A DNA stretch of 64,000 bases from Ariolimax columbianus (Eukaryota > Mollusca > Gastropoda > Stylommatophora > Arionidae), in NCBI GenBank assembly GCA_036924085.1, contig JAVGWX010000011.1:30557886-30621885 (forward strand). Direction: 5' to 3'. This document shows, one piece after another, positions 1 through 64,000 of the stretch. Numbering within the stretch: position 1 is the stretch's first letter; each line of letters starts with the position of its first letter. Made by a program: the position numbers and the translations under genes. Below the pieces are notes generated by a model. That model did no database searches. It was given only the letters and a program-made list of their open reading frames with translations, and was not told the DNA's origin.

Positions 1-74
1 CTCTACAGTCATATGAGAACAGTTCTCGTGGCACTAGTCTGATGTTGTAACCGTCTTCTATTATTAGTGGTGGT

Positions 75-180
75 TGTAGTAGGCTGTAAACTACGACACA
101 GTACATTCTGTTCTCCGGACATCGTGCTACTTGCAAAGCTCTTTTCATGGCTTGGTAAACGAAGAAAAAGAGGAAGAAAT
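75..180 (+). mobile_element. S360 SINE-like repeat, copy A (3' half)
   Basis: First of eight copies in this window of a dispersed repeat that I call S360. This copy holds only the 3' third: the 'gctgtaaactacgacaca' block, the 'ttctccggac' block and the start of a purine-rich GAA-type tail. Full-length copies lie at 24850-25226 and 56533-56892. No coding capacity is seen. Confidence 0.8.
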
Positions 181-329
181 ATCATTAGCATTATCAATAT
201 TTTCTATCGGATCTTCATTTTAAAATCTTAAACCTGAAACTCCACCTCATTTCTTGTTTCTGTCAAATACATTTACCCGTTCGAAGCCAACTTTGCCACA
301 AGTTTTGTAACACGTTTCAAAATAAAACA

Positions 330-1490
330 AGGCCGTTGCTCTTGGCACGGTCGACCACGCCCCTCAAAAACCCCTCATTAATTAAACATTTCAGCACGTG
401 TCAGGCAGAAGAGTTCCTCTACATGCCGAGCAATCCAATGAAAGACAAATTTCAAAATTTAGCAATGGGAAGACTGAAAAGAAGTAGTTTTATGCATCAG
501 GCGAAACGACTTCGCAGGCAAATTATGGATTTACCTGAAGTTGACATCCCCCTAAAGTCTATGCCAGAACAAATTCCTTGGAGAGAGGAACATGGACTAT
601 CGGTATGCATTCAAACAAAAGTGAAAGGAATATTAGACAAGGATGGACAGAACAGTATGCAACGTAGGATAGTGACCCTCAGTTTCCTGGATGAAGAATA
701 CCCACAAGACCTCTGGATCAGAGTATACACAGATGGGTCAGCACAGAATGCAGTGAAGAACATAGAATACCCAACCAACATTAGGGATACAGACTGAGTA
801 CCAATGGGAAAATGTTGTCTAACATATGATGGTGACAATCAAGGTGACAACCGAGAAACTGTTGAACACCAATGACAATTCACAGCCTGTAGTATTTCTG
901 ACAGATGCATAATCAGCACTCCAAGCACTGAAATCTGAAAAACTTCCAGATCTACAGGCTCTACTGTCTGAACTAAGAAACTAGCGCACGATTGTCATGC
1001 AGTGGATACCTTCTCATTGTGGAGTACCAGGAAACGAGAGAGCAGATCGACTGGCAAGGGAGGGTGCTGCAGACGAGCATCCAGATGTGCCAGTTACATA
1101 CCAACAGAAGATAAGGATGATCAAATCAATCAGAAAGCCACCAACAGTAACACCAGACGATTACCATAACATGAACAGACAAGAGCAAACTGTTGTGTTG
1201 CGTCTTAGAACAGGACACAACCGACTCCGCAGCCACATGTACGCAAAAATGAAGATTGGCAACTCAGCCATGTGTACATGCGGGCAGGCGCCCCAGACAG
1301 CAGAGCACATACTGCAAAACTGCCCCGAATATGATATACAGAGAAAATCTCACTGGCCCATAGAAACAACACTGGAAGAGAAACTTTATGGGCATGTGTG
1401 TGAACTACAAAATTAAGTGAAGTTTATACAAGAGACAACATTACAGATATAGACAATATTTTAAAGCGAACGAAAGAAGAAGAAGCACGT
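330..1490 (+). mobile_element. I-like LINE fragment: linker plus RNase H, broken
   Basis: This is the 3' part of a non-LTR retrotransposon. Reading 336-797 carries the stretch before RNase H and its first motif (RVYTDGSA, about residue 130). Reading 892-1416 carries the next motif (VFLTDA), then MQWIPSHCGVPGNERAD, then a cysteine/histidine zinc-binding tail (CTCG...AEHILQNCP). RNase H removes the RNA strand during target-primed reverse transcription; it is typical of I-like LINEs. The copy is dead: the part between the first and second motifs is shortened and out of frame, and in-frame stops lie at 910-912 and 982-984. The 3' end is a short GAA run near 1470-1488, the usual simple tail of this family here. 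The sister copy is at 20745-21426. Confidence 0.88.
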
Positions 1491-1835
1491 GTGATTTAGT
1501 TCCCTGTGTTTCTATTCGGTTTGACTCAACATCCTGGTATAGAATGTGTCAATGTTTTTTATGGTTAAAAAAACCGAGTAAATCATTTTCACGTCTCAAA
1601 GAACATGCAGACAAAATGATATATACAACTCCAAGGAATGTTCGAGTGATCAGCCAGACGTGGAACATAATTATCTAACAATAAATGTTTGTTTTAACAA
1701 ATATTTTCTTCACGTTAAAGATTTACCTTTTTGGATTCTACTGGCAAGTGCATGCACTTTCCACCCAAGTCTGTAGTTTTAAGGTTATATGAAGAGGTAT
1801 TGGCCAGTGTTTGGATGCTTGCATGTAATTTATTG
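1491..1835. other. No feature recognised
   Basis: AT-rich, with stops in all frames at short spacing. I see no transposon motif or splice-like exon here. Confidence 0.5.
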
Positions 1836-1995
1836 TGTGTGTTCCAATGTAGCAGTGTTGCAGCGCATTCCACTTAATGTGTGGGGCGCGGTGTTGTGTG
1901 TGTTCCAATACAGCAGTGTTGCAGCGCATTCCACTTAATGTGTGGGGCGCGGTGTTGTGTGTGTTCCAATATAGCAGTGTTGCAGCGCATTCATT
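1836..1995. repeat. 61-bp tandem repeat, about 2.6 copies
   Basis: The block 'gttccaat.tagcagtgtt' recurs at 1841, 1902 and 1963, a period of exactly 61. Copies are nearly identical, so the duplication is recent. No coding role is apparent. Confidence 0.93.
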
Positions 1996-2366
1996 TAGCC
2001 AGTCTTTTCTGGACGTGGTAATACCAAGAAGAATCACAGACATGCCTAGTCAAACTAAATACGAAATGGTTTGAGCCCAGCAAGCTTTGATTGCAAACCA
2101 AGCGATACACGCCCCTACACCACACGCTATTATACTCTTTTGATTGATCTTTTAAATTCTATTCAAACAATGTCAACCTTTTTGTAGGCAAAATGCTGAA
2201 TAGAAAAGTGACTAGCAATTGTCAATCTTACAGTACAAACAGCAAATATGTACTATTTATGGCATCCTGATTTGTACGGCTGCCGGGTCTCTTCCTGCCC
2301 ATAATTTCAAGCCAGGTTTTTGAATTTTTTAAATAAAATTATTTTCTATGAATAAATCACGATCAC

Positions 2367-2590
2367 TCATAGAAACCTTTGAGAACTTCCGCGGAAAGTG
2401 AAGACAAAGAGATGTTAGAGACCTTTTGCGGAAAGTGAGGACATGGGATTGTTAGAGATCTTTGATCAAAAGTGAGGACATGGGACTGTTAGAGATCTTT
2501 CATGGAAAGTGAGAACACATAAGCTGCTACAGACATTTCATGGAAAATCAGGACATGGAACTAAGAGACCTTCAACGAAAACCTGAAGAT
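2367..2590. repeat. Degenerate repeat of about 40 bp, about 5 copies
   Basis: Variants of 'ggaaagtgaggacatggga' followed by 'ttagagatcttt' repeat about every 40 bp with many substitutions. It directly precedes the much more uniform 32-bp array. Confidence 0.75.
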
Positions 2591-2611
2591 CCATAACACT
2601 GATTGAGAAAG

Positions 2612-3165
2612 CCTGTCCTATCTTATCTGTCCTACTTGAACTCTCTGTCCTATCTTATCTGTCCCACGTGAGCTCTCTGCCCTATCTTATCTGTCCCACT
2701 TGAACTCTCTGTCCTATCTTATCTATCCCACTTGAACTCTCTGTCCTATCTTATCTGTCCCACTTGAATTCTCTGTCCTATCTTATCTGTCCCACTTGAG
2801 CTCTCTGCCCTATCTTATCTGTCCCACTTGAACTCTCTGTCCTATCTTATCTGTCCCACTTGAACTCTTTGTCCTATCTTATCTGTCCCACTTGAACTCT
2901 CTGTCCTATCTTATCTGTCCCACTTGAACTCTTTGTCCTATCTTATCTGTCCCACTTGAACTCTCTGTCCTATCTTATCTGTCCCACTTGAGCTCTCTGT
3001 CCTATCTTATCTGTCCCACTTGAACTCTCTGTCCTATCTTATCTGTCCCACTTAAACTCTATGTCCTATCTTATCTGTCCCACTTGAACTCTCTGTCCTA
3101 TCTTATCTGTCCCACTTGAACTCTCTGTCCTATCTTATCTGTCCCACTTGAGCTCTCTGTCCTGA
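2612..3165. repeat. 32-bp minisatellite, about 17 copies
   Basis: Unit begins 'gtcctatcttatctgtccca' and ends 'cttgaactctct'. Starts at 2615 and 2647 fix the period at 32. Units differ by one or two bases (a/g in the gaactc/gagctc part). The origin of the unit is not recognised. Confidence 0.95.
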
Positions 3166-3578
3166 ATCTCAACATCTGATTACCAGAACACTTTAGAACG
3201 ATTATCTCTCTCAGCAAACGGCTCCTGTTCGAATCTTTGTCCCCACACAGACCAGTTACCCAAGCTATTAATGGATGCCTCAATGAGAGAAACGGCAAAT
3301 CAATAATTAAAGGAGATGATCCCCGAGCTTAGACACAATTTAGAATGAGTGCAATGACGTGGCTGCACACCTTATCACTTTCCTCGGTGCCATCAGCTGT
3401 CGTCAAAGTGTCCGTCAAACCCATTCTGTTTAACAGTGTTATTTCAACACTGTTTTTCACTAGCATATATACCTTGACTTTCTGAGGTATCTTTATTATC
3501 TTCAATATTCTCTTTAAAAATCATATATATGCTGAGAATTTGCAATGTATCTGCTTGCTTTTACATAGTGCGTACTGT
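3166..3578. other. No feature recognised
   Basis: Unique-looking, AT-rich sequence between the 32-bp array and a mariner relic. No motif found. Confidence 0.45.
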
Positions 3579-3589
3579 TTACCAACTGA

Positions 3590-4042
3590 TTGTTGTGTCA
3601 CAATCAGCTTCGTAATGGTTCAAAAGCTCATGACAAACTTGCATGTAATGTGCTTTCTGTTCCTGTGTGAGCTCGTGGGACCAACCTGGTGCTAGCTTTG
3701 GGATAATCCAACGTTGCCACCATCGTTTCCAATACATTGAAGCCGATATGCAGCTGAGTAAACAGTTTCCTGGTCGTAATCCTTTGATTTGCGCAGATGA
3801 GCTGATCGAGACGTTCGTCATAGAGTGGTGTGATAGCTGAAAATGGCCGTCCGGAACGTGGCTTGTCCTTTATGTCGCTTTTCGCCACTGCTGAAACGCA
3901 GTACCCACCGCCTCACTGTGCTAACATCACTGCTTGGTCTCCGTTAACGTTAAATAAGAATGTCAATTGGCGCAACTATTTCTACATGAAGGAATTCAAT
4001 AACACACCTTTGTTTAAAACGATCTTCCATGACAGACGCCAT
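3590..4042 (-). mobile_element. mariner transposase relic, N-terminal half
   Basis: On the minus strand, from the ATG at 4042-4040, three frames together read as the DNA-binding half of a mariner transposase. The first helix-turn-helix starts DRFKQRCVIEFLH, the second region is VSTVRRWVLRFSSG, the linker is DKPRSGRP, and then come RITTRKLFTQLHIGFN and a further part ending HYEAD. The family cuts and pastes DNA using a DD34D catalytic domain that follows this part; here that domain is absent. There are at least two frameshifts, near 3890 and near 3710, and two in-frame stops in the N-terminal part. No terminal inverted repeat could be identified. It is a dead, truncated relic. Confidence 0.85.
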
Positions 4043-4513
4043 TTTGTCAGACGGCTTCTCCACTGCCACCTGTCGGACGAAAACAACATTTCACGGATAT
4101 TGATGGCAAGTATTAAACTATACTGCCGTACTGCTAAAATTCACTTCTGACATCGAGGGACATCATAATAAAATAGGAGGCATTACGATCGGACCTAGTA
4201 TATTAACATGTGATTAAACTGAATACTATACGATTCACTTTATATAATTTATTAACTAATTCAGTAATCTATATATTCTAGGAGTGTGCAATCAAGTGTC
4301 GTTCGAGGAAGAGAAATACGCATGAATGGACGAAAGAAAAACGTGTACAATCAGCGAGCTACAGTAACGATCAAAACCCTTCGGTAATTGCTGTAAAACA
4401 TATGTGTCTGCCCATAGTGCAGCGATCTTGATTCCACATACCATCGAAAAACAATTTAGCTGCAAAGGCTCTATGAGCAGTCATGAGTGGTGCGAGATCT
4501 CAGGACCAGAATC
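4043..4513. other. 5' flank of candidate gene 1
   Basis: No transposon motif is seen. It may contain the promoter and 5' UTR of the candidate gene whose first recognisable exon starts at 4514. No TATA box or initiator stands out enough to call. Confidence 0.35.
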
Positions 4514-4642
4514 ATGTTCTCTAACAACTCGTCCAGCGTTCAGAGAGCAACTCGCATCAACAGCATCGAGACTGCACGGCTTCAGCAAACACTTCGATAC
4601 ATCGAGCAAGCCAAGGTCCATCAGTCTCGGTTGACCAATCAA
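4514..4642 (+). CDS. Candidate gene 1, exon 1 (hypothetical protein)
   Basis: An open stretch of 43 codons starts at the ATG at 4514 (in-frame stop upstream at 4484-4486) and ends in CAA followed by GTAAGT at 4643, a consensus 5' splice site in phase 0. The peptide starts MFSNNSSSVQRAT and continues with a charged, leucine/glutamine-rich segment (ETARLQQTLRYIEQAK), which would form an amphipathic helix or short coiled coil. The next plausible acceptor in the same phase is at 9566/9567, the start of a long exon, so the two are proposed to be one gene. No protein family is recognised. The start is uncertain: the context of this ATG is weak and an upstream exon is possible. Joining to 9567 is inference from phase, strand and codon quality, not from transcript data. 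Confidence 0.5.
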
Positions 4643-5164
4643 GTAAGTACTATCAGACGGAGACAAAACATCTGCCCGCCAGTAGAACTGTTCTATTCTT
4701 CAAAGTGTAAACCGATCTTTCAACAGAAAATTGGAAAAAGCAAAGAAAATAATTGAAAATAAAGATTTCGCATAGAAAGTTTATAGTCTTGGAAACACAT
4801 TTAATCTGACTATGTATCTTCAGTCCACGTGTGTCGTTAGACGTCGTGTGGATGTGTGACCTCGCTTGTTTCATATTTTTTGGCAGGTGAAAATTCGCTA
4901 TTGACTGCCAGGTCATTCACAGCATCTGTTAGCCCCTGTGATATAGGATCGCCAATTTTTGGGACTGGTGGATGTTCTTAGTTCGTAGTCGACCTGTACT
5001 TCTACAGGGGCAGATGCCCAAGTCCAGGTCCCAGCTCTGGTATGAGCTGGATGTAGCCGGGAGGAGGGTTTCCTGCTTAGTGGGCTAGGCTGGAGCAACT
5101 TAATACTCCGCTGCGTTGAGACAAGCGCTTACGGAGGATGGTTAACGGTTGTGTGAGTCCATTT

Positions 5165-5512
5165 TAATAGACTCAAACACTAGAGCAGAGTAGACCCACA
5201 GCCTGTTAGTCGCCACTTGTTCTGCTCTAAAAAATCACATAACCAAGGCCGGTGTTATGCCATGTTACACAGTTAGTCGCCTTTTACGACATGTTCTCTG
5301 TGAGGCAGTCATGCTATTCTTGTTCGTGTCATTCGCCAAGACTCCGGCGGACCACTTGCGTAGTGGAATCGTCAATTAGAGCAAGGTAGATCCGCAACCT
5401 GTCAAAAGGCATCTACGCCACTCCGCTAACCACGTAACCAAGACCTGATGTTATAGCCACACAGTCCCCCTTTTGCGACATATTCTCTGTGGGGCGAATA
5501 TCCCTAAAATAA
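5165..5512. repeat. Diverged dimer of about 195 bp
   Basis: 'agagcagagtagaccc' at 5183 matches 'agagcaaggtagatcc' at 5378. The following blocks (ataaccaaggcc/gtaaccaagacc, cttttacgacat/cttttgcgacat, ttctctgtgaggc/ttctctgtggggc) are also shared. This is an old head-to-tail duplication, possibly a dimeric retroposon. Confidence 0.75.
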
Positions 5513-6320
5513 TTTTGATCAACAGATTTCATTTCGTACCAAAATGACCTCGTTTAATTTATTTCCAAAAATTATCGCGCTCTACGAATATTTAAACTCA
5601 GTAGAACTTACAGCCGGAAAAAAAACAACACCGCAGCTGTTTGCCGATCTCAACTAATTATTTATTGACGCTATACAAGAATGGAATATATCGATCAGAT
5701 TTTAAAACATAAATTGAGAAGGAACAAGTTATTAAGCTTCGTCCGGCATTTAAACCCTGATCCAACTCACACAGCAAGAGAGAATCACTTCATTCGATCA
5801 GCTAATCAAAATATTGGGCAGAAACAGACACACAAATGGAGGACACATCGGAACTAATTGTATGATGGTTGAATGTGCAACGTGTTGCCTACTTTTGGCG
5901 GGGCACGTACCCCTAAGCCAGTTATAAGGATTTCTGGATTATATTAATGAGGTTTTCTTTGCCTGGCTCTACACAAGTCTGAGCATCTCAGGCGTAGAGC
6001 GTTCCCTTATCATAAACCCTCAGTCAATCTATATGTAAATAGGTAGCTTGTGTATAATTAGCCAGGAAATTGACCTGCCAACTTAATAAAAAGATGAGGT
6101 CCAGCACAAAGAAACCTTTAACACTTCATCCCCGCCAACAGTGTGTCCTGGAACTACCTTGTTGAATAATACCTTATATCTCACTTTATCGCGTGCATTC
6201 ATCAGGACTTTTTTGCAGTGAGTAAGTGTCAACATGCTCAATTCTATTTTTCAGAATTACTATTTTGTTTACAGTGAATCATTTTCTAGTAACATCTCAG
6301 GCAGTGAAGAAACTTTCAAA
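5513..6320. other. No feature recognised
   Basis: Intronic, AT-rich. I see no transposon core, array or splice-flanked open frame. Confidence 0.45.
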
Positions 6321-6325
6321 CTTTC

Positions 6326-6447
6326 GGGGACGGCGTGGGCTAGTGGTTAAGTTACACGGCTCACAACCCGAAGGTGCTGTGTTCGATCCCCATCACAGCA
6401 CCGGTCGCACACCACTTTGGGGAATAGAGAAATAAGGTGAACGCCAG
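6326..6447 (+). mobile_element. SINE-2 copy 1 (tRNA head, middle deleted)
   Basis: The 5' part looks like a tRNA: 'gtgggctagtggttaag' resembles an A box and 'gtgttcgatcccc' a B box, the two internal RNA polymerase III promoter elements. It then joins directly to the 3' block 'accactttggggaatagag', missing the central core present in the copy at 19588-19853. Confidence 0.8.
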
Positions 6448-6469
6448 AAAACAGAACAAAAAAACTAAT

Positions 6470-7008
6470 TTGCCAAAAAGAGAGGAATATTTCAACAAAG
6501 AGACACAGTGACAATATACGAAGAGACAAAAGCAATCTATCGGCTACACAACAGAAGAAAATGTCATTTTTGTAATAAACTAAAGATTGGCACTACAGAC
6601 CTTTGTGGCACAGTCCATATGACAGCAGACGATTGGCACTACATACCTTTGTGGCACAGTCCGTCCATATAACAGCAGAAGATTGGCACTACAGACCTTT
6701 GTGACACAGTCCGTCCATATAACAGCAGAAGATTGGCACTACAGACCTTTGTGGCACAGTCCATATGACAGCAGAAGATTGGCACTACAGATCTTTGTGG
6801 CACAGTCCATATGACAGCAGAAGATTGGCACTACAGACCTTTGTGGCACAGTCCATATGACAGCAGAAGATTGGCACTACAGACCTTTGTGGCACAGTCC
6901 ATTTGACAGCAGAAGATTGGCACTACAGACCTTTGTGGCACAGTCCATATGACAGCAGAAGATTGGCACTACAGACCTTTGTGGCACAGTCCATATGACA
7001 GCAGAAGG
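6470..7008 (+). mobile_element. I-like LINE zinc-tail fragment, expanded to a 46-bp array
   Basis: Before the array the + strand reads as a decayed LINE tail with CHFCNKLKIGTTDLC followed by VHMTA. That is the cysteine/histidine segment after RNase H, compare HLFNKLKIGGTDKCTCG in the copy at 48735-50330. From 6582 this same segment is repeated about nine times with a basic period of 46 (ggcac at 6781 and 6827); some units carry a 4-bp insertion. The array ends abruptly at 7008. Nothing is intact. Confidence 0.82.
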
Positions 7009-7275
7009 CATAGCACCACTCTTCACATCATTCACTAGTGAAATGAGTATCACATAGCAATAACCAAGGCTCTTCCAAGAAAACATGTTTGGAACTGAAT
7101 AGCCCCTTGAGTCAACTGCTGCCTTTGTTAGAGTCATTGAAGCCGAAGTCTGAAAACGAACAAGGCAGAATTTCCTTGCATGTCGTAATGATAAATAATA
7201 ATAGTAATGTTCTCTTAGGCTTCAGTGGGCGATTGTAGTTCTCATTGGACTCTTAATATCCAAGGATGAAGCTCT

Positions 7276-7460
7276 ATGGGGGAACCTAGTGGTCTCGGGG
7301 TAAGATCTTCGCCTCGGGTGCTGAAGGTCGTGGGTTCCCAGATAACAGATACTGGGATTGACCTGGTAAGTCCCCAGAGGATTTTCGCCTGCAATGAAAA
7401 GATGAAACAAAGGATGTCACACCTCCCTACGACGTCTAACGACAGAAGTGCACTTACATA
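7276..7460 (+). mobile_element. tRNA-derived SINE-4
   Basis: 'cctagtggtctcggggtaag' followed by 'gtcgtgggttcccag' has the spacing of tRNA A and B boxes, with an unrelated body after it. A tetranucleotide microsatellite starts directly at its 3' end, as SINE tails often do. Confidence 0.65.
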
Positions 7461-7462
7461 TA

Positions 7463-7809
<347 letters not shown>

Positions 7810-8014
7810 GGTCTTGCGCCTTGTGATTGCATGGTAAGTGTGTCAACCAAGGTCCATGTAGACTCCTTGGGGTGAGCCGAGTACTCCGCTACCCTGAGAC
7901 TAACCCGCAAGGATTACAGGCATCACTCGGAGTGTGAGCGATGTTGTTAACCAGACAGCTCCCAATCTTTTTCGGGTGATGTGTTAGTCTATTATTGGCC
8001 AATGTGTAATTTCC

Positions 8015-8180
8015 TAGCCACACCAAAACTGGCACCGTGAGCAAACAGGTCAAAATGGGCTAATTCCGTGAAGCTAGGCCGTGTGCATTGGACCGTAGAA
8101 ATACGACACTTGGTAACCGAATTACTATTTCAAATAGCCGTTGACGATGCCATGATAATCGGAGGAGAAAAACCCCCCTT
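8015..8180 (+). repeat. D2 dispersed repeat, copy 1
   Basis: Shares 'agccacaccaaaactg', 'gccgtgtgc', 'gtaaccgaa.tactattnca', 'aatagc.g.tgat.atg' and 'aatcggag' blocks, in the same order, with the minus strand of 12450-12855. It is partial and lacks the CAA-type tail. Confidence 0.72.
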
Positions 8181-8489
8181 TATTCAAATGGCAAACCGCA
8201 ACGCGTTTCTGTGGACACAAGTGTAAGTCGTCGACTAATGTGAATTTCGGTCAAAGTCTTGGCCTGACCACATCCAAGATTGGCATTACACATGAGAGTA
8301 AAGCTAGACCGGCCAACTGCTAGGGACCACCTCCGCTGCTCTTCCAAATGTCGTACGAGAAGGCTATGTTGGGATGGTGGCCTCACCACGTAAAACCCAT
8401 TTCAATAAAAACCATGCTGTAAATGATCGGAATCATGCTTTCATAAAAGCTGGCTAGGAGTGTTGGGCAACTTGAACAAATCGAGCTAC

Positions 8490-8665
8490 AAGAAGATTTT
8501 GACTGATTATGGTTATTTTCAGGTGACTGCTTTGGCTAGGAGGTTGGGAAAACGTCTCTCAAGAAAGGAATGAGAACACGAATGGTGGCGTGTTCGAATC
8601 TTGCAAGTTTCAGACGTTCCCTGGTACTAATGAAAGTGCAACCTGCATTTAGTCCTATCGGAGAT
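8490..8665 (+). mobile_element. tRNA-derived SINE-5, copy 1 (decayed)
   Basis: Blocks 'tctctca', 'gaatggtggcgtgttcgaat' and 'gttccctggt' match the copy at 8995-9245 in order. The B-box-like 'gtgttcgaatct' is visible; the A box is weak. Confidence 0.6.
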
Positions 8666-8994
8666 TCACGATAAACTCGGAAGTCTCGTGTCCACTTTGT
8701 GTCCGTAAAAGAATCTTGCCAGTTGGAAATCGAAAAGAGACGAATAATAGCCGGTGTCCGCCCATACATTCTAAAGGTAGTAAAATATGCAAAAGGACAA
8801 TCGCATGTTTTTCTGCACACTGATGCATAAGTGCATGCACAAGAACTCTACACCTCGACAAGGGCAGAAGAGGAGTGGCCAAGTGAAGTGAACTCATCAT
8901 GTTTGCTTGCATGTGTGAGCCATAATATACTGTAGATATCTGTAAATGGCAGATTGTGGCGGGGATGCTGCAAGAGAGGAAAGAATATGTCCAC

Positions 8995-9245
8995 TGTACT
9001 ATTTAATGAGGGGGGAGAGAGTGGGGGTCGCGGTCGTCAAAAGGTTAAGACACTCGCCTCTCACAGTGATGAACGGAAATGGTGGGCGTTCGAATCCAGA
9101 AAGTTTCAAGCGATCCCTGGTCTCATGGGAGGAAAGACCAGAGTCCCTGCATCCAGAGTTACCTCCAGTCACCTCCACCAATAGTCTTGCCACTGATCCA
9201 AGGTAACTCGGGATAAGAGTGAGATTGAAGACCAGCGTATATCCT
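8995..9245 (+). mobile_element. tRNA-derived SINE-5, copy 2
   Basis: A-box-like 'ggtcgcggtcgtcaaaagg' and B-box-like 'gcgttcgaatcca' are about 40 bp apart, followed by the 'gcgatccctggtctcatg' body. It is longer and better preserved than copy 1. Confidence 0.7.
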
Positions 9246-9566
9246 TCCTCACTATAATCCTCATACAGCGCACATCACAAGACCGTCTGATGTTGCGTCC
9301 ATCATCGCTTCACGCAGGGCAATAACTTATACTTACTCTTGAATGCAAGTTGTGCAGTTCTGCTGATCATGGTTGTGCATATGGCTAGCAGCCTCATCAA
9401 ATACAACTAAGTGGCTAGATCATCACTACCACAAAACCACATGAATGTTTTGGTACAGGCTTCCTGTTAGGGGGGAAACTGTAGTGATAGACTTGTGCTA
9501 CTTCTTGATTTATAAGTATTAAATGATTGACTATCAAAACTAATCACCATTTTGATTTATTCTCAG

Positions 9567-10811
9567 GACATCAAACTCACTTCCGCGTCCATCGACTACA
9601 TTCAGTCATGCAGTGGCCACAGTCCTGAGGCAAGGGGACCCAACTCTCGTGACAAAGGGGGCACTGGGTCAGGGGAGAACACTCCTTGCTTTATGTACGG
9701 CGTCAGAATACGGAGCAGGAAAAGAAAACGTTTGCAAAGACCTGTTTCTACTTTTGAAAGTTCGACTTTGGATTTGATTTCGAGCGACGCAGGGGCAGAG
9801 TCCACAGCATTGAACAACGAGGACACGCGGGAACATAGGTTTATAAGTATTACTGAGGTTAGACCTCGCTTGAGCCATGGAGAACAAAGACCTTTGAGTG
9901 TGGTTGGGTCTAGACCTCGAACGAGCCATGGAGAACAAAGACCTTTGAGTGTGGTTGGGTCTAGACCTCGCTTGAGCCATGGAGAACAAAGACCTTTGAG
10001 TGTGGTTGGGTCTAGACCTCGAACGAGCCATGGAGAACAAAGACCTTTGAGTGTGGTTGGGTCTAGACCTCGAACGAGCCATGGCGAACAAAGACCTTTG
10101 AGTGTGGTTGGGTGTAAACCTCGCACGAGCCATGGCGAACTTAGATCTTTGAGTGTGGTTGGGGCTAGACCTCGCACGAGCCATCGTGAACTTAAACCTT
10201 TCAGTGCAGCTGAGGCTAGGCCTCGCACGAGCCTTGAAGAGCATAGACCTATGAATGTGGCTGGAGTTAGACCTCGCTCAAGCCATGGCGAACATATACC
10301 GTTCAGTTTAGCTCAGGCTAAATCTCGCACGAGTCAAGTTGAACTTATACCTCTGAGTGTGGTTGGGGATAGACCTTACAACGACACAGAAACTGAGCTA
10401 GATCAAGAATTCCAAGTGCATGGAAGCCGCTTCTGCTTGCCAAGAGCCCGCTCCATCCCACATCAGGATTGGGAAGATGAGATTTCAGAATCTACCAAGA
10501 AGATTCTCAGGGCGCAAACGACAGCACAGTCCGACAGGCGTCCTTCTTTGTATCAGTCATCTGTAGAAGTCATGAGCTCCCAGACGTCTAGAAATGTTCA
10601 AGATCTTTTACGTAAAATCCGAATTTCATCAACACCTATTGGGTCGAATATAGAGGATTATCCCACACATTCGGACAACATCGATAAGATTTATCCACCA
10701 ATGAAACCTGACATTTCTAGGCACGGTCTGGGGCGCAGAGCGACGCTGGTGGATATTCTTAAACACAGACAGAATTCGATAACGCCTAGATCTGCCACTA
10801 GTCAAAGATAG
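9567..10811 (+). CDS. Candidate gene 1, terminal exon (repeat-bearing hypothetical protein)
   Basis: This is a 415-codon open stretch (including the stop) entered through a good 3' splice site (TTATTCTCAG|GAC) and closed by TAG at 10809-10811. No ATG opens this frame upstream, which fits an internal or terminal exon. Residues 1-98 are polar and basic (RIRSRKRKRLQRP). Residues 99-268 are ten 17-residue repeats of the form RPRTSHGEQRPLSVVGS. The remainder is an acidic-then-basic tail without repeats (HQDWEDEISESTKKIL, RRATLVDILKHRQNS). It shows no signal peptide, membrane segment or catalytic motif. The protein is serine/arginine/proline-rich and probably largely disordered. Family not recognised. 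The single-copy, stop-free tail of more than 140 codons after the repeats is the main reason to believe it is real coding sequence. Confidence 0.65.
   Translation, partial: DIKLTSASIDYIQSCSGHSPEARGPNSRDKGGTGSGENTPCFMYGVRIRSRKRKRLQRPVSTFESSTLDLISSDAGAESTALNNEDTREHRFISITEVRPRLSHGEQRPLSVVGSRPRTSHGEQRPLSVVGSRPRLSHGEQRPLSVVGSRPRTSHGEQRPLSVVGSRPRTSHGEQRPLSVVGCKPRTSHGELRSLSVVGARPRTSHRELKPFSAAEARPRTSLEEHRPMNVAGVRPRSSHGEHIPFSLAQAKSRTSQVELIPLSVVGDRPYNDTETELDQEFQVHGSRFCLPRARSIPHQDWEDEISESTKKILRAQTTAQSDRRPSLYQSSVEVMSSQTSRNVQDLLRKIRISSTPIGSNIEDYPTHSDNIDKIYPPMKPDISRHGLGRRATLVDILKHRQNSITPRSATSQR
9861..10370 (+). repeat. 51-bp in-frame coding repeat, 10 copies
   Basis: Ten units of exactly 51 bp (17 codons) inside the terminal exon of candidate gene 1. 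Units 1-5 are nearly identical, units 6-10 progressively diverged, so growth has been at the 5' side. Frame is kept throughout. Confidence 0.95.
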
Positions 10812-11094
10812 AGGGGTTATAAACAGCGAGGAGCTTAATGAATCAGATAATGAGAGCTGATGGATAACAGACATTGATGTAAGGGATGAAGTGTTAGGAT
10901 ATTGATTATACTGTGTCTCAGGCTTTGCTATGAGACGAGAGGTCAGTTTCTGCCTCTTTATCTCTCATTCAGTGAAATTAAACCAGGTACCCTTTAACAA
11001 CTGGTGCCCGTGCTGGTCACGGGAAACGACCTTGATATCTTTGCCATTTGGGGACTCAGACGCCTACTTAATGAATTTTAAAAAAACGTCCAAA

Positions 11095-11215
11095 AAAATT
11101 AAAAGGTATGGTAGGATACCGTTTTAAGACGAAAGCAAAAACGAAATCTACGTTACGATTAACCGGCCTTCATCAGGGACACTAAAAAGAAAATAATAAA
11201 AATAGGTTGCTTGTT
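11095..11215 (+). repeat. D1 dispersed repeat, copy 1
   Basis: 'aaaacgaaatctacgttacg' then 'ggccttcatcagggacac' and an AATAA-rich end. The same order of blocks occurs near 40255-40345 and 56965-57030. It lies in the 3' flank of candidate gene 1, within 10812-11692, where nothing else is recognised. Confidence 0.55.
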
Positions 11216-11692
11216 GTCCTTGATGAATACCTTTTAGTCGCAGTGCCGGCTTTGTTATCGCTGGTGTCGCATCACCGGACATTAGAAGACATGTCGCATC
11301 TGAAGTTGAGAGACAAAAGCAGTCACGTGACCAGATACATCCTCTTTATGGACATTGAGCAGAAAGAATGCGACTGAAATCAATAAACAGTTGTCTGCGC
11401 ACTGTACGGACCTCAGAACATTGGCACGAGAGAAACCGCATAGAAAAGTGGCGCCAGAAGGATGGTGAAGGTTGGATGGAGATGAAAGAAGAACTTGCAT
11501 CAGGACATGATTTGTCATATACTACGTGGGACATCTCTGGACAGGTTAAGAACAGGTGTGTTCAGATAAGAGTCTAGCCTAAAGCATATACTACATGGGG
11601 ATCTCTTAACAGGTATAGTACAGGTGTGTCCAGGTGTGGGTCTGACCTGAAAAAGATGGAATTTGCAGACAATAAATATTGTACCCGGAACA

Positions 11693-11885
11693 TATAGATG
11701 GTAGAGAACTAGACAGTCAATCAACAGATGAAAGAGACCTAGACGGCCAATCAACAGATGGAAGAGAGCTAGACAGCCAATCAACAGATGAAAGAGACCT
11801 AGACGGCCAATCAACAGATACAAGATAGAGATAGATAGGCAATGAACAGATGGAAGAGACCTGGACAGCCAAATAAAGTGAGGAG
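11693..11885. repeat. 30-bp minisatellite, about 6 copies
   Basis: Unit 'agacggccaatcaacagatg' plus 'aaagagacct'; the period is 30. Later units are diverged (aggcaatgaacag). Confidence 0.92.
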
Positions 11886-12440
11886 ACCTAGGCATTGCAG
11901 TGAAAGGGGGGGGTGGAGTGGGTCGACCCTCGAACGAGAATGTGGGGTGGAGGTGACAAGTTCTCTTCCTAGTTTATATTGCTTCCGATAACTGCAAAGC
12001 AGCTACCAATTTATAGCTGAGTAGCCTAGATCGTGCGAACATGTGTAGTGGACGTCCATTTGCAGTGAGAGATAAAACAGTCCCATCATTTTCCCCATCA
12101 AAACGTACTTAGTCTACGATCAAGGGGAGACAATCAAATAAAACTGTACCAAAAATACAATTATTGTTAAAGTTATCGTTATTGTACGAGCCTTGACTAC
12201 AAGTTATTTATTTTAATCTGTACTGTCACGGATATTCTACTTCGTTTAAAGATAAAACAGACCGAAAGATGGGAAAGAAATAAGACATCAAAAGGCAAGA
12301 TCAAGATTTATATACAACTGAAATAAATATATTTGATAAAGTCCGATATGAAAACATAACCAGTACAAACGTGATGACTGCTATGACAAGCGGCCTTTAT
12401 TCATCAGTCCTACAAATCCTCCAGGAGGACCACAGAGACG
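11886..12440. other. No feature recognised
   Basis: AT-rich. It contains a short G run near 11908 but no gene or transposon motif that I can support. Confidence 0.45.
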
Positions 12441-12449
12441 GCAACAAAA

Positions 12450-12855
12450 GGCATAATTATGTTGTTGTTGTTGTTGATGTAGCTGTTGTTATTGTTGCTG
12501 CTGTTATTGGCTATTGTTGTTGTTGGAAGCGTAGATCGCGCCTAACAGACCGCAGATATTAGTTTGTCTGGTCCATTATTGATGTTAGCAGGCCAGGGAT
12601 ATGGCTGGAGCTAGTCCACGACTTTCACTTTCCTACCCCAGAATGTGTTGCGGTTTTCCTTGGGGATGAGTTAGTTCCTTCATTTTGGGGTCAGGTGTTT
12701 TTCTCCGATTTTCCTAGCATGATCATCAGCTATTTGTAATAGTATTTCGGTTACTCGAGTCTGTTTTTCTTCGATCAAGGGCACACGGCTCAATTTCCCA
12801 AGATTGACGTCATTCGCCCTATTTTGCAGACAGTGTCAGTTTTGGTGTGGCTGTG
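12450..12855 (-). mobile_element. D2 dispersed repeat, copy 2, with CAA tail
   Basis: On the minus strand it begins near 12855 with 'agccacaccaaaactg', shares several blocks with 8015-8180, and ends at an irregular (CAA)n tract (GTT on the + strand, 12460-12525). A simple-repeat 3' end suggests a non-LTR-mobilised, non-autonomous element. It sits just downstream of a LINE on the same strand and may be part of that LINE's 3' end. Confidence 0.55.
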
Positions 12856-13039
12856 AAAAGTACACACGGGACAAAAATGGAGTAAAACACATCGCCAAGG
12901 TAGAGATTGAGGATGGTCTTCCTACAGTTCCATTCGAAATTCAGGAAGTGGATATAGGTCCCTTTTGCTGTAGTGCAATGCGCAGTTCTTCAGAGAGCTC
13001 ATCAATTTCTGGACTACAGTGTCTATCCCAACCACGTTG

Positions 13040-14330
13040 ACCAGACTTCTGCGACACATCCTGTTCGACGATTCTGAGAGTTTTAATCAATATGTTTCAC
13101 CCGACCCTGATGAGACCATTCCTTACCATCAGAACTGTATCATCTGAAAACCTGAGATTATTAATGACACCCTTGCGAATCTCTTGCTGGTATATCTTCA
13201 ATCTGTCTGAAATGTGTACTGGGTAATTAATAATCAGACAGAGGGGTAATATTCATCCTTGTCTGACCCTCGCATTTTATCTTTATATGGTCAGTAATTC
13301 CTGCCAGGTTTTCTAGTGTAGATAGTATTCTTGTGTATTCTCCATCAATATGTGTTTCTTAAGCAGGGTTTAATTTCTGGCTTCATTTTTCGTGTCAACC
13401 TCTTTATGTTCTTTAACTTTGCTCGTACGTTGGCTGTTATTGGCACCTGATCGCTATCACAGTTCGCCCCTGGCTTTGTTTTCGCCTAAACAAGACCATT
13501 TCTGAATCTTCTAGGTATCAATACGTAATCAATTTGATTGCTCACACTGTCTGCATGACTTTTCCAGGAGCTCCAAAGGCTGTTGTTGGAACCATGTGTT
13601 TTCTAGGATTATTAATGTATTTTGGACCATTCTACCAGTCTCTTCCCCTCTTGTTTCTTTCCCCCAGTCCATGTCCTCCAGAAACATCTTCCTCCTTTTC
13701 GCCTCCTACTTTTTGCATTGAGACCCCCTATACCGATTGACATTTCGTGTTTATTGAGATCCCCCCCCCCCCCCCCCCCAATCCCCCATACCGACTGTCA
13801 CTTCGTGGTTTTTGCAACTAGAAATGGCCATTACATGTCCTCCTTAACATTCATCTACGTCTTCTTCTGTTCCCTCCGCTGTTAGCGCATATATTTGTAT
13901 AAAGTTGATATCAACCGGTTTATCGCTCAACTTAACCAATAGAACACGGTCTGGTATTGCCCCAAAACCCGTCAATGCTTTCGCTTTCTCTCCATCCATT
14001 ATTATTCCGACTTCCCTGTTGTGTGTGCTCCTTCCTAAGGAAATTATTTGACATATCTCTGACGTCATCTCATCTCGCTCAGCCCCATCACATTTATATT
14101 CATTCTTGACATTTCTTTCTTGACGTTTTCAAGTTTCCCCGCTTGCATCAGGGTGCATCCGCTTCAGCTACCAATGCCTATGGTGTGTCTAGTCTTAGTT
14201 TTCCAAATGCTTGCAGTAACTTGCTGAAGATTGGCTGATTCCTGCTGCTCATGACATTCCCTACCGGAAGCTGTGGACTGTTCTGTTTCCCCCCTAACAC
14301 CCTTTGTGATTTCTCCAGGTAAGTTGGGGG
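13040..14330 (-). mobile_element. Endonuclease-RT LINE, decayed
   Basis: Minus strand, 5' to 3'. An endonuclease domain (13844-14068) is open for 75 codons, with NREVGIIMDGEKAKAL and IPDRVLLVKLSDKPVDIN, ending in IQIYALTAE; this is the DNA-nicking domain of non-LTR elements. Next comes a segment around 13540-13400 with IDYVLIP. Reverse transcriptase pieces around 13340-13130 show VRQG and NNLRFSDDTVLM, where the SDD box corresponds to the catalytic (Y/F)ADD. Frames are broken throughout and a 20-bp C run (13761-13780) interrupts the endonuclease-RT linker. The order endonuclease then RT is as expected for a LINE. Confidence 0.75.
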
Positions 14331-14914
14331 TTCAAATCACGGTGTAGACCGAGATTTTTTCACGTGAATCTTCTGGTAGTAATTTCCTTGATCTCTGTGA
14401 TCGGTCACCCGTGCTCAAAGTCGAGAACGTTAAAAATCTCTTGGAAGTTAGAAATAAAAAAAAGTGGCCTTATTTGTACCTTTCCCCAGGCTTAGTAATC
14501 TGCAGGAAGTTCAAAATACCTACTACGGATAGGCCATAGCCTTCGGCGACCTTAACATTAGTAGACTAGACATTAACATATCGGTTTAAATACCATGACT
14601 CCAGTATTCCAAGTGTAAGTGTCAATCTATGATGAAGATTGTGATAGCCAATGCGACGGTGATTTGTCATTGCCTTCCATCAGTAACCCTTAGTAATCCA
14701 AAACCTCATCTGCAAGGTAGCAGATGCTTTGTTCGGCGTTTTCCTTCTCCTAGATGAGTTGTTTTCCAGCCTCGCGACTCTCATCTACTCTGGTTTCCTA
14801 CGGTCTCCTCCTGCATTCTTTGGTGAGTTGTTATCTTCTTTTCTAGGCAGTAAATTGATCCTCTATAGGCCCTTTGTTGATGAGACAAAGATCAGTTTAG
14901 TAGACAATCAGAGT
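14331..14914. other. No feature recognised
   Basis: No motif, array or exon-like frame supported here. Confidence 0.4.
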
Positions 14915-15396
14915 TGCAGATCATTTAAAAATGATCGAGGTTTGAGTTGGTGACAGTCAAAGCGAGATCATTTAACCAATGATCGAGGTTTGAGTTGGTG
15001 ACAGTCAAAGCGAGATCATTTAACCAATGATCGAGGTTTGAGTTGGTGACAGTCAAAGCGAGATCATTTAACCAATGATCGAGGTTTGAGTTGGTGACAG
15101 TCAAAGCGAGATCATTTAACCAATGATCGAGGTTTGAGTTGGTGACAGTCAAATCGAGATCATTTAACCAATGATCGAGGTTTGAGTTGGTGACAGTCAA
15201 AGCGAGATCATTTAACCAATGATCGAGGTTTGAGTTGGTGACAGTCAAAGCGAGATCATTTAACCAATGATCGAGGTTTGAGTTGGTGACAGTCAAAGCG
15301 AGATCATTTAACCAATGATCGAGGTTTGAGTTGGTGACAGTCAAAGCGAGATCATTTAACCAATGATCGAGGTTTGAGTTGGTGACAGTCAAAGCG
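14915..15396. repeat. 48-bp minisatellite, about 10 near-identical copies
   Basis: Starts at 14951 and 14999 give a period of 48. Units are almost all identical (one g/t change near 15152), so amplification is recent or homogenised. Each unit contains a 7-bp inverted repeat, GATCATT...AATGATC, around TTAACC. The 155-residue minus-strand frame is a product of 48 being divisible by 3. Confidence 0.97.
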
Positions 15397-15534
15397 TATA
15401 CAACTCGGCAGTGGGTATTGCACAGTCACCTTAGTGGGTCCCAAACTGTTCTACTCCTGGTTATACCGTCAGGTATTCTATCGTCCCCGTAGTAAACTCA
15501 GTTATCAACAGTGTCACAAACGACTATGTATCAG

Positions 15535-16078
15535 GTGAGGCCAGACAGTAGCTGCACAGGTGAGGCCAGACAGTAGCCACGCAGGTGAGGCCAGACATCA
15601 GCTGAACAGTTGAGGCCAGACAATAGCTGCACAGTTGAGGCCAGACAGCAGCCGCACAGTTGAGGCCAGATAGTAGCTGCACAGGTGAAGCCAGACAGTA
15701 GCTGCACAGGTGAGGCCAGACATTAGCTGCACAGGTGAGGCCAGACAGTAGCTGCACGGGTGAACCCAGACAGTATCTGCACAGGTGAGACCAGACAGTA
15801 GCTGCTCGGGTGAGACCAGGCAGTAGCTGCTCGGGTGAGGCCAGACAGTAGCCGCACGGGTAAGGTCACACAGTAGCTGCACGGGTGAGGCCAGACAGTA
15901 GCTGCACAGGTGAAGCCAGACAGTAGCTGCACAGGTGAGACCAGACAGTAGCTGCTCGGGTTAAGCCAGACAGTAGCTGCACAGGTGAGGCCAGACAGTA
16001 GCTGCACAGGTGAGACCAGACAGTAGCTGCTCGGGTGAGGCCAGGCAGTAGCTGCACAGTTGAGGCCAGACAGTAGCT
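15535..16078. repeat. 25-bp minisatellite, about 22 variable copies
   Basis: Unit 'ggtgaggccagacagtagct' plus 'gcaca'. Many point variants (gctcg, gaacc, gtcaca) but constant length. Only about 140 bp separate it from the 48-bp array. Origin not recognised. Confidence 0.95.
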
Positions 16079-16414
16079 TGTGGCCACCATCGTACACGGA
16101 TAGGTCTTATGAGCTAATTGAGAAAGATACTACTGTGAATCATCATGAGTAGAGTGAGGAGTAGAATCAAACCAGAAATTGTGCGGGCTCATGGAAGGCA
16201 AGGGCCACAACCAACACCATATACAGTATAAGAACGATAACTGAGAGAGCCATTGTGATGAAAGTCTGTGTTTCATAGATTATGTTGAAGCATTCGACAG
16301 TCAAACATATGGAAATCAGCCAAAAACTTATTGATGGCAAGGATCTCTGGATCATTCAAAATATGTATTGGGGACAGCTCGCAGCTTTAAGAGTTGACAA
16401 TTAAGTGGGAGATT

Positions 16415-16698
16415 CAAGGCAAAGGTCACCGTCCATCGTAGACGATGATGGCATAATTAATTTTGCTAGCGCTATTGTTAGTAAGGATTAACTGTGCTAC
16501 TTTTTATCCTCACTCTTTCGTCTCGTGCCGCCCGTCCCCAGTGGCAAGTCAAGGACAAGACGACTAGAGGGCGACTACGAGATGCAGGGGACTCCGCATC
16601 AAGCACCAGTGAAAACGACGGCGGAGTCCGGAGTCCGGAGTCGAACCCACACCACCTGATCACGGGCCGACGGCTTAACCACTTCGCCACGGAATCTC
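16415..16698 (-). mobile_element. SINE-1, tRNA-derived, with 12-bp target-site duplication
   Basis: Minus strand: A box 'tggcgaagtggttaag', B box 'gggttcgactcc', then a body shared with 25832-26080 (cctctagtcgtcttgtcctt; catcatcgtctacgatgg). It is flanked by a perfect 12-bp duplication AAGTGGGAGATT at 16403-16414 and 16699-16710, inside LINE coding sequence. About 284 bp. Confidence 0.95.
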
Positions 16699-17313
16699 AA
16701 GTGGGAGATTATAAACAAATAAAAAGGGGAGTGAGGAAAGGTTGTGTTCTATCCACTGACCCTGTTCTCTCTATACGGCGAGTTTATCTTGAGAGACATA
16801 GGGACAAATGCCAGGAATATCAATTGGCGGACAGAACATAAATAATCTACGATATGCTGAGGATATTGTATTGATAGCCCAGAATGAAACACCGTAGTTC
16901 AGCAACGGGAAAACAAAGACCTCAATTTAAATTCAAAGAAATCGGGGGATGATGGTAGTGACTAAGATACCTGACTCTACAGTATGCTGCGTCACAGTGA
17001 CGGGAACTGAACTGAGACAAGTTAACACGTTGAAATAGATGGGTAAATACATACCAACAGATTGAAGATGCAATCACGAAATAAAATGCAGAATAGATCA
17101 AGCTAAATCGGTCTTCCGGACATTGTAGGGAATATTGTGCAATAAAACATTGTCTCTGGAACTGAGAAAGAGAGTCCTTGAATGCTACTTGGAACCAGTA
17201 CAGACAAATGGCAGTGAATCATGGACAATCAGCAAGCATGCGCATATATCTTTGGAAGCAACGGAGATGTGGTTTTACAGAAGAAGGCTGCGGATCCCAT
17301 GGACTGCAAAGAA

Positions 17314-18005
17314 GACTGATGATACAGTACTCGAAGAGGCACAAACACAAAGAAGACTGATGATACAGTACTCGGGGAGGCACAAACACAAAGAAGACTG
17401 ATGATACAGTACTCGAAGAGGCACAAACACAAAGAAGACTGATGATACAGTACTCGAAGAGGCACAAACACAAAGAAGACTTATCATACAGTACTCGGGG
17501 AGGCACAGACACAAAGACGACTAATGATACAATACTCGGGGAGGCACAAACACAAAGAAGACTAATGATACAGTACTCGGGGAGGCACAGACACAAAGAC
17601 GACTAATGATACAGTACTCGGGGAGGCAAAGACACAAAGAAGACTAATGATACAGTACTCGGGGAGGCACAAACACAAAGAAGACTAATGATACAGTACT
17701 CGGGGAGGCACAGACACAAAGACGACTAATGATACAGTACTCGGGGAGGCAAAGACACAAAGAAGACTAATGATACAGTACTCGGGGAGGCACAAACACA
17801 AAGAAGACTAATGATACAGTACTCGGGGAGGCACAAGCACAAAGAAGGCTAATGATACAGTACTCGGGGAGGCACAAGCACAAAGAAGGCTAATGATACA
17901 GTACTCGGGGAGGCACAAACACAAAAAAGACTGATGATACAGTACTCGGGGAGGCACAAGCACAAAGAAGGCTTATGATACAGTACTCGAGGAGGCACGA
18001 AGACA
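17314..18005 (+). repeat. 41-bp minisatellite, about 17 copies, LINE-derived
   Basis: Unit starts 'gactgatgatacagtactcg' (17314, 17355, 17396). In the LINE frame the first unit reads TDDTVLEEAQTQRR, directly after IPWTAKK, so it is the element's own coding sequence amplified. The LINE resumes after the last unit with RQLIARIRTRQ. Subfamilies (gaagagg, ggggagg; cagacac, caagcac) form blocks. Confidence 0.95.
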
Positions 18006-18107
18006 ACTTATTGCAAGGATCAGAACAAGACAGTCATCCTGTGTTGGGGCATATTATGAGAAGAGGCGGCTTGAAGCTTGTTGTGACAACGGGATAGATA
18101 GTAGAAT

Positions 18108-18158
<51 letters not shown>

Positions 18159-18294
18159 GTTGGACATCCTGAGAGAACGGGAGACAATCAACAACAGAGT
18201 TGGTAAATGGCACACGTGATAGAAGCGGATGCATGTCCGTGCTCGTCACACCAACCGGCAGGGCACCTGATGATGATGATTACATGTTTCTACC

Positions 18295-18540
18295 AGCCAT
18301 TTAATTAGTTTCTTGTCATGGAAACTGTCAAAATCCTTTTTGTAGTCTACAGAGCACATATCAATGCCGCTGTATACACCACATATTTTCCTGCAGTGTT
18401 CTTGTACACAATATTGCTTCTCTTCTTCCGCTGTTCGTCTAAGATACTCGAAGCCAAAGCGCTGATAATTGTTAAAGAACTGGGGAAGTTAAATCTTTTC
18501 AAGAACAATCCTTGTACAAAATCATAATGATCTTTTGTCC
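18295..18540 (-). mobile_element. LINE reverse transcriptase fragment
   Basis: Minus strand reads NTAGK..., then CSVDYKKDFDSFHDKKLI, resembling RT motif A (DYKKAFDS). About 245 bp, frameshifted, with no neighbours of the same element. Moderate support only. Confidence 0.5.
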
Positions 18541-19587
18541 CGGCTGTCAGATATTAAGGCCCTCTTTAGCATCTTGGGATTCCTTACGCTTTTGTTATCT
18601 AAACGTTAAAGCATCCTAACTCATTTGTTCCAACAACCGCGTGGAGGGTTGACAGATCCTATTGTGGTTGCTGTAAGCCATGAAAGAAATGACACCCTTG
18701 TCGGTTAGCGCAGGCAGTGGCGGAGTCAGACATAACGTGAGAAAGTAGTCCCCGTTCACCACATGGTTTGTTTACATCATGCTGGTTCATTATGGCGGGC
18801 GGAAAAGGAGGCGCTTCGCCGGAATGAACACAAACAGTGTCCTGGTTACACAAGTGACCTGATTAAAATGTGATAATTAACGGCTCAAGATAGGGGTTAT
18901 ATTCTTCTCCACGGCACCGAGGAGAGGAGGATACTAACCCGAATTACCGGCGTTCAATTGAAATGCTTTATGAAACGCATTAGCTGTAGTTGAAATCGCA
19001 GTAAAATGGCCGATTCACGGAGATCAGAACCAATCTCACGTGACATGAGAACCAATAACACGTGACAACTTTCATTATTATCTCTTTAATTGTGCGGCAT
19101 CACCCCAACCTCTCTATATGCATGTCCCTTTATGCCTTGTATGTGTCACTCCCTGTATAAAAAATATATCTGTTTGGAAAAAACGTGTCACAAACATTGG
19201 TTTGTCTAGTTCATGCGGGCATAACTCTTTTGTGGGAAATGAAAAAGCTGAAGTGTGTAATCTAAGATTGCTCAATGAAAGGTCAAGTAAAAAAAAACAA
19301 AGGGAGATAGCGAAACCAGAACTCCGATAAATTGGAAGATGATAAAAACCAAAACGAAAGCCGGTTACTGGATAAGGGTTGAAAGATTAAGGACATATAA
19401 CTGTTTTATTTGAGGAAATGAAGATATGACTTGATCGTATCCAAATATTGGAAACTTGCCAAAAATATAATTCAGCTGTTTTCAATTATGAGCAAAAAAT
19501 GTATTAGCCAGTCAGTATTCACTCAACAGACGCCACTTTGAAGACCGAGAAATAGAAGAGAATATTGTTCCTTAAAAAGCTTATGTA
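18541..19587. other. No feature recognised
   Basis: Mostly unique-looking sequence. Short open frames here lack splice signals or family motifs. The run 19579-19587 (gcttatgta) is the left target-site duplication of the SINE that follows. Confidence 0.4.
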
Positions 19588-19853
19588 CATTTAAAAAAAA
19601 ATATTTTTTGTAATTTGCGTTCCCCTTATTTCTCTAATCCACAAGGCGGTGTGCGTTGCACTGTGGTTTTTATTTTGCGTCTGTCGGCCCAGTGCATCCG
19701 ACTTCAGCATTCATTTTATGTAAGGGTCTGCTTCCTCCTGCATTTTCTAAGGGTTAGCTTGCCCGAGGTAACAGCCTGTGCTGTGGTGGGGATCGAACCC
19801 AGCACCTCCTGGTTTTGAGCCGTGTCACTTAACCACTAGCCCACTCCGTACCC
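19588..19853 (-). mobile_element. SINE-2 copy 2, full length, with 9-bp target-site duplication
   Basis: Minus strand: A-box 'gtgggctagtggttaag', B-box 'ctgggttcgatcccc', a central core 'tgctgaagtcggatgcact', then the 3' block 'gagaaataaggggaacgc' and an A/T-rich tail. Flanked by GCTTATGTA at 19579-19587 and 19854-19862. It is the reference copy for SINE-2 here. Confidence 0.9.
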
Positions 19854-19862
19854 GCTTATGTA

Positions 19863-20489
19863 AATGGGTAAGATATCTTTTAGAATAAACTTGATCATTA
19901 TCGCGTCTTTGCAATGCCGCTACCGTTATGAGAGGTAGGAGTTATATGGATGTGGAATATAATAAAGCGTGTCTTGGCACGTTTCAGTGCTTCTCAATAA
20001 AAAGTTAGGCAATTACTGGACCCAAACTAACGTATTTCTTAACAGAAGGCTGGCAATCTAATAGCTCAGCCACCTGCTTCTAGCAGCCAATGCATATACA
20101 TTAAGTTTATTATTCTTGGAAATGTAACCACAGACGAGGCATCCCCCTCGACGTGGAAGGGTATGTCGCTCCAGGAATTATCTTTACAGCATCAGAGGAA
20201 ACAGAAATAGTATGATGTCGACATCTTCGCTTGCAATGGATTATTATTATTAATGAAACTAGATCTGTCAGTCCTTCTTTGATTGAAATAAATGCCTTTT
20301 GATTTTCACACAGATTTCTGGATTATCATATTGATTAGTCTCTCGATATATATCTTTTGCAATATCTGAAATTGTTTGTTCCAGGAGAATCGATCAAAGG
20401 GTAACTGAAATACCTAGCTCCTATTTGTAATTTGTCGGAAACAAGATAGTTGATCCATCGAAATAGCTGCATTTGAAAGCATCCATTTT
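19863..20489. other. No feature recognised
   Basis: AT-rich with no array, transposon core or exon signal that I can support. Confidence 0.4.
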
Positions 20490-20744
20490 GGGAAGAGGAG
20501 TCTATCGTCTGATCAGGCACAACATATTGATCATACTATGTTAGTCTGGGTCAGATTAACATACTGACCAATACCACATCTGACTTATACGCAGTTCTCC
20601 CAGGAAACGGGTTGTCTTATGACAGCTTGGTTAACGAGGTGGGGATTGATGCGATCCCCGTAGTTGTGAGCGACACACAGATAAAGCCATACAGCACAAC
20701 CGCATGGGAGATCCTGGTTCACCTTCATCGGCAGGCTCTGGATA
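20490..20744 (+). mobile_element. M36 element, copy 1 (short module block)
   Basis: M36 is a dispersed element named here. This copy starts with the shared 5' end (gggaag...ctgatcaggcac), has only 1.5-2 of the 36-bp modules, then the body ('ggaaacgggttg', 'atgacagc', 'aacgaggtg', 'gatccccgtagt', 'ggttcaccttcatc'). It runs into LINE RNase H sequence at about 20745, so its 3' part is missing. Confidence 0.8.
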
Positions 20745-21426
20745 CGCGGAATGCAACAGCAGCTGAGCAATCGGCGCAAGATTTTCATGCAGTGGATACC
20801 TTCTCAATGTGGAATATCAGGAAACGACAGAGCAGACCAACTGGCAAAAGGAGGGTGCTACATGCGAGCATCCAGATGTACAAGTTACATACCAACAGAA
20901 GATAAGTTTGATCAAATCAATCAAAAAGCCACCAACAGAAGATAAGTATGATCAAATCAATCAAAAAGCCACCAGCAGAAGATAAGGATGATCAAATCAA
21001 TCAGAAAGCCACCAATATACGATACGTATGATCAAATCAATCAGAAAGCCACCAGCAGAAGATAAGTATGATCAAATCAATCAGAAAGCCACCAACAGTA
21101 ACACAAGACGATTACCATAAGATGAACAGACAAGAACAAACTGTTGTGTTACGCCTTAGAATAGGACACAACCGAATCCACAGTCACGTGTACACACCAT
21201 TGAAGATTGGCAATTCAGATGCGTGTACATGTGGACATGCATCACAGACCGAAGAGCACATACCGCAGAGCTGCCCCGAATATGATATACAGAGAAAACC
21301 CCACTGGCCCATAAAAACAGCAATCGGAGAGAATCTTTATATGCAAATTACAAAAGACAGTGACGTTATACCAGAGACAACATTGCAGATATAAACAATA
21401 TTTTCAAGCAAACAAATAAAGAAGTT
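20745..21426 (+). mobile_element. I-like LINE RNase H copy 2, with internal 40-bp array
   Basis: Sister of 330-1490. Frame 20751 reads SNRRKIFMQWIPSQCG and DRADQLAK; from 21068 it continues NRQEQTVVLRLRIGHNRIHS and the zinc tail CTCGHASQTEEH. Between the two, the segment present once in the sister (accaacagaagataaggatg) is repeated five times. The 3' end (aacaaataaagaag) matches the sister near 1470 but its GAA tail is shorter. It lacks the N-terminal RNase H motifs. Confidence 0.88.
20891..21095 (+). repeat. 40-bp array, 5 copies, inside RNase H of a LINE
   Basis: Units start at 20891, 20931, 20971, 21011 and 21051. The equivalent place in the sister LINE (about 1102-1145) has a single unit, so this is a local expansion. 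Confidence 0.97.
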
Positions 21427-21734
21427 GCGCATCACAAGCGAAGTTTGGGACAGCATCACACTTGTGCTGAGAGATATGTTCTCATAAAACATCAATATGC
21501 AGCAAACACATAGATACAATAGGTACCCTATGGTTTAGCTGTTTGATGTAAAATACATAATGTATGTTATATTACAGAATTCAGCCTGCAAGGCACATAT
21601 AATGTGAGGTGGGGGAGGGGGGTGTTCCGCTGGACAATAAGTAAGGTTAGATAGCAAGTGTGTATGTGAACAGTAATGTTAAGGGACATTCAAGATAACG
21701 TAGATTCAGAATTCACGTGCCGTCTTCACATTAC

Positions 21735-22260
21735 ACGTATAGATGCAATATATCTCCAACATTCTCTATCTCTGCCCGTGATGGTACACACAGACAATAG
21801 ATCTCCAACATTCTCTATCTCTCGCTCTGATGGTACACACAGACAATAGATCTCCAACATTCTCTATATCTCGCTCTGATGGTACATACAGACAATAGAT
21901 CTCCAACATTCTCTATATTTCGCTCTGATGGTACACAGAGAAAATAGATCTCCAATATTCTCTATCTCTGGCTCTGGTCGTACACACAGACAATAGATCT
22001 CCAACATTCTCTATATCTCGCTCTGATGGTACACACAGACAATAGATCTCCAATATTCTCTATCTCTGGCCCTGGTCGTACACACAGACAGACTGCTGCT
22101 AGTCCTTCGGTTGATGTTATTATCCCACTTGATCTCTGCCTACATTGTGCTCGCCTGCCGTCGACCTTTCCCTCTTGTTTTACAAGAGTGTCGTGTCTTT
22201 TAATGTGGCCCAAATATAAGATCTGTCAGCTTGTTATGGCTTTCAACAGTTTTCTTTTCA
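21735..22260 (-). mobile_element. LINE 3' end with terminal 49-bp array
   Basis: Minus strand reads LGHIKRHDTLVKQEGKVDGR then RQRSSG (compare HIKRH...GRGRP in other LINE ends here), then a segment WRSIVCV. That last segment (unit 'atagatctccaacattctct', starts at 21781 and 21830, period 49) is repeated about seven times. The end of the reading frame of this LINE group is normally a WRS-type motif, so the array is an amplified C-terminus. Confidence 0.82.
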
Positions 22261-22279
22261 CCTCTAATTTCTTCGGTAC

Positions 22280-22555
22280 CTCTACATTTGAATCTGACAG
22301 TGCTGAGACATGGACACTAACACAATCACTGGAGGACGAGTTGAGAGTGACCCAGGCCTCCTTTGAGAGACGCCTGGTCGAAATCACTCTCCGGAATCAA
22401 CGTATACAAAAGCTCCACAATTCCGACATTCGCCGATTGTCCTTGGTGAATGATGCAGTAACCTAATCAGACAAGACAAAACATAGATGGGCAAGTCATA
22501 TGATGTAACGAAACTGGTCAATGGAGCACGGCGACAGCATCTTGTATCCCCGAGG
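22280..22555 (+). mobile_element. LINE thumb fragment
   Basis: Reads ETWTLTQSLEDELRVTQASF then ERRLVEITLRNQRIQK, the region just after the RT catalytic core in the ETWTL group of LINEs, ending in a decayed HRWASHMM. It is in opposite orientation to its left neighbour. Confidence 0.8.
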
Positions 22556-22654
22556 TAAAAAGATTTTCTCCACTGCATCTTGCAATTACTTGTCACTTTC
22601 AACCAACAGTTCTGTGCCCTCTCTGTAACAAAGATTGTTTTTGATTCTTCCATT

Positions 22655-23045
22655 CAAAGCGCTGGCAAAATCTGGCAAGACTAACGGCTAGTCATATGAA
22701 CGAAGATCAGATTAATGCGTACGCTGGTCCTGTCAATATTTTTCTATGCTTGTGAGACTTGCGCAATTACAGCTAACCTGTAGTGCAGGATACAGGTCTT
22801 GGAGATGAAATGTTTCCGAAGACTTCTAAACGTCACATACACAGACCGAGTTACAAATGAGGAAATACGAGAAAGAATTAAAACAGCAATAGATTCTTTT
22901 GAAGACATCTTGGCTTGTAAATACGGTCATGCAGGGAAAGGTGCAAGGCGGGCGTCGGAGAGGTTGTCCCAAAAAGAGATTATAGAACAACATAAAAGAA
23001 AGAACCATTCTCCGATTAGAGGAGGCACAGGCAGTGGTCTCTGAC
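22655..23045 (+). mobile_element. LINE thumb to C-terminus fragment
   Basis: Reads RTLVLSIFLYACETC, then LEMKCFRRLLNVTYTDRVTN then EEIRERIKTAI, then an internally deleted basic tail. A member of the same broad LINE group as 22280-22555 but a different subfamily. Confidence 0.85.
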
Positions 23046-24220
23046 AAAGAGGGGTGGCGTGGGATTTGTGAGGGGTGTCTTCATGTGGGCCCAAATACCT
23101 CCCTTGATTCATCTTTAGTCCAGACATCATGTAATACATTGCCACAAATAACCCAATCTAAGAATACTTCAATCCTATTTCAGTTTGCCATGTGCTCCCT
23201 CTAATACAAACGTGGCTGGTGCCTTCAAACTCAATAGACCTCGTTATTTTAATGTATTTCAATAAATTGTCCAAGCGACTTAGACATATCAAATCCATTT
23301 GCTGTTTGTTCTTGTCAACCACAATAGCAGCAATGGCGGCAGAGAGTGGCGGTGTTAATAGTGGAAAATCTCCCATTATCATCATCATCATTATTATTAT
23401 TATTAGCACACCAGGTTGTGGCTTCGTTCAGAAAAACCCAGTGATGTCACCTTCCGTTGCTATTAATACACGGTTGAGTGTTTTCACAGGTGTAACTTCT
23501 CACGGTTGGTCACAAATAAGATCCACATTTAATTAATAATTTTGAAAATGTTAGAGCTTGATTTTGATTTTTAAATCATATTTTAAATAATGGATCACTT
23601 AAGAGAACAATGGACAGCTTTGTCGCAATCTTCACATCAGAAAGCGTTACAGATATTACTCGCGGTTTCATTGAAGTAATCGCTATGGCAACATTGGAAA
23701 CACCAATAGCGAGATATCAATGCGCGCTTTCGTGTAAAGCCTACTTCTGTAAGTGGTTGGAGGTCAGGCCATTCACATGAATCCAATCATTCATATCTTC
23801 ATCTCATCAACCTGGGGTGCCTTATTCTGTCCCAACTCGACATTTTATTATCCCTGTTTGCGCGAGCAATGATGCACGCGACCTGCACGCGCGAGCATTT
23901 GAGCAAGAGCGTGCATCGAACCTTACGCGAAGAGTAGAATGAATTCTGTCATGGTCGCTGATCGAGACTGACACTCGCTGAGGTTCAAATTGTCTGCACC
24001 TGTCCCATATCCCCGCCCCGAACCCCCAACCCGTACAAAGAGTCTCGTGGAAGAACAATAAATATTTCTGCTAGCTCCGTTTTGATGGATTTCAAGAGTT
24101 TGGTTGTCGTGAAGAAAGCGCTACAGCATTTTTGTTCAAATCGTTGTTGTATTATATAACCATTGAAAGATTGACAGATTGTTGTTATATTCACTTATTA
24201 AAAAAAAATATTTATTGATA
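23046..24220. other. No feature recognised
   Basis: Contains a short ATT/ATC microsatellite near 23375-23405. Otherwise no coding or transposon signal that I can support. Confidence 0.4.
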
Positions 24221-24224
24221 TATG

Positions 24225-24361
24225 TATGTATTTATGTATATATTTACACATTACACACACACACATACACACACATATATACATTATTTATATACATTTT
24301 ATATACGTTACTAAATTTCTTTACCTGTGCCTCTATCCCCCCCCCCCCCCCGCTCTCCTTT

Positions 24362-24413
<52 letters not shown>
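24225..24413. repeat. Simple-sequence cluster: AC/AT, C run, (CT)n
   Basis: TA/CA-rich stretch to 24310, a run of about 14 C near 24338-24351, then about 22 CT units to 24413. Confidence 0.95.
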
Positions 24414-24416
<3 letters not shown>

Positions 24417-24849
24417 CCTTCATATGTTAAAATGTAATTGAAAATACATGTTGTAAAGAAAATGTATGCGAATTAGCATTTGTAAATAATTAATAAATGT
24501 ATTTAAAAAACAAAAGAGTTACCAATTCATTGTTCGTATTGAACAACAACAACACATATATATATTTATTTATTTGTATTTGTAATTTGTACTTATATGT
24601 GTGTTTATCCATACTTACTTGAATACTTGAATGATGGTATTCAATCAGGCATGGTTGTCTGATACCAGGTAGCCAAAAGCTGTTTGAATCTGTGCATGTC
24701 CATCGCCTCGAGACGTGGTGCAAATCATCCTTCCCTGTCGTCTGCAGGAGGCTTCGCAGGCGGTCGTTGCTGCATGGTCCCCAGAAAGACATTCCTCCCG
24801 CACATCTATCGTCAGTCACGAGGACTATACTTTCGCATTTAAAACAGTC

Positions 24850-25226
24850 AACGGGATCAAGATGCTGAGCAGCGCATGAGCTGCAGTAGTCAGCGACCCA
24901 TAGCTGACTGCTAGCGTCAGGGCCAGCGAACCATAGCGGCCAAGACCCTTCTACACCTCCACGCGGTGATCCTGGATTACAGGTTGCAGCAGGGAAGATT
25001 GGCTAAGAAGAAGTGATCTAAGAGGGAATGCTAACTCGGTACTCAAAAAATGCTTGCTGAAGTCGGATGTGTTGGACCAATAAATGAAAATATCGTAGTC
25101 AAGCTGTAAACCACGACACAATGCATTCCGTTCTCTGGACTACATTCTGCTATTTAAGCCCTTTCATGGTTTGGTAGTGGAAGATTGAGAACGAGCGAAG
25201 CCAAGCCAAGCCAAGCCAAGCCAGCC
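24850..25226 (+). mobile_element. S360, copy B, full length with 9-bp target-site duplication
   Basis: Complete S360: 5' 'ggatcaagatgctgagcag', 'acccatagctgactgctag', 'ggtgatcctggat', core 'tgctgaagtcggatgtgt', 'gctgtaaaccacgacaca', 'ttctctggactacattctgc', 'gattgagaacgagcgaag', then a (GCCAA)n tail. Flanked by AAAACAGTC at 24841-24849 and 25227-25235. It is non-coding, so mobilised in trans, presumably by a LINE. I see no convincing polymerase III boxes, so the class is uncertain. Confidence 0.9.
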
Positions 25227-25239
25227 AAAACAGTCGGCG

Positions 25240-25440
25240 AGATCCCGAAACTCTAGACGCGACGTAGGAATTTCGAATATGGTCTTTTAAGGCAAATATT
25301 TGGGACTCTACGTTCCATTGCTCTTTCGGTAATTCCGAGCTTCTCTGCTTCTGATTTGCATAGACTCCAAACCTCACGTCCATATCTGAAATAACCATGC
25401 TATTGAAGGTGCACACACTGGCCTTGACACCCATCATCTG
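25240..25440 (-). mobile_element. LINE thumb fragment
   Basis: Minus strand reads FNSMVISDMDVRFGVYAN and, further on, ALKDHIRNSYVASR, matching the ETWT...LRDHIRNE region of LINE C-termini. About 200 bp, directly beside S360 copy B. Confidence 0.65.
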
Positions 25441-25594
25441 CTGGAGTATCAGTTGAATGCGGTTGGAACTGGTCCAATCCGCCGCTCTCCTGCTTGAGAT
25501 ATCCTTATTAATGCCTACTTATGTTTATTTATTTATTTACTGATGTATATCCTATCTCCCCGAAAGTCTTCTCTGCATGTTTGTAATCGGTCAT

Positions 25595-25730
25595 CAGTCA
25601 ATGCAGCTTGGACCTTCGGCGATCACATCGATGGCAGACTCCTCAAACATCTTCGATTTGCCAACGACATAGAGCTCTTCACATAATCAGCAGCAGAGGC
25701 CAATCAGACGATGCAATTACTCGATGGTGA
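25595..25730 (+). mobile_element. LINE RT motif-C fragment
   Basis: Reads IDGRLLKHLRFANDIELFT, a decayed (Y/F)ADD catalytic box with its usual flanks. About 135 bp and isolated. Confidence 0.65.
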
Positions 25731-25732
25731 TC

Positions 25733-26630
25733 GTTGTTGTTGAATGCTCACAATGAGTTTGCTTACACTTTTGTTTGACCTAAAAGGGCATTAAGTGACT
25801 GGACGTAGTAGCGTTTTAGTAGGTTGTAGTGGGATTCTGTGGCGAAGTGGTTAAGCCGTCCGCCTCGTGATCAGATGGCGTGGGTTCGACTCCGGACTCC
25901 ATCTTTTCATGTGTGCTTGATGCAGAGTTTCCTGCATCTCGTAGTCACCCCCTAGTCGTCTTGTCCTTGACTTGCAACTGGGGTCACGCGGCTCGAGACG
26001 GGAGAGTGAGGATAAAAAGTAGCTAGCAAATAAATTATGCCATCATCGTCTACGATGGACGGCGGCCTTTTCCTTTGCCTTTTTGTTCTAAGTTTCCTCA
26101 CAACTCGAGCCTGCTGATGAAGGTGAAATCGTTTCTCCAAGCAGCTGTGTTGGGCCTGGCTTTATTTGCCAGACGCTTGACGAGGATCACGTCGAGTCAC
26201 ATCTCGTCAGTCAGATACCTTGAAGGCAGTCTGTGCTCATGAACGCTACTCGACGGAGATATAGTGGTCTTTGACAGCGTTTTGTACTTGACGCAACGTC
26301 CTGATCAGAGTGTTGTGCATGACCCTGATGTACCTCCTGGTCAGTATGTTGTGCCTGACCCTAATGTACCTCCTGGTCAGTATGTTGTGCCTGACCCTAA
26401 TGTACCTCCTGGTCAGTATGTTGTGCCTGACCCTGATGGACGTCCTGGTCAGTATGTTGTGCCTGACCCTAATGTACCTCCTGGTCAGTATGTTGTGCCT
26501 GACCCTAATGTACCTCCTGGTCAGTATGCTGTGCCTGACCCTAATGTACCTCCTGGTCAGTTTGTTATGCCTGACCCTAATGGACGTCCTGGTCAGTATG
26601 TTGTGCCTGAATGGACTAGCGTTTTAGTTC
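25733..26630 (-). mobile_element. M36 element, copy 2, with SINE-1 inside
   Basis: In minus orientation: about nine 36-bp modules (26290-26630), linker, body (26100-26260: 'gagatgtgac', 'gatcctcgtc', 'ttcaccttcatcagcag') and a GTT/CAA tail at 25733-25742. SINE-1 at 25832-26080 lies between body and tail. The in-frame QYVVPDPNVPPG repeat seen on the + strand is an accident of a 36-bp period. Confidence 0.82.
25832..26080 (+). mobile_element. SINE-1, copy 2, nested in M36
   Basis: tRNA-like head (A box 'tggcgaagtggttaag', B box 'gggttcgactcc') and the body found at 16415-16698 on the other strand. No clear target-site duplication is seen for this copy. Confidence 0.88.
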
Positions 26631-26639
26631 CCGGGATGA

Positions 26640-27345
26640 TTTGGATGATTGATTGACTGATTGATTGATTGATGGTGAATGCCTACAACAAGTAAAGCTA
26701 CCATTTCTGTGCCCCCTGAAAATGGCGTTAAATAGCGGATTGCAGTAGGTTGACGAGAGGTTGTTCTCACTAAACCGGATGTCAGGTCACGTCTTGGCCT
26801 GTATATTTTACCTGACCCTGATTAACATATCGATCAGTATATTTTACCTGACCCTGATTAACATGTTGATCAGTATATTTTACCTGACCCTGATTAACAT
26901 GTCGGTCAGTATATTTTATCCAAACTTGACTAATATTGTCCGATCAGTTTATATGTTCAGACCCCGATTAACATGCCGATCAGTACATTTTACGTGAACG
27001 TTACTAATATTTTTATTTTTTATTTTATGTGTTTGTCTCACTAGTTTCTACTGGCGGAGCCGAGCCGATCAGTATATTTTAACTGACCCTGATTAACTTA
27101 AGGGTCAGAATATTTTACACGACCTTGGCTAATATTGTCCGATCAGTATATTTTACCTGACCATGACTAATATTGTCCGATCAGTATATTTTACCTGACC
27201 ATGACTAATATTGTCCGATCAGTATATTTTACCTGACATTGACTAATATTGTCCGATCAGTATATTTTACCTGACCCTAATTAACATGTTGATCAGTATA
27301 TTTTACCTGACCCTGATTAACATGTCGATCAGTATATTTTACCTG
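26640..27345 (-). mobile_element. M36 element, copy 3 (body deleted)
   Basis: Minus orientation: about 15 modules of 36 bp (26800-27345, unit 'gatcagtatattttacctga'), the linker 'tggccaagac', a mostly deleted body, the 3' block 'ccatttcaggggg'-like (26695-26725) and a (TTGA)n tail at 26645-26673. The same strand as copy 2 and directly next to it. Confidence 0.75.
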
Positions 27346-27469
27346 ACCATATGTATGGGCGTACTTCCCTTCATTGACTTATTTGTGTGGTTTGATGGTT
27401 CATCCATGTCACTGCTGCACTAATATAATCTGTAAACTTTTAATTATGCCTCGACCCTCAAACACACAG

Positions 27470-27722
27470 AGTTGCTCGGCCTTTGTTCACTGATATACTG
27501 GGCCGATCTGTTCGGTCCTTGTGCACTGATATGCCGATCTGTTCGGTCCTTGTACACTGATATGCCGATCTGTTCGGTCCTTGTGCACTGATATGCCGAT
27601 CTGTTCGGTCCTTGTGCACTGATATGCCGATCTGTTCGGTCCTTGTGCACTGATATGCCGATCTGTTCGTTCCTTGTGCACTGATATGCCGATCTGTTCG
27701 GTCCTTGTGCACTGATATACTC
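27470..27722. repeat. 31-bp minisatellite, about 8 copies
   Basis: Unit 'cactgatatgccgatctgtt' plus 'cggtccttgtg'. Very uniform. Related to the array at 27885-28370. Confidence 0.95.
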
Positions 27723-27724
27723 TT

Positions 27725-27885
27725 GATGCCTCATGTCTCTGAACACCCTGTATCCGTGTACCTGCTTCTTGCTCTCATTTTGAAGTTCACCATAAAGCGG
27801 CTCTTTTGGGGAGACGTTGATCCGACATGTGTACCACGTGACCAGCCAATCTCAGATGTGCTGCACATATCGTGGTGTATTTGGC
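27725..27885 (-). mobile_element. LINE C-terminal fragment between two related arrays
   Basis: Minus strand reads AAHLRLAGHVVHMSDQRLPK then RAALW, matching the RWAGHVVRM..RLPK segment of LINE C-termini. The 31-bp arrays abut it on both sides. Confidence 0.72.
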
Positions 27886-28370
27886 CATGACCGATCTTGT
27901 TCACTGATATACCGGACTGATCGGCCTCTGTTCACTGATATACCAGACTGATCGGCCTCTGTTCACTGATATACCGGACTGATCGGCCTCTGTTCACTGA
28001 TATACCGGAGTGATCGGCCTCTGTTCACTGATATACCGGGCTGATCGGCCTCTGTTCACTGATATACCAGACTGCTCGGCCTCTGCTCACTGATATACTG
28101 GACTGCTCGGCCTCTGTTCACTGATATATACCAGACTGCTCGGCCTCTGCTCACTGATATACTGGACTGCTCGGCCTCTGTTCACTGATATATACCGGAC
28201 TGCCCCGCCTCTGTTCACTGATATATACCAGACTGCTCGGCCTCTGCTCACTGATATACCGGACTGCTCGGCCTTTGTTCAGTGATTTACCGGGCTTCTC
28301 GGCCTCTGCTCACTGATATACCGGGCTGCTCGGCCTCTGCTCACTGATATACCGGACTGCTCGGATTCTG
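27885..28370. repeat. 31-bp minisatellite, about 15 copies, diverged
   Basis: Unit 'cactgatataccggactgct' plus 'cggcctctgtt', with 2-bp length variants (gatatata). Shares cactgatat, ccg and cgg.cct positions with the 27470 array, so both come from one unit. Confidence 0.93.
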
Positions 28371-29600
28371 CCAACAGCATCGAGCTAAATGTTATTTATT
28401 TTTTAGAACGACTTTCATGTAATTAATTCACAATCGTACAGGTACACTTTGCTCCCTCGATCACAGGTTCCCAAATACCGAGGTAACGCCACTGCTCCTT
28501 TACGAGAGGCACTGTCAAAAATAGTCAAGAAACTCGTAGCCTTCCATAGTAATAATAAATATTAATTCAGCATAATATGTCTAAATTACAGTCCATAAAT
28601 AAAACATACATTGTTAAAGTTAGAAAGATGCCTCGTGGAAGTGCTCCATCGTGCGCAGTCAATAGAAGACGGTCTAAGAGACATCGTCTTCAGATCTGTG
28701 ACGTCTCCATCTAGGGCACGCTTTCAAGCGCTGATCTTATCAGCAAGCTTGCGTGTTCCTGTGTCTAACCATGTTTCATTGCCAAGGGCACAATAGGCTG
28801 GAAGGAGGGTGGGGTCGGTGTTTCTAGACGTTAGTGACGTTGGTGAGCGACCGTGCCAACCTCTCCAGACAAGATGGAAGCGTGGCCAGGGCCAACTTAT
28901 GGGAAGGTTCGTGTGAGAACCGAACAGAGGTTACCAACACGCGCCCAACTCAGGCCACGTGTGTTTTCATCGTCCCAAGTCTAGTCTGACTTCTGCTATT
29001 AGGAATTCTTAATTGTGATCATTAGGGTCTGAAATGAGAAGGCGCGGGACAAAAACAAGTCAAGCCTTCGGGACGCGCTGCGATAGGGCGAAATTGTCGT
29101 CATTTATGGGCGTACAGGCACCGCCCACATGTTTGGGGAACAGAAGTATTTAGGGTCGAATCCCTTGAACGATAGTTAGTCTGGCGTAATAATGTCTAGG
29201 CGCTTATTTTTAGGGGGAGGGAAGAGCACAGAGTTTATGGAATCGGGTAAAAAGCGGGGAAAGGGGGGGGGGTAGAGTAGTGGGGAAATAAGCCAAAAGC
29301 GTAGGTAGAACTTATTTATGCAGTGGCGTCATTATTTCTCTAGTGGATTAGGAACGTTTAGGGGCCTTGCTGCATCGAACGGGCCCCGGAAAGTAGTGGT
29401 CTGAGTTCTAGAGAATAGGTACCGGTGACGGTTTACTCCAGCTTCTAATGATGATGACCTAGCGCTTCCTCCACTACGGCAGTACATGTGATTACATTTA
29501 CTCGCCCGTTATTTTTCATGAAGATAAATATAAAGAAGACAAAGGTATTGGTAATAACCAACAAAAAAATCCCAGCAAACCTAGTCATAGAGAGACTGAA
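28371..29600. other. No feature recognised
   Basis: Unique-looking. A GC-richer part at 28850-29400 (with a G run near 29265) has no open frame that I trust. No transposon core seen. Confidence 0.4.
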
Positions 29601-29614
29601 ATTAATTACAGAAG

Positions 29615-29915
29615 AAGGAGTGCATGGCTGAATTGTTACAAGGCCTGCCTGTCGATAAGGAGGACAGCGGATCGAATTCTCCGTAAGGCATTTGTGAGGT
29701 GTCTGTTGTGGGGCGGAGGGGGGGGGGGGTGAATAGGAGGAGGAGGGATACACATAGACAGCCAATGCACACCAGGGGCCAATCCTCGACTGCACCAGCA
29801 GTGGTCAAAATGTCGAACGACGGTCTCATTACAGAAGAAGTCGGTAGCCGAACAATCACTACTTTGGCACAGTCTACACAAAAGAGGACTGCTCCAAGAT
29901 CCCAGAGCCTATAGA
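29615..29915 (+). mobile_element. tRNA-derived SINE-6
   Basis: 'tgcatggctgaattgttaca' (A-box-like) and 'gcggatcgaattctcc' (B-box-like) about 35 bp apart, then a G-rich run (29717-29729) and an unrelated body. Single copy in the window. Confidence 0.55.
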
Positions 29916-29929
29916 TATTTTTCAAAGAG

Positions 29930-32330
29930 ACATGGATACAGCTGGATTAAGATCAATCTGTATTACAGAGGAAATAGTTTTTTTTTAAATTGGAGAGGTT
30001 GAAAGTGGATAAATGTCCAGGCCAAGATGGTGTCCATCCAAAAATGCTGTTTGAAATTAGAGACCAACTAGCAAAACAATTGGCTATATTATGTTCTCAA
30101 TCACTTACAAAAGGGATTGTTCCACGGGATTGGAAAGATGCAGGAGTGATACCCTTATTTAAAAAAGGCAAAAAATCAGATCCAGCGAATTATAGACCGG
30201 TGAGTTTAACGAGCATAGTCTGTAAAATAGTCTGAAAATTGCTTAACGGGAAGAAAGCAGTGGGTGGGCATAAATAAGGAGTACTCTGAGTGGTGTGAAG
30301 TGAAAAGTGCTGTGCCACAGGGCTCGGTTTTGGGACCAATTTTGTTCTTAACTTAACTTAACGTCTTTATACTGGTTTAGAAGACCCTGCAGAGTCTGTA
30401 TACAACCAGTTACATTTACATCACATTGCTCTAAAGGCTATGCGCATCCAGTTTATTCTTAAATGCATTAACTGTCCCTGCCTCCACTACCTCCCCTGGC
30501 AATGCATTCCAAGCAGACACCACTCTCTCACTAAAAAAATATTTCCTAATATCTAACCTGGGCATCTCTTTAGTCAGCTTGTAGCTATGCCCTCGTGTTA
30601 TTGTAGGTGGCTGTATTTTAAAAAAAACGTGTTATAGTTTAATTTATCGATTCCTCTGATCATCTTATAAACCTGTATTAAATCACCACGAATTCTTCTC
30701 TCTTCGAGACACTGTAGGCCGGTTTTTCTGAGTCGTTCCTCATAACTGCAATACTGGAATCCCACTATCATCTTTGTTGCTCTTTTTTGTATTCTTTCCA
30801 GCATGTTTATATCCCCTCTATGATAAGGACTCCCCACCTGTACCCAGTACTCCAATCTAGGTCTAACTAAAGCTTTATACAGTTTGACGATCACTTCCTT
30901 GCTCCTATGTTTAATATTTCTTTTTATCATACCTAACATTGCCTTTGCCTTTTTCACTGCTACCTTAACTTGCTACCTTTCCGGTATGATCTATTATAAC
31001 CCCTAGGTCCCTTTCCTTATCTATCTTTCTAATATTGTTTTCTCCCATTCTGTAATTATGTTCCATATTGGATCTGCCCATGTGGAAGACTGTACATTTA
31101 TCTACATTAAACTCCATTTGCCAGCTTACAGACCATTCTCGAATTTTATCTAAATCCGACATCAATATATCCACTTCCGCTTTAGATGAGACACTACTGC
31201 ATAGTTTTTGTGTCATCAGCAAATTTTGCAATCATGGATCCCATATCAATGTCCAAATCATTTATGTATATCAAGAACAAAATTGGTCCCAAAACCGAGC
31301 CACTTTTCACTTCACTCCACTCAGAGTACTCCTTATTTATGCTCACCCTCTGCCTTCTTTCCGTTAACCAATTTTCAATCCATTTGGCAACTTCTGATAT
31401 ATATATAAATGATTTGGACATTGATATGTGATCCATGATTGCAAAATTTGCTGATGACACAAAACTATGCGGTAGTGTCTCATCTAAAGCGGAAGTGGCT
31501 ATTTTGTTGTCGGATTTAGATAAAATTCGAGAATGGTCTGTAAGCTGGCAAATGGAGTTTAATTTAGATAAATGTACAGTCATCCACATGGGTAGATCCA
31601 ATATGGAACATGATTACAGAATGGGAGAAAACAATATTAGAAAGATAGATAAGGAAAGGGACCTAGGGGCTATAATAGATCATACAGGAAAGGTGAGGGA
31701 GCAAGTTAAGGTAGCAGTGAAAAAGGCAAATGCAATGTTAGGTATGATAAAAAGAAATATTAAACATAGGAGCAAGGAAGTGATCGTCAAACTGTATAAA
31801 GCTTTAGTTAGACCGAGATTGGGGTACTGTGTACAGGTGTCGAGTCCTTATCATAGAGGGGATATAAACATGCTGGAAAGAATACAAAAAAGGGCGACAA
31901 AGATGATAGTGGGATTCCAGAATTACAGTTATGAGGAACGACTCAGAAAAACCGGCCTACAGTGTCTCGAAGAGAGAAGAATTCGTGATGATTTAATACA
32001 GGTTTATAAGATGATCAGAGGAATGGATAAATTAGACTATAACAAGTTTTTTAAAATACAGCCACCCACAATAACACGAGGGCATGGCTACAAGCTGACT
32101 AAAGAGATGCCCAGGTTAGATATTAGGAAATATTTTTTTAGTGAGAGAGTGGTGTCTGCTTGGAATGCATTGCCAGGGGAGGTAGTGGAGGCAGGGACAG
32201 TTAATGCATTTAAGAATAAACTGGATGTGCATAGCTTTTAGAGCAAGGTGATGTAAATGTAATTGGTTATATACAGACTCTGCAGGGTCTTCTAAACCAG
32301 TATAAAGACGTTAAGTTAAGTTAAATCTAA
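29930..32330 (+). mobile_element. CR1/jockey-like LINE, interrupted by its own inverted copy
   Basis: Outer copy on the + strand. From 29990: KVDKCPGQDGVHPKMLFEI, then SLTKGIVPRDWKDAGVIPLF and NYRPVSLTSIVCK, the fingers of reverse transcriptase. Near 30300-30349: VPQGSVLGPILF. The frame resumes at about 31397 with YINDLDID and, from 31435, a 268-codon open stretch with IAKFADDTKLCGS (catalytic ADD box), SWQMEFNLDKC, ERIQKRATKMIVGF and a C-terminal [19 protein letters not shown]. It ends with the tail ...TTAAGTTAAGTTAA near 32323. The N-terminal endonuclease is missing (5' truncation). Function: target-primed reverse transcription. Jockey-supergroup placement is by motif style only. Confidence 0.88.
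30350..31396 (-). mobile_element. Nested inverted CR1-like LINE copy
   Basis: Opposite strand, same family. It starts near 31396 with SEVAKWIENWLTERRQRV, goes through VLGPILFLIYINDLDID, FADDTK, IREWSVSWQMEF and GFQYCSYEERLRK, and ends at 30350 with the same TTAAGTTAAG tail type. A frameshift lies near 30960. It sits exactly between GPILF and YINDL of the outer copy, so it inserted into it. Confidence 0.88.
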
Positions 32331-32450
32331 ATGCTAGAATTGCAATGGCAAAATCAGCGTTAATAGAGAAACATAGACTTCTAAGATAATTTAAAAAAAG
32401 GAAGAACGCCTCTCTTCGTAAAAGAATTCTCCATGCAGATATGTATATAC
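32331..32450 (+). mobile_element. LINE fragment
   Basis: Reads NARIAMAKSALIEKHRLL then LRKRILHADMY, matching the short stretch between RT and thumb in ETW-type LINEs. About 120 bp. Confidence 0.6.
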
Positions 32451-32636
32451 TGTGCGTAGCCATTTATTTAGCAAAGTTATGATGCAAGCAGGCAGCTATA
32501 AGTAGTTAGTCGCCCTCAGCACATTACATGTGTCATTGTGGACACTCGTGTCATATGACAGCTAGGTGGCCCTCTTGCCATGGGCCAGTCACGATACAGT
32601 TAAATAAATATTGCAGACAACACTGTTAGTGCTTGC

Positions 32637-33294
32637 ATGAAACAGCGTGTTGTAATGAAGTTTCTTGTGAAAGAAGGCGGGAAACCTGCGGAAATATTCA
32701 GAAAACCTGCAAGCACAATATGGTGATGAGGCACTCAGCCGCAATAAGACATTTGGATTGTATTACCGTTTTATAAAAAGCCGTACATCCGTAAGTGAAG
32801 ATCCAAGTCGCGGTGGCTCTCAACCCTTATCCACGTATCCTTCTCCTGGAAAATCGACGCATAACCTATTTGGAAATTGCGCAAGAGGCAGGTCTTTCTC
32901 TGGGTGTACTGTCAACTCTATTTTCCATGAACATTTGCAGCTTCGGAAAGTTAATGCAAATTGCGTTTGATCATAAAAGGGCGGCCTGCTCCTGAAAGAA
33001 AAGGATCGACCTCATACAGCTCACCGCACTATGTGCCATTTGCAACAACTCGGCTGGGAGGTATTGTCACATTTACCTTACAGCCCAGACCTCGCTCTAA
33101 GCGATTTCCACCTGGTTAGAACTATAACAGAATTCCTAAGTGATCAGCATTTCAGCATTGATGACGAAGTAAAACACGCTGTTCTGGATTGGTTCAGACA
33201 TACTGACAAATCTTTCTGCGCTGAAGCTTTTCAAACATTATTTAAATGCTTGGCTAAGTGCATAAACGTTGCAGAAGATTATACCGAAAAATAA
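32637..33294 (+). mobile_element. mariner transposase relic, centre deleted
   Basis: Starts MKQRVVMKFLVKEG (first helix-turn-helix) at the ATG at 32637 and ends with the C-terminal half in one frame (33004-33294): DRPHTAHRTMCHLQQLGWEV, then SHLPYSPDLALSDFHLV with the last catalytic aspartate of the DD34D triad, then CINVAEDYTEK and stop. About 660 bp against roughly 1,040 for an intact gene of about 345 codons; the middle, with the first catalytic aspartate, is missing or unreadable. It differs in N-terminal type from the relic at 3590-4042. Confidence 0.88.
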
Positions 33295-33404
33295 AGGGTG
33301 TTTTGATTACTTAGAAATTTATATATTTTTTTAACAAAAAAAAGTTCTCGCCTAACTTGAACGCATAACGTAATATCCGCAACATTTCCTAAATAATCTA
33401 GTTC

Positions 33405-33670
33405 TCTGTCTGCCACGCTAGCGAAACCCTGATCGCCGTGTGTTATAGTCGCACAGGTTGCTGTTTGGGGGTTGGTCGGGTTCCATTCTCATTAGGTGGC
33501 CGAACGACTTGACTCTCTGACCATCAATATATTTAGTACAGGGTCTTACTGCAACCATCTTTATTGCTTATTATGTCTTTCTTATTTTACTTTAATGGTT
33601 TTCCGGAGATATCTCATCTCACATGTCGTGATCTTTCTCTCTAGAACGCAGGTTCTCAATCTATTTCGAG
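33405..33670 (-). mobile_element. LINE C-terminal fragment
   Basis: Minus strand reads MRYLRKTIKVK and, after a break, VAVRPCTKYIDGQRVKSFGH then LMRMEPDQPPNSN, the CEMR.LRK...WFGHL.RM region of LINE-D. Related pieces are at 33990-34374, 36525-36605 and 47785-48220. Confidence 0.75.
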
Positions 33671-33989
33671 TGACGACCCAATTTTATAGATGCAAAGTGA
33701 CCGACGACCCCAAAGCATTTTTACAAAAGGCTTTTTAATAGGGCAAAATAAAACACTATGAGGATCAGTAGAATAACCTGAACCACGTAAGTCTAAATGA
33801 TATTGCTCTTCTAAAGAGCCACGCGTTCAAGCGTGTGAACAGTATTTATGTCTGACAGACTACCAGATCGACAGGGAAATTGAGCTGTCCCCACTGCTCG
33901 GGTAACCGAGCATTAGTTTGGCAACACAGCAACAGCTGATAAACAACAGTATATTAGCCTACTCTGTGCTACCAGTGCCAAACATGGCC

Positions 33990-34374
33990 TCTGTCTAGAG
34001 CGAGTGAGGGCAGCGTTTCGACGTGTGAAATGAAGTGTTTACTGAAGGTCATCGGTGTTACCAGGAAAGACAGCACGTGGAACGACGATATTCCAAGTAT
34101 GGTCGGCACTACGGCTTGTGTCGAATACATTTGCAGGCAGAAAATAAGTTGGTTTGGTCATCTCATGAGAATTCACTCTCATCAACTTCTACTGATGGCC
34201 TACAGCGCTGGTAGATCTGGCTACATGGCAAAAGGGAGGTCGCGAGGCAGGTGGATAGATACCATTAGAGTAATTGTGCAGCGTCACAGGCTCAAATTGA
34301 CCGACGCAACGAACTTGGACAGACGACTTCAACTCTCCACGGCGCTCAATGGCAATAGTGGAAATAAAAACTAA
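33990..34374 (+). mobile_element. LINE-D C-terminal fragment
   Basis: Open for 115 codons from the ATG-like start at 34030: MKCLLKVIGVTRKDSTWND, CRQKISWFGHLMRIHSHQL, KGRSRGRWIDTIRV, ending at TAA 34372-34374. The best-preserved C-terminus of this LINE group in the window. Confidence 0.85.
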
Positions 34375-34510
34375 CGGAAAGAAAACACTTCGAAAATCGA
34401 TTGTTCAGTCAAATATAATTCACTAATTGCAGCTTAGAACATATTGAATGCTATGATTAAAATTATGACTTGTTACCAAGCTTCAATATTAGAGGTTGCA
34501 TTTTTTTTAA

Positions 34511-34672
34511 ATGCCAACCTCATGTCCCTCTCATGCCAACCTCATGTCCCTCTCATGCCAACCTCATGTCCCTCTCATGCCAACCTCATATCCCTCTGCT
34601 GCCAACCTCATGTCCCTCTCATGCCAACCTCATGTCCCTCTCATGCCAACCTCATGTCCCTCTCAATATTTA
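34511..34672. repeat. 22-bp minisatellite, 7 copies
   Basis: Unit 'atgccaacctcatgtccctc' plus 'tc' (34511, 34533). Almost uniform. It directly follows the LINE-D fragment by 140 bp. Confidence 0.97.
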
Positions 34673-34974
34673 ATCTGTTCTTTGTTTTGGTTTAGATAAA
34701 GAAGCCTGAACTCTCACAGAGACATGTAGAAGCAACACTCGATATGTAAGCATGGCGACTTTTGGATATGATTCAAACAAAGCACAAGAGAATTGATTCA
34801 GCTCTGACTAACTTGGTGTCTAGTTGCTTGTCTGACTGCTGGTGGCTGGCTGCTCGGCTTGCCGCTTGTTTCTTGTGGTATTAGTTCCCAAAGGAAACTG
34901 AGAGATTGACTACATGGCCGAGTTCTTACTTCCATACGTGTCGATCGGGCGGAAGTCATATGATGTGGTGGGCA

Positions 34975-35168
34975 TCAGATTCCTGACACTCACGACTACG
35001 GGGATTACGTCGATCCCACACCTCGTTTGCCAGGCTGTCATGAAAACAACCCGTTTCCACGGAGGGCTACTATGAAGCTGAGGTGAGGGTCTTGGTCAGT
35101 ATTTTTTGTCTAATCCTGACTAACATGTCTGATCAATATATTTTGTCTGACCAAACGTTAGTCTTCCT
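34975..35168 (-). mobile_element. M36 element, copy 4 (about 1.5 modules)
   Basis: Minus orientation: 5' end 'gaggaagactaacgtttggtc', about 1.5 modules, linker 'accaagaccctcacctcagc', then 'ggaaacgggttgttttcatg', 'acagcctgg', 'aacgaggtg', 'taatccccgtagtcgtgag'. The 3' part and tail are lost. Confidence 0.82.
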
Positions 35169-35349
35169 CATAACCAATGTTGTAATTTGTGTATGTGGTC
35201 CTCAACATTTCAGAATCGTATAACAAAACATCTTTTCCTTATCATGTCGAATTTTTGAGCTACAGAACCTTCAACGGCGAAATATAATAACACGAGAAAG
35301 TTGCTCTCATCCCAGACAGATACAAGTCCTCTGTCGTATGGGCAAACGG

Positions 35350-36120
35350 CCCAGAAATGATTGCCTTCAGACGTATGCACATTTGCTACTGGAATCGAGA
35401 CAGCGTCAATGAACTTGCAGACATACTCCACAAAATGGTCAACGAGTTTGACATCCTCATTGTTCAGCAGACCATCCTGAAGAAGACTGTCACTGCCAAA
35501 TGTAGAGGTTACTTGTCCTACAATATGTGGGTCAGTGTGGGTCAAGCAGACGGGGGCCTGTCCATTCAATGGGGGTCAAGCAGACGGGGCCTGTCCATTC
35601 AATGTGGGTCAAGGTGGGTCAAGCAGACGAGGGCCTGTCCATTCAATGTGGGTCAAGCAGACGGGGGCCTGTCTATTCAATGTGGGTCAAGCAGACGGGG
35701 GCCTATCCATTCAATGTGGGTCAAGCAGACAGGGCCTGTCCATTCAATGTGGGTCAAGGTGGGTCAAGCAGACGGGGGCCTGTCCATTCAATGTGGGTCA
35801 AGCAGACGGGGCCTGTCGATGTGTGTGAAGGACGAACTTCATCCACATGGATTGATACTACCGCATGTACTGCTGATAATGTGGAGTAGCAGGGCATTGA
35901 GAAAACGTTTTGTAATCAGGAGTTGAGAGTAAATAACTTGCAGGCTTCTGACAAAACTGATATTCTCAGACAGAACTATTGAACGCATGAGCATACCAGC
36001 TGTCTCCTCTATTACTTACATTCCGGGCCAGGCAACCTCACATGGTATGAGCCCAAAATCCACCGTGGACGCTCTTTCATTTGCCACCAGGTATTATATT
36101 GTACAGGGTCCCTGCATACT
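35350..36120 (+). mobile_element. LINE endonuclease fragment with internal array
   Basis: From 35357: RMHICYWNRDSVNELADILH, then NEFDILIVQQTILKKT, the first strands of an endonuclease/exonuclease-like LINE nuclease (WN and QxT positions recognisable). After the array it continues with decayed pieces (WIDTTACTADNVE). Array at 35522-35820. Frames are broken after 35900. Confidence 0.7.
35522..35820 (+). repeat. Minisatellite of about 34 bp (with a 10-bp variant), about 8 copies
   Basis: Unit 'gggtcaagcagacgggggcc' plus 'tgtccattcaatgt'. Some units carry an extra 'gggtcaaggt'. The first unit is in frame with the endonuclease upstream (GQADGGLSI). Confidence 0.93.
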
Positions 36121-36524
36121 GGGGCAATGAATCCGATGTTCCGAGTCTTGAACAACCACACACACATACAGGATGGCCCGACTTAATGCAAGTTAGACCC
36201 ACACCTGGACACACCTGTTCTTAGCTGTTTTAGAGACCTCTACAAAGTATACGTCAAATGATGTCCTAGTGTGAGTTCTTCTTTAATTTCCGTCAAGCCT
36301 TTACCGATATTTTGACGTCACTTTTTGGTACTGTTTAACTCATGGTTCTGTTCTGAGGAATCTGCCGACAACTTTTCCGCAATTTCAGTAGCTTTCTTTC
36401 TTGTGTGTCCAAAACGATGTTGTCCCTGATTGAAGCAAGTTAACATAGGCGTATCCACAAAAGGACCGACTGATCAACAGTGTTCACGCCAACGCTCTGT
36501 ACCAGCCCCAAGGGTGGACTATAA

Positions 36525-36605
36525 TACATTGTAAAGAGAAAGATCACGACATGTGAGAGCAGATGGCTTCGGAAAACTATAAACGTAACTAGAAGAGGCA
36601 GATGG
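36525..36605 (+). mobile_element. Short LINE-D fragment
   Basis: Reads CESRWLRKTINVTRRGRWRN, the CEMRCLRK segment of LINE-D. About 80 bp; it matches the minus strand at 33600-33660. Confidence 0.6.
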
Positions 36606-36967
36606 CGTAATGGAGAGATTTGAAACATTGTTAAAACAGGGCTGTACAGAACATATACATTTAAGAAGATTGTACCGGGTTAAAAACAGAGTACACTATT
36701 GTCTCATGAAGCGGCTGCATAACGCGTTTATTCAATGAGCAGCTCTGAATTTGAACACCACTTAAATGCTATACCGGATAGATTGAAACAAGCGGTAGAT
36801 ACCAAGTTAAGAGAAAGAAACGAACAGACAGGTTTCAGGAAAAAAAACAGATCATGCACAAACCAGATAGCCACGTTGTGCGTACATGCAGAGCAGCCAC
36901 TAGAATGGAATTCAAGTTGTGTACTTCAATTCTGCTGACTTTCAAAAGGCCATTGAGATCTTGGAAA

Positions 36968-37030
36968 GGGAAACTCTAACTTCTAGGGAAACTCTAACTT
37001 CTAGGGAAACTCTAACTTCTAGGGAAACTT
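36968..37030 (+). repeat. 18-bp repeat, about 3.3 copies
   Basis: Unit 'gggaaactctaacttcta'. The first unit continues the RT frame (ERETLTS); DRETL is the usual sequence at this point in related elements. Confidence 0.93.
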
Positions 37031-37454
37031 ACTAAAGCATTACAGCATCCCACAGAAGCTGACCAGCATAATTAAACACACGTACAAGGACATGGAGAGA
37101 AGAGTACAGCACGGCGGACAACTTACAGAATTATTTGACAGCATATATAGTATTCGTCAGGGATGTCTTTTTTTTATTAAACTTTTTTTATTCCATCCGG
37201 CAGTCGATTTGATTATTAAAGACACTACAGCCAATGAGAGAAATTAAATCCAGTGGACCGTGTTTAAAAAGCTGGATGACCTGGATTGTGAGATGGCATA
37301 GCCCTCGTATGTCATACCCAAGCCCAAATACAGAAGATAACGAAGCTTGAGACCGAATCTCTCAGCAAATAGGGCTTAAATCGTACTGGAAAGACAAAAA
37401 TGGAAAACACTAAATGCGGCACACAACACATCTCCTATATAACTGAGAGGAACA

Positions 37455-39207
37455 ACGATGGAGAAGGTAGAGAGCTTCACATACCTTGAGAGGAACATCA
37501 TTTGAGGAGGTAGAGAGCTTCACATACCTTGGGAGGAACATCATTGGAGGAGGTAGAGAGGTTCACATACCTTGGGAGGAACATCATTAGAGGAGGTAGA
37601 GACCTTCACATACCTTGGGAGGAACATCATTAGAGGAGGTACAGAGCTTCACATACCTTGGAAGGAACATCATTAGAGGAGGTAGAGAGCTTCACATACC
37701 TTGGGAGGAACATCATTAGAGGAGGTAGAGACCTTCACATACCTTGGGAGGAACATCATTAGAGGAGGTAGAGAGCTTCACATACCTTGGGAGGAACATC
37801 ATTAGAGGAGGTAGAGAGCTTCACATACCTTGGGAGGAACATCATTAGAGGAGGTAGAGAGCTTCACATACCTTGGGAGGAACATCATTAGAGGAGGTAG
37901 AGAGCTTCACATACCTTGGGAGGAACATCATTAGAGGAGGTAGAGAGCTTCACATACCTTGGGAGGAACATCATTAGAGGAGGTAGAGAGCTTCACATAC
38001 CTTGGGAGGAACATCATTAGAGGAGGTAGAGAGCTTCACATACCTTGGGAGGAACATCATTAGAGGAGGTAGAGAGCTTCACATACCTTGGGAGGAACAT
38101 CATTAGAGGAGGTAGAGAGCTTCACATACCTTGGAAGGAACATCATTAGAGGAGGTAGAGAGCTTCACATACCTTGGGAGGAACATCATTAGAGGAGGTA
38201 GAGAGCTTCACATACCTTGGGAGGAACATCATTAGAGGAGGTAGAGAGCTTCACATACCTTGGAAGGAACATCATTAGAGGAGGTAGAGAGCTTCACATA
38301 CCTTGGGAGGAACATCATTAGAGGAGGTAGAGAGCTTCACATACCTTGGGAGGAACATCATTAGAGGAGGTAGAGAGCTTCACATACCTTGGGAGGAACA
38401 TCATTAGAGGAGGTAGAGACCTTCACATACCTTGGGAGGAACATCATTAGAGGAGGTAGAGAGCTTCACATACCTTGGGAGGAACATCATTAGAGGAGGT
38501 AGAGAGCTTCACATACCTTGGGAGGAACATCATTAGAGGAGGTAGAGAGCTTCACATACCTTGGGAGGAACATCATTAGAGGAGGTAGAGAGCTTCACAT
38601 ACCTTGGGAGGAACATCATTAGAGGAGGTAGAGAGCTTCACATACTTTGGGAGGAACATCATTAGAGGAGGTAGAGAGCTTCACATACCTTGGGAGGAAC
38701 ATCATTAGAGGAGGTAGAGAGCTTCACATACTTTGGGAGGAACATCATTAGAGGAGGTAGAGAGGTTCACATACCTTGGGAGGAACATCATTAGAGGAGG
38801 TAGAGAGCTTCACATACTTTGGGAGGAACATCATTAGAGGAGGTAGAGAGGTTCACATACCTTGGAAGGAACATCATTAGAGGAGGTAGAGAGGTTCACA
38901 TACCTTGGAAGGAACATCATTAGAGGAGGTAGAGAGCTTCACATACCTTGGGAGGAACATCATTAGAGGAGGTAGAGAGCTTCACATACCTTGGAAGGAA
39001 CATCATTAGAGGAGGTAGAGAGCTTCACATACCTTGGGAGGAACATCATTAGAGGAGGTAGAGAGCTTCACATACCTTGGAAGGAACATCATTAGAGGAG
39101 GTAGAGAGCTTCACATACCTTGGGAGGAACATCATTAGAGGAGGTAGAGAGCTTCACATACCTTGGGAGGAACATCATTAGAGGAGGTTAGAGACCTTCA
39201 CATACCT
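37455..39207 (+). repeat. 43-bp minisatellite, about 41 copies, LINE-derived
   Basis: Unit 'gaggtagagagcttcacata' then 'ccttgggaggaacatcatta' and 'gag'-type joint; starts at 37681 and 37724. It encodes EVESFTYLGRNII, a conserved LINE motif after the RT core. Variants (gaccttc, gaggttc, ttggaagg, tactttgg) recur in patterns, suggesting multi-unit duplications. The largest array in the window. Confidence 0.97.
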
Positions 39208-39348
39208 TGAAAACCAGATAAGACAGGGGCTGCAGATGGGGATGGAAAAGCCAAGAAACAAAAGGCAAAAGGGGCATTTGTCTTGTTGAAGAACAAATGG
39301 AACTCTAAAATGGCCAGAATGTATACCGAACTAAGGATTTCCAATGCC

Positions 39349-39606
39349 AATGTGAAGTCGGTCATTCTATATGAAACTCAATGTGAAGTCGGTCATTCTA
39401 TATGAAACTCAATGTGAAGTCGGCCATTCTATATGAAACTCAATGTGAAGTCGGCCATTCTATATGAAACTCAATGTGAAGTCGGCCATTCTATATGAAA
39501 CTCAATGTGAAGTCGGCCATTCTATATGAAACTCAATGTGAAGTCGGCCATTCTATATGAAACTCAATGTGAAGTCGGCCATTCTATATGAAACTCAATG
39601 TGAAGA
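39349..39606 (+). repeat. 31-bp minisatellite, about 8 copies, LINE-derived
   Basis: Unit 'aatgtgaagtcggccattct' plus 'atatgaaactc' (39351, 39382). It encodes NVKSVILYET, equivalent to NVKSVLLYG in related LINEs, in its correct place after KNKWNSK. Confidence 0.97.
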
Positions 39607-39794
39607 GACTGCAAGAATAGATAATGAACATGCGATTGTTCGACAGGGTGAATTTTGAGATAATTTGAGAAGATAGCACCGGGTAGGTTTGCTTGGTTGA
39701 ATTTGATTGACGGGCTGTGCACCCCAAGATGATAAGGGCAAAAAAGAAGAAGATCATATTGAAAACACCGCCGGCGAAGATCGATGTGGACTCG

Positions 39795-39973
39795 AATGGT
39801 GCAAATATCGCAGTCCGGCTGTAAACGAACGACACACCGCTTGCCGTTCTCCGGACTACATCCTGCTACTTGTAAAGCCATGTTCAGGACTTGATAGAGG
39901 TAGATTGAGAACGACCGCAGAAGAAAAAGAAGAAGAAGAAGGAGAAGAAGAAGAAGAAGAAGAAAAAGAAGAA

Positions 39974-40008
<35 letters not shown>

Positions 40009-40016
40009 AGAAGAAT
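39795..40016 (+). mobile_element. S360, copy C (3' half) with long GAA tail
   Basis: 'gcaaatatcgcagtccggct' to 'agattgagaacgaccg', then about 100 bp of GAA-type tail that continues into AAT and GAA tracts to about 40130. Confidence 0.85.
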
Positions 40017-40254
40017 TATAATAATAATATTAATAATAATAATAATAATAATAAGAAGAAGAAGAAGAAGTAGAAGACGAAAAAAAAGAAGAAGAAATAG
40101 AGAAGGAAGATGAAGATGTAAAAGAAGAAGATGAAAGCAGCAGTCCCTGAGAAATGACTGTGGTTCCCTCTATCTGCTTCTCTAACTTGACAAAATATCG
40201 ACGGCATTAAATGAAAGGCTAAAAGGCTGTACAAACTCATGCAGGTAATGGCTC

Positions 40255-40380
40255 AGTGACCGCACGAGAACAAAAACAAAACGACACGTACATTACGGCC
40301 ACAAGACCATCATCAGGGACACGGAACGATAAAACATTACTAACAAATCACAACAAAAAGCAAGGCATGAGGTGAAATGA
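40255..40380 (+). repeat. D1 dispersed repeat, copy 2
   Basis: 'gtacattacggccacaagac' and 'catcatcagggacacg' followed by an A-rich end; the same block order as at 11095-11215. Confidence 0.5.
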
Positions 40381-40384
40381 GCTG

Positions 40385-40995
40385 TTTATGTTCGCCACCA
40401 GAACATAATTTGTCAGAAAAGCATAATTTGTGGCGTGTGTGTGATTTGTCATGTTTTTTTGTCTGTCAACATCATTATCATCATGTAGCGCGCCCTTCAT
40501 GTCGCTCCCATCACAGTTCGTCTGAAAGAAACTCCTTCCGTTGCCACAACTCCAGCCCCCGCCAAAGTGATACCCAGGCATTCCTGGATATCTTGGTGCC
40601 ATCGTCTTCTCGGTCTACCCCTGCCTCTTTTGCCTGGCACCATACCTTCCATCACTGTTCTCTCAAGACCGTTGTGTCTCTTGATGTCACCAACGTATTT
40701 AAATTTTCTGGCCAAAATGGAATTTATTAACCAGTTATCCTACTGTCGATTATTTGTCTTTTTCTCCGTCCATGGTATTCTGAGGATCTTTCTGATACAT
40801 TTTGACTCGAAGAACTCGATTCTTTTTCTAGAAGTTTTGGTAATTGTCTATGATTCGTAGCCATATGCTGCCACAGGAAAAACCAAGGCTCTCAAGACTT
40901 TCACTTTTGTCGTTTTGTTGGTGTCAGTGTGCAATCATATTTGCCATTTCTGGTTTGGTCTACTCTATTTCATAACTGGCATCCAGTGTCTCACA
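40385..40995 (-). mobile_element. LINE thumb to 3' end
   Basis: Minus strand reads VAAYGYESWTITKTSRKRIE, then FFESKCIRKILRIPWTEKKT, then RKFKYVGDIKRHNGLERTV, GKRGRGRPRRRWHQDIQE, ending FRRTVMGAT and a stop at 40497. Largely in frame across 70 codons. It ends in a TCATCA-type (ATGATG) tail near 40470. Same group as the LINE at 16245-18280. Confidence 0.88.
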
Positions 40996-41039
40996 CTTTC
41001 CTGGCACACCCTATTATGACGGCGAACTTAAACCGCTCA

Positions 41040-41305
41040 GTGGGTTGTTGTTGTTGTTGTTGTTGTTCAATGCCCACAATGAGTAATTTTACTCTTTTGT
41101 GCGCCCTGAAAGGTGTCGGGTTTTAGTAGCTTTCCTTAAATCCTGAGCATGCTGATGAAGGTGAACAGAAGCCTTCCAGTCTGTTGTGCTATGATTGGCG
41201 TCAACTGCGTTTCGCTCCCTACTACGGGGATCACGACGATCTACATCTCGTCAGCCAGTTGCCTTGAAAACAGCCTGTTCCTAGAGATCGCTACACGAAA
41301 GATAG
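41040..41305 (-). mobile_element. M36 element, copy 5 (no modules left)
   Basis: Minus orientation: body 'ggctgttttcaaggcaactg', 'gatccccgtagtagggagcg', 'ttcaccttcatcagcatgct', 'cctttcagggcgcacaaaag', tail (CAA)7 at 41042-41068. The 36-bp modules are absent at the 5' side. Confidence 0.8.
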
Positions 41306-41479
41306 ATTATGGCACATCAGTCTTGTGTTTTGTTTGGCTGTGATTTTGATTTGTTAGTTGTTTTTCGTAAATTTGTAATCCCGATGAATTCCTTCTGACC
41401 GTAACGAAGGTTTTGTTTTGTTTTTGTACAGTCATCTAAATCCTTACCTGTTTTGTGTTGTTACCGAATGGAAAGCAAG

Positions 41480-42370
41480 AGATATTGCGTTGGAAAGACT
41501 TGGTTGACAAGTTGACTGAAAGAATTAAATGTAGCAGAAAGTGGTTGAATAAAAATGGTTATCTTGTAGCAAATATTTGGATAAAAAGTAGTTACACAAA
41601 GTGAACTAGTTACCTCGTGGCAAATATTTGGATAAAAAGTGGTTACACAAAGTGACCTTGTGGAAAAAATTTCGTAAAAAGTGGTTTTAAAAGTGAAAAA
41701 GTTACCTTGTAGATAAAAGTGGTTAAGAAGTGAAATAGTTACCTTGTGAGAAAAATTTGGATAAAAAATTGTTTCAATAAAGAGAGAAATGATTATTCTA
41801 CAGCAGATATTTGGATAAAAAGTTGTTTTAATAAAAAGAGAAATGATTTTTCCGTAGCAGAGTGGCTCAATAAAGAGAACAAATATTTATTTCGCAGCAG
41901 ATATTTGAATAAACAGTGGTTAGAAAAGAGAAATAGTTACAAAGTGGCCGATATGTAAATTACAAATGGTTAAAAAAAAGTGAGAAATGGATAAATCATA
42001 ACGTGTCTCACATATTTCGATGAAAAGTGGTTGAATAAAAAGACTAAATGTACCCACAAAAAAATGTTTATCCCGTTGTAGATTCGGATAAAGAGTTGTA
42101 GGAAAAAAAATGGTGATCCACTGGAAGATATTTGGATAAAAAAAGTTGTTGAGAAAAAAGAGAAATGATTATCCAGTAGCAGATATTTGTATGAAAAAGT
42201 GGTTGAGAAAAAAGAGAAATGATTATCCAGTAGCAGATATTTGTATGAAAAAGTGGTTGAGAAAAAAGAGAAATGATTATCCAGTAGCAGATATTTGTAT
42301 GAAAAAGTGGTTGAGAAAAAAAAGAAATGATTATCCAGTTGCAGATATTTGTATGAAAAGTGGTTCGAAA
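41480..42370. repeat. Degenerate to regular 54-bp satellite
   Basis: Unit 'gagaaatgattatccagtag' then 'cagatatttgtatgaaaaag' and 'tggttgagaaaaaa'. Regular at 42150-42360 (54-bp spacing at 42181 and 42235), increasingly diverged and of variable length towards 41480. The 18-residue repeats in the + frame follow from 54 being divisible by 3. Confidence 0.9.
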
Positions 42371-44001
42371 TATATCAATAGCATTTGTGAAGCAGACAAG
42401 GGTGCGGTCTTAACAGGGCAGCAGCCAACATTCTGAAATAATACACAAGACTTTGGGGCGTCTATCGTTTGTCGACTGCAGATGCCACATTTGGATTTCA
42501 TAATTTCCCGCCAATATCGTGTTATCTTGTCTCGGAAACTGCGTTAACTCATGCGTAACAAAAACATCTTTTCTAAACAGTCAAGTCGCCAAGTCGTTAT
42601 TTTTGATGGATTTGACGCCCACCCGCAGAACCTGCCTATCACGCAGAGGATCGCTTGAACTAACAAGGCGTGGTTTCGCTTAACCGTCCCCGCCCAGATG
42701 TGGCGTTAGCATCCACGAGTGGGCGGGGCAATGCGAATTTCGGCGAGAGGGGCTGAGAATAGGAACATCATTTCAGGGTGGTCTGAAGCTACGGTATATC
42801 TTGCCGAAATCAGACTCCCCCGCGTCCCCTAATTTTTTTAAAACGAAAGTCTGGGAATAGTCCAGGCACGAAAGCCTATGAGAATGCTTCCATCTGTTTC
42901 GGTAACCAGGCTGACTGACGTGCGTCTGCTAAATGGCATCGTTTCCTATTTAAACGTTTACTGGCAACCACTGGCAATGTCTTTAACAAGGTTAAGTCTG
43001 GTGCTGGTCTGACTTTATGCTCTCTTGTTTTCATCGACGAGGACTCGAGAACAGCCAGATATGCCGACAGTGAGTGTCCACGAACATCAGAAAAACTAAG
43101 CCAGCTGAACAAATTGTGACAAACAGACATTCCTTAATAAAACAGAGCATGAGAGATAGAGAATTATTGAACGTAATTTACGCTAGGGTCTTGAAGGACT
43201 ATTTCAATAATAGCTTGAACAGAGTAATCGAAATGTGCAGTTATTTTACCAGCTCGTAGTATGAATGATTGTATTGGTGGCTATTTTGCTACAGCGTGAC
43301 TCTCGTATATTTACGTTAATTCAAGATTGCTCTACCTGTTGTAAAGCTGTGCCATACCAGATACCTGCCATTGGGGATGAAGTGTTGAGACTTAATTGGT
43401 CGAGATTTTCCGCTTTTGTGGGTTATAGATGCACAATTTCATTTTTCGCTGCTTTCCTTTCCTTAACTGAGTCAATTATCCATTGACAGTTGGGTGAACT
43501 GGAGTATGACGTGAGTACATTGCGTTCTCAGTCAGTTCTGCTTTGACAGGCATGCACCGTGGCTGCTATGTCACTCGAACAATCATTTCCTGTAATGGCG
43601 TCACAACAGTCAAGTTTTTCAACAACCAAAAAGGCAAAGACAATCACGCGAGAGCACACTTTCAAAACGCTCAAGTCTACCCCTCTGTAAACAAGCATAT
43701 AGCCTACAGATAGGGAAGAACAGACAGTGAGCAATAAAACTGGTCGTTCAGCGTAAATAAACAAAAAACAAGAGATCTTGTGCAAGATAACAAATAAAGC
43801 GGCGGTACTGAAGGCACAAGCTGGACTAACACTTTATCTCCGACGACAGTGTCCACTAAGAGACTGCCTTTTCCTAAACTTATCTATTACCATCAATTAG
43901 ATTCACACTTCCTATCAAACCAGAAATCATTTTAGGGCCGTGTGTAATAACTGTCAAGTCTTGGTAATAGTGTTAGTCAATGTGAAAGCAACGATATAAA
44001 C
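42371..44001. other. Unique flank, possible promoter of candidate gene 2
   Basis: Not repetitive by eye. Two GC-box-like sites, CCCCGCCC (42688-42695) and GGGCGGGGC (42721-42729), lie in a locally GC-rich stretch 1.3 kb before the exon at 44002. No exon can be defended in between. Confidence 0.35.
42684..42730 (+). promoter_or_regulatory. Paired GC boxes, candidate promoter
   Basis: Inverted GC boxes about 35 bp apart (GTCCCCGCCC and GGGCGGGGC), the binding sites of Sp1-type factors. They stand out in an AT-rich window. The link to the exon at 44002 is inference. Confidence 0.25.
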
Positions 44002-44254
44002 ATGATATCGACAAGCCCTGAGATGAAAGACCTTGACTCTCCAACTCGCGTCCGAGCTGTATTCAGCACGTACAGAACTGTCAACTCGAGAGAGAGTACA
44101 TCCTCCGGACCCATGTTTGTGGAAGCTGGTAACGATATTCCTGCTGGGTTATCTGTCAACTTAGGAGCTTCTGATATTGTTTTGGGACACAGCCTTCTGG
44201 AGGACAAGCGACACTCCAAGAAGGTTGCAGCGTCTTCTACCTACGTCTGTGTCA
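44002..44254 (+). CDS. Candidate gene 2, first coding exon (hypothetical)
   Basis: ATG at 44002 (A at -3, nearest in-frame upstream stop at 43948) opens 84 codons plus, ending GTC AAG|GTAAGT at 44254/44255, a consensus donor after a complete codon. The peptide starts MISTSPEMKDLDSPTRVR and contains FVEAGNDIPAGLSVNLGAS and GHSLLEDKRHSKKV. It is hydrophilic, without signal peptide or membrane segment. It lies in the largest stretch of non-repetitive DNA in the window. The following intron would hold SINE-3, S360 copy D and a 41-bp array. No later exon is identified. Family not recognised; it could be an internal exon if the true start is further upstream. Confidence 0.5.
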
Positions 44255-44491
44255 AGGTAAGTCAGTGCTTCCGCATATATTTTAGTAACACAAACTTGTC
44301 TATTGACTCCTTATCTACTATTGCTTGCTGAGGTCTCCCTTTGCATTTCTGAGGCTAATAGTTCTACAGTCCTTGTTAGATTACACTGATATGTCTGATA
44401 TGGTTTTGTATGTTACTTTTCTTTGCACTGTTTTAGGGACCAGGTAAGGGATTGACGCAGAGTAACACACATAATTATTTTATATACGGTA

Positions 44492-44735
44492 CACAGTAGG
44501 AGCGTGCGTGGCCTAGGGGTGAAACTCGCTCGGTTTTCACAATCCCAACGTTCCGGGTTCGATTCCCACTTGTGTCCAGTTTGGCAGACACTGGGTTTTT
44601 TTCTCGGGCTCCTCCACGTACGGAATGTAATGGCAACCTACCGTGCTGCATACTTGCCAAAAAACTTATAACAGCCAGATAGGTGGCGGTTGTAAGAATC
44701 TACGTTCTGTAAAAGGACATGCGACTTACTTTACT
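44492..44735 (+). mobile_element. tRNA-derived SINE-3
   Basis: A box 'gtggcctaggggtgaaactc' and a strong B box 'gggttcgattccc' about 45 bp apart, an unrelated body, and a TTTAC-type repeat tail at 44726-44739. Confidence 0.82.
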
Positions 44736-44741
44736 TTACAC

Positions 44742-44990
44742 GATACGGTGATCCTGGATAGCAAGCTGCAACAGCGCAGGCTGGCTAAGGAGAAGGGATC
44801 GAAAAGAGACGGTTATCCGGGTACTTAATAAATGCCTCCTGAAGTCGGATATATCGTACCGAAAGATGCAAATATCGCAGTCAAGCTGTAAACTACGACA
44901 CAACGCATTCCTTTCTCTGGACTACATTCTGCCACTTAAACCCATTCAGTGTTTGGTAGCGGGAGATTGAGAACGAACGAAGCCAAGCCC
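44742..44990 (+). mobile_element. S360, copy D (5' truncated)
   Basis: Starts at 'ggtgatcctggatagcaag', includes the core 'tgaagtcggatatatcg' and ends 'gagaacgaacgaagccaagc'. Inserted directly at the tail of SINE-3. Confidence 0.88.
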
Positions 44991-45088
44991 ATATAAAAAT
45001 ATAAATGTTTATTTGATTCTAGCTCCGTTCAGGTACCATCTCCAGCTCAGGTCGGCTGCAATGGATACCAATGCATTATGTATTTTTT

Positions 45089-45527
45089 CTTGATCTCTTA
45101 GGACTTTGCCTGTCCACTTTTCTTGATGGTACAATCTCTTAGGACTTTGCCTGTCCACATTTCTTGATGGTACAATCTCTTAGGACTTTGCCTGTCCACG
45201 TTTCTTGATGGTACAATCTCTTAGAACTTTGCCTGTCCACTTTTCTTGATGGTACAATCTCTTAGGACTTTGCCTGTCCACTTTTTTTGATGGTACAATC
45301 TCTTAGGACTTTGCCTGTCCACGTTTCTTGATGGTACAATCTCTTAGGACTTTGCCTGTCCACTTTTCTTGATGGTACAATCTCTTAGGACTTTGCCTGT
45401 CCACTTTTCTTGATGGTACAATCTCTTAGGACTTTGCCTGTCCACTTTTCTTGATGGTACAATCTCTTAGGACTTTGCCTGTCCACTTTTCTTGATGGTA
45501 CAATCTCTTAGGACTTTGCCTGTCCAT
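45089..45527. repeat. 41-bp minisatellite, about 10.6 copies
   Basis: Unit 'tctcttaggactttgcctgt' then 'ccacttttcttgatggtaca' and 'a'. Uniform. On the minus strand the flanking single-copy part reads KVLRDQEKIHNALVS, which I do not recognise. Confidence 0.96.
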
Positions 45528-45809
45528 TGTTTGATATTATTCTCCCACTCATGGCGTTGTTTACCTGTGACACTGTTCGAGAACTTTTCCTTCCAGTATT
45601 ATTTTTAGAACATAAAGACTGGCACGACAAGAGCCTTGTTCAACACAATTGTCATGCCTACACTATGCTACCAGAGTCAAACATGGACACTTGCCAGACA
45701 TGCGTGAAATTTGGAACTTTATACTTGTTGCGGCTCTTAATGACAGCAAAAAGAGAGAACGGCCAACAGGGACTCTTCGCAGAACGATTATCAGAGATAA
45801 GGTGCTGGG

Positions 45810-46200
45810 CCCCCCCCTCCCCCTCCCCAATCACAGCACCTGTCGATACCCCGTGGAAGCAAATCCTTAGAAAATGGTGCAGGAAGTAGACCTTTACATA
45901 AAATGCATGCCGAAGTCGGATGCACTGGGCCGACAGCCACAAAATAAAAATATAGTGCAACGGGCACCACTTTGGGGAGTAGAGAAATAAAGCGAACGCA
46001 AAAAGAGAGAGAGAGAAAGAGAGGGAGAGGTGAGAGGGGAGAAAGAGAAAGATAGAGAGAGATAGAGAGAGATAGAGAGCGAGATAGAGAGAGAGATAGA
46101 GATAGAGATAGAGAGAGAGGGATAGATAGAGAGAGATATATATATATAGAGAGAGAGAGAGATTGAGAGAGAGAGAGAGGGAGAGAGAGAGAGAGAAATC
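45810..46200 (+). mobile_element. SINE-2 copy 3 with long (GA)n tail
   Basis: The head is lost. Core 'atgccgaagtcggatgcact', 'gggccgacagccacaaaata', 3' block 'caccactttggggagtagag', 'aaataaagcgaacgc', then about 200 bp of GA-rich repeat with GATA and TATA interruptions. Confidence 0.85.
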
Positions 46201-46289
46201 AACTAAGGTGAAGAACACTTGTTTCTACCAATTGAGCCGTGCTTGGCGTTAAAAGAACGTAAATATAGAATTGAGATTACAGATTTCTG

Positions 46290-46978
46290 ATTTGTGAACA
46301 AAACTATTGAATTTAATCAGGCGCAGAACATCGTCTTTGTAGACCAGGAGAAAGCTTTTGACTAAGAGGACATAAAAACAAGCGATAGGAGATCCTAGAA
46401 AACTATGCACTGCAAGGACAATTATTGAAAAATCGAATAGCAATGTTTAAAACAGCCGCTGTACTGCCGGAACACCAAGCGGACTCGCTAAGTGGTTTGT
46501 AGTTCAGACAGAGATGTGTACTATCACAACTTTTGTTCATTGTATACATAGATCACATAACAACTGAAGCAAACCCAGACCACCACAACGAACGAGCTCC
46601 TTTTTACAGATAATCAGTCTCTTTAATTCCGATGAACAAAACCCCATAGAACATCTCAATGTCACTGACAATGCTTGCGATAGATATAATATGAGGATTA
46701 GTACAGCTAAGAGGCAATGAAAATAAGCAGAATAGAGAAAACACTAAATATACAGATAACAAGTAAAGAGATTAAACAAGTCAGTGAATTCAAATACTTG
46801 GGCAGATGGAAGGCATAGATAGAGATGTGGAATGAAGAACACAGAAAGTTAGTGCGGTTTCCTATCAACTTTCACCATTACTAAGATACAAACCCATTCC
46901 AATTAAGACAAAGAGACAATAAAATAATAAATTGAATTAAAATACTAATAAATAGTATTTTTATACCAAATCTCTGGG
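46290..46978 (+). mobile_element. LINE-D reverse transcriptase, 5' part (left of M36)
   Basis: Reads IVFVDQEKAFD (motif A), RQRCVLSQLLFIVYIDHIT, then EKTLNIQITSKEIKQVSEFK then YLGR, then QKVSAVSYQLSPLLRYKPI and FIPNL. Stops and frameshifts are many. The frame stops at 46978 where an M36 element begins and resumes at about 47783. Confidence 0.82.
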
Positions 46979-47782
46979 AAGGTAGACTAACATCTGGTCA
47001 GGCACAACATACTATCAGACATGTTAGTCAGGGTCAGGCACAACATACTATTAGACATGTTAGTCAGGGTCAGGCACAACATACTATCAGACATGTTAGT
47101 CAGGGTCAGGCACAATATACTATCAGATATGTTAGTCAGGGTCAGGCACAACATACTATCAGACATGTTAGTCAGGGTCAGGCACAACATACTGTCAAAC
47201 ATGTTAGTCAGGGTCAGGCACAATATACTATCAGATATGTTAGTCAGGGTCAGGCACAACATACTATCAGACATGTTAGTCAGGGTCAGGCACAATATAC
47301 TATCAGATATGTTAGTCAGGGTCAGGCACAATATACTATCAGTCATGTTAGTCAGGGTCAGGCACAAGATACTATCAGACATGTTAGTCAGGGTCAGGCA
47401 CAATATACTATCAGATATGTTAGTCAGGGTCAGGCACAACATACTATCAGACATGTTAGTCGGGGTCAGGCACAACATACTATCAGACATGTTAGTCGGG
47501 GTCAGGTAAAATATACTGGCCAAGACCCTCATCTCGGCTTCCTCGCAAACCTTCCTGGAAACGGGCTGATTTCATGACAGCCTGTCTAACAAGGTGGGAG
47601 ATCAAGGCGAACTCCGAAGTAGTGAACGGCACGCAGATGAAGTCAAGAATATCAACCGCTTAGAGGACTCCGGTCCACCTTCATCAGCACGCTCGGAATG
47701 TGAGGAAAGCTACGACAGCTACGACTTAACGTCCATTTCAGGGCTCACAAATGGGGAATCATACTCAACAATAGCAGCTCTC
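46979..47782 (+). mobile_element. M36 element, copy 6, bounded by its host LINE
   Basis: About 15 modules of 36 bp (unit 'gtcaggcacaacatactatc' plus 'agacatgttagtcagg'; 46985-47520), linker 'tggccaagaccctcatctcg', body 'ggaaacgggctgatttcatg', 'acagcctgtctaacaaggtg', 'ccgaagtagtgaacggcacg', 'ccaccttcatcagcacgctc', 3' block 'ccatttcagggctcacaaa', end 'tactcaacaatag'. The LINE-D frame continues on both sides, so the ends are known to a few bases. No long open frame of its own: non-autonomous. Confidence 0.85.
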
Positions 47783-48220
47783 CGCTACCAGTGTCAGGCA
47801 TGGAATCTCTCAGCAAGGCAGGTATAAGATAGAAAAATGGTGGTTGGCGAAATGAGGTGTTTGAGAAAGGCTGTAGGGGTCACGTGGCTGGACAGAGTAG
47901 GAAATAAAGATATCAGACAGAAGGTGGGTGCAACACCGTGCATGGAAACAGAGAAAGGCAAAGAATAAAATGGTTTGGACACCTGACAAGAATGCAACAG
48001 AAGTTACCAGCTGCTCGCATCTACAATACCAGACATCAGGGTTGCAGAGCAAGAGGCAGACCACGTAAAAGATGGATAGATGATGTCAGTGAGACACTGA
48101 AGAAATAAGGAAGGGCAATAACATCGGCGATAAAGCTGGCACACGACAGAAAACTTCACCTCCCCACGTCGTCTAGCGACTCAAGTGGATAGAAGTTGAT
48201 GATGATGATGATGACGACAT
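47783..48220 (+). mobile_element. LINE-D C-terminus and 3' end (right of M36)
   Basis: Resumes with LRYQCQAWNLSARQV, then GEMRCLRKAVGVTWLDRVGN, IKWFGHLTRMQQKLP, ARGRPRKRWIDDVSETLKK, then LAHDRKLHLPTSSSDSSG, and a (GAT)n tail at 48196-48215. Sister of the minus-strand copy at 62640-63870. Confidence 0.88.
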
Positions 48221-48734
48221 CGGTAAGTGATACAGTTGTATCAAACCTTTTCTTTATAAATTGAAAACCAAACAAATGTTTTTACCTGCCGCACTCTTGC
48301 ATCTTGATTTTTATTTTTTTATTTTTATTTGACGGCGGAGGCGCGCCGATTCCACCCTAGACCGTCAACCTGGGCAATATTAAGACGCATATAAACCAGT
48401 GCTTGGATTTATGTGTGCGTCTGTATGTACCTATGCTAGGTTTGTGCGCCCTCAGAAGCCAGCCCAACCAAAGTGCAATGGAAGGGTTTCACCGTGAGGG
48501 CGAGTGGGAAAGTTATGCAAGAGTGTGACTGTAGGACAGAGTCAAATGAAACAGAGTGAGGTGAGGAGAGAGAGGAGGGAAAGTATCTTTTTTTCTGAAA
48601 TCTTGATTTTGATAACTGAGCCATTTACACCAAGAGCTCCTCATTAAATGTGTACCTTGATCCACCCTTCTTTGTATTGCCACCGCGTACGGAATACCAC
48701 ACTCAAGTGGTACAAGAGTCCATCGGGATATCTT
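48221..48734. other. No feature recognised
   Basis: Unique-looking. Nothing beyond short T-rich runs. Confidence 0.4.
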
Positions 48735-50330
48735 CTTCTTCTTCTTCTTCGAACGCTGTCAGACGTCAACTTGTTTTTGTTCGAAGAGAGCAGCTGCCAT
48801 CTTGAGGCTGTCGACACTGCCATAGAGCTTGTCTAGTGTTGCCACTGGTGATGGCCACATGTGATTTCTCTGGTCCTCGTATGTCGGGCAATTTTGCAGC
48901 AGATGTTCAGCGGTCATTTTCCCTGTACCACAGGTGCATTTGTCAGTGCCACCTATCTTCAGTTTATTGAATAGATGGTACCTCAGTCTGTTGTGGCCTG
49001 TGCGGAGTCTGAAGACCACGGCCTGCTTTCTTCTGTTCAACTGGTTATATGCATCGTTTTTTGTATAGCCAGTATGTTCTGTTTCCCATTTGGCCATGTA
49101 TCTGGCCATAATAAACCTTTTGGACTCTTCGTAGGTCACACTAGAATCTGGTTGTGGTAGTCTTGCACCTTCTTTTGCCAGTCTGCCTGCCTTCTCGTTG
49201 CCGTGGATGTTACAGTGGGATGGAACCCACTGTACCACTACTCTTTTTGGTGCGGACTGCTGGCATAGTTGACAGAGTACTGCTCTTAAATCATTAAGTT
49301 CAGTATTTTTTCTGCTTTTTTAGTGCTGTAACTACGGCCAGGGCATCTGTAAACAGGACTATCTAGCTTTCATTGCTTTCGCCTGTCAGCATTGCTTTTA
49401 CTGCAGCATTCAGTGCCTCTGCCTCCGCTCTGAAATTGCTTGAGTATTTTCCAGTTGCCACTGACTGTTATTTTTCTATCATTTGTTAGGCTTAGGAATA
49501 CCCCTCCCCCTCCATTCTGTGTTGTGTTTGTTACAGAACCGTCGGTGTATGCATGGGTCCAGTCCATGCGTGGGTAGTTTTAAGCTATGTACCTCAGGAT
49601 TATGTCTCTTCTTTCTTTTTCAGTCTGGCCGTTCTTGTTTCCAATACCTGATATATTTTCTACGACCTCCGGAATGATATGCTGCTTCCATGTGGGTTTG
49701 CGTACAGTAGTGATGGGCTTTGGTGTTGTTATGGTGTTCATAGGGTCTTCGCTCATCTTTGCTTTGGCTATTTCTGCAAAGTTTCTCCGCTTTAGTTTCC
49801 CATTTCAAAATATATTTAGTCACTGATGCATTGGATCGTTTGTCAGTCTTCTGAGTTTCTCTGCTTGCTGCTGGGCTCTGCAGTCTCTTCTGTCGGTCAT
49901 GGATTGCAGATTTGTAATCTTTTCAAGTTCTCCAATTGCCGTTGACTTCATGCCTCCTGTTATAACTCTGATGGCTTGGTTTTGAAGTTTGCTAATTTTA
50001 TCAAAGTTCTCCTTTGCTGCTGTTGCCCATGCCGCAATGCCATACTCGAGAACTGGTCTCACTCTTCCAGTGTATAGTTTCTTTAGTATTCTTTCGTCTA
50101 CTCCCCAGCTTGTGCCAGCAAGTTTCCTCATGATTGCCATTCTTTGTTTGGCTCTCATTCGGTTTCTCTCGATCTGACATTTTCATGTCATGCGCCGATC
50201 AAATGTGACTCCCAGGTAGTTTGGTTGTCGTTTGGCGGCAGGTATTTGCTGTTAAGACTTATTTTGGTGTTCTGTGGTTTATTTGAAAGCATCAGGATAT
50301 GACTATTGTAACATACTAAGATTGTCGTAA
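48735..50330 (-). mobile_element. I-like LINE, RT thumb to RNase H and 3' end
   Basis: Minus strand. From about 50330 a decayed YLPPNDN; 50158-49820 open for 113 codons with RMAIMRKLAGTSWGVDERIL, TGRVRPVLEYGIAAWATAAK, ISKLQNQAIRVITGGMKST, the RT thumb. RNase H starts near 49560 with HAYTDGSVTNTTQNGGGGVF (first catalytic aspartate), and 49238-48759 is open for 160 codons with VQWVPSHCNIHGNEKAGRLA and the zinc tail KCTCGTGKMTAEHLLQNCP. It ends at a (GAA)n tail at 48735-48750. One stop and a frameshift separate the parts; 5' truncated. Confidence 0.9.
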
Positions 50331-50439
50331 AAGTAGACTAACAAGGCTTGTCCATGGATCTAGCAACCTCACGCTATTGTTATTGAGGCGGCCCCTTCAA
50401 ATCCTTGCATACAGACTTCCCGTAAACAGGCAAGCTGTA

Positions 50440-50945
50440 TTGGTAAATCCTTATTTCAATTCAGTTCAGTTCAGTTCATCCCGTAACCCATCAGGTCGTT
50501 GGGGCACACATGAAGACATGAAAATCCCACGCCAACCCGCTCTGTCTGTCGCCGCCTGACTTACCTCACCGGGACGAAGGCCTGACCACTCAGTGATGTG
50601 TGCCCAGAATGAAATCCTCTCTTCTGAGTCTTATGGTACCACCAGTAGCACACTTAACACCTCCGCCCTGGTGTGGGACGGTAGGCGCGGTCATTGTTGA
50701 CCCGGGCTGCGACCGATCCGGTATAATAGATGTCGTTTTTGTCCTCATGTTTGATTCTTCGGCTTGAAATCATCTGACGGCGCCCATCTCCTCTCCAAGC
50801 TGCGGTGGGCCAACATCTGCAATTAACCTGAAGGAGCCCATCCCCCCCAGGCGAGCCATTGCCTCGTTAGCATAGAGCCTCACGATCCTAGTTGCCCAGT
50901 GTGTACCCCGAGGAGGTGAGGTTGGCTTGTGAGCTCACTTTCCTC
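50440..50945 (-). mobile_element. Possible retroelement 3' end with (CTGAA)n tail
   Basis: A (TTCAG)n run on the + strand at 50459-50477 is followed by about 460 bp of GC-richer, non-coding sequence ('cccgtaacccatcaggtcgt'), unlike its surroundings. A simple 5-bp tail suggests the 3' UTR of a non-LTR element on the minus strand. No coding motif, so this is tentative. Confidence 0.35.
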
Positions 50946-51049
50946 TTCATTTTATTATTATTGTGCTTCTCTTCTTCTTCCTCTCCTTTTTCTTTTTTCT
51001 TCTTTTAATTTTGTTGTTGTCTTTTTCTTCTTCCTTTCCTTTTAATCTT

Positions 51050-51475
51050 TCTTCTTCTTCTTCTTCTTCTTCTTCTTCTGCTTTTTCTTCTTCTTCTTCT
51101 TCGTGTGTGTCTCTTCTTCTTTCCTCAGACTTTGACTTTCACTGCAAATGACCCAAAAAGACAGCAGTCAGCTCGGTACTCCCGTATATTCTCGTGCAGT
51201 GGAAGGGCATTGGATGCTGCCCCTTGCCCCTCCTTTCACTGATGTATGATGGGTAGAACTTCCACCAGGTGTTTTCCGCCACTGGCGCTGTGTCAGAAAT
51301 GTAAACGTCCATAATGTCCATCTTGAATGCGTTATAAAGATGCCATCTGTGTTTGTGTCTTGTGGGCAGCCGGAAGATTATCGCCCGATCTCTTTTGGAG
51401 AGTTGATGGTAGGCCTCATTTTCTACATGGCCGGATGGGGGGGGGGGGGGGGGGGGGGTTCTCTTTTCCATAACG
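51050..51475 (-). mobile_element. I-like LINE, RNase H C-terminus and 3' end
   Basis: Minus strand: NEAYHQLSKRDRAIIFRLPT, WHLYNAFKMDIMDVYISDT, then GSTELTAVFLGHLQ, then a GAA tail (CTT on the + strand, 51050-51125). A run of about 22 G at 51437-51459 marks the 5' truncation point. The zinc tail has lost its cysteines. Confidence 0.8.
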
Positions 51476-51959
51476 ATCTGTAATGTGGTCTTGAAAGTTA
51501 CTTTCGTATTGTCTTATGCTGTCTCTGTGTCACTCTGTTGTAGTAGTCGTCCCTAGTAAGCAAGTATATGTTTCTTCAATGCCTGGGAATTTGCAGTGCC
51601 CGTGTATCTACTGCATTATACGTCTTTTGTATTAGTCTGCCAAGCGTTTGAATCTTCCGGTGCAGCGAGTGCATATTTTTGCTGGTTCTTGAGGACTGTT
51701 ATCCCTGAAAATGCATTCCTGATAACAACCACTTGTTTTTCTGTCTACACCCTTTAGTCTATTGGGGGTTTGGCAGCCTGTCTCTGAGATTTAGTTTCGG
51801 TATTGAAGTTGTTTCAGTATCTCTCTTGGACAATTGCTGATGAGCATACATTCATTTTGTAGTTTTGTAACGATTCCTCTTTTCCCACCTTGGTTGGCTG
51901 GTTATTGATCCAGCAGCCTTTGGGATCCTGCTCTTTGATCCAATGTCATATAGTGGTAT

Positions 51960-52600
51960 CTGCAAGTGTTTTTAAGCTGTTGTTTAGTTCAGTACAGAGT
52001 GTCCCGTTTGTCTCGGAGGAAGAAGCTCTTTCCTAACACCATCAAACGCCAGACATTCAACAAGATAATGTTCAACAGTTTCATAACGATGATGTATGCA
52101 CCGCCGGCACTCTGGGGTATGTTCTGGTTGGGTTCTGTTCAACAGTTTCATAGCGATGTATGGACCGCCGGCACTCTGGGGTATGTTCAAGTGACTTTTA
52201 AGTTTTATGTGTGAAATGCGAAGTCGGAAAATTGTGGTTTGATCTCTCATTTTTATGAGGTGGATGTTGTCATTGAGATTTGGGACGGCAATGTGTTGGT
52301 AGATTTCTCTCCAAAGTACTCCCCATTGCCCATCTATTCAGCCAAGTCTTTTTGTACGCCATCTTTGGGAGTTGTTTGACTGTATTGTTGTTCTTGACTT
52401 TATCCCATCTTAGCCAGTAGTGTAACGTCCATGTGTATTTAAGTGACAATGGATCGATTGCATGCCTATTCTGACTTCATGGGATGTGATAATTTTGTTT
52501 GGATTCTTGGAATATTTGGGTAAGTTCAAGGTCGTTCCCCACTCTCTGTAGCATCTTTTGCTGAGTCATTTGTATTTGCATGCGTCCAGGATTTTGGTGG
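51960..52600 (-). mobile_element. I-like LINE, RNase H C-terminus with internal duplication
   Basis: Minus strand: LKYTWTLHYWLRWDKVKN, then (52250-51984) MRDQTTIFRLRISHIKLKSH then a zinc-tail region PECRRCIHHRYETVEHYLVE then C, and VRKELLP. A segment 'tgttcaacagtttcat' to 'gccggcactctggggtatgt' is present twice (52070-52122 and 52136-52187). 51480-51960 may be its 3' UTR; nothing else is seen there. Confidence 0.72.
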
Positions 52601-52867
52601 ACATTTCTGGTTGATGTGTTTGGAAGTTATATGCTTTCTTTGCTTTTCTGTGTGTGACGTTTTGTCTTCCTTGTTGGAAATGTTGCAAAAATGCCACAGG
52701 GCAGAATTCTATGTATCAGCGATTTTAACTACACCCAGCTGTAAAAGGGTACCCGGCCGTTCAAGTTAGGAATTGTAACATATCAATGGATAGAGCATTT
52801 AATTGTACCACAAAGGAATGATATCCATATATTGTAGTTTCTAGTGCTTTTTACCACAACGCATAAC

Positions 52868-53125
52868 TATTTATGGTACTGTCTATGTTGCGTTATCTAT
52901 GGTACTGCCTGTGTTATGTAACCTATGGTACTGCCTGTGTTATGTAACCTATGGTACTGCCTGTGCTATGTATCCTATGGTACTGCCTGTGTTACGTAAC
53001 CTATGGTACTGCCTGTGCTATGTAACCTATGGTACTGCCTGTGCTATGTAACCCATGGTACTGCCTGTGTTATGTAACCTATGGTACTGCCTGTGTTATG
53101 TAACCTGTGGTACTGCCTGTGTTGT
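52868..53125. repeat. 26-bp minisatellite, about 10 copies
   Basis: Unit 'ctatggtactgcctgtgtta' plus 'tgtaac' (52923, 52949). Mild variation. Origin not recognised. Confidence 0.95.
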
Positions 53126-53455
53126 GTTATATAGTGACTATGTTCATCTTTCCTTTTAAGGCAGGACGTTTAAGATCCTTCAGTATATTAAGTATAAACG
53201 GCTCGAATAATGTGTAAATGTCCGTTTTGCCAAACTTGAATTGATTTTAACGATGACACTTCAATCTGTTATGTTATGTGCGTAACCTGGAGATGATCGC
53301 CTGATCATACCTGGACAGTTTTTGATAAACTTATTTTGTTATAGTTAACTCTCTTCCATTGTGATCTGGTACATTGCCTTGATAATTATATGTGTCTAGT
53401 CACATGTTGTCACTGTGTCACTTTGTTGCAGTGTTGTTCATTTCGTACTGTTTTT

Positions 53456-53585
53456 GTCACTGAGACATTATTTATATGTTTCCATTGCTGGTCCTCTAAA
53501 TTTGATTGTCGTGGTGCTGTCACTGAGATATTATCTATATGTTTCCATTGCTGGTCGTCTGAATGAGTCTGTCCTGGGTCGGTCA
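53456..53585. repeat. 63-bp tandem duplication, about 2 copies
   Basis: 'gtcactgaga.attat.tatat' at 53456 and 53519, with 'gtttccattgctggtc' in each. Diverged at the right end. Confidence 0.85.
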
Positions 53586-54305
53586 TTGATTTATTACTTA
53601 TAAATGTCTTCACTGCTGTTTCTTTCAATGATTTTGCCGTCAGATAAGTAACTTTACCAAGTGTTCTTCTAAACCACACTCGGCGGGACACAGTGGACAA
53701 ATTCTTTGTTCCCAAATATCGAGTTCTGGGACTACCAGCCGTTCATTAAAAGTGGGTAGCGGCGATGAGATAATCGGCACAAGTAGGTGCCACAGAACGG
53801 TCACCGGTCTCTACCAGGATTAGCTGTACAAAGTTCAAACACTTAAGTCGGGATCTGGGCAAGCCTGGCTGAGCTCACAGACCTGTGGCACTTTCTGCTA
53901 ATCTCCGTTGTTGGAAAAGTTATGAGAATTTAGGTTGAAGAGGGAAAGTTGTGTGTCTTGTCGCTGACACCTTGTCGGCCTATGTATGTTTGCTCCAGCG
54001 AGAGAAAATCAGCAATTGATTTACGTTTAGAGTGGCGTGTCGCTTGTTGATTGATTCGTTGTGCTGCTCCAAGCAAAGCATGGGGTTGCCACTAATGCTC
54101 ACCCTACAGGAGGCCTGTTTTCAAGCGCTTGAAGGCGGCTTCTTGGGTTAGCTAACCCTGTTGAGTTCCGTTTTGCGGCGCTTCAAATGTAACAGGGGTC
54201 CTACTCTTGTCAACCCTTGTAACAGTTGGGTAACTGTGGTATGTGGACAAGTCGTGACAATACTTGTGAAACTCAGGTAAGTGTGGCATGTTGATATGCA
54301 TGTAC
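53586..54305. other. No feature recognised
   Basis: Mostly unique. The last bases before 54306 form part of the target of the LINE insertion that follows. Confidence 0.35.
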
Positions 54306-54316
54306 GAGGCGTGTTC

Positions 54317-54961
54317 TTCTTCTTCTTCTTCATCGTACGCAGTCAGACAGTAACCATTATTTTTTCGAAAAAGGCAGCGGTCATCCTGAGGCTGTCGACA
54401 CTGCCATAGAGCTTGTCTTGTGTTGCCACTGGTGATGGCCACATCTGCTCTCTCTGATCCTCGTATGTCGGGCAGTTTTGCAGCAAATGCTCAGCGGTAA
54501 TTTTCCCGGTACCGCACGGGCATTCGTCGGTGCCACCTATCTTCAATTTGTTGAATAGGTGGTACCTGAGTCTATTGTGGCCAGTGCGAAGTCTGAAGAC
54601 CACGACCTGCTCTCTTCTGTTCAACTGGTAATAGGCATCGTTTTTGGTGTAGCCAGTATGTTCGGTTTCCCATTTGGTCATGTATCTAGCTCTAATAAGC
54701 CGTTTTGACTCTTCGTATGTCATACTAGTATCTGGTTGTGGTAGTTTTGCACCTTCTTTTGCCAGTCTGTCTGCCTCCTCGTTGCCTTGGATGTTGCAGT
54801 GAGATGGAACCCACTGCACCACTACCCTTTTCGGTGCGGACTTCTGGCATAGTTGACAGAGTACTGCTCTTAAATCATTAAGTTCAGTATTTTTCTGGCT
54901 TTTTAGTGCTGTGACTACGGCCAGAGCATCTGTAAGCAGGACTATGTGGCTTTCATTCCTT
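54317..54961 (-). mobile_element. I-like LINE, short recent insertion with 11-bp duplication
   Basis: Minus strand, open for about 206 codons from 54959 to a TGA near 54343: ESHIVLLTDALAVVTALKSQ (RNase H motif), VVQWVPSHCNIQGNEEADRL, NRREQVVVFRLRTGHNRLR, zinc tail ECPCGTGKITAEHLLQNCP. It is the same family as 48735-50330 but cut off 5' inside RNase H. GAA tail at 54317-54330. Flanked by GAGGCGTGTTC at 54306-54316 and 54962-54972, a perfect target-site duplication. No stop in the retained part: the youngest-looking LINE copy here. Confidence 0.95.
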
Positions 54962-55074
54962 GAGGCGTGTTCAAATGAAACCGGACCTAACTGCACCAAG
55001 CGAACTTACGTACGTTGCGCATGATGACGTCCTTTTCGGTGTAAAACAGCACATACCAATCGTCAAGTTTGCAA

Positions 55075-56185
55075 GTCAGTTGGTGTTGTTGTTATTGGTG
55101 GTGTTGGTGTTGTTGTTGTTATTGGGGGTGTTGGTGTTGTTGTTGTTATTGGTGGTGTTGGTGTTGTTGTTGTTATTGGTGGTGTTGGTGTTGTTGTTGT
55201 TATTGGTGGTGTTGGTGTTGTTGTTGTTATTGGTGGTGTTGGTGTTGTTGTTGTTATCGGTGGTGTTGGTGTTGTTGTTGTTATTGGTGGTGGTTGTGTT
55301 GCTGTTCTTGTTGGTGGTGGTGTTATTGCTGGTAGTGGTGTTGGCGGTGGTGGTGGTGGTATTGTTATAGATGTTGTTGGTAGTGGGGGTGTTGTTGTTG
55401 TTGTTGGTGTTGTTGTTGTTGGTGTTGTTGTTGTTGTTGGTGGTGGTGATGTTGGTGGTGGGGCCGTTGGCTGTGGTGGTGGTGTTGTTGTTGGTGGTGG
55501 TGGTGGTGTTGGTGGTGGTGTTATTTGGGGAGGGGGGTTGTTGTTTGTGGTGGTGTTGTTGTTATTGATGTTGTTGGTAGTGGGGGGGGGGGTGTTGTTT
55601 GTGATGATATTGCTGTTGTTGGTGGTGTCGATGTTATTGGTGGTGGTGCTATTGGTGTTGTTTTTGTTGTTGTTGGAGGTGGTGCTGGTGGTGTTGTGTT
55701 TGTTGTTGTTGGAGGTGGTGGTGTTGTTGTTGGGGGTGTTTGTGGTGGTGTTGTTGGTGTGGGTGTTGCTGTTGCTGGTGGTATTGGTGTTGTTCGTGGT
55801 GGTGTTGTTGGTGGGGGTGTTGTTGGTGTGGGTGTTGCTGTTGCTGGTGGTATTGGTGTTGTTCGTGGTTTTGTTGTTAGTGGGGGTGTTGTTGGTTGTG
55901 GTGGTGTTGTTGTTGTTGTTGGTGGTGGTAGTGGTGTTGTTGTTGTTGTTGTTGTTGTTGGTGGTGGTAGTGGTGTTGTTGTTGTTGTTGGTGGTGGTTG
56001 TGGTGTTGTTGTTGGTGGGGGTGTTGTTGTTGTTGGTGGTTTTGTTGTTGTGATGGTGTTATTCTCGGTGATGGTGTTATTCTTGGTGATGGCGTTGTTG
56101 TTGGTGGTGGTGTTGTTGTTGGTGTTGTTGTGGGTGGTGGTGTTGTTGTTGGTGGTGGTGTTGTTGTTTGTGATAGGGGTGCTGT
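55075..56185. repeat. 1.1-kb GTT/GGT simple-sequence tract
   Basis: Almost no A or C on the + strand. Starts as a regular array of about 36 bp (GTTATTGGTGGTGTTGGT..., 55085-55300), then irregular GTT and GGT units. The long poly-V/L, poly-G/V and poly-W/C frames are artefacts. Confidence 0.97.
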
Positions 56186-56532
56186 GTTGATTCTGAAATA
56201 CACCTGTACTGAGTTAACTTAACTATTGACGACATTTCTCTGGCGGCAGGTTACAGTTGTCCGTTTTACATCCCGAGCCGAACTTAAGAAGGGGGACCAG
56301 GAGCCTCCAGGATGTAGAACATGTTGATGCGCTCCAGTAAGCTGACCACTCGATGTCTGCACCACTGGCCAGACTGTCGTGACACAAGCTATTTGAATGA
56401 GCTTTGCGAGGAAGGGAAGGGCTTCAAATGACTTTGATGTTGCTCTTCCTTCCATGCAGAACGTCAACAAGGGATCTCCGTTATTTTATAGAGAGAAAAT
56501 AATTAATGAAAAAAAGTGTTTAAAGTTGATTC

Positions 56533-56892
56533 TTCTTCTTCTTCTGCGTTCGTTCTCAATCTCCCACTACCAAACCCTGAAAGGGCTTAAGTAGCAGAAT
56601 GTAGTCCAGAGAACGGAATGCGTTGTGTCGTAGTTTTGCAGATTGGCTGCGATATTTTCACCTTTCGGTCCAACACATCCGACTTCAGTAAGCATTTTTT
56701 TAGTACCGGGTTAGCATTCCCTCTTCGATCCCTTCTCCTTAGCCAGTCTGCCCTACTGCAGCCTGTTATCCAGAATCACCGCGGGGAGGTGTAGAAGGGT
56801 CTTGACAGCTATGGTTTGCTGGCCCTGACGCTAGCAGTCAGCTATGGGTCGCTGACCACTGCAGCTTACGCGCTGCTCAAAATCTTGATCCC
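56533..56892 (-). mobile_element. S360, copy E, full length with 12-bp target-site duplication
   Basis: Minus strand from 'ggatcaagattttgagcagc' to 'gagaacgaacgc' and a (GAA)n tail; 360 bp. Flanked by TAAAGTTGATTC at 56521-56532 and 56893-56904. Defines the family ends. The core 'actgaagtcggatgtgttgg' is intact. Confidence 0.95.
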
Positions 56893-56959
56893 TAAAGTTG
56901 ATTCAAATTAAATTTAATCAACGATTTTTTTTAAAATGGGTGTGGTTAGATACGGCACA

Positions 56960-57060
56960 GAGACAAGAACACAAACGAAACCATCCTTACCACCAAAAGG
57001 CCTTCATCAGCGACAGGGAATAACAACAATGCTGAGCTAGTAAATCATAGAAGAAGGAAT
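56960..57060 (+). repeat. D1 dispersed repeat, copy 3
   Basis: 'aacacaaacgaaaccatcct' and 'aaaaggccttcatcagcgac' with an A-rich end, the same block order as the other two copies. Confidence 0.5.
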
Positions 57061-57929
57061 GCATACATGTATAGATGATGTCAACATATAAGTTAAACAT
57101 GGTGTACTTATCTGATATAGTGTCCACATCGCGACTTAAGGTGGACAGGAGAAAGTAGGAAGTGAGTGGGTAGGGCCGGATAAGCCAGTGACGGCCTAAT
57201 AAGGGAAAGACAAAATAGTGATCCAAGGGAGCGGGGGAGGGGGGACACAAAAGTGATATAAGCCGGGGGGTGGGCTGATATAGGTGAGGAGGAAGGCAGG
57301 GGGATGGAAGGCAAATAGATTGGGGGGGGGGGGACAGTATGAGATTTTAACAAAGATTATGGATATTAATGCCAAGTGGTTGAAGGCAACCCATGCTGGA
57401 GATGTCTGTTCTGAAGGGCGAATCGATGACGATCGTCAGAGAAGCAAGAAACTAAGCCAGTGACACTACATCAGCCTTTTATGAAACCTCTAATATAACT
57501 AGACTTTGGTTTCACTTTCCCTGAGACCAGCCGAAACTTGTGTGATTTGATACTCGACTTTTCGCGCCTTTGTTTCTCGAGATACAAGCGCCGTTACCTC
57601 TAGGCTATGACTAAAGCGTGTATCTAAAAATAGTCTTATAGTTATTTCATCAGGCCTCTACATTTCTTTTTTGGTTTATTTTGTTTTGTTGTGTTGGGTT
57701 GTTTTTTTTTTTGCATTACAGCCGCCATCATTTCTTATTTACAAGCAAATTTGTGGGTTGGCATATCAATAAAATCCTTCATTTTAAATTGTAGACGGGC
57801 AAACGCTATGAACACTGGACTGGTCGAACAGCCAATTTCATGTTTTCCTCTAACATTTAGTGACAATTACTTTAATGGCTATTTTCTATTTCGTATTTTA
57901 AATCTTCATTCTTTATCATATTTTTTCTT
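57061..57929. other. No gene; G-rich then AT-rich flank
   Basis: Short G runs near 57235-57335, then AT-rich DNA in which weak matches to the 35-bp satellite begin from about 57770. Confidence 0.4.
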
Positions 57930-58085
57930 TTTCTTCTTCTTTTTCTTCGTTCGTTCCTTCTCAAACTCCGCCTAACGAGCCCCGAGATGGGCTTTGCAAG
58001 TAGAAGGATGTAGTCTGGAGAACGGAATGCGTTGTGTCGCTAGTTTACAGCTTGACTGCGATATTTGCACATTTCGACTCATCGA
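57930..58085 (-). mobile_element. S360, copy F (3' part)
   Basis: Minus strand 'tgcaaatatcgcagtcaagc' to 'aggaacgaacgaag' and GAA tail. 5' truncated at about 58085. Confidence 0.85.
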
Positions 58086-58254
58086 AAGCCGCTCGTATAC
58101 TGGCTATGTTTGTTTATTTTAGACCCAACCGACAAACAACATATGCCTTATCGTGGATTCGATTTTCTACGTTGTTATCGACAGGCAGGCATCGAAACTA
58201 TTTTAAATTGAAATATAAAAAGTTATCATTTCATTGACTAAATCTTCTAGTCTT

Positions 58255-59130
58255 ACACCCTACTCGTTGTGGGGGCGTTCATTTCATTAAATAAATGATA
58301 AATGATAAATGACTTAAATCAAGAATTAAGAAAGTCTATTTTACTAAACTTTTTGGTTTAAACGTCTGAATTTAAATGTAAACTTAAACATCTTAATTTC
58401 ATTAATTAAATACAGACTAAAACGCATGTATTTATATTATTGAATTGTAAACTGGGTTTCATTTACTAATTTATTGTTTCAAACGCCATCATTTCATTGA
58501 CGAGATTGAAGATTCAAAAGCCTTTATTTCATTTACTGTATTGTAGAAAATCTGGCTTTTAGTTAGTAAAGTGTAGACTCAAAATATTTCGTTTCATTTA
58601 CATAACAGTAGACTCAAGCGTTTTCTTTGCATTAACTGAATTGTAGATTCAAACGTTTTCCTTTCATTAACTGAATTGTAGACTTGATCGTTTTAATCTC
58701 AGTTGCTGGATTGAAGATCCGAACATCTTCTTTTCTTCTTTATAATTGTATATTCAAACGTATTTATTTTAGTTATTAAATTGTAGACTCAAACTACATA
58801 ACTACTAATAAATTGTAGGTCCAAACATCTCTCTTTCATTTACTAAATTGTAGGTCCAAGCACTTCTCTTTCATTTACTAAATTGTAGGTCCAAAAACAC
58901 TTCTCTTTCATTTACTAAATTGTAGGTCCAAACGTCTCTCTTTCATTTACTGAATTATAGCTTCAAGAGTTTCTCTTTCATTTACTGAATTATAACTTCA
59001 AGAGTTTCTCTTTCATTTACTGAATTATAGCTTCAAGAGTTTCTCTTTCATATACTGAATTATAGCTTCAAGAGTTTCTCTTTCATATACTGAATTATAA
59101 CTTCAAGAGTTTCTCTTTCATTTACTGAAT
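58255..59130. repeat. AT-rich satellite of about 35 bp, old field
   Basis: Unit 'tcatttactaaattgtaggt' plus 'ccaaacatctctctt'. Spacing is 35-37 bp in the best part (58811, 58846, 58881, 58918). Strongly diverged towards 58255 and fairly uniform at 58960-59125 ('aattatagcttcaagagttt'). Confidence 0.9.
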
Positions 59131-59760
59131 TATGGACTCGAACGTCTTAATTTTAATACCTCATAGCATTCTGAGATGCCTTTATTTGTTGTTCTTTTAT
59201 GTTCCCAAAGAATCGACATCACTGCACTCCGGGCATACCAATAGCTTCTCACTCTCTCTAAATAAATGGCAAAGCGTGGAGATACTGATGATTCTTGCAG
59301 TTTGTTGGTTATACACACTTTTGCTCCGTCCTCTCTTGCGCATCAGTCGACGAACCTCTTTTGATTTCAAAGCTTTGCATTTTGTCATTTGTTTGTTCAC
59401 CTATTGCAGTGTCATCATCTATCAGATGGTCATCGGTGGACTTCAGAATGTTACTCCTGTCCATGTCTGCTGTACCAGTAATTGATTCATGTGAAGTCGA
59501 GATGTCAGTTCTTTCATTGTCCTGGACACCAGATTGAAAATGGCATTCTTGACAAGCCCCGGCAAGTGGGATGTTTCTAAATCTGCCATCCACTCATGTC
59601 TAAATTAGCCCTTGTTCATCTTCCGAACTAAGGATTGTGTATCTGAAAGGTTGGCTGTACCTGTTAAATACGTCTCAGATATCCATCTCAGAGCTGCAGA
59701 CACTGCTTCCATCTCCATTCTCGCTCTGGAGAAATCGTGTTCTGCTTGCCCGCTAAGCTC
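59130..59760 (-). mobile_element. I-like LINE, RNase H to C-terminus
   Basis: Minus strand: SRARMEMEAVSAALRWISET then YLTGTANLSDTQSLV, where the glutamate and the SD aspartate are RNase H catalytic positions. Then (59593-59309) GVQDNERTDIS, ESITGTADMDRSNILKSTDD, then VYNQQTARIISISTLCHLF and VCPECSD, a zinc-type tail. Several frameshifts. Its 5' side runs directly into the 38-bp array. Confidence 0.75.
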
Positions 59761-60425
59761 GGTGACAGCCTGACCTCTTCTGTTTGCCCGCTATGCTCGG
59801 TGACAGCCTGACCTCTTCTGTTTGCCCGCTATGCTCGGCAACAGCATGACCTCTTCTGTTTGCCCGCTATGCTCGGTGACAGCCTGACCTCTTCTGTTTG
59901 CCCGCTATGCTCGGCAACAGCCTGACCTCTTCTGTTTCCCCGCTATGCTCGGTGACAGCCTGACCTCTTCTGTTTGCCCGCTATGCTCAGGAACAGCATG
60001 ACCTCTTCTGTTTTCCCGCTATGCTCGGAAACAGCTTGGCCTCTTCTGTTTGCCCGCTATGCTTGGCAACAGCATGACCTATTCTGTTTGCCCGCTATGA
60101 TCGGCAACAGCTTGACCTCTTCTGTTTGCCCGCTATGCTCAGGAACAGCATGACCTCTTCTGTTTGCCCGCTATGCTCGGCAACAGCTTGACCTCTTCTG
60201 TTTGCCCGCTATGCTCGGCAACGGCTTGACCTCTTCTGTTTGCCCACTATGATCGGCAACAGCTTGACTTCTTTTGTTTGCCCGCTATGCTCGGTGGCAG
60301 CCTGACCTCTTCTGTTTGCCCGCTATGCTCGGTGACAGCCTGACCTCTTCTGTTTGCCCGCTATGCTCGGCAACAGCTTGACCTCTTCTGTTTGCCCGCT
60401 ATGCTCGGTGACAGCCTGGCCTCAT
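59744..60425 (-). repeat. 38-bp minisatellite, about 18 copies, LINE-derived
   Basis: Unit (+ strand) 'tgcccgctatgctcggtgac' plus 'agcctgacctcttctgtt' (59761, 59799). On the minus strand the last unit runs in frame into the LINE as VTELSGQAEHDFSRARMEME, so the unit is the RNase H segment just before the catalytic glutamate. Confidence 0.93.
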
Positions 60426-60574
60426 ACTCAAGAGGAAAAGACCCGACCAGATTTTTCTGTAGTCATATGTAATTCTACCATCAGTGTCAAATACTTTAGG
60501 TCAAGAAAATAACAAATCCTGCCATCCTGTAAGATCGGAGTGTCGATGGTTTATCCAACCCGTTATATCTCAGA

Positions 60575-60782
60575 AACTGAGCTTTTTTCGGTCACATCAA
60601 GCGCCATGACGGACCGGATAGAGCAGTTCTGGAGGGCATTGTTTCAGGATGATGAGACACAAGACGTCAAGGACAATACACGTGAACATGGAGCAGGCTG
60701 GTAGACTGACTGCTGACCGAGATTCCTATTAATAGCCGTTATGAAAGCGAGGTTCTGACAAGGGCCTGTTACATGATGATGA
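60575..60782 (+). mobile_element. LINE 3' end fragment
   Basis: Reads FFGHIKRHDGPDRAVLEGIV, then a basic segment and AGRLTADRDSY, ending in GATGATGAT near 60775. Same group as 40385-40995. Confidence 0.8.
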
Positions 60783-60959
60783 TCAACCAGTGTGGACCCA
60801 TTATTCTCCCTCAAATGTGGCCACCTGTCTAATTATTTCATTGTATGTGCCATCCATGGCGCAACTTTCTTGATTCTTTAACGCTTGATGTCCCAGGTGA
60901 TATTATGAAGTGAGTGCCGCCTGTCTCTGGTAACCCACATTTAGGCTTTGGTCGGTGCC

Positions 60960-61180
60960 AATTTATATCTGGATGCTACAAACAGAAGTCCCAGCATCTA
61001 CCGAATTTTTACATTCCGGAGTGTCTATAGTACATCCCCGAACCAGTTGCATACTTTCATTCTGGAAACGTTTAAATCGTTTACACTGCACTCTTGAAAT
61101 TGTGGGGATGCCAAGTGCGTAATCAACAACTGACTGTGACAACTGACTGTGACAACTGACTGTGACAACTGACAATATAG
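60960..61180 (-). mobile_element. jockey-like LINE thumb fragment with 15-bp triplication
   Basis: Minus strand: VVDYALGIPTIS, KRFQNESMQLVRGCTIDTPE, matching the LDYG...NEAMR.I.G...TP thumb of jockey-like elements. The 15-bp unit 'aactgactgtgac' plus 'ac'-type joint is repeated about three times at 61128-61175 just before LDYG. Short 'gttccaagttt' repeats follow at 61200-61300. Confidence 0.68.
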
Positions 61181-61392
61181 GATGAACATAGATTATATGT
61201 TTGTTTCCAAGTTTGTTCCAAGTTTGTTTCCAAGCTTGCTCCAAGTGTGTTCCAAGTTTGTTCCAAGTTTATTCCAAGTGTGTTCCAAGTTTGCATAGAC
61301 TTTAGTGCTCCTATGCATCGCTTGCATCTCTGTGCGGTCTGGGAGATGTGCTATCTATTTCAGTTACTTAATTGTGGTTTCAAACGTATTTC

Positions 61393-61848
61393 TTTATTCT
61401 TCGTCGTCGTTCGTTCTCAATCTACCGCTACCAAGCCTTGAACGTTCTCAATCTCCCGCTATCAAGCCCTGAACGTTCTCAATCTCCCGCTACCAAGCCC
61501 TGAACGTTCTCAATCTCCCGCTACCAAGCCCTGAAATAAGCGTTCTAAGTAGCAGAATGTAGTCTAAAGAACGGAATGAGCTGTACCGTAGTTTACAGCT
61601 TGACTGCATTTTTTGCACCTTTCGGTCCGAGACATCCAACTTCATCAGGCATTTTTTGTACCGGGGCAAGCCTTTCCTCTTCAATCCTTTCTCCTTAGAC
61701 ACTCTGCCATGTTGCAGGCTGTTATTCAGGATCACCAAGCGGAGATGTAGAAGGGTCTTGACAGCTCTGGTTTGCTGTCCCTGATGCTATCAGTCAGCTA
61801 TGGGTCGTTGACCGCTGGAACGCATGCACTGCTCAGTCACGTGATCCC
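61393..61848 (-). mobile_element. S360, copy G, near full length, with internal 31-bp array
   Basis: Minus strand from 'tgggatcacgtgactgagca' to the 3' end. The 3' segment 'gttctcaatctcccgctacc' plus 'aagccctgaac' is present four times (61410-61532), once in other copies. Core 'gatgaagttggatgtctcgg' slightly mutated. Confidence 0.88.
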
Positions 61849-62145
61849 ATATGCTTTCATTTGATTTCGTATATTGAAGTCCTCAATAGTTTCACTTACG
61901 GCACTAAATTGTAGCGTTAAACACTTTACTTAATCGCCTAATTGTGTTTACTAGATTATAGACTCTAGATTGTTAATTTTAATTGCTAAATTGTAGATTC
62001 GAGCAGCTCCATTTCATCTATTTAATTATATACCAAAACGCCTCAATTTAAGTAAGCAAATTTAAAATTTAGGCGTCTTCATTTTAATGAGTAAATATTA
62101 GACTCAAACACGCCTGTTTCATTTACTAAATATAAACTCGAAACA
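61849..62145. repeat. Continuation of the AT-rich 35-bp satellite
   Basis: Diverged units such as 'actaaattgtagcgttaaac' and 'taaatattagactcaaacac'. Interrupted by S360 copies on both sides. Confidence 0.65.
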
Positions 62146-62569
62146 CTGTGATCCTGGATAACCGGCTGCAATAGAGCAGACTGGCTAAGGAGAAGGGAGG
62201 GCAGACTGGCTAAGGAGAAGGGAGGGCAGACTGGCTAAGGAGAAGGGAGGGCAGACTGGCTAAGGAGAAGGGAGGGCAGACTGGCTAAGGAGAAGGGAGG
62301 GCAGACTGGCTAAGGAGAAGGGAGGGCAGACTGGCTAAGGAGAAGGGAGAGCAGACTGGCTAAGGAGAAGGGATGGAAGAGGGAAGGCTAACCCGGTACT
62401 CAAAAAATACTTGCTGAAGTCGGATGTGTCGGACCGAATTGTGCAAATATCTCAGTCAAGCTGTAAACTGCGAAACAACGCATTCCGTTTTCTGAACTAC
62501 ATTCTGCTACTTAAGACCTTTTAAAGGATCGGTAATGGGAGATTGAGAACGAACGAAGCTAAGCCAAGC
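62146..62569 (+). mobile_element. S360, copy H, 5' truncated, with internal 25-bp array
   Basis: Starts at 'gtgatcctggataaccggct'. The segment 'gcagactggctaaggagaag' plus 'ggagg' is repeated eight times at 62176-62375, once in other copies. Then core 'tgctgaagtcggatgtgtcg' and the usual 3' end. Confidence 0.92.
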
Positions 62570-62639
62570 ACACTATCTTAATTTCATTTGTAAAAATTGT
62601 AGCGTAAAGCGACGTCGTTTCATTTACAAGATCGTATAT

Positions 62640-63870
62640 TCATCATCATCCTCATCCTTATCATCATCGTCTCTCCACTTGTGTCGTTAGACCACATAAA
62701 GAGGTGTAGTTTTCTGTCGTGTGCCAGCTTTCTCACTGATGTTGTTGTTAATCCGTATATCAACCATGAAACGATCTTTCCATCTGTTTCTTGGTCTGCC
62801 TTTGGCTCTGGAACCCTGATGTCTGGTATTGTAGATACGAGCAGCTGGTAACTTTGGTTCTTGTCAGGTGTCCGAACCATTTTATTCTCTGTGTTTCCAT
62901 GTATTCCATGCACAGTGTTGTACCCACCTTCTGTCTGATTACTACGTTTCATACTCTGTCCAGCCTTGTTACCCCGACAGCCTTGTTACCCCGACAGCCT
63001 TGTTACCCCAACAGCCTTGTTACCCCGACAGCTTTGTTACCCCGACAGCTTTGTTACCCCGACAGCTTTGTTACCCCGACAGCCTTGTTACCCCGACAGC
63101 CTTGTTACCCCGACAGCTTTTTTGTTACCCCAACAGCTTTGTTACCCCAACAGCTTTGCTACCCCGACATCCTTGTTACCCCGACAGCTTTGTTACCCAG
63201 ACAGCTTTGTTACCCCGACAGCTTTGTTACCCTGACAGCCTTGTTACCCTGACAGCTTTGTTACCCCGACAGCTTTGTTACTCTGACAGCTTTGTAACCC
63301 CGACAGCCTTGTTACCCCGACAGCCTTTGAGAGACACCTCATTTCTCATACCATGATTTTTCTGTCTCGTGCCTAGTTGAGAATCTATGTCCGTGCTCTA
63401 GATTCCACCTCTCAATCTAACATTGTATCTTGTTTGAACATGCTGTCCAAGTATTTGAATTCATTGACTTGTTTAAGTTCTGTAATTTGTACCTGTATAT
63501 TTCGTGTTTTATCTATTCCACTGACTGTCATTGTCTCCGTCGTTGATGTGGTAATCCTCATATTATATTTATCGCAGGCATTGTAAAGAGCAATTATATG
63601 TTTTTGGAAATTATTTTCATCGGAATGAAAGAGGCTCTGATCATCTGTTAAAAGTGGCTCGTTCTTTGAGTTGGTTTCTGGTTTTGCTTCAGTTCTTATT
63701 CGATCCATGAATACAATGAACAAAAGTGGTGATACACATCCCTGTCTTAACTGCAAACCACTTAGTGAGTCCGCTTGGTGTTCCCACAGTACTTCGGCTG
63801 TTTCTGTACATTGCTATTATATTTCTCAATAATTGTCCTTACATTCCATAGTTTTCCAGATTACTTTACT
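62640..63870 (-). mobile_element. LINE-D copy 2: RT, 17-bp array, C-terminus
   Basis: Minus strand. 63756-63412: LRQGCVSPLLFIVFMDRIRT, LLTDDQSLFHSDE (catalytic box ADD changed to TDD), then ITELKQVNEFKYLDSMF. An internal deletion joins this to EMRCLSKAVGVT, whose KAVGVT codons begin the array (62963-63335). Then a decayed GTTLCMEYMETQRIKWFG and LAHDRKLHLFMWSNDTSGE, ending in a GAT-type tail near 62645. Sister of 46290-48220. Confidence 0.88.
62963..63335 (-). repeat. 17-bp minisatellite, about 21 copies, LINE-derived
   Basis: Unit (+ strand) 'cagccttgttaccccga' or 'cagctttgttaccccga'. On the minus strand it is the codons for AVGVT with one extra residue, at the exact place of AVGVT in LINE-D. 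The sister LINE (near 47860) has it once. Units differ by c/t (gcctt/gcttt) and a few others. Confidence 0.95.
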
Positions 63871-64000
63871 TTACCAGAGTCAACCACTTAAATTTTAGCT
63901 ATTTCATTTACGTCTCAAAAACAGTCATTTCATTTGTTAAAGTAAAGGTTCGTTTTTCTCTATTTATTTAACTCAGTTGTAGATCCATCCACGTGGGTTT
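63871..64000. repeat. AT-rich satellite remnant at window end
   Basis: 'tatttcatttacgtctcaaa' and 'tcatttgttaaagtaaaggt' resemble the 35-bp satellite unit. The field probably continues beyond the window. Confidence 0.5.

Follow-up and report, generated by a model that had tools for sequence, protein, structure and literature searches.

Minisatellite arrays made of transposon slices and their recurrence in the genome of Ariolimax columbianus

Minisatellites derived from transposable elements (TEs), and TE hotspots for them, are already known from the human genome (PMC3389668). In the survey of Ahmed and Liang (2012), slices of TEs, mostly Alu, ERV and L1, made up 23% of the minisatellites surveyed, the arrays grew locally after birth, hotspots such as AluS were described, and the LTR12 arrays were interpreted as spread by transposition (PMC3389668). 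The same survey found direct repeats of 5-20 bp flanking 300 of 7,276 cases and left about 94% unexplained (PMC3389668). Haber and Louis (1998), as relayed in PMC6947457 and PMC3389668, described repeats of 5-10 bp that flank the minisatellite founder. End-joining of staggered breaks, reported for induced breaks in mouse cells, gives small in-place tandem duplications with little or no microhomology (PMC5730883). Among 56 reptile genomes, portions of a retroposon have become tandem arrays more than once, giving SINE-derived satellites with a link to subtelomeres (PMC10702118), and the LTR retrotransposons of Lathyrus carry short internal arrays that are part of the element and expand at some loci (PMC7004042).

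The arrays described here were found in a window of 64,000 nucleotides, the whole stretch of DNA analysed. They are like the human TE-derived minisatellites in consisting of TE slices, in local growth and in hotspots, and they differ from those that the survey describes in that their slices come from coding parts of LINEs and from a non-coding retroposon, with one junction recurring at many loci (PMC3389668). As with the reptile satellites, parts of a dispersed retroposon are present as arrays more than once, here in one genome (PMC10702118). As reported for Lathyrus, short arrays lie inside TE copies and are expanded at some loci, whereas the LINE copies chosen by their flanks mostly hold one unit here (PMC7004042). 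Minisatellite birth from TE slices is a known kind of event, which seems to be unusually frequent in the present genome.

TRF returned 56 rows in the window, which were merged into 44 arrays of 14,688 bp. Thirty-four of these are minisatellites, covering 12,504 bp or 19.5% of the window, and the other ten (2,184 bp) are micro- or simple repeats. Ten simulated windows from a first-order Markov model held one 36-bp array in total, and the minisatellite arrays of the window are real; the coordinates given in the first-pass annotation agreed with TRF to about 15 bases. That assembly error multiplied single units is very improbable, since variants are present among the units within arrays and array lengths vary between loci. 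Minisatellites also made up about 11% (bootstrap 5.6-16.6%) of 86 kb adjoining element copies at 29 other places; the load of the window is about twice that figure and is therefore not purely a local oddity.

The unit lengths in the window ranged from 11 to 63 bp (sd 12.6), with a ceiling of about 63 bp though TRF allowed 500, and in a genome sample from outside the window 27 of 31 arrays likewise had units of at most 63 bp. The preferred loop size proposed by the first-pass annotation was not borne out, because none is sharp. The unit lengths of TE and non-TE arrays in the window were indistinguishable at low power (KS P 0.38, n 11 and 23). No common core motif was detected among 30 units for k 5-8 (P 0.38 to 1.0), and clustering of arrays along the window was not significant (P 0.15). 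Among 15 arrays, adjacent units were more similar at uncorrected P < 0.05 only in those at 17307 (0.003) and 37447 (0.016). The view that transposons are the favoured target found no backing: with the incomplete annotation of the window, 11 of 34 arrays lay within annotated TEs, which make up 36% of the array-free DNA (P 0.72), and 8 of 34 within LINEs, whose share is 27% (P 0.85). Within the window, this is the outcome that the first-pass annotation had named as refuting its account. A special tie of arrays to transposons is not supported. The earlier account is thus upheld in part, in that the arrays are real, are collinear with their hosts and fit growth in place, and is not supported on the TE tie and the preferred size.

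The LINE-related features of the window are as follows.

984..1482, plus strand: unexpanded sister LINE copy of T1, aligned with 20774-21424 to the left and to the right of the array
6583..7007, plus strand: 46-bp array within the RNase H region of a LINE; P0001 and P0006 align to both flanks
17307..18006, plus strand: 41-bp array in the C-terminal part of a LINE; both flanks collinear with P0082 and P0083
20891..21098, plus strand: T1, 40-bp array with 5.2 units, within the RNase H region of a LINE
21746..22090, minus strand: 49-bp array, placed where a minus-strand LINE frame ends; P0101 88-175, E 1.5e-7, one flank
36967..37029, plus strand: 18-bp array, the third array of the LINE copy that holds those at 37447 and 39348
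37447..39209, plus strand: 43-bp array of 41 units, a LINE slice directly after the reverse transcriptase
39348..39605, plus strand: 31-bp array in the LINE copy shared with the 37447 array, LINE on the left flank only
59740..60423, minus strand: 38-bp array, putative, with an RNase H-like frame by eye only
62961..63329, minus strand: T2, 17-bp array within a LINE whose unexpanded sister occupies 46395-46805 and 47891-48217

Eight arrays had been claimed as LINE slices, and for seven of them the claim stood, with support from both flanks in five and from one flank in two. The eighth, 59740-60423, was assigned by eye only and had no Pfam match and no match among the 167 proteins searched. Two-flank support came from tblastn for 6583-7007, 17307-18006 and 37447-39209, and from nucleotide alignment to an unexpanded in-window copy for 20891-21098 and 62961-63329, the last of which adjoins an RVT_1 match (E=4.8e-6) under Pfam's cut-off. 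The 37447-39209 array is collinear with P0168 (left flank 25-175, right flank 160-231), which was the single match of the chimeric protein query; 36967-37029 sits between two P0168-aligned stretches, the left one weak (E 2.1), and the 39348-39605 array leaves a 10-bp remainder, CAATGTGAAG, at its ends. A LINE endonuclease said to adjoin 35525-35817 was not confirmed, as no relevant Pfam match was found there. The unit is part of a TE in the seven LINE arrays (protein or nucleotide search, at least one flank) and in the arrays at 61412 and 62176, and a position in place within a TE is indicated by both flanks in five LINE arrays and by sister comparison in five families.

Outside the LINEs, the following features bear on the argument.

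2613..3163, unstranded: 32-bp unattributed array, private; all 15 of its 15 junction matches in the genome lie inside the array itself
14918..15396, unstranded: 48-bp unattributed array, private; all 9 of its 9 junction matches in the genome lie inside the array itself
24853..25193, plus strand: single-copy copy of the non-autonomous element, whose family has 6,737 first-look candidates
46996..47517, plus strand: T5, the M36 array (36 bp), which belongs to a non-coding family with dispersed copies
61412..61535, minus strand: T3, 31-bp array that forms the end of one copy (61412-61848) of a non-autonomous element
62176..62380, plus strand: T4, 25-bp array inside another copy (62148-62565) of the same element

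The element of T3 has six single-copy sisters within the window, and the M36 family has one-unit copies at 20513-20546 and 35116-35152. The first-pass annotation had also placed arrays in non-coding elements, correctly for the M36 arrays; its S360 copies G and H matched nothing by name. The two slices of the non-autonomous element (61412-61535 and 62176-62380) and the array at 36967-37029 had been overlooked.

Comparison with unexpanded sisters showed length gaps of whole units in five of five families, within 1-3 bp. The gap was 160 bp for T1 (4 x 40), 343 bp for T2 (20 x 17 + 3, one unit having three extra A), 175 bp for T4 against four of four sisters (7 x 25) and 467 bp for T5 against both one-unit copies (13 x 36 - 1). 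For T3 it was 93 bp (3 x 31) to one sister, and 97 bp to two sisters before an anchor was corrected by hand. The arrays of these five families fit in-place growth by whole units after birth. Remainders of at most 4 bp from a whole number of units were not in significant excess (P 0.10, 12 TE arrays). Reinsertion of circles or rolling-circle products at random places by a single mechanism, as had been suggested, would agree with the similar unit sizes of arrays of unrelated sequence; it is disfavoured by the whole-unit gaps to sisters in all five sister families and by the register of the arrays with the host element, and we consider it hardly credible.

The founders differed in their direct repeats. 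The sister of T1 carries ACCAACAG twice at a spacing of 40 bp, an 8-bp overlap with a chance rate of 0.0001, and the sister of T2 carries GGCTG twice at 17 bp, a 5-bp overlap with a chance rate of 0.0065. At unit spacing, the 25-bp founder has no more than 3 matching bases and the 31-bp founder no more than 2; as read at the junction itself, the numbers are 1 and 0. The 25-bp family has a 4-bp repeat spaced at 21 bp. The repeat of the 36-bp founder is imperfect, and that of the 43-bp slice is weak at 43-bp spacing, where its median rank over 10 single LINE copies was 5.5 among 53 lags. Flanking direct repeats of 5-10 bp were thus seen at the 40- and 17-bp founders and were absent from the 31- and 25-bp ones. 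The first two sisters are like the origin of Haber and Louis as relayed in PMC6947457 and PMC3389668, whereas the 25-, 31- and 43-bp cases depart from it. End-joining duplications as described in PMC5730883 fit the founders of 0-1 bp, but alone they do not account for the repeated junction.

Junction patterns were searched in the own genome of 2.29 Gb, with reversed patterns as controls. Each of the four TE-slice arrays examined recurred elsewhere. For three of them the evidence was the junction pattern, with 2,275-3,183 matches against 0-5 in the controls, and for one it was sequence. With up to 2 mismatches allowed, the T1 junction was matched 2,275 times against 5 for its control, and the 17307 junction 3,183 times against 0; with up to 1 mismatch allowed, the T4 junction was matched 2,776 times, also against 0. 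The first 100 exact places of the 17307 junction fell on 17 loci, counting the window. For the T4 array itself there were 528 candidates, and the 40 that were scored gave 127 matches. The junctions of the two unattributed arrays had no second place at up to 2 mismatches in the 2.29 Gb. Because TE slices recur as arrays elsewhere, the TE arrays are not scattered random births, and the idea that whatever sequence is met can seed an array holds for the two private non-TE arrays and is contradicted in part by the four TE slices. A view from the window alone, that TE arrays were private to single copies, was overturned by this recurrence.

At all 20 loci selected through the array, the 43-bp slice was an array, and among 40 LINE copies chosen by flank it was single in 28, an array in 4 and without a recognisable unit in 8. 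A seed array born once per TE family source copy, spread by transposition and later expanded or contracted, is possible, though we would not presume it. It is the reading given to the LTR12 arrays and to the arrays in plant LTR elements (PMC3389668, PMC7004042), and the 25-bp array agrees with it: its junctions are identical at many loci nearly without founder overlap, a single clade was not rejected (p-AU 0.31, 25 copies, star-like tree), and of 18 loci fetched 17 have element sequence next to the array, 14 of them on both sides. On the other hand, for the 43-bp LINE array a tree of 34 copies rejected a single clade of array-bearing copies (p-AU 0.0004) and showed at least 10 changes, the array-bearing element copies are mutually no closer (0.796) than to the single copies of the window (0.810), and coding LINE units of 40, 41 and 43 bp would disrupt the frame unless the extra units are a multiple of three.

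Gene conversion or ectopic recombination could also carry arrays between dispersed TE copies, keeping units alike while flanks drift. The consensus units of the 25-bp array are near-uniform over 18 loci with flanks mostly 71-89% identical to the reference copy, and the 43-bp units do not track the flank subfamily (P 0.22). But these loci had been selected for the similarity of their units, and such a selection could by itself give uniform units, and two flank-chosen arrays, L097 and L098, have copy-specific unit changes (L097 is of 41 bp, with a 2-bp deletion in every unit read), which argue for local turnover; this transfer is improbable.

The explanation we favour, and regard as an even call, is in-place birth with whole-unit growth, where any DNA seeds once and certain TE slices are predisposed to repeated birth. 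We infer a birth step, together with its enzymes, in which a stretch of 11 to 63 bp would be duplicated in tandem, with 0 to about 10 matching bases at the join. The duplicate would then enlarge by whole units, via slippage or unequal exchange; the whole-unit growth itself was seen in five families. The private arrays suggest that any DNA may seed once. In the TE families, predisposed slices would become arrays at many loci, with the same junction where examined, while most examinable copies stay single. The LINE arrays would come mainly from repeated birth at fixed slip points within dead copies, and for the non-coding element a seed inherited by transposition is at least as likely as repeated birth. 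This explanation is favoured by the whole-unit gaps, the 8- and 5-bp founder overlaps above chance, the recurrence of all four TE slices beside the two private arrays, the 28 single copies among the 40 flank-chosen ones, the rejected 43-bp clade, the changes in L097 and L098, and the 13 upstream flanks of 25-bp loci, among which no similarity was found. It is weakened by the weak 43-bp direct repeat, the 25- and 31-bp founders nearly without overlap, the units that do not track their flanks, the 25-bp single origin that was not rejected and the remainders; that some sets of array-bearing loci were picked by array similarity also counts against it. Birth sites fixed by sequence in the LINE and retroposon families, so that the same 25-43 bp slice is duplicated repeatedly at the same junction in separate, mostly dead copies and flanking direct repeats are not predictive, are a tentative proposal, which we place somewhat short of probable.

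The start of minisatellites is largely unexplained, as the human survey accounted for only 6% of its TE-derived cases (PMC3389668). A genome with many expanded and unexpanded copies of one sequence makes the founder, junction, overlap and age measurable case by case. If the birth sites are sequence-fixed, thousands of junctions in one genome would make the rule of where minisatellites are born readable.

The arrays of the window, designated here by unit length or window start, are real: TRF gave 56 rows that merged into 44 arrays, 34 of them minisatellites covering 12,504 bp (19.5% of the window), and ten Markov windows used as a chance comparison yielded one 36-bp array in total. The window occupies C11:30557886-30621885 of a 2.29 Gb genome (401 contigs). 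Elsewhere in the genome, an 85,860-bp sample, consisting of DNA adjoining 29 element copies outside the window, contained 31 minisatellites at 11.0% coverage (bootstrap 5.6 to 16.6%), with at least one at 14 of the 29 places, a median unit of 31 bp and 27/31 units of at most 63 bp; the window cut in the same manner gave 19.9%. Among 120 arrays in the window and the other loci L012-L060, 88 had no partner among the fetched loci. Unit sizes in the window averaged 35 bp (sd 13) and spanned 11 to 63 bp, a spread that does not fit a sharp form of the preferred loop size proposed in the first-pass annotation, and TE and non-TE arrays could not be told apart by unit length (KS P 0.38, at low power). 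No common motif beyond chance was found among the array units. The anticipated excess over the TE share was not seen in the window, where TE made up 36% of array-free DNA and contained 11/34 arrays (P 0.72), and LINE 27% and 8/34 (P 0.85), on a hand-made annotation of LINE homology and families repeated in the window from which further TE will be missing; the TE count left out array 21746 and took in the unconfirmed 59740, and exchanging both made no material change. Within the window, neither a TE preference nor a sharp unit size was detected.

The arrays were attributed by comparing LINE proteins from database searches against the window; the better matches, at identities of at most 54%, were mostly to gastropods where an organism was named (Littorina, Plakobranchus, Elysia, Candidula, Bradybaena). 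LINE sequence in correct order lay on both sides of arrays 6583, 17307 and 37447 in the protein comparison, arrays 20891 and 62961 had unexpanded sister copies inside the window at the nucleotide level, and arrays 21746 and 39348 had LINE support on one side. Thus, of eight arrays initially read as LINE slices, five were supported by both flanks and two by one, but 59740, RNase H-like by eye, was confirmed by neither the protein comparison nor Pfam searches. Arrays 61412 (31 bp) and 62176 (25 bp) derive from slices of a non-autonomous element, sister copies of which hold the slice once elsewhere in the window; the earlier view also named non-coding elements as hosts. The element copy with the 31-bp array lacks the 25-bp array, and vice versa. 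One LINE copy at 36967-39605 bears three different arrays (18, 43 and 31 bp). An inverted pair of LINE fragments, 30348-31271 and 31399-32324, is 95.6% identical over 929 aligned columns; other pairs of repeats in the window are much less alike.

Growth in place by whole units would make array length minus sister length a multiple of the unit. The difference was 160 = 4 x 40 for the 40-bp array (one sister), 343 = 20 x 17 + 3 for the 17-bp array (one sister), one unit of which has three extra A, 175 = 7 x 25 for the 25-bp array (4/4 sisters) and 467 = 13 x 36 - 1 for the 36-bp array (2/2 sisters). For the 31-bp array, far anchors sitting past a variable stretch gave 96 to 101 over six sisters; nearer anchors in three sisters gave 93 = 3 x 31 in one and 97 in two, because in the expanded copy the right anchor word is found a second time four bases further on, and both values were set to 93 by hand, the remaining three sisters being seen in alignment alone. 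The array was absent from the corresponding place in 14/14 sister comparisons, in which some element copies were used twice. The suggested collinearity with the host was borne out, as LINE order is kept across 6583, 17307 and 37447 and sisters differ by whole units. Register with the host, length differences in whole units and recurrence are the features shown directly.

The unexpanded sister of the 40-bp array carries ACCAACAG twice at 40-bp spacing, and that of the 17-bp array carries GGCTG twice at 17-bp spacing; random founders overlap by at least 5 bp in 0.65% and at least 8 bp in 0.01% of cases. At unit spacing the 31-bp sisters had at most two consecutive matching bases (0 at the junction by our reading) and the 25-bp sisters at most three (1 at the junction by our reading), and of the two 36-bp sisters one had 8 bp at a spacing of 37, the other 4 bp at a spacing of 38. 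The 40- and 17-bp founders may have been born by slippage at short repeats, and those with 0-1 bp by end-joining of staggered breaks (excerpt of PMC5730883), after which arrays would grow by slippage or unequal exchange. In the 41-unit array the starting units are more diverged than the middle ones, a pattern expected from exchange. Array length modulo unit was at most 10 bp in 11/12 TE arrays by looser scoring (expected 4.3, P 5e-5) and 9/12 by strict scoring (P 0.005), the twelve including 59740, whose LINE origin is unconfirmed; the counts were 7/16 and 5/16 for other arrays (expected 5.2), and 18 (P 0.0007) and 14 (P 0.05) for all 28. When arrays were counted whose remainder was no more than 4 bp away from a whole unit number, neither TE (6/12, P 0.10) nor other arrays (7/16, P 0.11) showed a significant excess.

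Recurrence was examined for four TE arrays and two unattributed arrays. The 43-bp array had 227 matching places, clustered at unit-length spacing (40 of 218 candidates scored). All 20 loci fetched from this search bear arrays of 39 to 46 bp, 16/20 having period 43 with alike unit starts and ends; at least one LINE flank matched at 18/20, with none at locus L055 and just a 26-bp wrong-way match at L058. Many more unrelated arrays adjoin the 43-bp array at L048, L053, L056, L060 and other fetched loci. The 25-bp array had 127 matching places (40 of 528 candidates scored) and was present at 18/18 loci picked from array matches, with element sequence on both sides at 14, on one side at three (two cut by the stretch edge) and on neither at one (L113); the 13 upstream flanks showed no likeness, and one pair of the 17 downstream flanks had 46 bp in common. 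Its junction gave 2,776 genome matches at up to one mismatch, against 0 for the reversed control, and 20 loci on C1 and C3 account for the first 100 exact places. In the family of 62176-62380, junction variants with AGG- or AGA-ending units occur in different loci and at times mixed within one array. Two loci with the 25-bp array, L107 and L114, carry downstream sequence like the 31-bp slice (61412) at its junction, as if this slice recurs as well. With up to two mismatches allowed, the 40-bp junction had 2,275 matches (5 for its control), and in its first 100 exact places 8 loci had at least two exact junctions; the 41-bp junction had 3,183 (0 for its control), its first 100 exact places including 17 loci, the window among them. 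In C3:99655192-99814345 the exact 40-bp junction occurs singly at seven places on one strand, at intervals of ~19-53 kb, an arrangement suggestive of a large segmental duplication in tandem. Seeding from any sequence, as first supposed, agrees with the unattributed 32- and 48-bp arrays, whose junction matches (15/15 and 9/9) all fell inside the arrays themselves, but four of four TE slices tested recur elsewhere.

The recurring arrays could have been born repeatedly or inherited. A search with LINE flanks only was run so that loci were not picked by the array; among the best 40 of 216 candidates the 43-bp slice was single in 28 (in L088 as a unit-like match displaced by 203 bp), lacked a recognisable unit in 8 and formed arrays in 4 (the window, L043, L097 and L098). 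The right flank (139 bp) served for a tree of 34 copies (14 array and 20 flank-chosen, four of the latter without the slice; 7 array copies with too short a flank left out), on which a single clade of array copies was rejected (p-AU 0.0004) and at least 10 changes were needed. Flank identities were 0.678 among array copies, 0.745 between groups and 0.823 among others, differences due partly to the selection of copies. The units of L097 and L098 also have copy-specific changes. Two observations speak against repeated birth: LINE copies have a weak direct repeat at 43-bp spacing (in 10 copies its median rank was 5.5 of 53 lags), and the units do not track their flanks (P 0.22). In coding LINE sequence, units of 17, 31, 40, 41, 43 and 46 bp keep the reading frame only when the number of extra units is divisible by three, so that array-bearing source LINEs are unlikely, though not impossible. 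The clade rejection, the unit changes and this frame argument together make us lean to repeated birth for LINE slices. The 25-bp tree (15 array and 10 single copies) was star-like and did not reject a single clade (p-AU 0.31), with element identities of 0.796 among array copies and 0.810 to window singles.

Two open frames contain repeats:
9531-10808, plus strand, 426-aa open frame with in-frame 17-aa (51-bp) repeats
14928-15425, minus strand, open frame of 16-aa repeats spanning the private 48-bp array
The first had no Pfam match, and the Pfam matches of the second look like repeat-driven noise. The 48-bp units are nearly identical (TRF 99% matches), so this array is probably recent.

The TE-slice arrays belong to a known phenomenon. 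Excerpts of the literature describe TE-derived minisatellites, AluS hotspots among them, and LTR12 arrays interpreted as spread by transposition (PMC3389668), satellites derived from SINEs (PMC10702118) and arrays expanding inside plant LTR elements (PMC7004042), and the subject has been reviewed (PMC6947457, PMC9659126, in part). What would interest specialists is how dense the arrays are and that junctions recur within slices of coding LINE sequence.
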